A stretch of DNA of 64,000 nt, taken from NCBI GenBank assembly GCA_013115135.1, contig JABANP010000029.1, positions 1 through 64,000 of the forward strand, read 5' to 3'. Shown here piece after piece: positions 1 through 64,000 of the stretch; within the stretch, counting starts at the first letter, position 1; the number at the start of each line of letters is the position of its first letter. The notes under the pieces are model-generated. The model was not told where the DNA came from. It saw only the letters and a program-made list of their open reading frames with translations, and did no database searches. The DNA is from Perkinsus olseni (Eukaryota; Perkinsozoa; Perkinsida; Perkinsidae). Made by a program: the position numbers and the translations under genes.

Positions 1-65
1 CCCAGGATCGAACTGAGGACCTCCAGATCTTCAGTCTGGCGCTCTCCCAACTGAGCTATCTGGGC
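1..65 (-). tRNA. tRNA-Phe (GAA), 3' end cut by window edge
   Basis: Read on the minus strand the sequence folds as a cloverleaf. The acceptor 5' strand GCCCAGA starts at 65, followed by a D-arm with AGCTCAGTTGGGAGAGC, an anticodon arm with anticodon GAA at 30-32, and a T-arm with TTCGATC. The last bases of the acceptor 3' strand lie outside the window. The anticodon identifies phenylalanine. Confidence 0.93.
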
Positions 66-120
66 TGAAAATTTATCGTATTTCTAGCAGCCGTTGCAGT
101 TATACTTCGCACGATATATG

Positions 121-1692
121 TCAGGTATTGCGGCAAGAGATAGAGTCGAACCACAAGTTGGAGATGGAAACAACCGCAAACGAGCTGCAGGACATTTTCG
201 TGGGCGCTACCTTCGCTTTTCAACTCGCGGGATGTGCACCACCTCCGCGTAGCTCAGCACAGCTTGAACGAAATCTCCGTGCAACACCTTAGAGCGAAGC
301 AGTCACGCCGCTTCTGCACTCAGTCCTCTGAGGTTTGCCTGCTACAAGAGCAACTTACAGATGTTATGTCCGAACGCGATGAGATACAAGCGAAGTTGCT
401 GGATGCGCGTGGAGAAACTCAAGAGAGGATAAAGAATGTCGGGACTCCTACTCGCATCCCTGACAAAGCTGTTAAACACTCTTTCCATGCAGTTCGTGGC
501 GGAACTTACCGAATCCGTTGAAATGAAACTGAGCGAAGTGGTTGAAGATCTGGAGTGCAGGCAAGTTGATTAGTGTACATCGACGGGGAGACCGGCATCA
601 ACATTGTCCCGCAGATTCACCCGCTTTTGTGAGTCCCAAGTAGATAAGTCGGCTGAAGCTAACGAGGCATGGGACGACGAACGGAGGGAGCTGCTCGAAC
701 AAGTCGGGTACGTTCTAACTTGCGAATGCAAGGGTTTGCGCTTGTAGATACGACACTTGAGGCTCAGCGTCGCCGCACCAATGCCCGCTATCAACAGAGA
801 ATGCGTGAGTGAGACGGCCGTCCTCTGTTGTATTTTCGTGGAGAGAACAGCGAGGGGCTGACGGATGACCTCTTTCAGGGCATTCCGAAACAAAACACTC
901 GGCCTACACCTCAAGATATGGCTAAGCTCAAGAAGGCAATGTAAGGCACCCACGAACTGTGGAGTTCGGAAGCATGCGCGCCTTCGAGAGACGACCTCCT
1001 CCGGGTGAGCCTCGCTGATGGAGACACTTCGTTATCGCCCGAGACCGTCTCAGATCGTTGGCGCCATTGAGGACGCCCTACTTGAAGGCAAAGAGGTGGC
1101 CGACATTTACAACAATGAAGTGTGTCCAACCACTGGTTGGCAACCACCTCGTGCTTGTGACATTTCCTCAGCGCTTCAGGCCAAGAGGCTGATAGACCGA
1201 CTACCGATTCTCAAGCTGATTGCTCAACGCGAATATTTGCTGTGTAAAAGGGGCCTTGGTGCAGATGGGGCGACGGAAGATGAAGTGAAGGAGGTTGATG
1301 AGGTTCGGGTGCCGCCTCTCGCGCGTCTACGACTGTCCAATAATTCAGGAAATATTGAAGGCCATTGATGTCTACGAGGAGAAGTACCAAGAGGCCTTTG
1401 TTGTCGGTGATCAGATTTATCGGGATATACTCTCTAATTGACCTGTTCCCTCACTGTTGTTTGGTTGGAGTCCCCCACTATGTGGTAACGAGACAAGAAT
1501 ACAATCAAAGCAGAGAACGGCTCCTCCAACTTCGCCATGCTTCACTCAAGAACACGAACATTCGTAACAAGTCCGCCGGAGTCTCCGCCTCTTGCGTTGG
1601 AGATGCTCCAACGACGAGGCCCTTCGAGAGGCACATCGGCCCTCCCAGTTTATGGTTGATTATATTGTACGGATGGACGGTGTATCTGAGTA
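121..1692 (+). CDS. Coiled-coil protein, 3' part of a multi-exon gene
   Basis: Not recognised by family. Exons that read through GT..AG borders give charged, helix-prone sequence: LRQEIESNHKLEMETTANEL near 124-185, EVCLLQEQLTDVMSERDEIQ near 330-390, FVAELTESVEMKLSEVVEDL near 500-560, VDKSAEANEAWDDERRELLE near 640-700, a GLTDDLFQGIPKQNTRPTPQ exon near 858-940, then ALQAKRLIDRLPILKLIAQR and EILKAIDVYEEKYQEAFVVG to about 1410. The last exon appears to end at a stop near 1692 after HRPSQFMVDYIVRMDG. Heptad-like spacing suggests long coiled coil, as in cytoskeletal or ciliary proteins, but I cannot name it. The start is upstream or uncertain; exon joins before 500 are weak. It is the only recognised plus-strand protein gene before 46 kb. 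Confidence 0.5.
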
Positions 1693-2043
1693 GGTCTGTG
1701 GCGTTCCCCTAGGCGAGGAGGTTCCACTCCTGTAACGGCTTCCCGATGATGTGCTCGTATGGTCCGATCGAGGGCATCTCGGGGCTCGCGGGGCCTCTGG
1801 CGTCGGACGGAAAGGCGGACCAATTGGCACACCTGAAGAAAAAATTCCTCGAAATTATTAGCGGAGCGAAGCGGTGGACCTCGTCGCATCCACTCCATAT
1901 CGAGGCTTGCAGATGCGCTGGGATCGTTAACGCATGGATGGCCCCAACATAGGTGGTACCTGATGGCACCCCCTTGAAGGGATTACTATTGGGACTGACT
2001 TATGGAAGTTTATGTCCCCTCCTGCCGGGTTCTCATACCGTAA
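1693..2043. other. Intergenic stretch, no supported gene
   Basis: Open frames on both strands here are short and show no recognised motif. The stretch contains one copy of the recurrent 12-mer GCGGAGCGAAGC at 1861-1872, followed on the minus strand by a pyrimidine-rich run ending in CAG, so an unrecognised minus-strand intron is possible. Confidence 0.4.
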
Positions 2044-5000
2044 CTAGCGATAATCATGACCAGTGGTCGTTGTGATAGCGGCTACGTGTTTTATCCAAGA
2101 TATCATGTCGTTGGTGTGGGGTACTGAAGGGTCGAGGAAGCCGAGGTCACCCACTGAGAAGTGGCCTATCCGATCATCTGTGTAGTCCATCAGGCTGAGG
2201 GCTGCAGCGACTGCCGGGCGGCCGGGATGCAACCCAAGACAAGGGCCGAGGGAAACCATTACAACAAGGCCATCATGTTATCGTCATTCCCTTCGAGTAG
2301 GGCGGGCGCCGTGAGCCAAGCGGTCGATGAGTCGGGTGATGAGCTTCTTGAGGCGACCTGACTTGCAGCCTCCACTCCCATACCCCGGCTGATGCCCACT
2401 TGTGTCCTCGGGGATGCGGCACTGCCCAGCCGTGAAGGCCTCATCGCGTTCCGACTTAGTGAAGGCTGCCGTCTTCAGTAACTACCACGGACGGTCGTCC
2501 TGGGCATGGGCGGAATGGAATATATCCACCTGCCCGACGGCGCATTCCGTCCTCTCGTGCCAGCCCTGAGTGGGGCCCATCAGATGCGTATCTTCGGTCT
2601 AAGGTGGGACAACTCGGAAAAGGTCCCTCCGGTGGACGGCACCTCGTTGGACAGATCGAAGTCCGTGGTCGGGGAATCGGAGGCCGATAGCAAAGCTGTG
2701 GACGACAGGACTCGGCGGAGGTGTTGGGTATCTTCCTCTCCCATATCGAACCTGCTCAACCTCGACCGGAGGGGAGAGCACACCGGCCCCCAGCAGACCT
2801 CCACTTCATAAGGCCGATCATCAGCTCGGTAGCGGCGGCCAGGTCGCCACTCAGGACACGCAGTGCAGCTCGGGCATCCTCAATCTCATTGAGGACCTCA
2901 ATAAGGCCACCGTATGTGACCTGGCTGGAGGTCGCAGGTTCGATCCCTGGCTGCGGCATCTTAGACTTCTAGTAATTCGTCCATCCCATTGAGATCTGTC
3001 GGTTGTTTGTCCCTCAACCTTGTCAGGAGCTGCTTTTGGTTGTCTCTGTACTGAAGGGACTTCTTACCAACTTCCAACCGGAGGCCCTACAGGGAGGTGA
3101 CCCGCCCGCCCCCGACCGGACGAGCACCAACCTGGAGGTGATGGCGGATAGAAAAATGATCATCGACGAGGGCGAAGTAGTCCTGCAACGGTAGGGAATC
3201 CTGATGCGTTGCGGTCGTGAAAGTAGCATAAAATGGTGGTGCCCACCAGATAGGTGAGCTGGAAGTCTCCCTCGACGAAGTAGTCCTTGCAGCGTCTCTC
3301 CAGCTCAGCAAGGCCAACCCACAGGGGACCGAACTCCGTCGATTGGACGCAAAATCTGCTGCTGGTTTTCGACTGTAGGATGGTGACATCCTTCCCGCAT
3401 GCAAGTCGCAAGGAGAGAATGTTGCGGACACTTCCCTCTGGCACGTTGTGAGAGCCGGCAGCCTGAGGGGGGTCCTGGTGGGCGAAGTGAAGGAGGCCGT
3501 ACCGATGCCCCCTGGAGGAAGTCCTGGAAGATCGAACCCAGGGTAGGAGGAATGGCGGTGGCCCCGATGGCGACTTTGAAGCTGATCAGGGGGTGTGCGG
3601 AGGGACTGAGGCCAGCTCGAGGGGTACTTGGCTTCTTTGGTCGGGGGTATTGGATGGGCCACGAAGCACAGTGGTAGCTCGAAGCTGCTGGTGGTACATC
3701 GAAGAGTATCTGAGGTTGACGCGAGGAGATGGCAGGCTTGGTGCCCGCCCCACCTCCTAGGGTGTAGGTGAGGACTAGTTCAACATCCCGACTGCTGCAG
3801 AGGATGTGGGCGCTGATGTAGAAGGCCAGCGAGGCTCGACCAGGGGGCACTCCTGGTTGGACCTGGTCGGGGGTGAACGCGGTCGGGGATCATCGGCCTC
3901 ACATCAGGAAGGCTCATGATCTTCGGCATCAACGTCGTGATCGCATCCGAGAGGGGCTGTACGGACAGCGTGAGCCCGCTTGCCGCTCGCCCTGACCACC
4001 GCCATCAAGGGCCATCAACAGCCGGCCTGCAGGCACCTCTAGCGTCTGTATTGGTGATCTCAAATTCTACTGTGATCTGCTGTGGGAGGCCGTCGTGCTG
4101 CTGAGGACGTCCACTACACAACACTGTCACGCAGGCCGCCTCCTACCATGAAGAGGCCCTGTATGTCGTCCTGTTCAGGTTGGAAGGCCAACTCATCAAC
4201 ACTGGTGGGCGGGTCGATCGTTGTTGGTACGTGAACTTTCACGTCAACCTCTTTCGGAGGGAGTTGCTCTCCAGCAGGCTGCCCCGCCTCCTCCTTCTCC
4301 TGATGGTGTCGCCTGATGGCGTCAAGGAGCTGCCTATGCTCAGCTTCCTGAGGGGCAGCTCGGAGGACCATCGGCTGACGCGAGGTCCCCACCATCTGAT
4401 CGTAGTCTAAGTCGCGTGAATCAGTGTTGATCATGGTGGACGCCACGGGTGGGTCTGTGCCGAGGTAGGAGACCTGACTGGTTGTGTGAACTGAGGGCGA
4501 GGTCGGTGGTGGCTCACTCGAAGAACGCCGGCGTCGTCCAGGGAACCTGAGGGGGGTCAGGGACGGGAGGGCTCCCTCAATGGGGTTACATATCATCCCC
4601 ATGGTGTCGCCAAACTCTGCCACAGTGATGGCTGTGATGGGGGATGGGCCGACCAAGCAGCACCAGACCAAGGCACGCTCCCTACAGGGCCATGGCTCCG
4701 ACCGAGACCAACAGATGGCCCGACCTCAGCACTAGTATGTGGCCCGTCTGGGTGCCGATGAGGAGCTGCTGGATGCCATCATCCTTGCCTACTGACCAGA
4801 AAATCATCGCCTTTGGCAGGGGGCCTCTCACCAGTGGGTTGGAGGAGGGGGCAGACGTAAGCGCTGGTGCAGGGGTACTCTAACCGTCGCTGTGACTTTA
4901 CTCGGCCCTGAGAGGGGTGGTCGGATGCCGTGCTAGAGTCGAGGAAGACGACCTTATCATCCACCACGAAGAGGGTTTGGTCTCCGAGGGCTACGACATC

Positions 5001-6447
5001 CTCGTTTGTTCCTTGGGTGAACCTAAGATACGCCTGGGAGTGCCTCCTCCATCGTGACCGCTGGCGACCGTGCCGCGCCAAGCCAGGTGATGTGGTCCCC
5101 CAGGTTGGCCGTCCAATCTGCCGTCAGCTTCTTGCCGGTCATCTGACGACAACACCCTGTAATGCCTACCCTATCCGACTGTGGTTGGGCAAGCGAAGTA
5201 GTCGATTCGTAGCAAGACTGAGAAGTTTTCGGTGGGACAGACTGTGTATCGGATAGGATCTTTATTATCTACTTCCACTACCACACCATAGTAAGCCTCT
5301 GTTGGTCGCTAGTAGCGTCATTAGTCATGAGAAGAACTCGAGCAACCCAACCCGAATGGGAGGAGGAGGGCACCCTACCAGTGTCGGGTCAACATCCACA
5401 TTATCACCGGCCGAGGCCAACGCCGAGTACCTGGACGGCGACGACGGCAGGCAAGGGGCGGCGCTCACAGCCTTACCGATAGCACTCCAAGACCATCTCC
5501 GAGTTCGCAGTGATGAGCCGGTCTGAGGTCGTCAGGTACCTAAAAAATTGTTAGCGGAGCGAAGCAGGGGGCAGCATACAGTAGGGGCCCTGGTACGATG
5601 AAGGAGGACTGAGGGAGAAGCCGGTGGAAGGCAAAGCTTCCGTTGAGGTAGAACTGCAGTACTCCGTCCAGAGATTGAACCTGAGGTCTTCGCAGCAGGC
5701 TAGCAGGGATACCCCTTCGGCTGAACTGGCTACACAAATAGCCTCAGACCCCGCAGAGGTTCGATCCCCACCGAAGGCACCGCTGGTCATATTATACGCC
5801 GGCCTGGCGAACTTATGCGCGGCGACCTGAAGAGAGGGAGGGTCCTTCAGGAGGGCCCCGAAGACGGACAACCTGCTGGATGTCGTAGTAGGCCGCCACC
5901 CCTCCTGACTCCACAGCTGAGACAGCGTACCTGTGAAGGGTGATGTAGGGAAGGAGTGGTAGACAAGAGACTACACTGCGAGGGAATAAGGATGGAGGAC
6001 AGCGAGGAAGAGCTCGCTACTTCCACTGATGAACCTAAGATACTCATCATCGCCGCCGCTGCCGACGATGATGTCGGTGATGACCTGCCCGGGAGTAGCT
6101 GTAGTATCGGCCATTGGAGGTTCCTCTCGACGATGAGGTCCTCGACAGTACTGCCGCCGCTGGGCCCACCCTTCGGTAGGAAGATACGCAGGATCCCCGA
6201 CAGGCTGCCGACTACCACCTTCATCTGGTCGGCAGCGTAATTTCGTGGCGCGTGACGGTGGCAGGCTCACCTTCCCTGCAGGGTCGTTGTCGATATTGGC
6301 GACTGCTACAGCGCCGGCCGTACCATCTATCTCATCAGGCGTCCCTAATCGGAGCCGGTAGACGGCCCAAAAGGAGGAAGATGCGCTTTTACCATCAGTA
6401 GTAGTGATACGCCAAGACCACCAGTCCTTTGCTCGGAACAGGTACAT
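2044..6447 (-). CDS. BBS9: BBS9 / PTHB1, BBSome subunit
   Basis: Orthologue of BBS9 (PTHB1), a scaffold subunit of the BBSome that carries membrane cargo in cilia. The first exon begins MYLFRAKDWWSW, like the family's MSLFKARDWWS start. Then come AVANIDNDPAGK and, after a 46-nt intron, MKVVVGSLSGILRIF and LFLAVLHPYSLAVYSL of the N-terminal beta-propeller. Later exons give EAICVQSLDGVLQFYLNGSF, DWTANLGDHITWLGAARSP, SYLGTDPPVASTMINTDSRD, the linker to the GAE region (VDVKVHVP), LQSKTSSRFCVQSTEFGPLW, PLQDYFALVDDHFSIR and KKSLQYRDNQKQLLTRLRDK. The last certain exon is VTYGGLIEVLNEIEDARAAL; the 3' end at 2044 (SVPHTNDMISWIKHVAAIT) is inferred. Introns are about 40-50 nt and two or three carry recurrent elements (2921-2966, 5540-5579, 6225-6270). 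The start lies 92 nt downstream of the GINS3 stop. BBS9 implies a ciliated or flagellated life stage. Confidence 0.93.
2921..2966 (-). repeat. 46-nt BBS9 intron carrying antisense tRNA T-arm
   Basis: On the minus strand the intron starts GTCTAAGATG and ends CAGCCAG; removing it joins the conserved MDELLE exon to VTYGGLIEVL. Its plus strand contains a tRNA T-arm and 3' half-acceptor look-alike, GCAGGTTCGATCCCTGG at about 2934-2950, so the tRNA sense is opposite to the gene. The B-box consensus GGTTCGANNCC is matched exactly. Confidence 0.8.
5540..5579 (-). repeat. 40-nt BBS9 intron carrying the GCGGAGCGAAGC element
   Basis: Minus-strand intron GTATGCTGCC to ATTTTTTAG; removing it joins IVPGPLL to YLTTSDRLITANSEMV, both expected in BBS9. 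It holds GCTTCGCTCCGC directly followed by a branch-point-like CTAAC and a T-run, so the element supplies the intron's 3' signals. Confidence 0.75.
6225..6270 (-). repeat. 46-nt BBS9 intron carrying the CGCCACGAAATT element
   Basis: Minus-strand intron GTGAGCCTGC to GCCGACCAG; removal joins NIDNDPAGK to MKVVVGSLSG. It contains GTCACGCGCCACGAAATT in the sense of the gene, a sequence repeated in introns of unrelated genes in this window. Confidence 0.85.
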
Positions 6448-6538
6448 GCAAAATAATCGTGAAGAGTCTCTGGGGGCGAGAGGCGAGGATTGACGACCTT
6501 AACACAACACTGCGGTTATACAGTGAAATCTGACATGC

Positions 6539-7943
6539 CTAGTCTCGCCGGGGGGCGATGTGGACGGCCGACTGACGCACTCTCGAGAGCTGCCTACAGT
6601 GGAGGTGGTCGGGGAAGGGGAGACAGGAGCACCCAACCCACCCGCTGCGGAAGAGGTCGTATTCACCGGCAACCATCACACCCTGCTGGAAGACTGAAAG
6701 AGGGAGATACTGGGCTGATGATGACGCTAATGGAGGGCGGACTACTTTCTCGCTCGCTCCTCGTCATGAAGTCCATGAGCACCTAAGGAGGGGTTGGAGG
6801 GGCTATCCCGGTGGGGACAGCGACCCACCTGCATCCTCTTCTCTTGATCGGCACCAACGATCTGGGTCTGGGCTACGTCGAAGATATTCCTCGAGCGCTC
6901 GAACATCCCCTTCAGTAGCCTCTCCATGAGAGTGTGTAACTGACGGTGATGACATCATGAAGGAGAGATGAATGAAGAAAGTATGAGCGGCCACTCGACG
7001 GCACAAAGACCTTTGGCATCGGTGGATGAGAAGGAGTTAGTGAGTCAGTAGGTCATCCAACCTGTTACCTACCCCGAGAAGAGCCGCCAGCCGCATGCCA
7101 ATTTCGAAGTAATAGAAGCTCTTCTGATCCAGTCGCATGACCCTGACGACAAGGACAGCATCGCCTGCAGCACAGCCAGGAGGCCGCCTTACGTCGCCTC
7201 GAGTGTCATCAGGCCCTGCATGTTGGCGTTGAATATCGAAGGCACCTCTTCGATCTGACGGCGGGGGCTTCCACCACCTCACAGACGAGACAGAATTTAC
7301 CTCCACGAAGCGCCGCAAGTAGAGGCCCTCAGCGATCCACAGCGGAAGAGAGAGCTTGCAGTCAGCTGGTAACTGCAGGGGCATCCTCAAGGAGACCCTC
7401 GAAGGGGCGAAGCCGCCTCACGTGATTCGCACTCCCTTCGTCGCCCGACTGACCACCCGCTGGTCTGTTCTCGGCCTGACTCTGACACAAGGGAGACAGA
7501 AGTCTCGCCATCGACCATCGTCGATTTTTGGACCGAATGCATTGCCGACCGCACCCGTCATGGCCAACGCCCGTCACGAGCCTTAGAAGCTGGCGCTCAT
7601 CACAATATCATCGCCATGCAGTAGCGTTACCATATTCTCATCCTCCCCGTCCGCGTCCTCGTCTTCCCTCCTCCTCTGATAGGACTCCACCTCAGCAGCC
7701 TGACTGTTCATCCATCCCAACCCGTACGCTGTGTCGACCAGTCGGGTGTCGATGAGCTGCTCATCCTGAGATCAATCACCGAAGGCGAGCAGCAGGCTGC
7801 CCTCAGCCCACCTGCAGGATCTGGTCCAGGTCCCAATAGTCCTTCCTGCTGTACTTGCTCCCAGCCGAGCCCTGGGTGGTGGGGAAGCTGCCCGCGGAGG
7901 GGTAATGGGGGTCCTCCGAAAACACGTCTTGGGCTGATGACAT
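6539..7943 (-). CDS. GINS3: GINS complex subunit 3 (PSF3)
   Basis: GINS3/PSF3, one of four GINS subunits that activate the CMG replicative helicase in the nucleus. The start at 7943 gives MSSAQDVFSEDPHYP, and the exon ends SRKDYWDLDQILQ, the family's N-terminal 'D-ILA' segment. The next strongly conserved exon is KLSLPLWIAEGLYLRRFVEV (about 7290-7355), equivalent to LELPLWLAKGL in animals. Then LDQKSFYYFEIGMRLAALLG matches the PYFYEVG-KLA helix, MERLLKGMFERSRNIFDVAQ the following helices, and VLMDFMTRSERE joined to IFQQGVMVAGEYDLFRSG the C-terminal helix. The stop is at 6539-6541. Some middle joins (7400-7760) are not resolved. Both neighbours are on the same strand. Confidence 0.85.
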
Positions 7944-8537
7944 GAATGAGGCAACAACAACTGAGAACCCCTTATCGCCTCTCATCACTAAACCAACACC
8001 CTGGTGGTCCAGAAACGTCATGGCTGCTGCAACGGAGCAATGGTGATGGTCTATTTCTGTGCGGAAGACGGCGGAGGGCTCGAGGGGCTGCCTGTATTCC
8101 GTAGTAGCTCTTCCTCTTGAACCTGCAGCACTCGACGTCACAACTTGCCGCACAGCGACCACAGTGAATAGGATAAATTCCCGTACTCGTCTGATAGCCC
8201 TCTGCCGTGCTTCGACCTCGTCGGTGAAGTCGGGTTGCTGCAGGGATGGTTGCATGATAGCGTGGACCACTATCGAACCTGAGAGGAGGGTAGGAGGGGC
8301 AGGGGCATTGGGGGCTGCTACCCATCAGGAGACTGCTGAAGGCCATCGACGTACTCACTACGAACTGCTTGATCGTGATGCCGTACGGCATAGTAAGAAA
8401 AACTGCCGCACCCTTGGAGACTGTGACAACGAAAGAACAGCTAGAGGTGTCAGAAACTAAGGAGGAGGAACTGCAGCAATAATACACCGAATGCAACAAT
8501 GATGAGGATGAGGATGATCGTATTATGTACAAGTGGC
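7944..8537. other. Intergenic, no gene seen
   Basis: Open frames on both strands are long in places but low in recognisable motifs and appear to be chance frames in GC-balanced DNA between the NDOR1 stop and the GINS3 start. No RNA gene or repeat was recognised. Confidence 0.4.
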
Positions 8538-11104
8538 TCATGCCCAGGTGTCTGTAAAGTAACGGCCCTCCTTCTTCACTCTGTTCAGCTCCACTTCACC
8601 GCCCGGGGATAGCTCACAGAGGGTCTGCCACACTTGCATGGGCATGGGATGGCTCTTCCCACCTAGGATCAGCTTCGTTCGGCTACGCTCACTCAGCACT
8701 GCTGCCGGGTCCAGGGCCCACTTCAATACGTCTTGGATCCAGGTCTTCCTGCCCATCAAACGGTCAGGTAGGGCGTCCTTGCCGAGGTCAGTGAAGCAGT
8801 AGCCTCCGGTGCTGTCGGAGTTGGAGAGATCAATCACTTGTTGCTCGTCTGGTCGGCTCCAGGCTGCCACCACTCGGATGAGGTCAGGGTTGTCGTTGAC
8901 GATTGCGCGCCACTCCTCAGCGAAGAGGAAGTCCTGCCCGGGGTGCCGGTGGCCGAGGACGACGTCGATACGACCGAGGGAGGAATTACGATCCTGAGCC
9001 TCCCAGATTTGGAGGAGACGCTTTTGGACGAGGGCCCTGATAGGTGCTACACCGGTGCCAGCCGCCATGAGGAACAGCGGAGTCCGTGGATCGTCCACGC
9101 CACTATTCTCGAGGGTCTGACCCCGCGCAAGTTCGACCCTCACACAGTCTCCCTTTTCCAAGCTGCGTCAAATACGTACTCGCGAGCCCAGCCTTCACCC
9201 TCTGCAGGGGAGTAGTCCGCGTGACCCTCCCAACGCACAGTTCAAACTCCAGGCCCTCTACCGGTGCCTTCGATCGAGCCATCGGCATCGCCCGCCAGAA
9301 GGCATGAAGATCCGGGCAGCTTGCCAGGGAGTAGCTGCGAGGGGCTATCGGGGGAATGAGCTCCAACAACCTCTCCAAAGGGACGCTGACGTGACGGAAG
9401 TCCCAAAGGACGTCAGCGTAGGACATCTGCTCGGCCTCGCAGTACTCGTACCGCTTGTTCTTCCCATCGGGAGTACGTGAACCGAATTCTACCAGCTTAT
9501 CACAGAGGAGCTCCATCTCCTCATAAATCTTGCTATCCTTGCATTTCCTCAACGCTTCGTCTGCCAGCTCCCCCATAACAGAGAAGAAATACCTCCCGGG
9601 GATGGCAGTGATGTCGAGATACTTCGAGAAAAGCTCCCCCAACTGAATAGCCTGACCACAGGGCATCCGACGGCCCAGCTCCCTCGACGCGAACCGGGGC
9701 TCCACCACTACAGTGTCGGTCAAGTGACGGCCCAGAGTGCCCTCAACGAAGGCCTTCACGACGCTCGCGTCGACTACCGGCCAAACCTTGCACACGTCGC
9801 CTGGCTTGTAGTCCCACCCAGCTCCAGCCGGCATGAAAAAACGCATAAGATGGATCGCCTCCTTCTCCGCCCGGGAGGGGGTGAGGCACGTCCGCCACAA
9901 GACAGTAGCTCGACTATGACGCTGGTCGTCCTGTTGCCCGACAGTACTTTCGCTGCACGACCGCACCTTGTACAGGGTCTTCTCTAAAGGCTGTCGCCTG
10001 CGTGATGGGCTGGTAGGGTCGACTGAGGGAGGAGAAGTTTCGTCAGACGACCGGGCGGAGGGGGGTACCTCCCAGGAGCTCGGCCACCCACGGGTCGAAT
10101 TCCTGCTCGTAGCCGAAGTCATGTTGATCATCCCCGCATCCCAGGCGATGTATCATACTACAGCCAAGATGCTTGAGCATGCCGTACAGCCTTCGGGACA
10201 CCACGTTGTAGTACTTGTACCTGCGGAGACGATTCATTACGGTAGGCAGCACTCGAGAGAGGGCCGCCGCCCCTCATTGTCTCCAGCCGAGACGGTAGAA
10301 AGCGAGTGCGCAAATAATTGAATGGTAATACCACACCTTCCTCACATCCTATACGCACCGAGCTTTGCGAGATACACTAACTCATGACTTAGTCGTCGTA
10401 TTGATGATCAAAGTGGCTCATTCCTTCGCCTGGCATTCATGACCAATCGTCCCCTAGGTGATGTGATAACAATACAGGCCATCACCGCCGTTGGATCAGT
10501 GCGCAGGGCGGCTGGGCAAAGCTGGGTGAGGACGCCGTTTTTGCTAAGCTGGCTGCCCCTCGGGGATGCCTAATCCCCCTCGCAACACCTTCCGCGAGTC
10601 CTTCCTCTCGAGAGTTCCCTAATGGCCGAGTCAACCCTAGTGGAAGCCTCAAACGAGTTCATTTTCCTTCCTATCTTCCACCATCCATTACCCCCATACT
10701 ACTTGCTATCACCGAGGCCAAAGACAGCGCAGTCCGGCTTGTGTCTGCTATCATCCACGCCCCCTCGCGCCACAAGGCCCTTCAGCTTCCTCCAAAACAT
10801 CGCCATGTTCTCTGGACAGTCGCCCTGCCCGGTAGTCGACACTATAAAGATCACCTAACCAATGGGCCGTGACAACGACTCGGGGCCCTCCTCACAGCAC
10901 TACCGTCTTCTTCTCCTTTCCATCGAAAACCTCCTCGAAAGGGGCAGCGTCCAACGCCTGAGGGCCGCTGAATTGGACCGTGTGGTACTTACAGGCCTTT
11001 AGCTCTCGCCACAGGTCGAATGCAGCCTCCTCCGCTCGACCGCTAGCCGAGCCGTAATAGACGTAAACCTTCTGTCGAGAGGGAAGCCTCCCTGAATTTG
11101 CCAT
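8538..11104 (-). CDS. NDOR1: NADPH-dependent diflavin oxidoreductase 1 (TAH18-like)
   Basis: Diflavin reductase that passes electrons from NADPH through FAD and FMN to Dre2/anamorsin in cytosolic Fe-S protein assembly. The start at 11104 gives MANSGRLPSRQKVYVYYGSA, the FMN-binding flavodoxin loop. Next come VIFIVSTTGQGDCPENM and CAVFGLGDSK, then after an intron NVVSRRLYGMLKHLGC and LGCGDDQHDFGYEQEFDPWV, the TAH18 signature GDDQH..DPW. The FAD domain has YKPGDVCKVWP, SVPLERLLELIPPIAPRSYS and TPLQRVKAGLAS; the NADPH domain has LFLMAAGTGVAPIRALVQKR and TKLILGGKSHPMPMQVWQTL. The protein ends GRYFTDTWA, the usual aromatic C-terminus. One intron of about 46 nt near 10022-10067 joins AELLG to VDPTSPS. 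Near 9158 the frame shifts by one base with no possible intron; see findings. Confidence 0.92.
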
Positions 11105-11907
11105 CTATCGTATTCACAACTAACAGCAACACGCTTGGTTCAATATTCATCTCCTAGTGGGTAACAAGGGTGTCACACTTTCCGAATCGATCGCAGTCCG
11201 GACCAGCTCCCGTCAAGGACTATCATCGCCCATAGCCTCCCACTTTTCTCCTTAAACGTCGGACGGATGTTTGGAACGATCGCTGGTCCTCTTTTCCCAC
11301 TCGAGACGGCTGCCAGTACTGCTAGCTCAGAGTGATTTCAGCTCGGTATGTTCAACGCCTACGGGTCGATAGTGACATCAGGTGCATCCGTTACGAGGAC
11401 ATATTCGTGAAACCTTCAATAGAATGAGGCCAGAGAGGATCGCTATCCGGGATCATTCAACCGAACACTCAAAAGAGCATCAAGAACAACTACCGGTTCA
11501 GCCCTATTTAAGGCGGCATATTGCGTTAGCTCAGAGTAAAGTTAAGTCAATAGTAGCGCACCCGAGCAGCAATTGGCCAGCTACGAGTCGACGAACTACT
11601 TCAGAAAAAAAGGAACGTTGGGTCATCATCGCTATTAATGACGTGTTACTAGCGGTACTGCTATTACAGTAGAGCTGCGTTGTTGTGTTATTCCCTGTCC
11701 CCGAACTGCAGCGCAACATTGGTGAGAAAAAAGATATCCTCCTTGATAACAACACTGACGGTGTTCCGACGCCCTAGCGTTCGGATGTGATAAGCAGCTA
11801 ATAGTGACATACTAGTGACCGTGATGGCCATGCCCTTTGTAGTAAGCTTCACGACGACGGGCGAATCTAAGGTCGAAGCGTGAAAGATACACAGACGAAA
11901 GCATATC
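11105..11907. other. Intergenic, no gene seen
   Basis: About 800 bases upstream of NDOR1 and downstream of the small membrane-protein gene. Only short unsupported frames; no repeat or RNA gene recognised. Confidence 0.4.
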
Positions 11908-12333
11908 TTACTCCTCATTCATAGCCTCCACGTTGAGTGTCTTGAGCCACCTCTGCTCAGCCTCGTTGTTCCACTTGACCATGGCATAGCCCGGAGTGTT
12001 GGCGGGAATCTCACCCTAAAGATGGTACATGGCAGAATAGGTTGAAGATGGCACGTGGCAAGGGAAGGTTGTCAGTGATAAAAGAATTACATTCTTAATC
12101 TGATTCTGCTTCTCAAGCCACCAAGACCACATCCAGTTGGGATTACGATGGCGCGGTATCTGAAGGTCGACCATGCAAGATACAAAGTAGGTCAACATGA
12201 GACGTGATCTCATCGAGCCTTCTAGTACCCCGTATTGACAGGCAGCAGCATACTCAGCAATCCAGAGGACTGCGAGCGATCCAAAAAGATAACGTGTGAA
12301 GTAGTTGCCGTGGAGCAGACGTCTGCCTCCCAT
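11908..12333 (-). CDS. Small membrane protein, possibly organellar respiratory subunit
   Basis: Family not recognised. The proposed start at 12333 gives MGGRRLLHGNYFTRYLFGSL, then one hydrophobic segment (YLFGSLAVLWIAEYAAACQY, about residues 14-33), then RHRNPNWMWSWWLEKQNQIK, an intron of about 75 nt, and GEIPANTPGYAMVKWNNEAE to a C-terminus ending VEAMNEE with stop at 11908-11910. Total about 100-107 residues. A 24-nt in-frame stretch at 12160-12183 begins GTATCTTGCATGG and ends CAG, so it is either eight extra residues or an ultra-short intron. Small single-pass proteins rich in Trp and charged residues are common among alveolate mitochondrial complexes, which is why I suggest that role, but this is inference only. 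Confidence 0.55.
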
Positions 12334-12764
12334 TACAAGCTCAACAATAAGAACGCTGCAATCACACACTTCCCCAGCCGTCGCGGCATTCTCGGAAGAG
12401 GTTACTGAATTTCTCGCTCGCCCAAAAATTGACTGTTCGTGCGTGCCGCATGATACCCCCATCACATGGTGGCACCAAAGCAACCGAATCGGCTGCGTAA
12501 TACGCGAATGAATGGAGATGGATATCATCAGCGTACTCGAAGTGATTGTAATCTCCATTGGCCGCTACTACAAGTCAAGGGTTCTGTCGTCGAGTAACAC
12601 AACAGCCGTGGAAAAGAGACGATTTACTAAGGAGATAATCAGAAGTGACGAGATGACAGACTCTAATAACAAAACGCGCACCACCACCACTGGCCGGCTT
12701 CAGAAGTTCAGGATGCCAGACCGACGGACGAGACTCAAAAACTCTAAATCACCATTAAACTCTA

Positions 12765-13589
12765 CTACGCGCTTTTACGATCGGTTCTCTGGCCCACGGG
12801 GCAGCCGAGGACGTTGGCGATGGCGTGCTTGCTAGGGGTGAACGCATTCACTTTGCTCGCGTATTCTTCATAAGCGTCCCCAAACTCGCCCTCTGCCCCT
12901 CTTAGACCGCCCTCCTCGAACAACAAGGTGGCTGGTATGATATAGACAGTCCATAAGGCAGCCAGCTGAAGATGGTTCACAGTGTAAGCCGGCAAGACCC
13001 AGTACATCCACAGGAAGGAGGAGGCAGCCGGGTGACGGACCAAATTATAGGGGAAGGTGGTTAGCAGCTCGTGCGGTGGCTCTTCACCCTCAGCCAACTT
13101 GTAGCGACTAGTGCCAAAGACGTGATCTGGCATGACGTAGAAGAGACCCAGAAGGTAGAGGTTTGCCAGCAGGAATATCCCGCCAGAAATGAGCACTTGG
13201 GTCAGACCAATATTGAGGATATCGAAGCGACTGCAGTTGCCGATGGGCGTCCAACCGTAGATGCTGAGGAACCACGTTATCGGGCTCAAAAAGGCGAACA
13301 AAGGCCGCTCGTAGGGCTTACCCTCCAGACCAAGAAACCTCTTCACTGCTGTTCTGGCCAGCAGAGAGTGGGTGGCGGAGAAGATCAGAAATGCCCCAAT
13401 ATTCGAGACGAATGCCTTCGGATCAAAATGTGTACATTCCTCAGACGGAAGGACTTCCCTCGAGTCCATGGTGTTGCCTCCGATACCAAATGGATCGTTG
13501 AAGATGAAATTGAGCCAGTACAGGTAGACGAAGTGGACGCTGATGAACGCACTTCGAGAGAGGAGGTAGGCTGCTGCTCCGAATGCCAT
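12765..13589 (-). CDS. NnrU / methanethiol S-methyltransferase-like membrane protein
   Basis: A 274-residue single-exon multi-pass membrane protein of the NnrU / MddA / isoprenylcysteine-methyltransferase-like superfamily. Visible segments are an N-terminal hydrophobic helix (FISVHFVYLYWLNFIF), ATHSLLARTAVKRFLGLEG followed by RPLFAFLSPITWFLSIYGW, a third helix ending LFYVMPDHVFGTSRYKLAEG, and the C-terminal core YNLVRHPAASSFLWMYWVLP with LLFEEGGLRGAEGEFGDAYE and EYASKVNAF. The RHP motif and E-E...FG-AY-EY pattern are the family's cofactor-binding end. Bacterial members methylate methanethiol to dimethyl sulfide; NnrU proteins are linked to denitrification. Substrate here is unknown. It is unusual in this window in having no intron, which may reflect a bacterial origin. 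Confidence 0.75.
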   Translation of the reverse strand: MAFGAAAYLLSRSAFISVHFVYLYWLNFIFNDPFGIGGNTMDSREVLPSEECTHFDPKAFVSNIGAFLIFSATHSLLARTAVKRFLGLEGKPYERPLFAFLSPITWFLSIYGWTPIGNCSRFDILNIGLTQVLISGGIFLLANLYLLGLFYVMPDHVFGTSRYKLAEGEEPPHELLTTFPYNLVRHPAASSFLWMYWVLPAYTVNHLQLAALWTVYIIPATLLFEEGGLRGAEGEFGDAYEEYASKVNAFTPSKHAIANVLGCPVGQRTDRKSA

Positions 13590-13968
13590 TGGAGGCGAGA
13601 AGGGATATCCTCAATAATGCTGCGGTCACAATTGCCCACTCGGCCCAGGCGTGATGGGCGTGGATGGTTCCGAAGTTGCCCTGCTAGAGAGGGCGCTCGA
13701 TTGTACCACTGGGCTCCGTGTACGCGTGGACACGCACACGCGTGCAACAGGGCCCTCTGGAGTGCTTCTGACGGCCAGGTCCCCAGTGCTATCGCTGGGC
13801 CAAGATCCCTCCCTCGACTTCGACGCAACGCAGGATGGCTGTTGAATCAGCGCACAGGCTGAAACCCGAGCACCCCGGCAGAGGGGCCGGTATGATCATG
13901 CAAGGAAGCCACAAACAGCAACGGCGGTGAATCGCCTGACAAGCAATGGCCTACGGGATTAACGAGAT

Positions 13969-14793
13969 CTACACTTTAAGAGAATGGAAGTCTCGAACAG
14001 CTTCAATCTGTACGGCTTGCGCATAGACTTCTCTCTTACGCTTGTTGCGGCAAAGGACAGTCGTATTACTGATTACTAACAATGCTACAAATACAGTGAT
14101 AACCCAAAGGGCAATAAGAGAGGCCAATCCCCACTTCCCCAAGGCCTCGAATATGACGGTGTCGCTGACACACCAGGCGCTGGCAGCATCAGTACTCGCA
14201 TGGGGCGCCGTCTCATGCAGGCAGGCGGCCAACAGCTCCGGCGTCAGTCCCCTAGGGCCATGGCGTAGCCACTTATAGAAGACATCCCCGACCTTACCAA
14301 CCTTACAGCGCACCTCAGAACACACCAAGTTAGGGCCTTGGAACTCGCACAAGCCACCACTGCAGTGGGCCTGGTCATACACGCCTAGGTAGGAGGATCG
14401 TACCAAGCTGTAGGCGGTGGCCTCCTGACCCGTCACGTGGAGCAGCTGTTGAGTATCCAAGGTTCCAAGGGAGTGGATGGCATCCCCGTAGATGGTGACG
14501 GCAATAGACAGCGCGATGAGTACGATCAGCATCAAGCTGGCGAAGGAGAGGAAGGAGAGGAGGAGACAACGGTTGTACTTGTATGTCGCTCCACAACCAA
14601 CCAGCGCGACGATGAGTAGGGCAGCACCAACGAACAGGGAGATCCAGAGGGGCCACTGCTTGATCAGCTGGGCGCCAGCGTAGGCGACGAAGAGGTAGAT
14701 GGAGGCGGCCACGAGCAAACCACCGAGGACAAAGATGATGGTCGCGGCTAGGTAGTTGAGGAAATGCGAAGACGCCTCGCAGCAGCTAGCCAT
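13969..14793 (-). CDS. Tetraspanin-like protein A
   Basis: Single exon, 274 residues from the first ATG at 14793 (MASCCEASSHFLNYLAA). Four membrane segments: LAATIIFVLGGLLVAASIYL, LWISLFVGAALLIVALVGCG, LLSFLSFASLMLIVLIALSI, and near the C-terminus LIALWVITVFVALLVISNTT. Between helices 3 and 4 is a large loop of about 125 residues with six or more cysteines (CSGGLCEFQGPNLVCSEVRC, ACLHETAP, WCVSD). This 4-TM topology with a big Cys-rich second loop is the tetraspanin layout, although the metazoan CCG motif is not clear. Tetraspanins organise plasma-membrane partners. A paralogue lies about 260 nt upstream in the same direction. Confidence 0.75.
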   Translation of the reverse strand: MASCCEASSHFLNYLAATIIFVLGGLLVAASIYLFVAYAGAQLIKQWPLWISLFVGAALLIVALVGCGATYKYNRCLLLSFLSFASLMLIVLIALSIAVTIYGDAIHSLGTLDTQQLLHVTGQEATAYSLVRSSYLGVYDQAHCSGGLCEFQGPNLVCSEVRCKVGKVGDVFYKWLRHGPRGLTPELLAACLHETAPHASTDAASAWCVSDTVIFEALGKWGLASLIALWVITVFVALLVISNTTVLCRNKRKREVYAQAVQIEAVRDFHSLKV

Positions 14794-15057
14794 TAAGGAG
14801 GAGGAGTTCAATGAAATACAATGGGAGAAGCTGTCTAACCCCTACCCGCCAAGTATTGATCAACACAGCACTTGAACTCATCCATGCAGCCGCCCACCGG
14901 CCGTAAGGTCACATGTCATGACCCATACCCTGCTCTATTAGAGCGAAATAAGACAAACATTACACTATTGCATCATCTTCATTTCTAAGTGGTCCAGTTG
15001 GAACGGTGACACGGGGTGGTGACACTGGACACAGTGGTTAATAACACATACACGTAA

Positions 15058-15933
15058 TCACAGTCTAACAAATTCGACATCCTCAGGCTGAGCCATGGAG
15101 GCGCCTTCGCTCCGCCCGACACTCTGTCCAACACTTCGAATGACGCTAGCCCTCCATCGGATCCTCTTCATAAATATAGTCTTCAAAGTAGTCGCAGCCA
15201 CGAGGAAGAGGAGGAAGACCGCCAGCCAGAGGGAGGCCAGGATCCACGGCGACCACAACCGCATGTACCGGAAGATCTCCGTACTGCAACCACACCACAC
15301 GCTGACTGATGAAGGCATCACTTGAGTCACATCAGCATCGTCAATAGCAGAGGCCATGCAGCGGCTCATCGAGCTGCCGTACCCGGGGCCAATCGGGCGG
15401 CGTCCTAGGAGGTCGTTGAGGGACTTGGACAGGTCTTTGGATGAGTTGCACTCCACCAAAGTGCAGGAGTCTACGGCATCACGGAACGTACACTCCCCAC
15501 CAAAGCAGCCCGCATGCTTATAGACGTAAAGGAAGACGGTCCGAGTGCCCCGGTAGAAGCTGCCGTCGCGACCAGCGATGAAGTTGAGCTGGGCCATAGT
15601 GTACTGGTCCATGCCAGTGAGGGATGGCATGAAAATCGACATGATCACAGCAACCGCGAAAAAACAAAGATACGCCAAAGCTTGCATGAGCAACAGCAAC
15701 AAAAGATACCACACTTTCCGCTTAGAATTCACGAAGAGGCCCGCAACGGCTGTGGCGCAGACGACGAGACCGAACCCGAGGCCGATGGCCGTGCCCAAGG
15801 GATGGCCAATACTTTGTGAGAGGAAATACAGTGATGTTACAGCGTAGAAGGCGCCAAGCAAGATCAGCAGACCGCTTGCACTGTAGTGGATGCACTTCGC
15901 CACAATCTGGGAGCAGTCACGACGCCCTGCCAT
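15058..15933 (-). CDS. Tetraspanin-like protein B
   Basis: Single exon of 291 residues starting MAGRRDCSQIVAKC at 15933. Four membrane segments (GLLILLGAFYAVTSLYFLS; AIGLGFGLVVCATAVAGLFV; LLLLLLMQALAYLCFFAVAV; WILASLWLAVFLLFLVAATT) and a Cys-rich loop between segments 3 and 4 (HAGCFGGECTFRD, SCTLVECNSS, SRCMASAIDD, WCGCSTE). The cysteine spacing G-C-x-GG-x-C and the position of the loop match protein A, so the two are probably a tandem duplicate that has diverged widely. The tail after the last helix is basic then Ser/Gly-rich. Confidence 0.72.
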   Translation of the reverse strand: MAGRRDCSQIVAKCIHYSASGLLILLGAFYAVTSLYFLSQSIGHPLGTAIGLGFGLVVCATAVAGLFVNSKRKVWYLLLLLLMQALAYLCFFAVAVIMSIFMPSLTGMDQYTMAQLNFIAGRDGSFYRGTRTVFLYVYKHAGCFGGECTFRDAVDSCTLVECNSSKDLSKSLNDLLGRRPIGPGYGSSMSRCMASAIDDADVTQVMPSSVSVWCGCSTEIFRYMRLWSPWILASLWLAVFLLFLVAATTLKTIFMKRIRWRASVIRSVGQSVGRSEGASMAQPEDVEFVRL

Positions 15934-16132
15934 TGCGATGAGGGGGTGAGGAATGCTGAAACTAGTCCCTCATAGGAACTGGCCCCTGTCATGGGAATGA
16001 CAACGCAAGGCGATGGGGGACACGCAGAATCGTAGCGATGGAAAAGAAAGCAACTTAACGTACCTATGGCCCCGCTCGCACATGGACAGCTAGAGGTGTC
16101 AGATACTCAATTTCGATCGGAGAAAAGGCTAA

Positions 16133-19100
16133 TCAAGCAAGCGGTATTAATGGTACAACGGTCTCATAGGGTCGACGACCATATCCCTCAAGGCGCCCTT
16201 GGAAGTGCTCCAGCCAGCGGGCAAGATCCTCTCGAGTGTAGTCCGGCTGGCGGCACTTGAACCGAAGAGCCCAGGAGTCTCGGCTCGTCTGGTCGCACGC
16301 AATCTCCAGGGCCCTGGTCGCGGACACTGAGCTGCCGTGAGGAAGTGGTAAAATTCGGAGATTCTGCTCGAACCGTTCTGGACCGTCAGACTCCGAGGGG
16401 AACTGGGCAGGGAGGAGGTTGACGAGGAGCCTCTCGCAGCTGCTGAGTGGCGTCGGTATCGTCCATCGTCGAAACTTGACCATGTGCCGAAGCGTCAGTG
16501 CCTGACAAAACAAAGTGGAACTCCGAGCAGAGATCCCGGGGGGCCTACGAAGTTGAGGACGCTCGTCGCACAGGGCTTGCCCTTATCGCCGGGGATATCT
16601 TCTAGTGGTATGTCAACATTCCTCAGGTCAGCGAACAGGCCCACGAGCTGGTGCTCGGTAGGCCCGTCCCTCAGGGGCACCACGAGGGTCGCCTTGGCAA
16701 CCTTTCGCCAGCCCCTCTCCCTCACCGTTGCCAAGACGATGGCCGCCAGCAAGACTACGTCCAGAGGGGCCCCGAGCTTTCGACCGACACTCTGCAGTAC
16801 CAGGTGGATGGACGGTAGGAGCTTTACACAGTGTCCGAAGCCCGACTGGGGCACCGTGGTGAGATCTATCGTGTAGCAGGGGTAGAGGGTGTCACCATGG
16901 ACGTCTCGGGCCCTGTCCATCAACGTACGCCTCAGCCGACTACTTTGGACCTGGGCCCCGGAGACCCTGAGGGGCGGCAGCAGTCGATTGCGGGGGCCTC
17001 TGTGGGCACCCCTGCGAGCAACAGCGTAGGCCTCGTTGAGGTCGCTGAGGAGTGGTACGACACTGAAGCCGTCGGAGAATGCGTGGGTGACGAAGACTCG
17101 GACGAAGGTCCTCACAGGACCACAGCCGTCGTCGCTCTCGTCCAGTTGCACAATGTCTATGCCCACGGGAGAGCCAGAGCCATGTCGCTTCTCCGAGTAG
17201 ATCCACCGCCTCAAGGCGTCTCGGGAGCTGAACTCTCTTATCCGGACAGAGCCGGGCCGGCCCTCGACTGCTGGAGAGAAATGTACCCGACCCCAAAGGG
17301 GCCAGAGGACCCATCGACCAACCGCATACGCGACATCAGCGATCCAGGAGAACCATCGGCCACCTCTGCTCAGGGCCATGTACTTGGCCAGCCCCTGGAC
17401 CGACAGGGCCTCGTTCATGAAGGTGTAGTAGCCGATACCAACGTCATTACTCACCCGCATGGAGGCCTGCCGGGCCACTACCGCCTGGACTGCTGACTGC
17501 AGGGCCAGCAAGTCCACCTCGTCTGCATCACCCTGCCATTCCAGCATCCAAACACAAACTCCATTCCATCCCCAGATCTGGACAGGCACACCAGCGGACT
17601 TCGGGCCGCGCCCTTCAGGGTCGACACCAGTGACCTTATCCAGTACTCTCGACAGCCTCTTCGACCACCCACTCCCCTCACTTTCCCTCTCCTCCTCCGG
17701 CGCCCCGGCGACGCTCTTCCCCTCAACAACAGCCACCAAGTCGTTGATACTACGGCACTTGAGTACGTCTCCCACAGTGAGAAGCCCCGACATCCTGAGC
17801 TCCGTTCTGATACTGTGAGCCAGCTGGACAGCCCCTAGCGAGTCTATGCTGGACACCACCTCAGCATCATAGTCCTCGATGGTGTAGGCCAACTGCCTTT
17901 CCACCAACAGGGCCAATCTCTGTGCCAACGACTTAGCGGTCTTCGAGGTCGCCCTTCTTCCCTACCTCCACCTCAGGCCTGGACTACCGCTGGCTGCGAG
18001 CTCGATGGCTCCTCACAACCACCGGCGTACCACTCATCATCATCAGCCTCGCTCTCTGAGGTCGATTCCTCATCTCTTGCCCCAAGCGTTGGCGTTGTCG
18101 AAGTTTCTGACACCTCTAGCTGTCCTACAGATCGCGCCGGGCTGCTGCTGGTCGACGGCCTCCTATCCTCCTCGTCGACCATCTCCCTTGCCATGTCATA
18201 ATCCTCCCCCTCAATAACCATCTCATCGAAGCGTCCAGCCGCTTGCTCAGGCCACCATCGGTCGATGTTCTTCACCGCCTCCCGCCTCATCTCCGACCAC
18301 TGCTGGGTTGATATCTGCACCGTCAGTGGCAGAGGGCACTCCGTCGGCTCGTCCCCGTCCATCCAGCTGTAGTAGTAGGACTCCTCGTAGCTGCTCATGG
18401 CCTTCCCCTCTCCCGCCCCCGCCCTCCTATCGAACATCCCCTCCGCGAGCTCGCCCCTGTCCCGACAGTGTCGCAGATCTCGTGGGGATACAAACACCTG
18501 ACGACCATCATCATCGTCATCCACGAAAGGCCATCACCCCGACTCACGCTGTCCATGAGGAACTCCTCCTCGCCACCACGACGACAGAAGGGCCGGCCTC
18601 TTCCCTTCCTCCGCAAGGCCTTGTCGTACAGGCGCAGATCTACTGAGCAATCCCTCAGCCATGATGGCACCCACCTCTTAGCTCCAGGCTCGGAGACCCG
18701 ATCCACAACCCGGGATTCTTTTTCGATGCTACGGCCAATGGTGGTCCACCAGAGCACGTTGAACTGCACCGCCAATACCACACCATGCACAGATCGTAGC
18801 ACCAGCGATGGCTCCCTCGAATGCTTATTAAGCCGAGGAAAGACTCTCCCTAACCAGAGGCCAGAGGACACCACAACAACCCCTCGCCAAGCAAACCACC
18901 ATAGCTTCGAAGACGATATCAGGCTCATAACGATCATCAGAGTTCCGGTGAGGAGGAAGCTGGCTACAACCCCACCACCACTGCCCCATTCGGTTCTCGT
19001 CAAGCCGTCCAGTACTTTCAGTTGTCCCGCAGTAAATCTCACAGCCGAAAATAGCCACGCCAAGGCGGAGCGAAGCAGACGGCGGACACCGGGCTCATCA

Positions 19101-21312
19101 GCCACGTACGGTTCCTTACATCTGCCAAGTATCCCCCAGATGTTGCCATTGACCATGTTGAAGACCCAATAGCACATATTGAAGTGGGCGGCGAGGAACA
19201 TGCCCGAAAGGCCGAGGAAGAGGTAGTAGACGACAGCGATGACCGCTGTTACGACAGACCATCGGGCGAGGTAACCAAAGCATCTTTCGACCTCCACGTC
19301 CGTCGCAGGCGGTAGGATATCTGTACCACCGACCATGGCCCAGGAGAGATCGACGATCGACCTTCCCGGTAGCCGAGTGACGGGGCAGTGCTTCCAGTGC
19401 AAGCCAGTGGACTTGGACTACATTGCCACTCGGGAGGAGCCGTTGGACCTCCGCCATCGTAGCCATCCGGAAGGGCCTGAGCCACGCCTTCATACCGTAA
19501 CAGTCGCACAGAGGGACGCTTACTTCATTATAACAAAAGCGTGGACAGCAGTCCGCTCTCCATCTTCTTGATATCTTACTCCTCCTAGGCTTTCCTCAAC
19601 GCCACCGTCCGCCTGTGAGGTCTGCTGTTGCTGTAGCAGCACCGCCTCCTTAACACACGGCAATGCTGTTATCTTCTCTTGTAATACCTCCAAGTCAACC
19701 CACTGACCTCCCAATTTGATGAACATGTCGCTACGCCCGAGATACCTGATCGACGGCCTCCAAGATGCCCCGCCAGGGACGGGCTGTCACCCACCTGAGG
19801 GTCTCCACCGAGCCACCCTCCTCCTCGGACCTCCACTGCTGCACCTGTATCAAATCCTTAGTGCGGAAGAACCTTCGGCCGTCGGCTTGCAGGAAGAGCC
19901 CCTCATTGTCAGCTTCATTGACGTAGCCAGTCTCGGTGACACTAGGGCCAGCTAGAGCAGCTCCCCTCTATCTAGCCCGGTCGTGGCCTCGTCTTCAGAT
20001 AGAGTGGTGACACGCACTCCGGGGACGACGGTGAACACTGGTCCACTGGAGGCCGAGGGGGACACCACCCGGTACATGCTGAGCCAGTACTCCGGTGGCC
20101 ACCAACAGCTCGATGAGGATCGGTATCTACAGAATAGACTGTCATAACAATCGTCGTTGCTGTGGTGCGCTTGGGTGGCGAGGTTCCGGGCTGGCGGTTT
20201 CAAAACCGCCACCCCGGTTCGATCCCCACAGCCGTCATTTCTTCGCCTAGCCGCGCCTACCTTGGCGCTCCACTCGTCCCCAATCGGCGCCGTGAGCTTC
20301 TCTCCCCAGGTAAAGACCGCGAGAAGACTCTTCTGCACCTCCTCGTCGAGGGTCGTGGCGGCCAGCTGACTCGGGACAGCTCCAACCACGTTAATTTTAA
20401 ACCGTGTTATCATCGACCTCAGATCCATGGTAGCCATACCAACACAAACGGAACTCCTAGATGATGTGTCCACCATCACCAAGCAACCTCTCAGCGCCAA
20501 AGAGAGGGAGAGCTGGCCGATGCAGGTAGCTCCCCAATATGAGGAGGACTGCTGCAGCACTCGGGAGCCGTCGCGGCCTCCCAGCAGAAGGTCTCGGCGA
20601 GAGTCAGGGATGATGAGGGGATATGATACGAACTCGTGAGCCAACATGCCTTGGGAAACCACTGCACATTTCGATGCTTTCGTAGTGCCACCAGTGTACA
20701 GGAGGCTGAAGATGAAGGGAATCAACAGCGGAGCGAAGCAGATCCACCAGAGCTCACCATAGTGGGGACTCCCTCTTCACGGGCTGCAAGGGCTGCAGTT
20801 CGTTGGGAACAGATCGCGTCGCTCCGTCGAGCAACGAATTAATATCGGCGACCTTGCTGGTCCCCACACCGACAGCCAGGTCGATAATCTCCCTAGGCGT
20901 ACTGCTATCGTCGACCACCACCACGGCTGGCTTGATACTCTTCAGAATTGCAGAGTTGCGTTCTCTAGTAGTGGCGGCGATCTTCTTGACCTCCGCCTCG
21001 TTATTGGTATTAGCGTGCAGATCCTGGACCATCGGGACGAAGGGCACCCCCAGCATCGAAGCTGCCACGCAGACGGCCACCCAGCGAGGGCCCGCGAGGG
21101 GCGCATAAGCCAACCGAGAGGGAGTAACCAGTTGCTTCACAGTCGACGAGTAGACTCCGAAGAGCTGCCGCCATCTGCAAAGAGGCCGAGTACAGCTGAC
21201 CGTAGGACCAAGGCTCGCCGTCAAGGCCGTCAACTGCGAGCCTATCAGGGTGCGCCTCGGCCAACTGCTCCGCTATGGCGTGGAGCGATCCGGGACCGTC
21301 GGGGAGGGACAT
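16133..21312 (-). CDS. NRPS-like protein: adenylation, membrane, carrier, condensation
   Basis: One multi-exon gene with an unusual domain order. From 21312, MSLPDGPGSLHAIAEQLAEA begins an AMP-forming adenylation domain: A3 core SLLYTGGTTKASKCAVVSQG (about 20640-20700), A5 region EYWLSMYRVVSPSAS, A7 TGYVNEADNEGLFLQADGRR with FFRTKDLIQ, A8 YLGRSDMFIKLGGQWVDLEV, A10 LPRHSATGKVDRRSLL. A 46-nt intron then joins hydrophobic segments (SVVTAVIAVVYYLFLGLSGM; VVASFLLTGTLMIVMSLISS; LWWFAWRGVVVVSSGLWLGR). A 50-nt intron leads to an acidic Ser-rich linker, then a carrier domain with SSIDSLGAVQLAHSI, whose Ser is the phosphopantetheine site. Last is a condensation-type domain with THAFSDGFS (HxxxDG with the first His replaced) and VLNFVGPPGS, ending at 16133. 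It could load, hold and condense one amino or carboxylic acid at a membrane; substrate unknown. A frame break occurs near 19965. Confidence 0.75.
20139..20260 (-). repeat. 122-nt intron containing a degenerate antisense tRNA-like element
   Basis: Minus-strand intron of the NRPS-like gene, GTAGGCGCGG to TTATGACAG. On its plus strand, 20159-20232, lie a perfect 7-bp acceptor pair (GCTGTGG / CCACAGC), a D-arm-like CGC..GCG, a GGCGG..CCGCC hairpin in the anticodon position and GGTTCGATCCC. The T-stem does not pair, so it is a tRNA-like relic rather than a working tRNA. Length between acceptor ends is 74 nt. Confidence 0.65.
20729..20740 (-). repeat. GCGGAGCGAAGC element in NRPS-like intron
   Basis: The 12-mer lies inside the intron just before the A3 exon (SLLYTGGTTK) and is followed on the minus strand by a pyrimidine-rich run ending TCTTCAG, as in the BBS9 intron copy at 5554-5565. 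Confidence 0.6.
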
Positions 21313-21424
21313 CAACAGAGGTAGGCCGACTCAAACGCTGTCGGTACTCAAACAAGCCCACTGAGGAGGACTGCATAAGCGGAGCGCTACATTCAAACAA
21401 CGCAAACTTGTATCACGGGTAAAG

Positions 21425-24023
21425 TCAACTTTGCATTTTGGTAAACACTCGAAGAGCGTTGTTGTACGCAGCCTCAACGACGTCTTCCCCAGCTGGGTGG
21501 ACCGACGCCACCACTGCAGCCACCTGCCCTGACCAAGCAGGGCTCGTTACGACCCTTCACCTGACCAAACAGACAAGAGTCAACGCCCTCGCTCGAGGGA
21601 GACATCTCACCAATTTGCCCTCCTCCCACTTCTCGGGCTTCTTCACTGTGTCACCATGGTACCACCAATCCTCCTTCCCCTTCAGATGCCTGTAGCTGGC
21701 ATGAGACTGGCGAATATCACAGTACCTTCCCAAGCATGCGTCTGATAATTACGAGAGCCGATACGACCACTCACGGAGCATCAGTTTCGAACATGAGCTT
21801 GTCCACTGGAATGAAGGGAACTACGTCTTGGAGACTTTCTGTCGCCCTCAAGCTACAACCATTCAGACCTGAATCGGAGGCTATTATGAAGGTGTATCAG
21901 AATTTGTGATTCAGAAAAGAGAGAGCTGAGAGTTACACTCTCTGACTAAAACACCGCAGACCTGAGGCGACTCCACAATCGGCCCGCAGAAGTTCACTCG
22001 AGGGTTACGAGAGGATTTACGGAGCTAAAAACAAGCCAGCATCTTGCATACGGAGCGCAACATCTTGAAAGCCATGAGAAGTCTCGGTCTCAGAGATCGG
22101 GACATCATCGAGTTGACGACTCGCAATATTCCATCACATCTCCAAGGTTTCGGCTGGCCAGCCCAACCTCGACTTCCAGTCTAGAATTTCCAGAGTCCTC
22201 ATCTTCAAACATCAGTATTCCCAGCTACCGCTTGAAGTCCATCTCAAACAAACGAAATCGTTAGGTTTCTAGTGCCGGAGACGACGATGGTGATGCATAG
22301 TATGAACCTCGACGTCGCTTCGCATTGAGACGCTCCGCTTTGCGGACACACCAGGACGGTTACGCTTCTTGGAGTCAGGATAGAACGAACCACAGACATA
22401 CTGTAGCAGCCACGATATGCCTCTCGTGATCGGGGCCTGTTGGTGAGCTACAGTGTATCTCACCAACAGGCTTAGACGAAGAGTTCGTCTGACGGACGAG
22501 GGCAACGTCGTTGCCGCAACGAAACCGGCTAAGGAGCATCGAGGCGCCTTAGGACCATATGAAGACAAGAGTGAAGGCCATTGGGCGCACATTTAGGCGC
22601 CTTGGGACCACATGTGCACCACAGTGCTAGGGAGTCCGCAGAACCGCCTTCGCTGTTCTCCAGCTCCTTGGCGTGACTGCAGACTGCAAGAACGTGATCA
22701 GTGGAGAAGATAGGGGTAGCCGTCAGAATGGAAAACCATAGAAGCCTACGAACTTCGGAGTCCGAAGCCTAGACCCGTCCCCAGCGTCTGCCATTCACAG
22801 TGAGCTCATCATAGGAACTGCCTGTTACCGAGAGTCCACCTTCACCGAACCCGATGTCATTCGAGGACCCAATCGTTCACCCTAGATGAGATGCCGAGCA
22901 GCACCGTGACTGCCACAGTGTGGCATATGATGTGCCGCACATCCTACCAGAGCAGATGCCATAACGATTACCGATGCACAATCCAAGACTAGTTATCAGT
23001 TTCATCTCATCGAGAGTTCCCGTGAAGCTGTGGGCCACGCCGCCGAGTCGACGCCACTTGCCCTCGTTGTTCGTCAGTATGCGACCTGTAGAGACAAAAC
23101 GGTGATGTGAAATCACCAACACATGTTGCTAAGAGCATGCTCGCTTCCGTATAAACCACAGCGGGTAGGCCCGGCCGGTCCTACAGAAATCCTCTCCGGC
23201 TTCTCGCATGTGCAAGAACATAGGCAATTGGAACTCCTCAACAAGCTGTAACTGAAGCTCGAAGTATCTGAGTTAGCGCGCACTCGAGCGAGATATGCTA
23301 TCCAATCGGAAGCATTCGCTGAAAAGAAGACGATGGCGACGGCACGGTGGCAAACAAGTGAATCAAGCACGCTATGAAGCATGGCAGAGACAAACCAGAA
23401 TCCGTGACCTCGCCCTGATAGCGAGGTGTTTGCCTATCGCCTACTTGAGCTGGGTCTCGTAGTCGCAAAACTCCGTTCTCTCCTTATCAAGCCCAATCTC
23501 GCCAATCGCTGCCACCCGGTCTGGATTCGCTGCTATTAGATCACGAAGAGCGTCAAGATGTGCTTCGGCCGTGGTGCCCTCATTTTCGAATTCTCCCACC
23601 CTCGTTGGATGGACTCCGACCGTGCAGAATCTGACGACATGCTGAACTTCCGACTCCGCCGGAACACGAATAGGTATGTCGATTATTTCAACTCACAGCT
23701 TGCCTCCCTCAGGGTCCAGTTTTTTGCACAGCTCAACAGCTTCTATGGAGTCGCTCAGGCTCCCACCACAAACCAACAGCTTCGTGCACCCTCCTCGGAA
23801 TGCTCTCTCAACCTAAGCATTCAGGAATTACCTTCCGTCCACCTAAACTATCGCGTACCACGGCCTCATAGTCCGGTTCATGCTTCTGGCTGCCACCGTG
23901 ATAAACACCCTTGAACATTCCATCCGTCAGGTTAACAGCGATGTCTATATATCGCCGGGACCCTCTGGGGGTTGCTATGGACGTCAAAGACCTCACACCT
24001 CCTGCCAGGGCAACCGAGGACAT
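21425..24023 (-). CDS. TATDN1: TATDN1-type TatD nuclease
   Basis: TatD-family metal-dependent 3'-5' DNase, TATDN1 branch. The start at 24023 gives MSSVALAGGVRSLTSIATPR, a possible targeting extension, then RRYIDIAVNLTDGMFKGVYH, matching the eukaryotic VDIGVNLTDPMFRG start that replaces the bacterial HxH. Later exons give VHPTRVGEFENEGTTAEAHL, RVAAIGEIGLDKERTEFCDY (metal-binding Glu in GE-GLD), GGVAHSFTGTLDEMKLITSL, LMFETDAP (catalytic Asp), DIRQSHASYRHLKGKEDWWY, and GRNEPCLV followed by QVAAVVASVHPAGEDVVEAA and YNNALRVFTKMQS to the stop at 21425. Between GRNEPCLV and QVAAVV the frame moves by one base near 21530 with no possible intron. A 13-bp inverted repeat lies in the intron at 22435-22471. 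Confidence 0.87.
22435..22471. repeat. Perfect 13-bp inverted repeat in TATDN1 intron
   Basis: Arms GCCTGTTGGTGAG (22435-22447) and CTCACCAACAGGC (22459-22471) with an 11-nt loop. It would form a stable RNA hairpin in the TATDN1 pre-mRNA; function unknown. Confidence 0.75.
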
Positions 24024-24162
24024 GCAAAACAAACTACATCGTTTCTTCGATGCTTCCTCTCTATCGTGCGAGAAATGGAGAGCCTCCACGGCTCTGATCG
24101 TTCCACATGGCGCAACAACAAAGCATCCAGAAAGTACAAGTCATGCGGCATGACTCATGCCA

Positions 24163-24863
24163 TCACAGTTCCTGCAGCCACCTACCCATATCTATCAGGC
24201 CATCACCAAGTCTGTTAGCCCGCCCGAGCTCGAGCCACCCCAGGTAGAACTGGATATCCTCCTCGCGCAGTACAAGACTCTCTTCGCTTGAAGCGCTCCG
24301 GGGCTCAGGCCAGAGGTCTCCGGAACCTTGAGATCTCGCGATGCTTGAATTTCCTCCAGTACCCTCTTTGACACCCGCAGAGTAGCTTGCGGCCCTCAAC
24401 AAGCGGCCGACATCCTCCAACGGTAAGTAATCCTCTGCCGGTCCTGGTAGGGAACGTATCCTCTCCCAGTCTCACGGGCTCCGAGACATACTACCATCAT
24501 ACGAAGCATGGTGGATAGAGTCTCTCACCAGCACCCTTAGTGCCTCGGGAGCCAACAGTCGCGCTGCAGAATCCACGACGTGTGCTACATCCGAGTCTGC
24601 CTAAACACGATCAACTGAGCGCGGCGCCATTGTACTATCGGCCGTAACCGTGCTGGTATCGGATGACTTCCCCCTCACCCAAAAGGGAGCACCCATATTA
24701 CATCGCCCGTACCTCTCGGCAGCCTTATCCTGCTGCTATTGGCAGCTCCACCACCCCTCCCGGTACACAGGTTTGGGATGCTGATCCAGCTACCACTGCG
24801 ATGGGCGAGAACCAACAGCCTCCGCAGAGCACTCAGATCATTATCGTCTGGATACCATGACAT
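24163..24863 (-). CDS. Small protein, possible histone-fold (TAF-like)
   Basis: Family not certain. The start at 24863 gives MSWYPDDNDLSALRRLLVLA. An exon near 24490-24600 reads DSDVAHVVDSAARLLAPEAL and RVLVRDSIHHASYDGSMS, an amphipathic helix of histone-fold alpha-2 length, and the following exon has EDYLPLEDVGRLLRAAS, which resembles the loop and alpha-3 of TAF10-like histone folds (Y-L-ED-L..L). The C-terminus is LVLREEDIQFYLGWLELGRA and ends MGRWLQEL at 24163. The exon border near 24460 is not resolved. It lies just upstream of TATDN1 on the same strand. The histone-fold call rests on pattern only; it could be another helical protein. Confidence 0.4.
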
Positions 24864-25237
24864 GTTGGCGATTCTTCAACTACTTAGAAAACGCGAATCC
24901 TGCTTCTCTTCCCCCTACTCGGCTATTAGCAGGCGGCTAATCAGTTAAGCAAGCTATTCAATCTCCAAGTGGCCGCTCGCCATTCAGCCGCACATGGCGG
25001 GCACTCATTCCTGCCCGACTGTTGCTGACTTTCCTATACGGCAGATACCACACCTAACAAAACACACACGTCTGCATGAAACGCCTCCGTTAAAGTACAG
25101 AAGGAGTTGGGACCTCCAAGCGACTCGCTTGAAGCGAGACCCTTGTCATTCAGTGGAGGGATATTCAACCGCAGGTATAATGTCATTATAATAATGATGA
25201 GGTCCTGGCTTTCTAACCGGGCTGTGCCCTTTTTTCC

Positions 25238-27616
25238 TTAGTGCGCGTTGCGGGCGAGTTTAACCCTGACTCTGTGCCATGAATTGTTGACCAACCCTCG
25301 GACGTTCCAAATAGTTACCGGCCTCTCTGGCTGAGTATTATTGGCATCATCGATGGCTCGAACAATAATCTGCTCAGAATCTTTACTGTGCGCTCGAGAA
25401 GATGAGCTGTGAGCCGACCTCAACCTCCTGCGTCTCCTCAGGTGGCCCTACATCGATGAGAGATGACTCAGGCCCGCCTGGCGGTATCGATACCACTGCC
25501 GACCAAAGTACCCACGACCAAGCGCGGCCAAAACTGCGGGAAAAAATACCGCCCGTTGGGATAGGAGCCCGGGGCCTTTTCCGCCTTACTCCCCTTTTCT
25601 TTCTGGATTTTCCTCCATCATCGCCGGACTCCAGTTTCTGCCTCCGTCGACAGAAACATCAACCGCTTTCACCCGACGACCACCGCCAGAGTAAGCGTAG
25701 CTACGAGGAGGGCAAACTACCCCTACCAGGCTTCGAACCCGAGACCTTACCCTTTGCATACAAACTCATTCTGCTCATCCAACGACACAGTTGCTCCTTC
25801 CACCGGATGGCAGATTGCGCTGGTCACCGGCATAACTTGCAGGGCATCAGCATCTTCCGCGCCGTCCTCGTTATGTTCCTACCAAGCTTGCTTTCGCGCG
25901 CCACGAAATTGAACCGCACAGACACTGCCCACTTGTAAAAATTTATAATCGCTCTTTTGCCAAAATGAGGGACTTTCTTCCCTCTCCAAACAGACTCTTG
26001 ACAACCACTTGACATTCCTGAGGATATCTCCTTCCCACCCAGGTTCGATCCCCGGCAAGGGTACCTGGCTCCGGCTAATCCCGGTGCCACAACTCTAACA
26101 GGCCAGCCATGATCGACTGGCAGGGGCTCTCCGTTCATCTCAAGCGCTAGTATAACATCGCCGTTCTGACTCAATGCCTACAGCAGATCCGGTCAGGGCC
26201 GATAGACTCATAGTGACCAACCTTAGCAGCCGGTACGCTAGCGCCGTAGTTCTGCTGACCATCGCCATCCCTACCCCAGAATTGAACATGACCTTCGGAG
26301 GCCAGCTCTTCGGGTATCCTCTCATCGCCATAGACGTACTGCAGTACTTCACTCAAGCGGGGACCCGTCCACGTGGCATTGGATATGGCACCCAGTGTCC
26401 AGTTCAGACCTGTGGCCCGTCCGTGAGCATCTCACACAGTGCTACTGCAATCACCTTTCACTGGTGGTTTCCCCTCGAGCCTTCGGTTGAACTCAGACCT
26501 CCGATTGCCAGCGCATTGAATGACGGCACTGACGGTATGCTGGGGGAACTTCTCCTTCAACTCATCAACGGTGAGCTCAACAGCCTCCTTCAGACCCACA
26601 CCTTCGAACCGCACCACGGGCTTCTCGGGAGGAGGAGGGACGGGAAAATGATTTCGAACGAAGAAGAGTGCATTGGGGGTCTCGAATGAATCCACGAGGA
26701 GCTCGAGCGGCGCTTCGGCGTTGCATGGCTGCTGCGATCGGAACTGCAAGGCCTGTAAGAACCACATGACCGGCTCGGCGAATGGTCGGCGATGCCTTAC
26801 GGGATGGCGGTGATCTGGCTCAAACCGAAAAGGGTCATCGTCGCTCTTCTTAGACTGACTACTGGCTCGGGCGTAATCCTCAGGATCGAGATTGCCTATG
26901 ATCAGGCTAAGATACCATCCCCTCAGCTGAGGCTTCATCCACCTATCCTCATGGCTTCGAGCATATGGCTAATCTCTGGAAGTTGCAAATGCTGACGATA
27001 GAGTCGCCAAAAGTCGTCCACCGCCCCTCCTGGACAGCAGCAGAAATCACAGGTAAAATGGACAGTGACCTCATCGGCGACCTGCTGCCATTAGAATCTT
27101 CTCCTTCCCTCCGGAGTGCTCCTTGACGAAGTCCGTAATATCGTATACGCCCTCCTTGAAGGTCACCCAAACGCTCAGCCCCTCTTTGTTGTGCTCAGCC
27201 ACCTAACCAGCCACCAGCCGACGCCACACGCAACCCATGCCCCCTCCACCTCCGAGGCCTTGTAGGTCCTCAAGCCTTCAACAGGTTGACCGAAATTCGG
27301 ATGGAACTTCTTCTCGTCATCGACGGTTGCCTCTTCGCAACGCGAGTGGCCAGAGCGCTGCGAATCGCAGTACAACAGGGCGGCGGATGCGGCCGCTGCA
27401 AAGACTAACGCTGCTGACGTGCGGCGGTAAGATCCACCTGAAATGCAGCGATTGCAAATGTGGATCCAAGCAGGACCCTATACCATCACTCAGTTCAGCG
27501 TACGGCATGCCATTCACGATGCCGACGCCTAAGGTGCAACAAGACGGCGCCTGCTTGGAGATAGTCGAGATGGCCCGACAGATGGCCGGACGGAAGAAGC
27601 CTGACCATCGGTTCAT
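25238..27616 (-). CDS. SUOX: Sulfite oxidase with cytochrome b5 domain
   Basis: Mitochondrial sulfite oxidase, which oxidises sulfite to sulfate using molybdopterin and haem. The start at 27616 gives [20 protein letters not shown], a basic presequence. A short exon [20 protein letters not shown] leads into the cytochrome b5 domain [20 protein letters not shown] with [11 protein letters not shown]. The Mo domain follows: [20 protein letters not shown] then [15 protein letters not shown], whose Cys is the Mo ligand; [26 protein letters not shown] joined across a 47-nt intron to [15 protein letters not shown]. The dimerisation domain has [37 protein letters not shown] and [20 protein letters not shown], ending at 25238. 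Three introns carry two different recurrent elements (25701-25750, around 25899, 26018-26064). Same strand as its neighbours. Confidence 0.93.
25701..25750 (-). repeat. 50-nt SUOX intron carrying sense tRNA T-arm
   Basis: Minus-strand intron GTAAGGTCTC to CTCCTCGTAG; removal joins NEFVCKG to YAYSGGGR with conserved sulfite oxidase reading. It contains TCGGGTTCGAAGCCTGG in the same sense as the gene, a T-arm with five pairs including wobbles and an exact B-box. Confidence 0.8.
25899..25910. repeat. CGCCACGAAATT element in SUOX intron
   Basis: On the minus strand it reads AATTTCGTGGCG, between the exon ending DYKFLQVGS and the exon with [11 protein letters not shown]; intron ends are not fixed exactly. 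The element is in the reverse orientation relative to the BBS9 and tepsin-like gene introns. Confidence 0.65.
26018..26064 (-). repeat. 47-nt SUOX intron carrying antisense tRNA T-arm
   Basis: Minus-strand intron GTACCCTTGC to GATATCCTCAG; removal joins PGLAGAR to NVKWLSRV exactly as in sulfite oxidases. Plus strand contains CCAGGTTCGATCCCCGG, a T-arm with four of five pairs and an exact B-box. Confidence 0.85.
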
Positions 27617-28040
27617 GTGACGAGAGGACAACAAAAACTGACGAGTGTCAAACAGTTGGAGCCAGATGCCCTCGGGCGGCCCCAGCGACGGTGCTCCTCC
27701 ACCCCGGAGGCCACCACCGTTGGCAGAACGGCGGTAGAGAACCATCAAGACATTAGCCATTGTCTACACCGTGAGACAACCTTCACCTCAATCAGAAGAC
27801 TGCGGGCTAGCAGTTCAGACTGATACGTAGTTCAAACAGCATTTGCGAGGCCTCTTGGCTCAAGATCGAGTCCTCCCAGTGCTAACTCAAGGGCGTCATT
27901 GACTACGGAGTCGATGGAGTATCCGTCCACGGGAGCAGAAACGCCTGGTAGACCAACACCACGTCCGAGAGGGAGTTGCTAGAAACGAGCGGAGGATAAC
28001 ACTCCGGTACAGGAACATCGCGAGACGAGCACTCTTTCAA
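27617..28040. other. Intergenic between SUOX and PLPBP, no gene seen
   Basis: About 420 bases with only short frames. Contains TTGGCTCAAG at about 27855, considered and rejected as a spliced-leader relic. Confidence 0.4.
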
Positions 28041-29344
<1,304 letters not shown>

Positions 29345-29719
29345 AAGCGATAAAACTCTATAACACACTGACGACCGAGATGACACTACTGAAAGCTTTC
29401 TGGGCGAGTATGAGTTCCAACTTTAACGACGGGAAAGGGCCCAGTCAGACTGTCATCGACGTATATTGATCTGAATCCATATCGAGTGGTTGCGCGTGAC
29501 GCTTCAGCGGAATATTCCTCAAAGACGCTTATCCTTGAATCGAGAATCTATCGAGAGCGTACCGCGGCACTGCACTCACGACAACACCATCATGCAGTCC
29601 GGCCGAGCCCGACAGATCCCTCCTGCCTACGGGGAAGAACTGATGGGATACTACCGTGGAGGGACTACCCGTCGAGAACCAGACACTAGTAGCGGGTAAG
29701 AAGTAGAAACTCATCATGA

Positions 29720-32216
29720 TCAGACAGCAAAATCATCGAAACTTTCAGCCACTTGATGGCCCTCCTCCACCAGTTGTACACAATCCACCGCAGCGTTGCC
29801 CTCCCGAACGACCACCGCTGTTCGACCTGATAAGGGCAAAGCCAACTTGACCGCGCGCCACGAAATTCCATCATCTCACAGCCGACTGCCTTTGGCTGCT
29901 CTGGCCTCCCCCGGAATGTCCGTGAAGAAAAAGATATCTCTCGGAGCAACTCCGAGCGACAGAGCGATCTGCTGGTAGGCCTCGGGGGTCTGCTTGCTGT
30001 GGCCTCCCACCGAGGTCGGGTCGAAATAGCAAGATATCAACCTGCAGGAAGCCTAGCGAAACTGAAGCCATTCAGGACTTACCGGGTCATATCCATGCAC
30101 GGCGTCTGTTCATCATAGCAGTACTTGTAGATGAGCTGTTGCGCCTCTCTACTTCCACTACTAAAAATCGCTATCCTCGCGCCCCTCGATTGCCACTCTT
30201 CCCAGCATGGCCGCACATCCGAGAACATCGGAGCTCGCAGCGCGCCCGTCTCGTAAGATTCCCTCCAGATAAGCCCTTGCGCTGTTTTCAGAGCTGGCTC
30301 TTTCCTATCAGCAGCAATCCACGCCTTCATCTCTGCTGCCACCTCCTCGGATGACTTCCCCTGCAGTTCTGCCGGCAGCAGCTTCCTCACCTACACCAGC
30401 CGGCTCAACCGACTTAGTGCCATCACCCTACCTGAGCCCCCTCCTTGTCATCCCAGTGGGAAGCAAGCCACGAATCTATCTTGTCCCTTGCTAGCGGGAA
30501 AAGTTTGTCCTTGACAAAAGTGATGGGAGTAGTGGTGCCCTCGACATCAAAGAGTAACTGAGAGATAACCGCCTGAGGACCACGGTGAAGGGGCTGTCTT
30601 CACTACAACTAGACCGAGGAGGTCTCCTCTGCATATCCTCGGAATCTTCGCGGGGCGCACCAACTTCGCCTCTTCCACCGCGTACTGAGCTGCAAGAGAG
30701 CCAATGCAACAGAAGAGCGAATCTCATGTTCCCAAATATACAGACTACTGCCTTCACTACAATTTCATATTAACACCGAGCTCGAAAAAGACCCCCTTTC
30801 TCGAGAGAGAGTTGAAGCACGCTGGCAGACGACCCCGTTCCTACCGAGCCAAGTGAGACACTCCAAGTGCCTCTGCGCTTCCACCCAAGACCTTTCCCCA
30901 CACATACAGGCCATGGTTCTCGACCAAGACTGCCGGTGGTGATCCTTGGGTATCATCCAACACCCTGCCAAGCTCCGGGCAGAGGTCCTTCTCATGGGGA
31001 GTATTACGGATGATAGGCACCAACAAAGGCTGGTTTGTATCTGAGAGGCGAGACAGGCACTCCGTCCCCACTGCAATCGTGCACTCGGTTGCTGGCGAGA
31101 ACTTCAAGGGGCCACTGCGAAGCGTCAGGCAATAGACTCTAGACTGCTCCCATCTCTCCCGTCTCACGCCCGTTTATCACTATCTATAACACACAACCAC
31201 GCTGTACATAGACTAGCCCTGGGATACTCCTCCACAAACTGCAGTATGAGCGCTGAAAATCCACTGAGTAGAGACTCCACTCCGGGAGGTTCCGGCTTGC
31301 GAGCCTAGAGCTCTGAAAGCTGTATAAGAGGATACAAATTTTCGTGTACCTCTAAGGCTTGTGCTGTACTATCTCCTCGACCACACGCCTATAATGATCG
31401 TCCTCACAGACCTCCTTCATTTTGAACCTCCGATCGACACCCTCCGTCTCCTTGCTCTCTACTACCCACAATGAATGACTCTTAATCTCTAAGACTCGTG
31501 GATTTCAGTGACTGTTCTTGTGCTAGTACGCTTCCCATTCTGCGAGCGATGAGGTGACTCACTGCCGTAACCGCGAATTCCCTTGAGCATTTCCTGGTCC
31601 TCCGGCGCCCTCCACTTGAGTAGGGGTGAAGCATTCGCCGAAAGTCGCCTTTCGTCGATATTGGCCGCCAAAGCCAACGCTTCATGATGGGAGTGTAGCA
31701 CGCATGTGCGTTCACTCATACCAACTTTTTCATAAATCATCTTGACAACCTCCCAAGAGTCTGTAAGCTTCCGAGGAATTTCGTCGTTTCTTGGTGGCTC
31801 CAAAACCTCGCCACTAGAAACGCACACCTGAAAGAGCCCGAATGCACACTACCCGCGCGGTAGCTAAGGAGGGTCGCTCAGCACAAGAAAATTCGAGTGA
31901 CTGCCGATCGCGGCTTGACAGTGAATCGAACGCATATTCGGCTAGCATTGAGGGGCAGGAAGCCCAGTTCGCTCCTACCGTGCGAGGCGACTAAGAAGTC
32001 TCGAGAACTGCTCGATGCGACGATCATAGATCTCACCAGGAATAGATCTCTGCGGCCAGTGAGCTCTGCCTTAAGGTACCCGCTGGGGGTAACGAGCGCC
32101 AGATCGCCGAATCTCATGGAAGCACAGCCCGACGTCCCCTTCATATGACCGCTGGCCTCGAGATGCCGACATATCTTGGCGAGCCGATCACCGGCCAAGT
32201 CTATCTCCTCGGACAT
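29720..32216 (-). CDS. Fused methylthioribulose-1-P dehydratase / enolase-phosphatase (DEP1-type)
   Basis: Bifunctional methionine-salvage enzyme. The N-terminal half is MtnB (class II aldolase fold): start at 32216, MSEEIDLAGDRLAKICRHLE, GHMKGTSGCASMRFG, VLHSHHEALALAANIDERRL (zinc His), EDQEMLKGIRGYG, PLLVPIIRNTPHEKDLCPEL and VLVENHGLYVWGK. The C-terminal half is MtnC (HAD): LLFDVEGTTTPITFVKDKLF, AQGLIWRESYETGALRAPMF, GARIAIFSSGSREAQQLIYK, TPEAYQQIALSLGVAPRDIF region and VVVREGNAAVDCVQL, ending at 29720. In-phase introns link the halves through YAVEEAKLVRPAKIPRICRG, similar to the linker of plant DEP1. MtnB dehydrates 5-methylthioribulose-1-P; MtnC makes the acireductone. One base too many occurs near 30895 between YVWGK and SWVEAQRHLECLTWL. 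The 53-nt intron 29827-29879 carries the CGCCACGAAATT element. Confidence 0.87.
29827..29879 (-). repeat. 53-nt intron carrying reversed CGCCACGAAATT element
   Basis: Minus-strand intron GTGAGATGATGG to CCCTTATCAG in the MtnC half; removal joins AAKAVGC to RTAVVVREGN. The element lies at 29856-29867 and reads AATTTCGTGGCG on the gene strand. Confidence 0.8.
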
Positions 32217-34687
32217 TGGAAACAAGCTTGGAAGTATCAAGCGAGTCCGACTATTAATACACTGTAACGAAAGTACTAAGCGATTGCCTGGCGAAAAAAA
32301 CTTCGTGAGGACTGCAAACTGCATATCTTCGACTCCCCCCTGAGCACCACGGGACTCCCACGTGAGCCAGCCATCAACTCAGCGTGGCGCTTAGTATGCA
32401 AATGGTGTAACACAATTCGTCCTGTTTTGCGCAGCTTCTCTTCACCACCTGGGTGCTGCCGTCAGCCCTACCACGTAAGGCTTGTTACTGCTCCTCACCT
32501 GAGCGGGCAGGGGAGAGAGATGGCGAAACCCGATGATACTATGTGAACTGAACGTCTCCAGCTCTAAAACTCCTGGAACTTGTGCCCAGTAGGCACCTGA
32601 CCTTTACCAACGATAGTGCCACGAATCTCTACGGTAAAATTTCGGTAAGGGCCTTCCCTGTCCCTTAATGCAACACCTACAATGATCGTTGACTCAACGA
32701 CGTTGAGCAATCGTCTTCAGAATCACCATAACATCACCGTTGATTCATCAACCCCCGGCAGGGGTCCCCTGCGGTGAACAATCCCACCCGGCAGCATAGC
32801 AATTGAGCGGCCTCGGCGCGCTCATCACATGGCCTTTGGGCCTATCACTCAGTCGACGATGCAGTAGTAGTACTAGTCGGACCAGCCCGACTACTAGTTT
32901 TCTTGTACGGACCAGTCAGCTCACCTGACTCAGTTGCCCCACTAGTCCGCGGCACCAGCTGCTTCCACTCAGACTGGGCTCACGTCATGTCGCCTGATAG
33001 CCAACATATAACTGATACGGGCACCGGTCTAGCAGGCCAATCTGATTATACTCGGTACCTGTTGTCCTCGGAGGACGTGCAGCACGCCTAGGGCTTCTGC
33101 TGTCCATCTGAGCTCATCATCCCCGCTCAATTGTTCATATCCTCCTGCGCGCGCTCATCGTTCCAAGGTCGTGCAGGGAATGATTAGCTTATCAGCCTGG
33201 CCTTTGATAAAATTAAACACTCGACTAAAGTGAGCCGAGCATACATACGTTGCAGGTGATCGCGTTCAGCTTCGAATCTCAGGTCCTGGTACCCGCTCGA
33301 CTTGTTTGGGACGCCCTTAGATTTAGAGGGATATTCCGACGCCTTCATTGACTTGTGAAGCCGCGGGTATACAGCGGATCGGTCTCAAAGTATGCCACCG
33401 TTTGCCGAGTTGAGACGGGATCATGGTTCATGAGTAGAGCATCATAGCTGTGACGTTTCTTCACATTCCATTCGTCCACTTTCATTTTACCAGACTTCAT
33501 CTTAGTGAGGCGAGTACGGCAGGCATTACAGAGTACCTCAGGTAGTCTAAAGGTAACTATCTCAGCGTGGAAGTCAACTTAGTAGCGTTACAGAGCTCGT
33601 TCGCAATTTGCGAATCGCAAACCTCTCGGGTTGGAGGTATAGCCGTCATGCCGACTGGCTCTCCGCACTGTCCGTACATTCACAGTGAGTGACTCACTAG
33701 GTTCATGAACCATGGCGCTCCCCAGAGAAGGGAGAACGCAAAACTGTACTGACACTACATACGAAGAGTTCGTTCTTATTGGAAATAAGAGTAGAATGAA
33801 GACAAGAGCAATGCGGAGAGAAATGCCCTTAACGCTCTGCCGATACGGCTTCCCTTCACACAAACCACGGAAAATATCCGTCGGAAATTTCCAAACATCA
33901 ATGTGAGGTAATTACCCAGTGTCACAGTCTTTTCTTCGTAAGAAATTCTTCACCCGCCCAGAGAAGGGGATGGACGTTCCGGCAGTATTTCAATGTTCTA
34001 CGGTTTTGTGCGCTGTTCCCCAGCATACACAATTACCCTTCACGCCCTCATGGTCAGTGTAACCCTGATCCAGCATCCGCGAGTGGTATCCAAAGGAGAG
34101 ATATCTGGCAGGCTGTCAAAGTGAACCTAAAAATGCGTCCAGTGCAACACAGTCAACGAAGTCTCGAGGCTAGGTGACCCACTGAGTGGGTCCCGTTCGC
34201 GGTGAATGGGTCCCACTCATCGCGAACGGCAAGGAGGCAGTCTAGGCTAGTTCAAACAGATTGATGGGAAGCCCATTTGTCGACGCACATTCTATAAGTG
34301 ATACGCTGACCATCCCATCCAGCCGCACCTACCAAATCTTCAATTTCTTGCTTCCACTTGCATTTCCTCCACAGCCTGCCCATTAACCCCACCTGCCAAC
34401 TCAGCAGCCTTCAGGAACGGTAAAGGAAACGTACGTCAGCCATCGTGGAGGATAGGCTCCACGACAGCAAAGTGAGGAACAATAAACAACCGCTACAGCT
34501 GCGACGCCGTGACGCGGACTGGTGATGACGTGGGATGATTTACATCCGAGCTTTGGTACGGTGATGAGACGGGGCGTTGGCCTTCCGTTCGCTATAGGCC
34601 TCGAGAATGTTCTTCTTGCTAGCGGCATCCAGGGACTTCTTATACCGTTGCAGCGGAGCAATGACCTGATGCGTATCTTTACTATAA
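32217..34687. other. 2.5-kb gene-poor stretch
   Basis: No protein gene is supported: open frames on both strands are short and lack family motifs. Several inverted repeats occur (for example 34176-34229) and an ACTAGTCGG / CCGACTAC pair near 32870-32900. The sequence around 32533-32560 has a GATGATA followed by CTGA that resembles snoRNA boxes C and D but lacks a terminal stem. Confidence 0.4.
34176..34229. repeat. Two adjacent hairpins
   Basis: A near-palindrome GACCCACTGAGTGGGTC (34176-34192) is followed at once by an imperfect inverted repeat whose arms are CCGTTCGCGGTGAATGGG (34193-34210) and CCCACTCATCGCGAACGG (34212-34229). No coding sequence surrounds it. Confidence 0.7.
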
Positions 34688-37600
34688 TCAAGCTAAGATC
34701 CCTGTCAGTATTACCTCTCCAACCCTTGTGATGATTCTAGGCTGAATAAGCCTCTCGTGAGCCTGAGCCGAGTGCCACTCGGGACCCAATGGCCGAGACA
34801 TCTCCCTCTCATACGCTGCTGTCTTGCCGCCGATCGACCGAGGAACCTGCCAGGCATGCCATGACCCAACTACGTGGCCATCCCATCCGTTACTTGAGAG
34901 AGCTGATATTTCTTGGCCGCCTTCTTGCTGACCGCTTCCTCGTTCACCATCACATCGGTGAAGCGTCTCCTCTTCTTCCCTGCGGCCTTCTTTGCCGTCA
35001 TCCTTAGGCTTCTCTACCACACCTACCACATCAAACCCATCAATCAAGCAACCCACGGAGCTCGCCACTCACCAGCGCCAGTCCATCCGCTACCCCAGCC
35101 CGGCAGCTCCTTGGCACCGAGAGCCTCCTCCTCAGCCAGCCTCTCAGCCTCATCCTTCGCCTCCAGCTCCTCGACCCATTCCCGTGCGTACGACGATTCC
35201 GCTCCACCCTTAATGCCGAAAGCGCTACGAACTAAATCTTGCTGAGTCTCCTCCTCCCCCTCGGACTCCGAAGAAGCCGACTCTCCCTCCTCATCCTCTG
35301 CCTCAGCCTGCACAGGCTCCTTATGGGCCATCTTCTTAGCGGCCTTCTTCGACGGCCCGGCCTTCGGCACACTAGGAGGGGGAGTGGCAGCGGGCACTTC
35401 TAGCTGTACGGCAGTTCCACCAGCACTGGCGCCCTCCAGTAAATCCTCGGCCTCAGCAGCTAGCTTCTCAGACTCCCCAGCTGGAATGAAGGGTGTGGGA
35501 GAGGGCCTGTACGGAACAAAGCAAGTAGGCTGCCTGTACCACCCCTGAGAAATCCACCTACTCTTCCTCTTCCGTTTCACTATCCTCCTCCTCTTCCTCG
35601 GTCGTCTCCTTTCCACCGACCTCACTAGCAGCTGCAGTGGCCTGCTTCTCCCACTCAGTGAGCTCCTCAAGAACCTACCAAACTTCCTCCTCAACTTGCT
35701 TTCCCAGCCCGGTATTACATCCTCAGCTTGCCTCCTAGCCTCCTCTCTCTTCCTCTCTACACCCCTCTGCATGAACTTCATCCCCAGAAGGCCTCCCTTA
35801 CCAGCAGCCTCATCCGTCGCCGCGGCATCTACAACAGCAATCGGTCCCCCAAGACATTCAGGGTAGCCCCTCCCGTCCAACCTTCTCCCCTGAGGATCGC
35901 CTCTGCCTGCTTCTTAGCCTGGCTCACTGCGGCCTTCACCGGGTCCTCCTCGATGTCACTCGAAGCCACCTCAGAGTCTACCGAATACCACAACTCTGCA
36001 CCCCAGCACGCTCGTACGCTTCCTCACCTTCATCCTCTGAATCGTCAGAGTCATCTTGGCCCTGCCTCTTGCCCTTGATTGCCCTCTCGAGCTCCTTCCG
36101 GGCGTCCGAAGCCGCCTGGGCTTGGCGGGACACCTCGTTCCTCATATCGGATCCACCAAACCTAGAGCAGCCCAACATATCCCCACAACACGCCACGCCT
36201 GCTACTGACCTCTGAGCCGCCTTAGCCCACTTCTTTCGAGCCATCGACTGCCTCTGCAACCGAACCTGATTTACACTTTTCCATCAGTTCATTCACCCAC
36301 CATCTTCCCTCTTACCTTCGACAGCTTCTTCTCCAGTTCCTCTCTCAGTTTGGCAGCTTCCTCAGGATTAGATGCCTCCAACTTCTCCAACAGCCTGACC
36401 ACAGCACCCTCCCCTTCACCACCAGGCCCGCCCTCACCCTTACTTCTCCTGCTCCCTCTCACGGCTCTTCTTCTGCAACTTATGCCAGGTTTTGCTCTTG
36501 ATCTTATTCAGCCGAGCATTCTTCCTCTGCTCCTGGAACATCAACCTCTTCAGTCTGGCCACGGTATTCCTCTCCTCAGCCTTCTTCAGCTCGGCCTCCC
36601 GACCTGGCATCCATCACAGCTCCTTTCCCCACCACTCCTCTTCAACCCACCAAACGGCAACTGATGGCCATCCTCAGCAGTCTGCTTATCACCGCTCGCG
36701 AAGACGTTGCTCTCCTTCACAGCAGCCGCTATTGCTTTCTCCAACTCATTCTCTACACAGGAACACAATCACTCTCACCCTACGAGACAGCCTTCCTCGT
36801 CCTCACCTGGCTGGAAGGTCGAAGACAACACCGCTGTATTGGAGATCTGCGTCGCCCCCAACTTGGCCCTCTGCTCTCCAGCTATGTCTATCACCGCCGC
36901 GTTGTTAGCAGCATGAACAGCCGGCATCCACTCCTTCTCAGCCGTGCTCTTCGCGCTGTCGTAGCGGACCTCTCGATCGGCTCGACGCCTCACAGACTCC
37001 GGAAGATTGTCATTCTCATCGACCCCCGCCGTAGAAGAGGTTACCAAACCGAGCTGCTTCCGCAGCTTACTCGACGACGGTGCTGAAGATCCGATAATAA
37101 CTTTTCTCCCGTCAGCGACGCGCGTACCTTTTTCTCCCTTCTGTTCTTCCTTCCCATTATCATCCTCGGCCATCTTGAGGAGCTCGCCAAGGAGGTTCCC
37201 TCCTCCCTCGGCCTCCATCCCCGTGGCAGCTGCCGACCCTTCAGGTAGGAACCCAGAGGAATCCATGAAATCAAACTTTCTCGAAGACCTGAAAGCCGGA
37301 AAAATTACACCGTGACGCGAATCTGCGGTAGCTGATCATACTGCCGGGTAAGGCGGCTGAGCACCAGACACTCGCTCCCGTGAAATACTACTTGTCCTCC
37401 TCTGCTTTGCCGCCTGTGACCTCCTTCACATCCTTCTTCCCGAGTTGATCGATACTCTTCATGAAGGCCGCCTCCGCCTCGGAGTCCAATGACGATATGT
37501 CACTACCGGCCGAAGAGGCGACGTCGTCCGAGGCGATGGACTCGTCATCATCCGCAGCCGCCCCCTCCCCTCCGAAGTCCAGGAAGTCCTCCAGTTGGAT

Positions 37601-37796
37601 CTCATCCTCCTTCCTCTGCGACCTCACAGGAAGCTCCTCCTCTTCCTTTCCCCTTCCCTTTCTTCTTTTGCACTGACTTCATCGGCTGCCGTCGTTTATT
37701 AGCCGATCCTTTGGTGACAAGATTCTTCTTCCGCTTGCCGGCGGCCCCTCCTCCCTCAGCCTTCTTCCCTCGACGCATGGTAGATGGTCGAGCCAT
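34688..37796 (-). CDS. UTP14: UTP14, small-subunit processome protein
   Basis: Nucleolar SSU-processome component that recruits and activates the Dhr1 helicase for U3 release and 18S maturation. The start at 37796 gives MARPSTMRRGKKAEGGGAAG, a basic tail, then EDEIQLEDFLDFGGEG and an acidic Ser stretch. Later exons give ESVRRRADREVRYDSAKSTA, an ERNTVARLKRLMFQEQ-like segment and NARLNKIKSKTWHKLQKKSR near 36470-36560, the family's KIKSKTYRK core. Then come GMKFMQRGVERKREEARRQA, DLVRSAFGIKGGAESSYARE, KELPGWGSGWTGAGEW (UTP14 LPGWGSW-G-G motif) and, at the end, SRPLGPEWHSAQAHERLIQP RIITRVGEVI, matching IPIGPEWNT..T.PRV. The stop is at 34688. It starts 156 nt downstream of the kinesin stop. Most exon joins are unambiguous; the middle Lys/Arg region is less certain. 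Confidence 0.88.
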
Positions 37797-37951
37797 AACA
37801 ACAATAACTGCTCGTCGAAACGCGCCTGGCCGAGAGGACCTCAGGATTGATACACTGCAACAAAAGACGAATCCAAATCGATCAGATGATCGATTTCAAA
37901 ATCATCATGGACTTCCATGCAGAGTCAACTTCTGTTCACTATCATACTCCC

Positions 37952-40900
37952 TCAATGCCCTCCGCAATCTCCTCTTGTCTCCTCGAACAGCATCGGAAAT
38001 TTCTCCTCATCCAACTTGCCGCTCGCCGTCACCTCCTTCGCTACGCTGGCTGGAAGGACTGCCCTCTTGACCCCACTCGAGAATTTAACTGCGTATCTTC
38101 CCTCCTCGAGATCTTCTACCACTCGACAAAGCGACCTGTTCACATTATAGAGCCGCAGCAGCTCCTCTCGAAGCTGCGAGATGGTGCTCCGCTTGTCAGC
38201 TCGGTAACTGTCGGACGAAGAGATATGACAAGGAGAGGTGCACCGGAAAGGGTCCACTCGAGGCGAAGGGAGAGGCTCACGGCGTGATTGTGATGCCGGG
38301 CGAGAGGGAAGCAAAGGGAGGGGTAAAATTCACCATGAATGCTTCCAGAGTGCCCTGCTGCGGGTCATGCGCAGCAAATGCCACCAGGTTGAGCTATTTT
38401 GTATCTTGCCTGCATGAGCCTAGGATTCCTACCGCATGAATGCCCTCTTTAGCTTCCCATTATGAGCCTCCGCCTCCGCCTTCCAGTGCCTCCACTGCAT
38501 TTCTTTGGACCGTAAGGCTTCCTCGTAAGCCGCCTTTTGCTCCGATAGTTGCCTCACTCTCATCTCCTCCGCTCGAGCAAGGGATGACCGTATACTCTCT
38601 CGACAAGACGAGCTTATATCTGAGCGGCATACACAGTATCTTAAGTGGAACCATGAAAGATACAAAATGGGTCAAATATCCTCCCACCTACTCCTCAGCT
38701 GTTCCACTAAAGTGCTAAGCTTCTCAGTGAGCTTATTCTGTTCACTGCCAAGGAAAGCTTCCCTCATAAAAGCCTCCAACCCGCGTATTCGATCAGCCAT
38801 CTCCTTCTCACTCTTCTCCCTCTGTCGCTTCGCCTCCTCTACCTCCATCGCTGCTCTGGCCTCCCTCTCCCGGCACTTCTCCATGAACTCCAATTTTTCT
38901 CTCCTCATAGCCTCCTCCTCAGCCAACTGTCTATCTCTCGAGAATTGCCAGTCACCCCTCAGCTTCTCGGCCTTCTCCTCTGCCCGTCTGGCCTTCTGCT
39001 GCTCAGCGGCGATCTGCTCCCGCAAGGCCTCGGCCTCCCTCATCAAACCCGCCTCAGCAGCAAGCTCTTCACCGTCCTCATCAGTTTTTACACTTTTTCT
39101 ATCAGTATTCCCCCTGCCGTTCATCGCCTCTATCCTCTGCTCGAAGCTACTCTTCGCCAGAGCCAGCTGAGCCTTCAGCTCTGCTATCTCCTGTAGCAGG
39201 CCACGGACTCGCCAATCCTGCGACACCCCACCAACGCTAGAATACCCGACAACCGGCCTGTTGTGAACATTTTTGCCTAAAAACCACTCATTTCTAGCGG
39301 AGCGATGCACCGCCATAACCCACATCTATCCGCAAATTGCAGGGTGTTGAGAGATTCCTGATACATCGAGGTGGCTGGGTTGATCGTACACAGAAGTGTC
39401 GTGAAGGAGTTGCCTCCCAACGCTGGGGAGAGGAGCCGAGTCAGCTTTGAGTCCCTATAGGGTACCTACACCACGACCGGCTGCGGGAGGAGGTCGGCTA
39501 CCGCAGGTTAGAGCAACTATTCATATCTAGCAAGGATGATGACAAGATATTTCCCATTCATCCATTCTGTGGGAAGCCGCAGAACCAAGAAGCATCTAAT
39601 TGTTCTACAATACCACAGCCAGCCCAGCCACCTACGTAGATCTGCTGACCTCCTCCTTCTCCTCCGCTCTGTATCGACAAGGCCAGTATAACCTTGCTGA
39701 GGGCCGAGAGACTGCTGTTCACAATGACCGCCTCTTGAAACCTCGCCCCTTCACTCCTGCTCTTGGCCAACCTCTCCGACCCTGCTAGATCCACAAAATT
39801 TAGTGTCCCGGAAATGACGTCCTTTCCGTTTTGTGCTCGATCGCGGGTGACGAGGTTGAGGGAGAATATCGTGTGGCTTCGACTGGACACCGAGTTGATG
39901 GCCGTCTCATAGGTAGCACGAAGAGCGCTGCCCTTCCGGACCTGGATACACTTGGATGGCCTGGGTCGAGAAATCTTGCTCATCTTACGATGTCTAGCAA
40001 TTCCTCAACGTTCCGTATGGGTAGAAGGGTAAGGTCTTTGACGAAGACCTGGCCAGCGGGAGTCTCGTGGATCTCTAGATTCTGCGACTCCCAACCAGAA
40101 TCAGTGTCCAATCGAGCCGGCGATCCAAATGAAAACTGAAGAACGAGTTCACCGTTCGACCTATCCTGTATCTTGCATGCTTAACCCGAAGATACTACCC
40201 CAGTAGCACTATTGGGCCTCGTATTAGACACAAGACTGCTGCTGCTCCTCGTGTGATGACGCCCCGTCGGAGCACTCGCTGGGCGCTGTCGATCAACACC
40301 CGCAGACCGCGAGGAAGCCAATCCCAAATCTCGAATCTGAGAAGACAACCATCAAACGCGCAAGGTATAGGCCACGAATCCGACCTGGTCCAAGTAGATC
40401 TCCACGAAGCTAGCAACCAGCGCGCACTCCTTAGATTTCGCAAGATCCACGATCTTCTTGAAAAGATACCTCACAGCCCTCGGTAGTATCCCTTCCCAAC
40501 TACAGCCAGTCCTCAACGTCTCCCCCTTCAGAAGATTCGGTCCGAACACTGAATGACTCTTGCCGCTCCCAGTCTGTCCATAGGCGAAGATACAGCCACT
40601 GTAGCCCAGCAGGAGCCGGTCCACCAGCGGCCTACCACACCTTTCGAAAATCTCACTCTGGGTGACCTCGGGAGAATGCACCTCTCCGAACTGGAAGTAG
40701 TGCTCGCAACGTCCGTTCGAGAGGGGATCTTTGACCGTCAAGGTGACCTCCGAACCAGCCGAGCCATCGATGTCGTATAGCTCATGCCAGGGAAGGTTGG
40801 ATGGGCCCCCGAACGGGGTCATAGGGAGGTCGCAGGCGAACATGGACTAGAATAGTACAGCTGTTTGCGGAGGAGGGCCGAGAGGTTGAAGGACGGGGCA

Positions 40901-43668
40901 TACAAAGAAAAAGATACTCTCCACCAGGAGAGAAAATTTCCCGATGATACCAACCCTTCCAACACCTGCACTCTCAATAGGAAAGATAAATCATGCTCAC
41001 AATGAACGATATACTTCCGAAAATCGCGCACAGCGAAGACTTTTAGATACCTTCCGGCAAGTCGTCGGGTTCCGGCGGAGCTTCGCTCCTCGCTAGCAGT
41101 TTCCGAACCCGCGACCTCAAAGATTCATTCTCCTCCTTCAGCCGAATTACCTCCTGCTTCAGCTCGACTACTGCGCCGCTGTCCGGGGGGCATCCTTTGG
41201 ACCTGATCAGAAAGATCCTCTCACCAACGCACGGCAAAGATTTCCCGAGATGCTTTGCCGGCGAAGGGAAAAGATACTCTGTTGATGGTTCGACCAGGTT
41301 ACCCTAGGACCTACCACAATTCAAGATACATCTCAGAGACCTGCTGCAGTTCTTCTTTCAGCCGATCTCTTTCCTCCTCAAGTGAGGACTTCCGGTGCTC
41401 TAATTTCCTCACTTGCGCATCTTGTATAACTTGCGTTTCCTCAATGCCGGCTTCGGCACAACCATTCTTCGAATGCAATGCCTCTTGGGAAGCTGCCTTC
41501 TCGGCCGCAAACTCTCGCTAAACGATACGCAACATTGAAGAGGTCCCCGGTTCGAATCCTGGGCCCGCCACCTTCGTTTTGAGTATCTCAGCTCGGAGTG
41601 TCTTCACCTCCGCAGTAAGGTGCCTATTACTCAGCCGAAGCGTCTCCACCTCCTCCCTCACGCCAACATCTCCCGTGATAGCCGGCCGATACGCCTCGGA
41701 AATTCCACTACTACCAGATTCCATCACCTACGTTAAAGCCCCCGGTTCAACCCCCACACTTGTCATTTTTACCTGCGTATAAGCCTCTATAGTATCCGTT
41801 AGTTGATCCGCCAGCGTCTGCTTCTCTGCTACAGCCTTCCTGCACTGCCTCCTCAAACGCTCAGCCTCCCCGACCAACCCCGCCACCTTCGTCCTCAGCC
41901 TCTCCATCTCCAGCAAAATGACTAACCTTCCTCCACCCTCCCCCAGTTCCCCATCCACCAACGCTCTGCTATTACTATACAGCTGGAGTCCCTTCAACGA
42001 CCGAATCGTCAGGACGGCCAAGTCCCGGGCTTGCCGGCTCAGCGCCTTCAACTTCCACCTAGCCCCCTCGCTCGCTATGACATCGAATCTAGACGCATGA
42101 TCCGCGGGATAGATCCTGACCTCAGGATACTCGCCCGAATAGCAGCACTCCATCGGCTCGTATGAATTTCGTGGCGCAGTGACGGTGAGCCGTACCTGAG
42201 CCGCCAGGCAATCATCCGATACCCCACTTCTACAACTACTACCCCATTGCTCATGACCTGCAGCATAGCGTCCACCTCTCCACCGTCATCACCGATCAAC
42301 TGCACTTGAAATCTCGTCCCCCAGCCGCTATGATATTGTCAAGCATTCGCCGAGTGGCCGCGTCCATCTCCATTGGCCCTTCGCTCAGCAACGTTTTCCC
42401 TTTATACGAGGACTCAGCGCATTCAACCTCGACCATCACCATACACCCTACATCATCCGCGGAAATTCGATAAGTGGTATCTTCCGCGCGCACGCCCAAG
42501 ATTTCACATAGAGGTTCACTTCGAGATCTGCAACAGTACTGTGGGTATTTCCGATACCATCGGCAGTGTAAGGCCACAGGGAACCCACTTTCTGGAGAAA
42601 ATGCAAGGTTGTTCGAGATTACAAGTGGCCTTCTCACCGGTATCTAACCCACTGACTACCAGTGAGCTACTGCTAGATCCGTCCTCAGCCCCCTTCGTAT
42701 CCATCTTGACCATGTACCCCATCGGCTGGCCGTGAGCCAAGATACTCCTTTCCTCCTCTCCAACAGGGAATGAACTGCTACCCAACCCATCACGGTTACT
42801 ACCCTTCTCAATGGAAACAAATGCTCCCCGTACGACTGAAACCGTGGAGGACGTGATCAAAGAGATGGGAAGTTGAGTGAATCCACTGTTGACTACGGTA
42901 CTTCGCGCAGAGTTATCAACTACGCAATCTCGACTGGAATCCAAGATCCGCGAGTCTCCCTTTCCGATGTGAAAAAACCTCTACCAATCGGAGATGTAAT
43001 TTCTGTCATATATAGAAACGCTCTTTCCACTATAACTCATTCCTCCCTCACTACTACCAGTAGCAGCATTCCTCCCCATTTCCGTTACACTGGCCAGCAG
43101 CTGCTCCGGTAGTCCACTGCCCGACCCAGGCAGCATCAGCCTTGACGACCCCCCGCTGATGACCGAAGACAGCGACGGCCTGCTCCTGGTGGACATTCAG
43201 AAACATACTGGAGAGCTCATCCACCGGCGAACTCCACACAAGTTCGGACGAAAACAGAAACTCATGAGAACTCACAAACCGAATTTGAAGATTCTTCTTC
43301 TGACGGTTGGGAGCGACTCCCCGTCATCCCCGAGGACCTCTGCATTCTCCTCAACTTCTTGTCGATTCTTCATCTCCTCCAGCCGACTTTGAAGAGCTTC
43401 TGAAGACACTAAGAGATGTGTCACCATCACTGGGGGAAGCGATACCTCCAAAGGGCTGGGGTCGGAAGCCTCTCACCGCACTGACGTCGGCACTCCAGAG
43501 TATTGATGGCAGCTGCCTTTGGTCAAGGAACATACCCAACACCAGTCGGGCACTGAGATGGGAGATGCTACCACGAATAGTAGCTAAGAACAGGGCATCG
43601 ACTCGTGTAAGAGAGAAGATCATAATCAATAGAGCGGCCTCTGCTGTAACAATGGCAAGATAATGCAT
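37952..43668 (-). CDS. Large kinesin with N-terminal A9-like domain and flanking coiled coils
   Basis: Microtubule motor. The motor domain (about 40990-39330) has [43 protein letters not shown] (P-loop), EIYLDQ joined to [24 protein letters not shown] (switch I), [11 protein letters not shown] (switch II) and [15 protein letters not shown]. After it come FADR, coiled coil ([40 protein letters not shown]) and a C-terminal exon [20 protein letters not shown] ending at 37952. Before it lie Ser-rich sequence, an A9-like domain ([34 protein letters not shown]), a PH-like region ([27 protein letters not shown]) and coiled coil ([34 protein letters not shown]). A9 repeats are known from plant AIR9 microtubule proteins. 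The start is approximate, and a split into two genes near 41040 is not fully excluded. Introns at 41518-41571, 41728-41772 and 42157-42195 carry recurrent elements. Confidence 0.83.
38650..38666 (-). repeat. Recurrent 17-mer at a kinesin 5' splice site
   Basis: Plus strand ACCATGAAAGATACAAA. On the minus strand the intron begins GTATCTTTCATGGT within it. An identical 17-mer occurs at 49216-49232 and a one-mismatch copy at 12170-12186, also at a minus-strand GTATCTT donor. Confidence 0.55.
41518..41571 (-). repeat. 54-nt kinesin intron carrying antisense tRNA T-arm
   Basis: Minus-strand intron GTGGCGGGCC to TATCGTTTAG; removal joins LRAEILKTK to [12 protein letters not shown]. Plus strand contains CCCGGTTCGAATCCTGG (four of five T-stem pairs, exact B-box) followed by GCCCGCCA, like a tRNA acceptor end. 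Confidence 0.82.
41728..41772 (-). repeat. 45-nt kinesin intron carrying a weak antisense T-arm
   Basis: Minus-strand intron GTAAAAATGA to TTTAACGTAG; removal joins TDTIEAYTQ to [13 protein letters not shown]. Plus strand has CCCGGTTCAACCCCCAC, a degenerate B-box with poor stem pairing. It is only about 160 nt from the previous T-arm intron in the same gene. Confidence 0.6.
42157..42195 (-). repeat. Kinesin intron carrying the CGCCACGAAATT element
   Basis: Minus strand GTACGGCTCACC to CATACGAG; contains GTCACTGCGCCACGAAATT in gene sense at 42165-42176 core. The acceptor lacks a clear pyrimidine tract, so the exact 3' border is less certain. Flanking exons are RMIAWRL and the [16 protein letters not shown] exon. 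Confidence 0.6.
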
Positions 43669-44880
43669 GAGCAGGAGATACGGATACTATCCCTCCCCGT
43701 TATTACTGCACTGGTCCCAAGTCGGCTACGATGATGCCGGCATCCAAGGCCACAGGAGGGCTGACGCCATAGTGACCACCACTGGTAGCTAGATGGTATC
43801 TCAAAGGACAAGCACGTCTATCATACCTCAACCTATCGAATACTACAATCGCTCATCATAAATGATATGAGCCGCTGGATCCTTCAACTCGGGGGCATCG
43901 ATGGCCAGACCGATGGTAAGGGTGTCGATGAGGCTCCGAGCCAGCCACGGGGATCGATCTTTGGTTCCCAATAGATGCCAGGAGTGTAACTGAAACGCCT
44001 TGAATGCACCGGGGTGAAAGCGACCTGTCAATTCGTGAATTTACGGGACGATAATGACAGAGAATATTCGAAGTCGGAGCCCGCGAGTCATATTGGGGAA
44101 ACACCTCACATTTTTCCCAAGTACATCCCCCTTGCGGCTCACACAACAATAATTAGTGATCGTGGGAAGCAAGAAAACGTTGCGTGCGAGGCAGCAACTA
44201 GGCTCCGACGGGCTATGACAGTCGCTCCCATCCTTTTCAAGTCAGTCTTTCCTTGCCGGATTCAGACACTGAAGACCTCCTCTACGCAGCTGATGACATC
44301 TTTTTTTTGTGATGCGAAGAGCTCGCCGGGGCGTAAGCACGCGGCGACACCCAAAAATAATGCCGCTGTGCTTAGCCGTCTCTTCCCGACCGGGGTGTTA
44401 ACAGAGCAGCATTCCTGAGCTGTTCGGAGGTCAAGGTCAGTGCTTGCTTGGGCTCTCCCCCACCGCCGACTCGTCTCACCGCTTGCTAGGCCAGTCTTAA
44501 AATCGGCGCCTCCGGTCGTGTGACCCATGACTACCTTGGTGCTGTACTCGCATGAGCGGGTCATAATGAGCCCGGATCCTCGAAGATTACAACGAGATAG
44601 CAGAAATTCAGCGTACTAACGGACCCCTGACGATCCTCCGTCATATTTGTTCGCATCCCCTCATATGCCACCATCTGCATCCGCAGGTGCAGCGCCACCA
44701 TCTCATTTCCTTGCAGTCAGTGCAAGGTGAAATCGTCCGACGATTATCGTCGCCTCATCACAAGAAGCCTGGTCCGGTGACAGCAGCTCGCAAAGAAGGC
44801 TTCCACTACGCTTCCAATACGCCCGAACGACCGATCAGGCAGCGGTATTAGTAATAGCGGTATTAATAATACCGGTATAA
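43669..44880. other. Upstream of the kinesin gene; unassigned frames
   Basis: Minus-strand frames end in plausible protein-like tails (AHIIYDERL near 43843; GVAACLRPGELFASQKKDVI near 44280-44340) but no spliced gene could be built. The second weakly recalls the helix before the first catalytic Arg-containing motif of tyrosine recombinases; not enough for a call. Confidence 0.3.
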
Positions 44881-44953
44881 TGTTCAGCCTGTCGGATTAT
44901 ACCAGCGGTATAATACCGTATTATACCGCTGGTATAATCCGACAGGCTGAACA
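44881..44953. repeat. 73-bp perfect foldback palindrome
   Basis: Two 35-bp arms, 44881-44915 and 44919-44953, are exact reverse complements separated by CCG. The arms begin TGTTCAGCCTGTCGG and are AT-rich toward the centre (TATACCAGCGGTATAATA). Immediately left are GCGGTATTA repeats and the palindrome ATACCGGTAT. It could be a miniature foldback transposon or a cruciform-forming site. Confidence 0.95.
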
Positions 44954-46031
44954 CTCAACATTAGTGAGTCACTAGCGGATGACACTATGCGGCACCCCAC
45001 CGATTCTGGGAAAACCTCAGAGTGCAATGCGCGCAGAAAATTCCAACGTCCCTACTTCTCCAGCGAACTTCCACAACCACCGGTAGAACTAAAATTGCAT
45101 TCATATTGAGGCAACAGCGGCTATTGCTGTTACTGCAAAGGGTGTTGATTCAACACTGTTGAACAGCCTGTAGAGCCGAGGCCCTGATTTTCGTTTTTAA
45201 AGAGACTTCGAAGCGAACCCGCATGGACCAAAAGTCCACTTACCTCAAGTTTGAAGCCATCCTCGTGGGCCATCATAAACCTATCCCTGTTGTACCCATC
45301 CACAATGCTCGGTATACCCAGCTTGGAACGAGTAGCTGCACCCACCGACCGCGCAACGGCTCCTGCCACTCCTACGGCTCCGGATTGAAAGGGGATCATT
45401 TACGAGGCTCTCATCGGCGGGAGGGTACAACGCGCGTCGATCACAATGGCGCGCGCTACAGCATTCGACGGCATGAGCATCTCGCTTGCCCAGACGATCG
45501 GTATTGGGCTCACCAGCTATATAAGGACTGCGAGGGTTTGACCTCTCTCGGGACTTGACAAAAGTTTTGTCCCAAAACCCTTGAGGAAAACTCGGGACAT
45601 ACTCAGGACCAACCAACCGAGTATAGGAGCACCGGTAGTAGGCAATCTACACCCATAACACAAGCTCGGTGCACCTCGCACAAGATACGCTTTTAGTTAC
45701 TTCGTGAAGTTTCACTAGAAGACGTTATCTTAATCGAAGAGGTCGGTGCTTCCGTGATCCTACCGGCATCAAGAACTACCGCTGGGTGTGATCTCTAGCG
45801 GGCCCCTTATGATTAGCGTGATATCTGCCAAAAAATTGGTTCCAGCTGGAATAAGCTGCACCCCTCCAGAAAATTGCATGCGCTCAGAGGACATATCGCG
45901 CTGCTCATTGAGACTCTCGAGGGTCGAATTACTCCCTTGATCGTAGTTTTCCAGGTGAGGTTGTAGCCAGAGCCTTCTGCATCGATATCCACCTCAGCAG
46001 TTTACCGATTTAGTTGTTATTTTCCGTTAAG
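44954..46031. other. Gene-poor stretch with one weak minus-strand candidate
   Basis: A minus-strand frame at 45130-45399 reads MIPFQSGAVGVAGAVARSVG then SKLGIPSIVDGYNRDRFMMA, with protein-like composition, but no upstream or downstream exon with known motifs could be attached. Nothing else recognised. Confidence 0.3.
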
Positions 46032-46472
46032 ATGTATCGCTTCTTCGCCTTAACAATCGCAGCGTCTTTGTTGAACTGGTCAGTGATAGCCCAGGAAGAC
46101 CCCTATCCAGCAGGCACTTACCTTCACTACTTCGATACGGACCATCTATACTCCCTCCGTTATGGCTTTGTTCAACATGCTAATATTGCAATAATTACTC
46201 TTAATTGTACCAATAAGGTTGAAGCTTTTGGGCCAAATGATTTCTCGAATCTCCCGGTGTCTAGCCCTAAGCCCGGTATACTAGCCTATACTATTGGTTT
46301 TGATGACGCCGGCTATGATGCTCTGGTGAAATATGCTTTAACCTATTGTTGCAAGTTTGGATATGCGTGCCATCATCCAAAGGATTTCAGGTATCTCTAT
46401 TATGATACCCAGAAGGACAACATGAGAGTGACTTACAGAGGTGGTTACCTCCAACTTTCGAGTGAGGTGTAG
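46032..46472 (+). CDS. Small secreted protein
   Basis: Intronless gene of 146 residues. The ATG at 46032 (MYRFFALTIAASLLNWSVIA then QEDPYPAG) gives a clear signal peptide with a likely cut after the VIAQ region; an in-frame ATG six codons earlier would lengthen it slightly. The mature part is about 125 residues, acidic and Tyr-rich, with an N-glycosylation site (NCT) and a Cys cluster YCCKFGYACHH. No family recognised; small secreted proteins of this kind are typically lineage-specific in parasitic alveolates. The gene is more AT-rich than the housekeeping genes and is isolated, on the plus strand, in a gene-poor stretch. Confidence 0.75.
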   Translation: MYRFFALTIAASLLNWSVIAQEDPYPAGTYLHYFDTDHLYSLRYGFVQHANIAIITLNCTNKVEAFGPNDFSNLPVSSPKPGILAYTIGFDDAGYDALVKYALTYCCKFGYACHHPKDFRYLYYDTQKDNMRVTYRGGYLQLSSEV

Positions 46473-48186
46473 ACGTGCTTGACTGCGACAAATCAGTTTT
46501 TAGTGCGACAAATCAGCTTTTAGGGAATGTCGACCAGAGTTTTTAATCACGGCTTCGCTTAGCGAAGTTCGCCATTGTGAATTTAGATGCGTTACCTCGA
46601 GGTTTGAGAGTCGCGCGTCTCAGTCGGTGCAGATGCCATTGACTACTATCACCTTGGCTTAACGCTTTAACCATGCTTGCTTGTCGTGGTGTTGTAACTA
46701 GTTTCCGTGTGGGATTGCAGGCAACTCGAACTACAAGTGATGTTGACAATGCGTTCTGTAGGATGTGAATTCAATCCAACATACCGGTTTGAAAACACTG
46801 AAGTCAAGCCCCATATAGGAGGAATCGGCATAATTGTAATATGCTAGTAACTTGCGGTGTACACTCACTTCAACATGACGTTGACAACATCCCTGGATTC
46901 ATCCAGTACGACTAGCCTCCAGAATTGCCCAATGATTACTGACATTAAATCTTGTGAGTTGTTACAATATTACTGATGACACTGATCATGGCAAAAAGGC
47001 CGCCAAGAAGGAAGCTAATGTTGTCGTTACCAACTCGCGACAGTTACTTACCAAAGACTCTCAAGATCCTTTCGTAGGCTGTGCGATATAATCTGCGGTA
47101 CAGATTCTGTACCCCAACTCCTCCGCTGACCTTGACTGGACATCACGGAGGAGGGTAGAGACTCAAGCCTCGCACCGTCTGCTAATCAGTCTGATTAAAT
47201 CAGACTCTGCTCGCGTCTGTCGCAAGGCGCCTTAGCACCTTCTCTGCTGTAATGGGGATTTCAGCGTAGAGCCTGGGTGGCTTAACCAGGGTTGGTATTC
47301 CAAGGTTCGTCCACCATTGTTTCCTAAATGGTCTGTGTCATCTGAAGTGGTTCATCGAAATTCCAGTTCATCCAAGATCGTGCCGTCTGAGCACAATTTG
47401 AGTGTTTGTCCAGTTTTTTCGGACACGCACTATTCCAACAACATTTTCGAACGTGTTCGCTTCCGCCGAAGATGTTGAGTTTTGCTTCTTTCCTCTACGA
47501 ATTTTTCGCACGATTTCGGTTGGTCTTCTTCTCGTTTCGTCCAGAATCGATCCGTCCTTCTAGATTCTCTACACGATCGATTCACGCATATCGTACAGAG
47601 TTTGTATTCCAAATGCAGCTCGTAGAGTCACTGCAGTTCACTTGACCAGGTGCTTCGAGATTTCTTGAGCCACTACCCACTTGATCTAGTAATATAATAG
47701 ACTCAATCTACCCTTGCCGTGTCCGTGTTAGTCGGCAATCGGATACACCCTTCTAAGTACTTCTAAGTACTCTAACCCGTGACTTGTCCCAGGAATTTAT
47801 TCACCTTTTATTGGTATATTATCATGAAAGTACTGTCGAAACTTCAACTCTACTCGAGCACAATATTGTTATGAACAACAATCACACTGCGTAACGCACA
47901 TCCCATACATTGTTACTAACAATTTGTTACAAATCTTAAAGATGAGCGTTGTCGTGAATGAACGTGGAGGACGACCCTTCCTGATTCTAAAACGGCGGCG
48001 GCACTGCCTGGTTAAACGAGAATTCCGCGTAATTTAGCGTGTTGTTGCGAAAGATGAGACTTCGGCTAGACAGATAGTGAAAAACAATTTACACTTGGCA
48101 ATTCGCCAACTTGGCGAATTGTCGCGAGATTGGCCAATATACTAGGCGTAAAGCTGTAGTACACGTAAAACGATTGCATCTCCACT
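46473..48186. other. AT-rich gene-poor stretch
   Basis: No supported gene. Contains a two-copy 20-bp direct repeat at 46484-46523, a GCTTCGCTTAGCGAAG palindrome near 46553-46568, a CAATTCGCCAACTTGGCGAATTG palindrome region near 48099-48121, and a duplicated TTCTAAGTAC near 47753-47770. Confidence 0.5.
46484..46523. repeat. Two tandem copies of a 20-bp unit
   Basis: Unit TGCGACAAATCAGTTTTTAG repeated with one difference (46484-46503 and 46504-46523), starting 12 bases after the stop of the secreted-protein gene. Confidence 0.8.
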
Positions 48187-48436
48187 ATTCCCCTATCATT
48201 AACCCTTTACCATTCCCCTATTATTAACCCTTTACCATTTCCCTATTATTAACCCTTTACCATTCCCCTATTATTAACCCTTTACCATTCCCCTATTATT
48301 AACCCTTTACCATTCCCCTATTATTAACCCTTTACCATTCCCCTATCATTAACCCTTTACCATTCCCCTATCATTAACCCTTTACCATTCCCCTATCATT
48401 AACCCTTTACCATTCCCCTGTTATTAACCCTTTTTT
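48187..48436. repeat. Minisatellite, 25-bp unit, about 10 copies
   Basis: Unit ATTCCCCTATTATTAACCC plus TTTACC repeated about ten times with few variants (TATTATT / TATCATT; one CTGTTATT). It abuts the stop of the small minus-strand gene candidate at 48438. Confidence 0.93.
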
Positions 48437-48437
48437 A

Positions 48438-48882
48438 TTACACTATCTTCCTAGTTGAATCATCATATGGTGTTGTTATCCTTTCATCTTTCCATATAAT
48501 CTGACCTCTAAGATATTCCACCACTTTACCATAAACATCAGCTGAAGTCCTTCCTTTAATACTAGCATTAAGACTATCATTCCCTTCAGTTGCATGCTCA
48601 TCTAAATTGCCATATCGTAACATTATGGAAATACTTAGTGAATGATACACATCGTGTGTCGAGGGAAAATCCTAGGCAGTCCGCTTCAGGAGACAGCTGT
48701 GTGCTTGCGTGCAGGAGAGTGGGCGTCACCGCCGAGGCGTTCACTGACGAGTCGGTGTCGGACACTCTGTTGTCGGGTCCGATGTAGATTACACATTCGA
48801 ACGAAAAAACACATATTTCTGCCTTTAATCTACCGTGTGAATCCTTCACTGACAGACGTTCGCGACAGAGATAAGCCACCAT
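48438..48882 (-). CDS. Small gene of unknown function
   Basis: Two exons can be joined. The first, from about 48882, reads LSVKDSHGRLKAEICVFSFE, CVIYIGPDNRVSDTDSSVNA and ADCLGFSLDTR. A 49-nt AT-rich intron (GTGTATCATT to GGCAATTTAG, about 48605-48653) leads to DEHATEGNDSLNASIKGRTS, ADVYGKVVEYLRGQ and a tail IIWKDERITTPYDDSTRKIV with stop at 48438. Composition is protein-like but no family is recognised. It could be a decayed gene or lineage-specific. The start is uncertain. Confidence 0.38.
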
Positions 48883-48970
48883 TTAAAGACGAAGATTGAC
48901 TCCCCGTTTAATTAACGACGCCTTAAGCGATCCTGGAATTGCTGCTGAAGAATAGATTCTGACAACCTGT

Positions 48971-49012
48971 TATATTGAGGCCGCTAATATCGAGGCCACC
49001 GGCCTCAATATA
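48971..49012. repeat. Perfect 13-bp inverted repeat
   Basis: Arms TATATTGAGGCCG (48971-48983) and CGGCCTCAATATA (49000-49012), with a partial third copy (ATCGAGGCCACC) in the 16-nt loop. Confidence 0.85.
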
Positions 49013-49218
49013 GCGCGCGCTGGGATTTCGATGGAATCAGGTTTTCGACAAATCATGGCGCGGCCTGTTGGCTCAACAATGATGAACATCATCGCCCGAT
49101 GACTCGTTTCTCATTATCTCCTCAGGCCCCTTGCGACCCTTTATGTTTTTATTATTCTTGGCGATGTCATCGGGGTGTCTGGCAGTCGGACGGATGAGGT
49201 AGTATCCAAAGGTTAACC

Positions 49219-49852
49219 ATGAAAGATACAAATTTCGTTAGACTATGCCCTCTCGTCATCGATATCGATTGCGTGCTTAGGACTAATACCCTCTCCCTCG
49301 GCCACTCCCCTCACAGCGTATCCTTCGAGATGTGTGAAATGGATAAGCCAGAGGCCTGCGTATCCGAGAAGGCCCGGATCGACAAGTACGGCATATCGGA
49401 CGCCGTTGAAACCGCCGGTCACGGCGGGGAGGAATACTACACCTTCATCAGAGTACTCGCTCATCGATCCTTCGGTATTGGTCATGGGTCTCACTCAGGC
49501 CAGCGGCACTCTAAGCAAGTGTCGCGTCCAGCACGCTGATCTGATCAAACGGGGAGGGGTCTATTGGTGCGACAGTTGGGGCAAGAAGAAGTCGCAGCCT
49601 CCCATCACGCTGTAGTGGCAGTAGCAGCAGTTGGTCGGCTTGTCTATGACCTGTAGCTTCAGACACAAGGGAAATCTACTCGTCTTCATCCCTGGTCGAG
49701 ATAAAGATACGGGAGAGGCTAAGACCTTCACCGCCAGACTGACCCTCCTCGATGAGCCGAGCCTTGAGAAAGGGAAGGATCTAGAGTTGAATGTAGTTGA
49801 AGGTGGGTCGTCACAGTGTCACAAGATTCCTTTTCCGCTTAGTACGCCATAG
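49219..49852 (+). CDS. Possible small plus-strand gene, unidentified
   Basis: Exon-like frames read SLGHSPHSVSFEMCEMDKPE, then TLSKCRVQHADLIKRGGVYW with CDSWGKKKSQPPITL, then GNLLVFIPGRDKDTGEAKTF and TARLTLLDEPSLEKGKDLEL. They are co-directional with RRS1, whose start lies 200 nt further on, and look protein-like, but borders and frame joins are not settled and no family is recognised. Confidence 0.3.
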
Positions 49853-50053
49853 ACCTCCGGAACTGCGAGGTGGGGTCCGGGGAGGAGCTTCATTGCCAAG
49901 AGCCAATTCCCAGTCATGTCCGAGTCAAGTCGGGCTTCACCAGTGCCGGTCAGAATGTAGTGTGATGGTCGTGTCCTCCACGTGTGGGTGTACTCCTCCT
50001 TAGTGTTGTGTTGTTGGGCATGGTTGATCGCCTGTAGGGGTCTACTGTGTATA

Positions 50054-51376
50054 ATGGCCGCTCTTCGTTCCCCCTATCCAGCTAAGGAGGATAACCTCTC
50101 CTATCAGCTATGCGACTTGGCCGCCTTCGATATCGACCACATCGACGCGAAGAAGGACGACCTCGAGGAGATCGGTAGTGGACTGGGAGGGCCGGAGGGT
50201 GTGGGGGCGACGCTTTTCTTCAGCTCGGGACAACACGCAGCTGCTCATCAATCGCATCTTCGACTTGCGAACTGAGTCTGCTGGCATCGCCGAAGGGCCG
50301 GTCTTCGCCACTCTGCCTGAGGTAGTGGTTTCTGGAATGGGTTTCGTGGCGCGTGAAGATGGAGGTGTTGGTCAGGCGACTCAGCTTGCTCGCCAGCCTG
50401 ATGGCCTTGTTGTTCGACTCCCTCGTGAGAAGCCGCTCCCCAAGCCGAAGCCGATGACCAGGTAATTTGATCTATTCTGAAATGGCTCGATACAGCCGTC
50501 CTCTCAGGTGGGAGAAGTTCGCGAAGGAGAAGGGCTTGGATGCTAAGAAGAAGCGTAGTAGAATGGTGTGGGATGAGACGTCGAAGGACTGGGTGCCGAG
50601 GTGAGGACGCCCACTGACCGTGCTGAAGGTGAAGGGTGACTGTTAGGTGGGGCCCTAATTCTATTAAGCATAACCAGGAGAAGATGAACTGGTTAGTGGA
50701 GGTCGATGAGGATCGCGGAGATAATCCGTAGGAGAGGTCCCAGGTTCGTTCCTTGGACAGGGTATTCATTTTAAGGTACGAGGATCCGTTTGCTAAGCAG
50801 AAGGCCATCGAGAAGCTCGGCCAGGCGAAGCAGAAGGTTCGCGAGATGAGGAATAAACTCGAGGGAGTTGGCAAGAAGTTGCCTGCCGGTACGCAACTTG
50901 AATCGGGAAAGGTCGCTCTCATCCGACTCTGAAGGTATATCGGGTGGTCCCGAGTTGGGGTCCATCAAGCGTGGTACGATCAATCTGAAGGAGAGCTTGG
51001 CCCGAGCCCAGAAGAGTTCCGCATCGAGTGGCAAGTAGGTTGGGTGTAATTAGCCCTCGAGTAGTTGAGGGTCGCGGGCTCAGGTTCGATAAGCGACAGA
51101 AGAATGAAAAGGAAGTACCCGTTGCGAAGCGTCGGAAGGTTAACACTGCTGTACGTCTCGAAGTGATGGTGAGGGCGAATATTCGTTGCTGATCAGACTC
51201 CTATTAATGAGGAGAAGTCGAAGAACCTCGCAGTGATCGGCCGCTTGATGAAGGGCGAGACCACGTCCACTGGTACAGTGAAGGTTGATAAGAAGAAGGC
51301 GGCGGGATGGGGGCAGACCCTTCACGAAGCCGCTCGGAAGGAGGAAAAGGCTCAGAGTGGCGGAGCGAAGAAGTGA
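50054..51376 (+). CDS. RRS1: RRS1 ribosome biogenesis protein
   Basis: RRS1 works with Rpf2 to bring the 5S RNP into pre-60S particles in the nucleolus. The start at 50054 gives MAALRSPYPAKEDNLSYQLC and DLAAFDIDHIDAKKDDLEEI, then RDNTQLLINRIFDLRTES, the family's TRDN-QLLIN helix. The core signature LVVRLPREKPLPKPKPMTR joins across a 47-nt intron to WEKFAKEKGL, then RMVWDETSKDWVPR and WGPNSIKHNQEKMNWLVEVD. YEDPFAKQKAIEKLGQAKQK begins the C-terminal helical part, followed by basic sequence (DKRQKNEKEVPVAKRRKVNT) and an ending HEAARKEEKAQSGGAKK at 51376. Introns are 45-65 nt; the one at 50728-50775 contains a sense T-arm and one near 50321-50383 contains part of the CGCCACGAAATT element. Confidence 0.92.
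50728..50775 (+). repeat. 48-nt RRS1 intron carrying a sense tRNA T-arm
   Basis: Intron GTAGGAGAGG to CATTTTAAG; removal joins DEDRGDNP to YEDPFAKQ. It contains CCAGGTTCGTTCCTTGG, which pairs as a complete five-base T-stem with one G-T, preceded by GGTC as in many tRNAs. The B-box has one deviation. Confidence 0.68.
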
Positions 51377-52053
51377 GGGGATGCCCGACAACATGTGGAT
51401 GAATCAACCAGAAGGCAAGACGTATTTTCGCTTAGGAAGAAGGCTCACCGATGAACCCCTACAGTGAAGCTCTACAGGCCGCTGCTGTTTCACTTACCAA
51501 CGTTAGTTCCAGTTTCACACCGAACTCGCTTGTGCCTTCAGTAACTCTCAGGGGAGTGCAATTGGGACGTGATGAAAAACTCGCTCAACTCGACCCTCTC
51601 GGTAAATTACAACGAATAAGTAGGACCCTACTATTCAGAATGTTAACTCGAGTACACGACCTGGGCGGAGGCATTGATTACAGACCGCATCTCGATGCTC
51701 GTCTGTCGAAGGGCTGTCGCCATATCGCTGAAGATGAGGACACAGTCTTTCCCGTGTAATGTCCCATATCGAGTGCCGCTCGGATACTGCCCCCGTTGGA
51801 TCATATCTGTACTGAACCAAAGACCGCGCTGGTGTACAGATCTGTTGTTAATAAGTTTCAAAACAGTTTCTTGCCTTGTGCGGTAGAATGGACTAAAATC
51901 CGTCGTCGACGGGGTTTGCTAGCTCGGCACGCATATCCAGGTGTGTCCTGCGACGTCCGCTGCATCGAAGAGCTCAAAATGGCTGTCAAAGCTGAAGGAC
52001 ACAATACTAATATTGTCCCCAGAGAGCCCTGGCTGCATAGCACGATACTATAA
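51377..52053. other. Intergenic between RRS1 and the tRNA pair
   Basis: Overlapping frames on both strands of about 60-100 codons without recognised motifs; no gene supported. Confidence 0.4.
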
Positions 52054-52127
52054 GCTGGAATGGTCTAGTTGGTTATGACGACTGCCTAACACGCAGTAGG
52101 TCCCGAGTTCGATTCTCGGTTCCAGTA
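52054..52127 (+). tRNA. tRNA-Val (AAC)
   Basis: Acceptor GCTGGAA pairs with TTCCAGT (one G-T at the first pair); D-arm GTCTAGTTGGTTATGAC; anticodon stem ACTGC/GCAGT with loop CTAACAC, anticodon AAC at 52088-52090; T-arm CCGAGTTCGATTCTCGG fully paired; discriminator A. No intron. Confidence 0.95.
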
Positions 52128-52189
52128 TGTATGAGACTTAACACCTCGATTCCTCGGGCTAAGCCACTTGAGCTGCGAACTGATCACCT

Positions 52190-52262
52190 TCCGATGTAGT
52201 CTAGCTGGTTAGGATTCGTGGCTCTCACCCACGCGACCGGGGTTCGAGTCCCCGCATCGGAA
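52190..52262 (+). tRNA. tRNA-Glu (CTC)
   Basis: Acceptor TCCGATG pairs with CATCGGA; anticodon stem CGTGG/CCACG with loop CTCTCAC, anticodon CTC at 52224-52226; T-arm CGGGGTTCGAGTCCCCG fully paired. It lies 62 nt downstream of tRNA-Val in the same direction, a small tRNA cluster. Confidence 0.96.
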
Positions 52263-52724
52263 TTTATCATTCAACCCACGTCCCTTCGAGTTATCGTTCG
52301 CATCAGTTTACGTACACTTATTCCTCGCTTGCAGTTCGGTTTTGAAGGCACAGCCTCTGATACCGCTATCTCTACCAGCCCAGCACACTTTAATCGTATC
52401 ACAGGCTTCCTGACCTTCGTCATTTGCGCCAGCGCATCCATCGAGCGTTGTGATGTCAGCGAAAGGCTCAGGCATCTTCAGTGGGCCAACTCTTCGCGAG
52501 CCACTGGGTGGCTGTCTCGACCGACATGGGCATACTGTCAATGTAGCCACCTTGTCAAAAGGGGATCCCGAAAAACTTTTGGTTCGCGGGGTTCCGAGTG
52601 GGTGGGACGGGGACAACAGATTGTGAGCTGGATTCAAACTGAACACCCGAATCATCCAGATTGATTGACCAACCAAATACTGTCACGTATATCTGATGAT
52701 ACAGAATTCAGACCATATTGCTTC
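52263..52724. other. Intergenic, no gene seen
   Basis: Open frames on both strands lack recognised motifs. Lies between tRNA-Glu and the 3' end of RBM22. Confidence 0.4.
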
Positions 52725-54626
52725 TCATTGCTTCTTGTCCTGACGAGCCCGCTGTTCCGGAGTGGCCACGGGGATGGGGGCATTCCCGTGTACCATCGGG
52801 TTCATACTCGGATACACCCCAGATCCTGCTGGTGCCAATGCGGTCCTGATCATCGTAGCAATCTAGGCGTGTAGCTCCCGGACAACAACGAGGGGCGTGC
52901 TGCTCCCCAGGACAGCAACGAGGACAATTCCCTAACCCCGTAGTACTGTTTGATAGCGGAGCCCTCGGCAGCGGCCTGGACTAGGGCTGACGAGCTAGCC
53001 GACATACCTCCACTCTTCGGCTTGGCCCATGATACTCGAAGGCGCTAACAGGACGACACAATACTCGGGAATACAAGCTACGGGTTCTCATGGGAACTCA
53101 CCGCTCCGTTAATAACCAGATTGCTGCCACCCTTCTCAGCAGCGGCCTTCTCAGCTGACTGACGGCTTGTGAACTCGACGAATGCGCCTGGGATTTCCAG
53201 GTAATGCAGAGGGAATGTAGATCATTCGCGCCCTTACAGTTGGATTTCTCCACGAGAACAATGGAATCGATCTGGCCGAACTCCTCGAACTCCGCACGAA
53301 TGTTGCTCTCCCCAATCTGTGCATTGGGATCGATTCCACCTACCAAACCACCAGTAATAGAATGCTATTTCTACTTTACTAATACACGGCTACTCATAAA
53401 TTATGAGTCATAATTGCCGGAAAATACGAGAATAACGAGCACATTGCGCTACGATGAATGCAATTCCGATAACGGGAGACGATGGTCCACAGCCTGCCCG
53501 TCTCCCAACCGCTATCTTCCAAACCTCATAGTACCAATATACAGTGTAGTGATTGACGTATCCTGTGGAGCTTCCAGCTGGAACTTCTCAGCAGCCTGTT
53601 TGAGTATCTTCTTAGCCACAGGATCGTCTGTACCGTGATACCTGCAGACGGGACGAGTGGTCGGCGAAAATCCCCTTGAACAGGGCCATCCTTGACCGGA
53701 CCCTCGCACTGCTAGCCCTACTAACCTGTCTCTAATATTCTGGTCATTCAAATCGTTGCCTTCGGGCTTGGGCATCTCATGACGGTACCTGCCGAGAAAC
53801 AATGAGCACTCAGCCGATCACAGTCAGCGAATATCCTACGGGCACTCGTCTCCTCTATTGCATGTGCCCTTAACGAAGAAGGAGCATATCCGTGCTTGGT
53901 TTCGTTCGTAGTAAGGTGCAGTCCGAGCCAACTGAGGTGAGGGCAGATCAGACCGTGAAGCCTGAGGCCCAGTACGGCCCGTTGTACCTTCTGCAGCATG
54001 GGATGATGCTTGAGTTTCCCGTAGGTCAAGGCGGGGTTGGCATTTTGAGAGTTGTTGAGAGCTTGGTAGTCCCGGCCAACAGTTGACTCGGGCAGGGTCA
54101 ACTTCTCCGCTTCAGACAGGAACTGGCCACCATCAGGTTTGGATGCTTCAGAGATCTCTCATTAATCTCACCTTATCTCGAACCTGCACTGGCAGGCCGA
54201 AATCGAGGTCGAAGATACAAACTTGGCAGACGTTCTTCATCCTCGCACAGTTCTGGCAGAGCACAGTCTGCTTGTACCTACACACTAAGGCCTCCTTCTC
54301 CTACCACTGCCATGGAGGGTCTAGGAGCTATTCGGCCATACTGTGAGTACAGGAGATGCCGTGTTGCTAATACTATTACCTTCCCTTGGAGCCAGCCTTC
54401 CATCGGAACATTGTGTAGGGCCGTTCACATATCTTACACTCATCGCCCATCGGCTCCTTCTGCATTCTAACGTAGGGGTTGTCACCTAAGAAGGCCGTCT
54501 GACTTCAACTGTGTGTCCGAGGCTGAGTGTAGTACCGAGACAAGTCTCGCAGACGATGGGGAAGGTGGCCTCCTCTGCCCCTATGTGATTCACGCCGGAG
54601 ACTATCTGCTCTCCACGCTCTCCCAT
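52725..54626 (-). CDS. RBM22: RBM22 / Cwc2-Slt11 spliceosomal RNA-binding protein
   Basis: Part of the NTC-related complex that contacts U6 snRNA and stabilises the catalytic core of the spliceosome. The start at 54626 gives [20 protein letters not shown] and [10 protein letters not shown], as in the family's ADFPILCQTCLG. Next are zinc-binding exons ([40 protein letters not shown]), [20 protein letters not shown], and the CCCH finger [13 protein letters not shown] joined to [20 protein letters not shown]. Then [27 protein letters not shown], the RRM ([55 protein letters not shown]) and [12 protein letters not shown]. The C-terminal tail is [20 protein letters not shown] ending ARQDKKQ at 52725. 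Its intron-splicing partner role fits the intron-rich genome. Divergent from the tepsin-like gene with a 200-nt shared upstream region. Confidence 0.92.
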
Positions 54627-54827
54627 AGTGGAATAACAAGGAGAAATATAATGTAACAACTACGCACAGTTGGAGACGCGATTCAAAATTGCGTCACGCG
54701 CCACGAAATTCAGTTCGTCGTCGTCTCCCGCCTTCGTCATCGTTGACGATCGTGATGGAGATCGTTCGAGTGTCTTTCCCGCTGTGTTAGTTCTCGCCTT
54801 CCCTCCCGTATCGGATTGACTGTTTTA
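54627..54827. promoter_or_regulatory. Shared upstream region of RBM22 and the tepsin-like gene
   Basis: A 201-nt region between divergent start codons, so it probably holds both promoters. It includes GTCACGCGCCACGAAATT (core 54699-54710), the only copy of this element not inside a recognised coding-region intron; it may mark a 5' UTR intron of the plus-strand gene. No TATA-like or other promoter motif is evident. Confidence 0.5.
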
Positions 54828-57163
54828 ATGGATCGAGGACTCCTCAATCGAGCCACCACTGCAGATGCTCAGCCAACACCGGGGTATATGTACCTCGAAA
54901 TAGCCAGTAATAGTCCTTCCATCTTGACCTATTCCGTATCTCACCCGCTGGGAGCTAGGATACTCTCAATCACACCCGACTAACATCATGGCGTTTCAGA
55001 AATGACATATGCGCCAAACGGGTCGCATCAGTTAGAGGATTATCTGTGCAATAAGATAGCCTCGAAAGACGACGCCAATGTCAAGTTCAAGTGTTTGAGG
55101 ATAATACGGTAGTCCTGATACGGTAGCCTCGGGGATCTCTAGGGCTGGCGACTCAGGAATATCTTGGATCCGGATGCTCAAGTACAAGCCAGCATGGACT
55201 TCAAGAAGAGGATGCAACGGTGAGGAGTTGGTCAAGTTGTGGTACGACTTTGCAGACGTATGTCCACCTCAGGCGAGCTGATGTGGTTAAATCCTGCCGT
55301 ATGTTCCGTGGTCCTGTGGATCCACTTCGAGGCGATGCGCCCAATAAGGCCGTCCGAGAGGAGGCCGAGGCGGCGTTAAAGATGATATTCAACGAGGCCA
55401 CTATTGGCCAACAGCATCAGCAGCAGCCCACCGCTGCTGCCGCCCCGTACTCGGGCCTTCATGATCGGATTAAGGTCATACCACGCGCAATTGCTGTCGC
55501 GCAGGATCGTTTTTGATAGGGCTTTGGATCGACTTCGGGTGGCCCAGCCGGTCCCCCTCCAGCGTGGGGTGGGGCTCCTTCCCAACAGCAGCAGCAGCCT
55601 CTGCCGTATCCAGGTAAGACCGGTCTGTTACGTTTGGTGTGGTATTGGTTACCTAGGTGGCGTCTATCCGGGTCCGCCTGTCAGCACCGGACGGATGCAG
55701 GGCTTTGGAAATCCTGAATTCAACGACTTCAACAACAGTCAGCAGGTAGTCTCCTCCTCCCCGTAGCTCAGTACCCGGACCCTCCCCAACAGGCCTCGGC
55801 TGGCAGCACCATTGCCGGCAAGGTGGGCCAGGCGGCCGCCAGTGCGGCCAGTGTTTTATCGTCAGCCTACCAGAGATGGCACGGCGGTGGAAGCGGTACT
55901 AATGCCGGCACGCCTCCGCAGTACTCAGGATACGGGTAGTACTGGGAAGCGTGTAGGGTCGTCGGTCATTACCATCGCCCTAGGCCAACTCCCTGGGTAC
56001 GGGAATGGGTACCCCGGGCCGCAGGAGTACAACCATTATGGCCAATCGGATAGGGGCATGTGGGTGCCGCCTTCAGTCGATAAGGTGAGGATTGCTTCGC
56101 TCCAGTGTTGGTGAAATTGTGGTATGTTAGTCGGGCTGAGAGGACGCAGATGACAGTGGCAGCTCCCAGTGGCGAGCAGCAGCATCGGACCGCTGAGTAC
56201 CGGCTGGTCAGTCAGTTGGCTAGTGGCTCGGTCACCGTTGGGGTGAGCAGTTCGAAGAATCTTTAGGTTGCGCGTGCTCAAGATACGTTCAGGTGTTTTT
56301 GACGAGGGTCACTGGGGAATCTTCCGACTATGACATGACCGAGATCGCGTCGGAGCTGGCTGGTCGCATCACCAAGGGCCATCCTCAGGCGAGGCTTCGA
56401 GCTCTCCGGGCAGTTGAAGGCCTTGCTGACAAGGAGGAGGTAATGGACCCTCATCGCCGTCACTGCGCCACGAAATTGCCTCTAGGTTCGGGACATTTGT
56501 ACGGAGTGTGTCTCCGATCCTCATGCTCTGCCACAAATTTGCCGAGCGACTGCGGCACGGGTGAGCCGAGCGTTGCAGGGCACCACCGGCCCCCGGCCGA
56601 CAGCAGCAGCGGCCCCCGCCCAGCCGTCGATGCCTGATCTGCTGGACTTGGGGGGAGGGGACACTTCGGCCGATGAGCAGACGAAGAAGCCGGAGGCAGC
56701 GAAGAACGGTGGTGATGATCTGCTGCTGCTTGGGGATGGTGATCTGATCGATGCACCGGTAAAGTCGAGTGCCCCGGAGGTCGACCTGTCTGGATTGAAC
56801 CTGGGTCAATCGGTACCCGCAGGGAGTAGCAGTAACAGTCAGCTCTTGCCTGACTTCCAACCGGCTAGCGATAATCTCCTCGGGGCGCAATCGCCGTCGG
56901 GGGTCTTGCCCACCCAGCAGGCCTCAACGTTGCTGCCGGACTTGGCCGTAGGCAGCATACAGGCCAACGGCAGACAACAGCAGAGCTACGCGGCGGGCCG
57001 ATCGGGGTCGGATGGGTTGGACACCCCTGGGGGCCAGCAGCTGGATGACATCTTCGCCAAGGCCGCCGCCAAGGCTGCTGCTCAGGCCACGGGTGGACCA
57101 CCGAACGTGAGTCGATGGAACGCTCCCATCCCCGTTACCCCTTTTGCGTCTTCAGGTAACTAA
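54828..57163 (+). CDS. ENTH-domain protein, tepsin / MTV1-like
   Basis: Likely accessory protein of AP-4 or AP-1 coated vesicles at the trans-Golgi. The start at 54828 gives MDRGLLNRATTADAQPTPGY then MYLEIASNSPS, as in the ATKDDDIPTPGYLFEEIA start of plant MTV1 and animal tepsin. Next are HQLEDYLCNKIASKDDANVK, FKCLRIIR and CRMFRGPVDPLRGDAPNKAV with REEAEAALKMIFNEAT, the ENTH core. A Gly/Gln/Tyr-rich disordered stretch (MQGFGNPEFNDFN; YGNGYPGPQEYNHYGQSDRG) leads to a second helical domain (LVSQLASGSVTVGVSS; YDMTEIASELAGRITKGHPQ; ARLRALRAVEGLADKEE) like the VHS-like domain of tepsin. The tail has acidic short motifs (MPDLLDLGGGD; DDLLLLGDGDLID) typical of adaptor binding, and ends at 57163. The intron 56440-56485 carries the CGCCACGAAATT element. 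Confidence 0.85.
56440..56485 (+). repeat. 46-nt intron carrying the CGCCACGAAATT element
   Basis: Intron GTAATGGACC to TTGCCTCTAG in the tepsin-like gene; removal joins EGLADKEE to FGTFVRSVSPILML. Contains GTCACTGCGCCACGAAATT in gene sense, identical over 19 nt to the kinesin copy at 42165. Confidence 0.85.
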
Positions 57164-57405
57164 TAGCGGCATGAGAAGCCAGCAGCAGCAAGCAGCAGCA
57201 GGTGGTCCTCCATCTTCATCATCGGCCTTCAGTTTTATCGGCAGCGGTAGTGGCAGACGGTGATGTTTGTACCGCTATGCTACTATTAGTGTTTCTTTGG
57301 ACGAAGGTATGGTCGTGTTGGTACAGTGGAGGAACTCAACGCAAGAGAGGGGAGTTGAAATTAGTATGATCGAACTAATTAGTGTCGTCATCGGGAGGAG
57401 GGTCG

Positions 57406-58863
57406 TCAGGAGGGGCGCCAGGCAAGGAGACCCCCAAGGGGACTGAGGAGGGCCGTGACAGTAGCGGAGTCGGGCAGCAGTGACTTGCCTTTGCCGAGGA
57501 ACCTGACGACGGCTGCGTAGGGCGAAGGGGAGGAGAGGATGGACGATTGGCAATCAGCCAAGAGCAGCCGGGCGGTGGCCTTGAGGAGATCAGTCTCGTC
57601 GGAGGGTCGAGGCAGATGCTTCTCCTCGGCCAAGCCTTTCTCGAACTCTGAAGGGCTGTCGTCGGTGGGATTCGAAGAGAGTGGCCTACTATTGCACAGG
57701 GTGTTGTGGATGGTCCGAAGCCAGCCCAGGCTTTCCGCTATCTGAAAGGACCAGTGTTGGCGAACCTATTCCCACCATCACCTCATCTTGGTCATCTCCA
57801 CGTTACAGACGGTTGTATCATTACTGATGATGACGGGGGTATCAGTGCTACTGCTGCTGCTGCTGTACATGGCCACGCTCGGGGGGTTCTCAGAGGTCGC
57901 CGCCAAGCATTCCTCACGACTAAGCCTGTCCTGATGCCTTGGAAGGAGGCCGTTGAGCTGACGACGAGCTCACCCGCTGTCGAACTGATTGAAGCTGATG
58001 AAGGTTGTCTTCCTCGCGTAGCTGGGCAGCGGCGGCGGGCCCTTCTTTCGGGGTGGCGGATCGAAGGCTAGTTTCAAGTTGATGCCTCCGGGCAGGCTCC
58101 TACGGGATTGGGCCGGGGCCGGCGGCGGCGACCGAGGATGAGTCGGGGGACTTTCGTCAGGGGTCTGAGGATGGACCAGTTACCTCAGCCGCCGAAGGAA
58201 GCATCATTCCCACCAGTGTTAGCTCCGACAGGCCGGACAGTCGAGTGCGATCGGCATTATCCTCGTCGAGATCGTTTTCCTTGTTCGAAGAGGAGACGGC
58301 CAGTGGAGTGTGGAAGGACTCAGAGGGCGCCTCCTCTTCGATTACGGGCGAGCCACTTTCATGGTCGATCGAAAGGGACTTTTCCGTCTCTGGCATCCTC
58401 AGTAACTTCAACTTCTCCCTTTTGATCTGTCTAGTTAGCCTCTCCCTTTCCGTGATGAGCTGCCTTCGGTCCTCCTGAGGGCTCCTCCCGCGGCGTGGCT
58501 ACCCCGCCCCCTCACCTCTAGTGCTGCTGTGCTCGATTCCCCCGCCTGCTCCTGCGACCGTAACTGCTGCTGAAGGGCATCGCGATCGCGATTGGCTACC
58601 ATCTAGGAGAGGGGGCCCTCGCTGGTGACGGCCGATGGTCTTACCAGCTCGGTCTTGGTAGCAAGATGGGCCTCTACTGTGGCTACCACTCGCCGGTGAA
58701 CAGCCGTGAGAGGTAGGAACCTGACACTGATGGTGGTGATGGTGGCGCGAGGGACGATAAGGTCGATGGCCCACTCGAATGGTCGGGTCTTCTCGGACTG
58801 GTATGTTGAGGATTTGGTGAGGGCCGCGGACGAGGGGATTGGCGCGCCCCGGTGAGCGGACCA
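57406..58863 (-). CDS. Unidentified gene with low-complexity linkers
   Basis: Multi-exon gene, family not recognised. Exon-like segments in order: RPFEWAIDLIVPRATITTIS and VRFLPLTAVH (about 58810-58690), VVATVEAHLATKTELVRPSA, MVANRDRDALQQQLRSQEQA, then ERLTRQIKREKLKLLRMPET, a Ser/Glu-rich stretch (HESGSPVIEEEAPSESFHTP; LSGLSELTLVGMMLPSAAE), a Pro-rich stretch, MYSSSSSSTDTPVIISNDTT, IAESLGWLRTIHNTLCNSRP and a final helical exon (DLLKATARLLLADCQSSILS; LLPDSATVTALLSPLGG) with stop at 57406. Short helical segments separated by disordered Ser/Pro linkers suggest a scaffold or regulatory protein. The start is uncertain. Confidence 0.45.
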
Positions 58864-59877
58864 TGGCTGCTGCTGTTGCTTGTACGGCGTGTTGACCGCT
58901 GAAGCGGGACAGTCTATCAGCTCATCACCCGAGCGTTATGATCACCTGTCCGGGCAGCGAGGAGGTCTCTCAGTTTCGCTGCTAACTCTGGTTGGGTCCC
59001 CCGTTGGCCGTCATACCTCCGACTCATCCTTGGTGGGCAGTAACACTGGTGGTGGCCTAACCCTATGGACTACTATCAAGACTGACAACACAACACTGTA
59101 GAAGCCTAGAAAAAGCAGTGACGTTGAGCCCACGCGGAAGGCCACTGGGGAGGAGGGTCATACCGTATCTTGCGCCCATGTGACGCGCGCGCAATTATTG
59201 GGCGTGCGCAAGATATCTGCGCAACTTGCAATCTTGCAATTCTTCGAGCGGCCTGCGCATCTTCCATGCCGCCCGCCGTTAAACGTTATGAAGGGCTTCC
59301 CTATGGGCGGTTCTGAGGGGCTGCTTCTTGGCACGGGGCGTGAGGCAACTACTGTTACCGAGCCTTCTTATGCTATTACATGCTGATCTACTGCTCTTCC
59401 GGCCATCAAGCGGGGGTTAGTCTACCGGAGTTGGCCCTACGGTGTCCTCGTGCTGATCGAGCGTCCTTCTTGGTGTTTTTAGGTTCTACTGCGATTTGGA
59501 CAAGTCTGCAGCCGTATATCGGGCTCTAATCGGCATTCCCTGTCGAATCTTCGCACGAATTATCGTTGGCGTGGCATAACGGCGTGTTTTGGTCGACTCC
59601 CATCAGTGCCACCTTGGACGGATATTCCGCTCATCCCCTCGCTGCGTCTCGATCGTTGAGATGACCATAGAAGTGTTGCTGCTGAGCCTCTACTGGCTTC
59701 TTGCTGTGTGCTTGTGTCTTGCGATTTTTCCTGCCGAGTTCCGCCATTGAGAGTGCATTTTTTTCATTTCCTCGCGAGGCGATCGCTGTTCGTGTTGTCA
59801 ATCGAGGGTGTAGAGCCCGGAGTCCGCTTCCTCGTTCTACTGAGGCTCTTCAGTTTGCACTTCCTCTGCCGAGGACT
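58864..59877. other. Intergenic / promoter region of the giant secreted-protein gene
   Basis: About 1 kb between a minus-strand gene and the start of the plus-strand giant gene. A plus-strand frame at 58880-59101 and others lack support. Contains a GCGC-rich stretch near 59183-59210 (GTGACGCGCGCGCAATTATT). Probably 5' flank and UTR. Confidence 0.4.
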
Positions 59878-62800
59878 ATGCGAACGTCTAGCAGTGAATT
59901 GGAGCGGTCCCCACCACCCTCAGCGGGTGTAGTGCGCTCAGCTCGTCGCCGGTATTCCCGGGCAACCTCTGTCTTATCCAAACTAGCGATTGGATCCCTA
60001 GCGGCCACTCTTCCAATAGCGGGTGAGATTCCATCACTATTCACCCTGTGAAGCTGCTATATTGCTTTCTTGTCTCAGATGCTGCGGCCTTTGTGCAAGT
60101 GCGTGCTGTCGAGGGAAGCCCGTGTCTATCGGCCGACAACAAGTGTTACTTGGGTGCTACTATTGTGTCGGAGATCCCTGCGACGACAACTAATCCCACC
60201 TTCAATGCATCAGCGTCGATCACGATATTGACTGATCCGGCGCAGATTGGTCAGAAGCCAGGAACGACGACTGGCTACAAAGCTTCAATTACTTGCGACC
60301 AGCTAGCCGACTCATGGGTCCGTTATCCTGACGGAACTATGGGTTTCTCTCATGCTCTCTTCACCTTCCCCACTAAGGACGCGGGCTCCTACAGCCTGAA
60401 GGTCTCTATCGATGCGAACTGCGTGGAGGACAATGCAGCAGTGCAGTACTCCTCCTTCGCCTCCAGCTGTGGTCTTGTATCCTCTACTGGTGCTTGCTGG
60501 GCAGTCTCCTATACGGGAGGTGCCAAGCAGTACAGTGGCCAGAACAAGCCGGTTTGCCGAACCACTTCCGCTACTGGAATGGCAAACTCTGTCGCTGGCT
60601 GCATGAACAATGTCACGTACCCTGATGTCTGGGCACCCACTTTGATGCTTGCTGATCCCAGCGGGTATCTCGGTTCGAACGAAAACATGTACCTGGACGG
60701 TTTCTTCACCGGAACTCAAGTGAAGCTTTACTTCAACGAGCCGGTCATGGTTGGTACTGGTAAGATGTGCTTCCTTGCGTACACCAGCGTCGGCGTCTTC
60801 GATCCCGCCGCTTCCAGCTGCGTTACCCCTTCGGTTCCGGGTAGCAACCCCTCGATGATTGTGGCGACCGCCCCCTCTGTCAAGAACAGGAGGTATTACC
60901 TTACTGTTGATGGCAATGCTGTCCAGGATATGGCCGGAAACTACTTTCCTGGTATCAACGGTCGACGCTTCGCCGACTTTGAGACCGACCAGTTGAACTT
61001 CCCTGACAAGTGCAGGGTCAAGAACACCGATCATGCCTCCTACACCTGGCCTGCTAGTGGTCTACAGAACCCAGCACAGTTCTGTCAGATCAGCTTTGTC
61101 CGTCCTCTGGGAGCTCCTGTGTCCTACTACCCTCCTCATGTCAGCAGCCCGCCTAAAACGGATGCTGCCGCTGCCGCCGTCTCACTTAGCAGCACACCTG
61201 CTGATACCGAGGTCTGCTACACATTCTCAGAGTCTATCTACTGGACTACCTGTGGCTCGGGTACATGCTTCACTAACGAATGGAGCTTCAATTATCCTCC
61301 AAGTGCACCTAACCTCCAGTTCAAGGTCGTGACCAACTTCTCGAGTGCCTACGGCAACATTGAGTCTCTGAAGACAACTTGTACAAGTGCTCTGCTCGGC
61401 GCCAATGGTAGGGCCGCCTGCGCTTACTCCTATCTCGGAACCGGTGCTGCCGCTACTCCCAGTGTGACAGTTAATGGTGGGATTAATAATGGCGGAAACG
61501 CGGGTAACTGCTGGTTGTCTCCCAACGAGAAGCAGATCTGTTGCAAGCCTGATGCTGTTTTGCGTCATTCTGCTACGAGCATGGATAACCAGCATAATCT
61601 CATCATGGCTACCGCCAAGGAGAGTGCTATTGGCTTTGCTGGGGAGTTCACTCATGCTTTCTGGGTCAATGCCACCGATATCGGTACTGAGATGCCAAGG
61701 CCACTCTGGGTTGCTTGGGAAGGCACTGAGATCGACCTCACTCAGGGAGCTGCCAATGGTCCGCTGGAGCACACATTCCTCCAGCTTACCACTGCTACGG
61801 TCACTGGTCAGCCTGGATATTATGGTGCCGCTGGCTACAAGCAGGGTATTCATGTTCACTTCAATCGTCACGTGAAGGAGGGCTCTGGTGGTTATGTTAA
61901 GTTGGTGCCCCATAGCTACCTTCACAAGAACCACAAGACCATCGCTGATTTGCGAGATGATGAGTGGCACACGAGTGATACCACTAACCCTGGTTGTGTT
62001 GCGACCCACACCGTCTACGAAGATCCGGCGTCTACCTCTTGGACCGCCAGCACTAGGAAGTACGGTCATCCGTGCCGTATTCCTGTGGCTTCTACTGGCA
62101 ATGGAGATCCGGTTGATGCGAAGCTATACACCAACAACCACCTTATTGTGAACCCTCGTTCGTTGATGCCTGGTGAGACCTACACTGTCATCTTCGACAA
62201 CGGTACCGTGATTACGAATGACAACACGATGAAGGTGGACACGTTCACGTTCACTGCTACTTTGAAGCAGTCGGTGAACTGGGGTGCATCCACCAGTGAT
62301 GCGGCTCGTGATACCATGTCCCCGAGGATCTGCTGCTACGTGGCCTCCACTACTAATTGGGCTACTTCCCTTGCCTCCATCTATGCGATGAAGGAAGCTG
62401 GGTATGTCCACTACAGCCAAACCTTCATGACCACCTTCCACGGACCAGTGCGTCTGGGTCATGGTGACTTCCACATGAAGTGCCAGGTTGATGGTGTTAC
62501 TACTCCCAAGGTTACGGTGAACGCCCAGGATCGTGACCAGGTCATTCCCCGTGGTCTCAAGCTCTTCATCGACCCTCGTGACCCAGTTGATGGTAAGGAC
62601 AGTCTATGGGTTCCTGAGGATGGCACCACCCCGAGATGCTACTGGGAAGCTGATGCTGATGCCGTCATTGGCCTTCCTGCTGGTACTCAGATCTCCCCCT
62701 TCTTCCAGGTTGAGCTCGGTGACAGGCGTGCCCCTGTTCTCTTGGATGTGAAGCCCTACGCCAAGGCTGGCTGCACTGCTACTTCCGACCCTCCTTGTGT

Positions 62801-64000
62801 GACACAGAGTGCTCTCGCTGGTGGCTATGGTGGCCGCAGCCTTCACTACGGCAAGGCCAATGCTGAGGATGCCTTCATCACTCTGACCTTCGACGAGATG
62901 GTTAAGTTCGGTCCCTGTGACATCACTCTTTCCAATGCGGGAGCTGTGAACGCAGAGCTCGGCCGCACTGAGTTCGTCTGGGACTTGGATGGAGTCACTA
63001 CCTCTGAGCACAGTGCTGGTGTCTGGTCTGTCGGCAAGTCTGCCTTCTCCAGTGTCACCAACAACTTCAACGTCATCCCTGATGTTACTGTGGCTTCCGG
63101 CGGCGCTGCTGCGGAGTCCAAGTGGCTGTCCGTGCGTCTGTTCGACCTTCAGAAGGCTGAGACCAACACTGAGTCTGGAACTGGTGCTTCTGGTACTGCT
63201 TGTACTGCGACCTATCCCTCGGGAACTGAGACTGGATTCTGCTCTCACAACATCCAGCGTACTTACCAGCTCGTCCTTCAGCTCCCCGGCACCAAGCTTG
63301 CTCCTCTGGCTACCCCTTGGAACTTGAAGATCCCTCACTGCGCCTTCTACGATTGGGCTGTCGAGGCTACCAACGCCAAGGAGGCCAATGGAGTTGTCTC
63401 TGGTCACGCTGACTTCATCCAGGGCGCTGACAAGGTTATCACTGTTCCCATCAAGATCAATGATGACATCTATGCGCCTAACATCACCTACTCCCCCTGT
63501 GGTCGTGGCTCAAGCAGTGCTCCTCAGGGCCGCAAGGTCATGGGTCACTGCTTTAACTTGGCTGGAGTCGAGCCGAGTGTCGGCACTCCGTCTTACTACG
63601 AGTACCCTCAGCCTATTGGTACTTTCGAGTTCCAGGGCCCCATCACTGGTCTCATCCCCACCAACACTACCGGTGCTGGTTATGACCGCGGCGTTGCTGC
63701 TGATGCCGTTGCTCAGGGTTACTGGTTCCCGTTCAACAAGGCCATCAAGCAGACTGTACCAGTCATGTTGGAGTTCGATGAGGATATCACCATTGATGGC
63801 AACAAGAAGTGCATTGTCAGCCAGGCAATCATGACCGATACGGCCAACTCTGACTCGTCCAGGATCATGACCTCTGAGCTCTACACTGGTTATCAGAGTG
63901 GTCGTAAGCCTACCAACCCCATCCCGGATTACCACATCTACGCCCAGAACTACACCGCTGAGAGCTCCTTCGACTATGGTTGGAATCACAGTGTTCTGAA
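59878..64000 (+). CDS. Giant secreted Ig-like (SbsA/Big-type) protein, 3' end outside window
   Basis: Exon 1 (59878-60022) encodes a basic N-terminus and a hydrophobic signal segment VLSKLAIGSLAATLPIA. A 56-nt intron (GTGAGATTCC to TGTCTCAG, 60023-60078) leads to exon 2, which stays open from 60079 to the window edge, over 1300 codons. The mature start is DAAAFVQVRAVEGSPCLSAD. Repeated strands such as VKLYFNEPVMVGTG, IHVHFNRHVKEGSG, ITLTFDEMVKFGPC and VMLEFDEDITIDG resemble the 'F-E-V' strands of bacterial-type Ig-like (SbsA, Big_5) domains, each followed by Cys-containing loops. Cysteines and N-x-S/T sites are frequent. It is presumably a cell-surface or wall protein. Codon use is strongly biased (GGT, GCT, AAG, AAC, CTC), unlike neighbours, which suggests high expression. 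Antisense frames in this span are shadows of the bias. Confidence 0.85.

Follow-up and report, generated by a model that had tools for sequence, protein, structure and literature searches.

The genome of Perkinsus olseni harbours a family of dispersed units, about 44 nucleotides long, that share a common layout around a Pol III B box, are enriched in introns, lie there in both orientations, and form introns whose length is close to their own. We lean towards the view that these units make up a family resembling introners but drawn from a new source, arranged as the 3' half of a tRNA followed by a Pol III terminator.

Seven introns of the window

Six or seven introns built around a tRNA T-arm had been predicted in the window, the stretch of 64,000 nucleotides analysed here. 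All seven are supported as introns, either by a self-trained gene finder blind to the motif or by being skipped in Perkinsus proteins. The gene finder recovers four of them to the base. The 46-nucleotide GT-AG intron at 2921..2966 lies on the minus strand, in a gene originally named BBS9, with its core (PWM score 38.0) at 2937-2947 on the plus strand, antisense to the gene. Two kinesin introns, also on the minus strand, have antisense cores on the plus strand: the 54-nucleotide intron at 41518..41571 with its core at 41549-41559, and the 45-nucleotide intron at 41728..41772 (GTAAAAATGAC..., PWM score 21.5) with a degenerate core, GGTTCAACCCC, at 41744-41754. The 48-nucleotide intron at 50728..50775, on the plus strand in a gene originally named RRS1, contains the core GGTTCGTTCCT (PWM score 25.0) in sense at 50743-50753.

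The gene finder misses both introns of SUOX, on the minus strand, and sulfite oxidase proteins of P. olseni and P. chesapeaki (P0001, P0002, P0003) skip them. Removal of the 50-nucleotide intron at 25701..25750, whose core at 25729-25739 is on the minus strand and thus sense, joins FVCKG to YAYSGG; removal of the 47-nucleotide intron at 26018..26064, whose core at 26042-26052 is on the plus strand and antisense, joins AGAR to NVKWL. The last case is a 134-nucleotide intron on the minus strand of an NRPS-like (AMP-binding) gene, at 20127..20260, with an antisense core on the plus strand at 20216-20226. Our gene finder reads through it as exon; P0121, an annotated protein of P. olseni that is itself a prediction and not a transcript, leaves it out and resumes with IPILIELL, encoded from 20126 downwards. 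The 3' border of this intron, first placed at 20139, is probably 12 nucleotides short, and would give a stop four codons on. The other six pairs of borders are exact, as is the tally of five antisense and two sense introns. Intron removal has protein-level support in SUOX, the NRPS-like gene and kinesin.

The perfect core GGTTCGANNCC occurs seven times in the window, at 2937, 5758, 20216, 25729, 26042, 41549 and 52241: five matches are in introns, one (5758..5768, plus strand, PWM score 15.2) is in a predicted exon, labelled E in the gene model, and the seventh is in a true tRNA-Glu (52189..52263, plus strand), found by ARAGORN together with a tRNA-Val (52054..52127, plus strand) that serves for comparison. 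This computed search gives the same tally as the earlier count by eye. If one mismatch is tolerated, the count in the window by itself is unremarkable: 22 matches for 16.45 expected, a number reached in 7 of 100 shuffles. The strength of the B-box signal lies in genome-wide counts, not in the window alone.

A dispersed unit and its variation

In the 61.5-Mb genome, the pattern GGTTCGAWNCC has 3617 matches against 239 for a reversed-pattern control, a 15-fold excess. Longer layouts are more contrasted: AAGGTCNNNGGTTCGANNCC has 396 matches against 1 for its control, and AAGGTC-N23-CATTTT, in which the B box is not required, has 80 against 1, with the core present in 45 of the 49 matches whose sequence letters were inspected. 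The word TTCAG follows the B box 358 times, against 181 for TGACT, an excess that is only rough because both counts include tandem arrays (for example on C96 and C179). One could suppose that base composition or true tRNA genes yield these B-box words, and the one-mismatch count of the window is indeed within chance. The reversed-pattern and longer-layout controls refute this explanation, and ARAGORN finds a tRNA in just 7 of 120 targeted loci (L031-L150), which were set aside; its probability is practically nil.

The common unit reads GTAANCGR-AAGGTC-N3-GGTTCGANNCC-N9-CATTTT and extends from about -17 to +27. Its layout is that of a tRNA 3' half and its terminator: AAGGTC, B box, a 7-nucleotide spacer, A, and a T-run. 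The B box varies almost solely as Pol III B boxes do, the usual changes being T/A and G/A, and 40 of 42 distinct copies chosen by their flanks alone match GWTCRANNC, an intact B box outside tRNA genes. The 6-nucleotide acceptor, on the other hand, is nearly random among copies, with C, A and a T-run frequent at the 3' end (a tRNA-Ser of C1 and a tRNA-Thr of L138 are left out of this count, of the GT and A-box counts below, and of one 3'-end tally). Acceptor identity is 0.33-0.40 between copies that agree at 12-13 of 14 core positions, and 0.23-0.29 at low agreement. Had a single master given rise to all copies in one recent, simple burst, such divergence of acceptors among copies with similar cores would not be seen. 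Pairwise comparison of 94 loci with blastn finds no match of at least 60 nucleotides spanning the B-box site.

The unit is not a tRNA. The T-stem pairs 49-65, 50-64 and 51-63 are no more common than column composition predicts in 89 copies, a set that still included the C1 tRNA-Ser, and the same holds for the copies chosen by their flanks. Rfam, applied to the NRPS-like intron and 20 loci, returns weak matches only and no tRNA: three cores match tmRNA (clan CL00001) and one unit (L076) the tRNA-like mascRNA family. A search for a hidden acceptor stem, pairing the acceptor with stretches up- or downstream, has a best z of just 2.1 over 97 offsets. The 5' half of tRNAs does not appear to be similarly dispersed: one strict pattern has 96 matches, many in tandem tRNA arrays, and an A-box-like word precedes the B box in 6 of 130 copies, with 0 and 3 in controls. 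There is an excess of GT at -33, the place of the tRNA D-loop (19 of 130 copies against a mean of 7.3 elsewhere), so that a longer tRNA-like body may be present in some copies. At -17, GTAA coincides with position 35 of a tRNA, within the anticodon loop (132 copies, still including the C1 tRNA-Ser and the L138 tRNA-Thr). A tRNA-Thr was rejected as parent: GTAA agrees, but the following letters differ, the single matching tRNA found with the one D-arm spacing searched, tRNA-Thr(TGT), reading GTAAACTGAAGGTC and not GTAANCGRAAGGTC.

Consequently, "tRNA-derived" rests on layout and not on a tRNA fold. The T-arm of the original prediction is not supported in that form; what stands is a dispersed unit that fills most of a set of short introns, in both orientations, with a conserved B box.

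Position, orientation and length

In 264 kb annotated with the gene finder, 23 sites score at least 14 bits with the PWM, against 0 in the control. Once four tRNAs and a duplicate on the second strand are set aside, 18 sites remain; the gene finder alone places 11 of them in introns, and hand checks raise this to 15 by adding two SUOX introns, one NRPS intron and the kinesin intron. At the loosest threshold (9 bits, control 2), the same filtering and additions place 18 of 25 sites in introns. Three of the four sites called non-coding in the 264 kb turned out to be introns when checked.

The enrichment of B boxes in introns, which the original prediction proposed to check, is also found in 94 further loci: 33 of 102 sampled matches are in called introns, against a background of 8.8%; 9 are in exons, against 28%; and 60 are in predicted non-coding sequence, or 59% against 63%, which is the background rate. 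Among the latter, the match of L074 looks exonic by eye, and a Pfam search of ten open frames beside such matches has three weak matches, all below the cut-off. Splice-border scores of 78 matches are above the control's 95% point in 24 cases, its 90% point in 30 and its median in 62; a test combining splice signals with frame and coding, on 99 matches, has 29 above the control's 95% point, 47 above 80% and 3 above 99%. About one third of the matches sampled elsewhere are in called introns; the splice-signal counts suggest that the intronic share is roughly half. An intron fraction of 0.34 (5-95% range 0.26-0.44), computed with a confusion matrix, was rejected: its truth set consisted of calls made by the gene finder itself, so that the estimate is circular. 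A search for GTAANCGNAAGGTC followed by a B box and CAG finds 33 places, 43-69 nucleotides long, and 0 in the reversed control. We do not retain these as proof of splicing: several are homologous contigs. One of them, C17:1571, is an antisense intron with different borders according to the gene finder.

Altogether, 47 unit introns at separate places were collected, all gene-finder predictions except four entered by hand, with gene identity checked for few. The motif is antisense in 27 and sense in 20. Their median length is 53 nucleotides, against 50 for all introns, and 37 have at most 64. As with introners, related sequences form introns in many genes, and the unit spans most of the intron. 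The unit is present in just 7 of 411 short gene-finder introns: a few per hundred tiny introns consist largely of the 44-nucleotide B-box unit.

Origin of the unit

Intron gain, part of the original prediction, finds a candidate in one case. A copy of the unit splits the P-loop of the kinesin; removing the intron restores the P-loop, which is uninterrupted in all 12 other kinesin matches found. This favours a lineage-specific gain as the best reading, in a comparison biased to unbroken paralogues because an intron-bearing one gives weaker, split matches. A 17.5-kb search for allele or paralogue copies of the window introns yields one 1.8-kb duplicate and dispersed repeats; neither the kinesin nor the RRS1 intron has an empty counterpart among them. 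Splice junctions carry no target-site duplication beyond AG/GT (direct repeats average 2.15, against 2.17 after permutation), and no terminal inverted repeats were found in the unit (5.26 of 12 positions paired, against 5.64 permuted). Neither mark of a MITE-type DNA-transposon introner was found, nor, at the splice junctions, the duplication expected of a tRNA-derived SINE.

Under the introner-like reading, units would enter genes as DNA and be removed there by the spliceosome. In sense copies, GTAANCG would supply the 5' splice site, while the pyrimidine tract that precedes CAG would come from the T-run. In antisense copies, the complement of the T-run would be a GTAAAATG-type donor, and that of AAGGTC, GACCTT, a pyrimidine-rich acceptor. 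The B box may be kept through recognition by the Pol III factor TFIIIC, either because the mobile source needs it or for a role at the site itself.

The possibility that function in place explains the units, intronic B boxes being candidate extra TFIIIC docking sites selected whatever their origin, seems rather unlikely. It would fit the B-box-type variation and the intact B box of flank-chosen copies; orientation would be irrelevant because binding is to DNA, acceptors would be random because only bound letters are kept, and T-stem pairing at chance argues for a DNA role rather than an RNA role. However, it does not by itself explain why introns are richer in the unit than the rest of the non-coding DNA, nor why the unit fills the intron, and the fixed spacing of CATTTT needs another reason. 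Extra TFIIIC sites (ETC/COC) are B boxes without a tRNA gene, as here; the Perkinsus unit differs in being intronic, with a tRNA-like spacing to a T-run. An unlikely but more ambitious combination is that a Pol III promoter module was turned into a two-way intron maker and its B box then retained at each site: more than 1000 Perkinsus introns might then double as candidate TFIIIC sites with a chromatin or Pol III function.

Two other accounts start from tRNAs themselves. If DNA breaks had captured the 3' halves of a range of different tRNAs, each cut in its anticodon loop, every copy would be born with its own acceptor, in agreement with the nearly random acceptors and their 3' ends, with GTAA in the anticodon loop, and with the absence of duplications and inverted repeats; yet true halves would keep paired T-stems, whose pairing here is at chance, and the one matching tRNA found with the D-arm spacing searched, tRNA-Thr(TGT), has the wrong letters. 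We consider this account quite improbable, and likewise the possibility that tRNA-derived SINEs or tRNA pseudogenes entered pre-existing introns and were trimmed down to the B-box half. Longer tRNA-like bodies, seen by eye in L032, L072 and the NRPS intron, the GT excess at -33 and the Pol III-type B box would agree with it, but unit introns would then measure 50 plus 44 nucleotides instead of 53, and neither dispersal of the strict A-box pattern, a common sequence of 60 nucleotides or more, a target-site duplication at the splice junctions nor a tRNA match in the 21 stretches is found. In tRNA-derived SINEs the A box is retained along with the 5' portion of the tRNA, and target-site duplications are present; the unit resembles them in its dispersal and its Pol III B box, but no such duplication and no general A box were found.

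Known introners are mostly transposon-like. Those surveyed in Micromonas, Aureococcus and fungi (PMC9860276, whose main text is without the words "tRNA", "SINE" or "Perkinsus") resemble the present family: in both, related sequences turn up in one unrelated gene after another as introns with canonical GT-AG borders, and the unit is nearly the whole intron. As described in the relevant passages of PMC7789003, direct repeats and terminal inverted repeats are always present in Aureococcus, and the introners of Amoebophrya, a basal dinoflagellate relative that also has repeated intronic elements, have inverted repeats of 8-20 nucleotides, direct repeats of 3-5 nucleotides and mostly non-canonical splice sites. 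By comparison with these passages, the Perkinsus unit is a B-box layout of about 44 nucleotides in both orientations, in GT-AG introns, with neither repeat type found. Among titles and abstract openings, with few subscription journals covered, we found no report that Perkinsus has introns derived from B boxes or tRNAs.

The origin of new introns is a long-standing question, and a B-box unit that splices both ways would be a different source. Splicing in either direction would mean that reverse splicing, which inserts in sense only, is not the main route. The survival of a Pol III B box, rather than of a tRNA fold, raises the question why. P. olseni is a parasite of clams, and the other sequenced Perkinsus species could serve as a direct test ground.

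A dispersed unit built around a B box

The genome searched, which contains the window, comprises 61,483,535 bases in 968 contigs. The pattern GGTTCGAWNCC matches it 3617 times, against 239 for the reversed pattern; AAGGTCNNNGGTTCGANNCC matches 396 times against 1 for the control, and AAGGTC-N23-CATTTT, which does not require the B box, 80 times against 1. A strict pattern for the 5' half of a tRNA (D-arm/A-box) has 96 matches against 1, many of them within tandem tRNA arrays: judged by this single 5' pattern, the 3' half is thus dispersed and the 5' half is not. Genes for tRNAs, or B-box patterns, are arrayed in tandem at C172:58499-73262, C522:395-11705, C571:18275-27559, C179:206336-208593, C778:264811-310471 and C96:428-19841, the last with a spacing of often about 316 bp. 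At window positions 45468-45661 and 48637-48790 lie two repeats of about 155-195 bp; each recurs at over ten dispersed places, for the most part with 82-99% identity.

With the GG of GGTTCGA taken as offset 0, the unit has AAGGTC at -9, the core at 0-10, S at 13 (88 of 89 copies), near-random positions 14-19, C at 20, A at 21 and a T-run at 22-26: this is the layout of tRNA positions 35 to 73 plus a trailer. GTAA stands at -17 in 14 of 130 copies, tRNAs removed, against 0-2 at adjacent offsets. We also note an excess of GT at -33, a site corresponding to the tRNA D-loop (19 of 130 targeted copies, mean 7.3).

The original prediction took the unit for a tRNA T-arm, a reading that the pairing data do not support. 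Of 89 copies, 35 form the T-stem pair 49-65, 57 the pair 50-64 and 38 the pair 51-63, where shuffling predicts 39.6, 51.2 and 38.4; the counts in 42 distinct copies selected by their flanks alone are 21, 23 and 12 (expected 19.6, 22.2 and 13.7). Pairing is at chance level in both sets. The core of these 42 copies is near-fixed; position 54 varies between T and A, position 57 between G and A. GWTCRANNC, the Pol III B-box consensus, fits 40 of them. Acceptor identity is 0.33 or 0.40 between copies matching at 12 or 13 of the 14 non-selected core positions, and 0.23-0.29 between copies with low core agreement; this slight rise indicates some shared ancestry, far below the level of the core. Judged from the copies themselves, the B box is conserved much more strictly than the flanking positions, without the RNA fold. 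In 10 of the 42 distinct copies GGATCGA replaces GGTTCGA, often as AAGGTCCCCGGATCGAATCCC, with differing acceptors; this sub-group is found on contigs C28, C44, C73, C95, C98, C102, C107, C192 and C289, and its A54 resembles that of eukaryotic initiator tRNA-Met.

Placement in genes

Introns were called by a gene finder blind to the motif, combining a three-periodic Markov coding model, splice PWMs and a length model, and trained iteratively on the window and the first 200 kb of contig C1 (264 kb). It converged on 549 introns, with a median of 50 nt at the fourth training round, donors GT[AG][AG]G and acceptors TCAG. The values tabulated for P. marinus, a median of 49 nt and 99.3% GT-AG (PMC7789003, Table 1), agree with the introns of this analysis.

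Four of the seven window introns originally predicted were recovered to the base: 2921-2966 (BBS9), 41518-41571 and 41728-41772 (kinesin), and 50728-50775 (RRS1). The gene finder missed the end of SUOX; the SUOX introns 26018-26064 and 25701-25750 are supported by their absence from P. olseni and P. chesapeaki proteins. The predicted SUOX protein has 96% and 99% identity to two P. olseni proteins (88% and 54% of the query covered), and 74% to the P. chesapeaki protein over 71% of the query. The NRPS-like intron, read through as exon, is skipped in the annotated P. olseni protein P0121, which places its 3' border probably at 20127, not 20139. Directly downstream, at 20018-20138, window and P0121 show an apparent one-base frame difference. 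Homology was checked for SUOX, the kinesin domain and the NRPS-like gene; BBS9 and RRS1 are putative names kept from the original prediction. The model at 2287-11104 fuses flavoprotein-reductase-like and BBS9-like genes and, by eye, is probably two genes.

The 264 kb was scanned with a PWM of 44 columns, built from 120 copies at other loci: 23 sites reach 14 bits or more, and none does so with the PWM reversed. Four of the sites are tRNAs (Val, Glu, Ser and His) and one duplicates another on the second strand; without them 18 are left, initially 11 in introns, 4 non-coding and 3 in exons. Checks moved two SUOX sites, one kinesin site and the NRPS site to introns, giving 15 of 18; of the other three, C1:14551 and window 5763 are in exons and C1:61660 is non-coding. 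Lowering the threshold to 9 bits gives 30 sites (control 2), or 25 after the same filtering, 18 of them intronic. Introns occupy 44,032 of the 264,000 bases annotated. Of 411 gene-finder introns between 36 and 75 nt long, 7 carry the unit at 8 bits, against 0.2 for shuffled and 0 for reversed introns; unit-bearing introns are thus a few per cent of introns.

Genome-wide, we sampled the surroundings of the first listed matches of GGTTCGAWNCC and of the 396-match pattern, excluding tRNA loci. Among these listed matches, 102 hits at 94 loci divide into 33 in introns, 60 non-coding and 9 in exons, on a background of 8.8%, 63% and 28%; introns are therefore enriched 3.7-fold and exons depleted. The non-coding hits, whose share is at background, combine introns that escaped the gene finder with genuinely intergenic or UTR sites. 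Splice-border scores exceed the control median in 62 of 78 hits and its 95% point in 24, and TTCAG follows downstream 358 times, TGACT 181; a rough estimate from both puts about half of all copies in short introns. Under a stricter splice test including frame, 29 of 99 hits pass the control's 95% point. At one 611-bp locus among the non-coding hits (L099) the unit lies just upstream of a reading frame, histone H4-like by eye, and is possibly a 5'-UTR intron or a trans-splicing outron.

Intron borders and a probable gain

Among 47 unit-bearing introns (four entered by hand, the NRPS entry with the border first predicted), 27 are antisense and 20 sense. Borders lie mostly near the unit ends, some slightly inside: among sense introns, 17 of 20 have the 5' site between -23 and -6 and 19 of 20 the 3' end between +27 and +57; among antisense introns, 22 of 27 have the 3' end between -34 and -11 and 25 of 27 the 5' site between +18 and +45. 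The GT-AG borders of all 47 follow from the gene model, which permits no others.

A kinesin P-loop is split at C1:134502-134550 (minus strand) by a 49-nt intron, GTGAAGGTCCCGGGTTCGATCCC...CCCAG. Excision of the intron gives a 14-residue stretch with the P-loop restored, gap-free at that point in the KIF4 alignment, and 12 of 12 other kinesin matches are uninterrupted at the site, in a search biased towards unbroken matches; on these alignments, insertion in one lineage would be the simpler reading. Reverse splicing inserts in sense, so the antisense copies argue against it as a general route. We found no target-site duplication at the splice junctions of unit-bearing introns, no terminal inverted repeat, and no shared sequence of 60 nt or more across the hit between any two of the 94 loci.

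Compared with introners as presented in PMC7789003 and PMC9860276, the B-box family may provisionally be classed as introner-like in function and anatomy. The titles and abstract openings of the literature searched hold no description of its source, and within that literature a B-box-type source of introner-like elements is apparently new.
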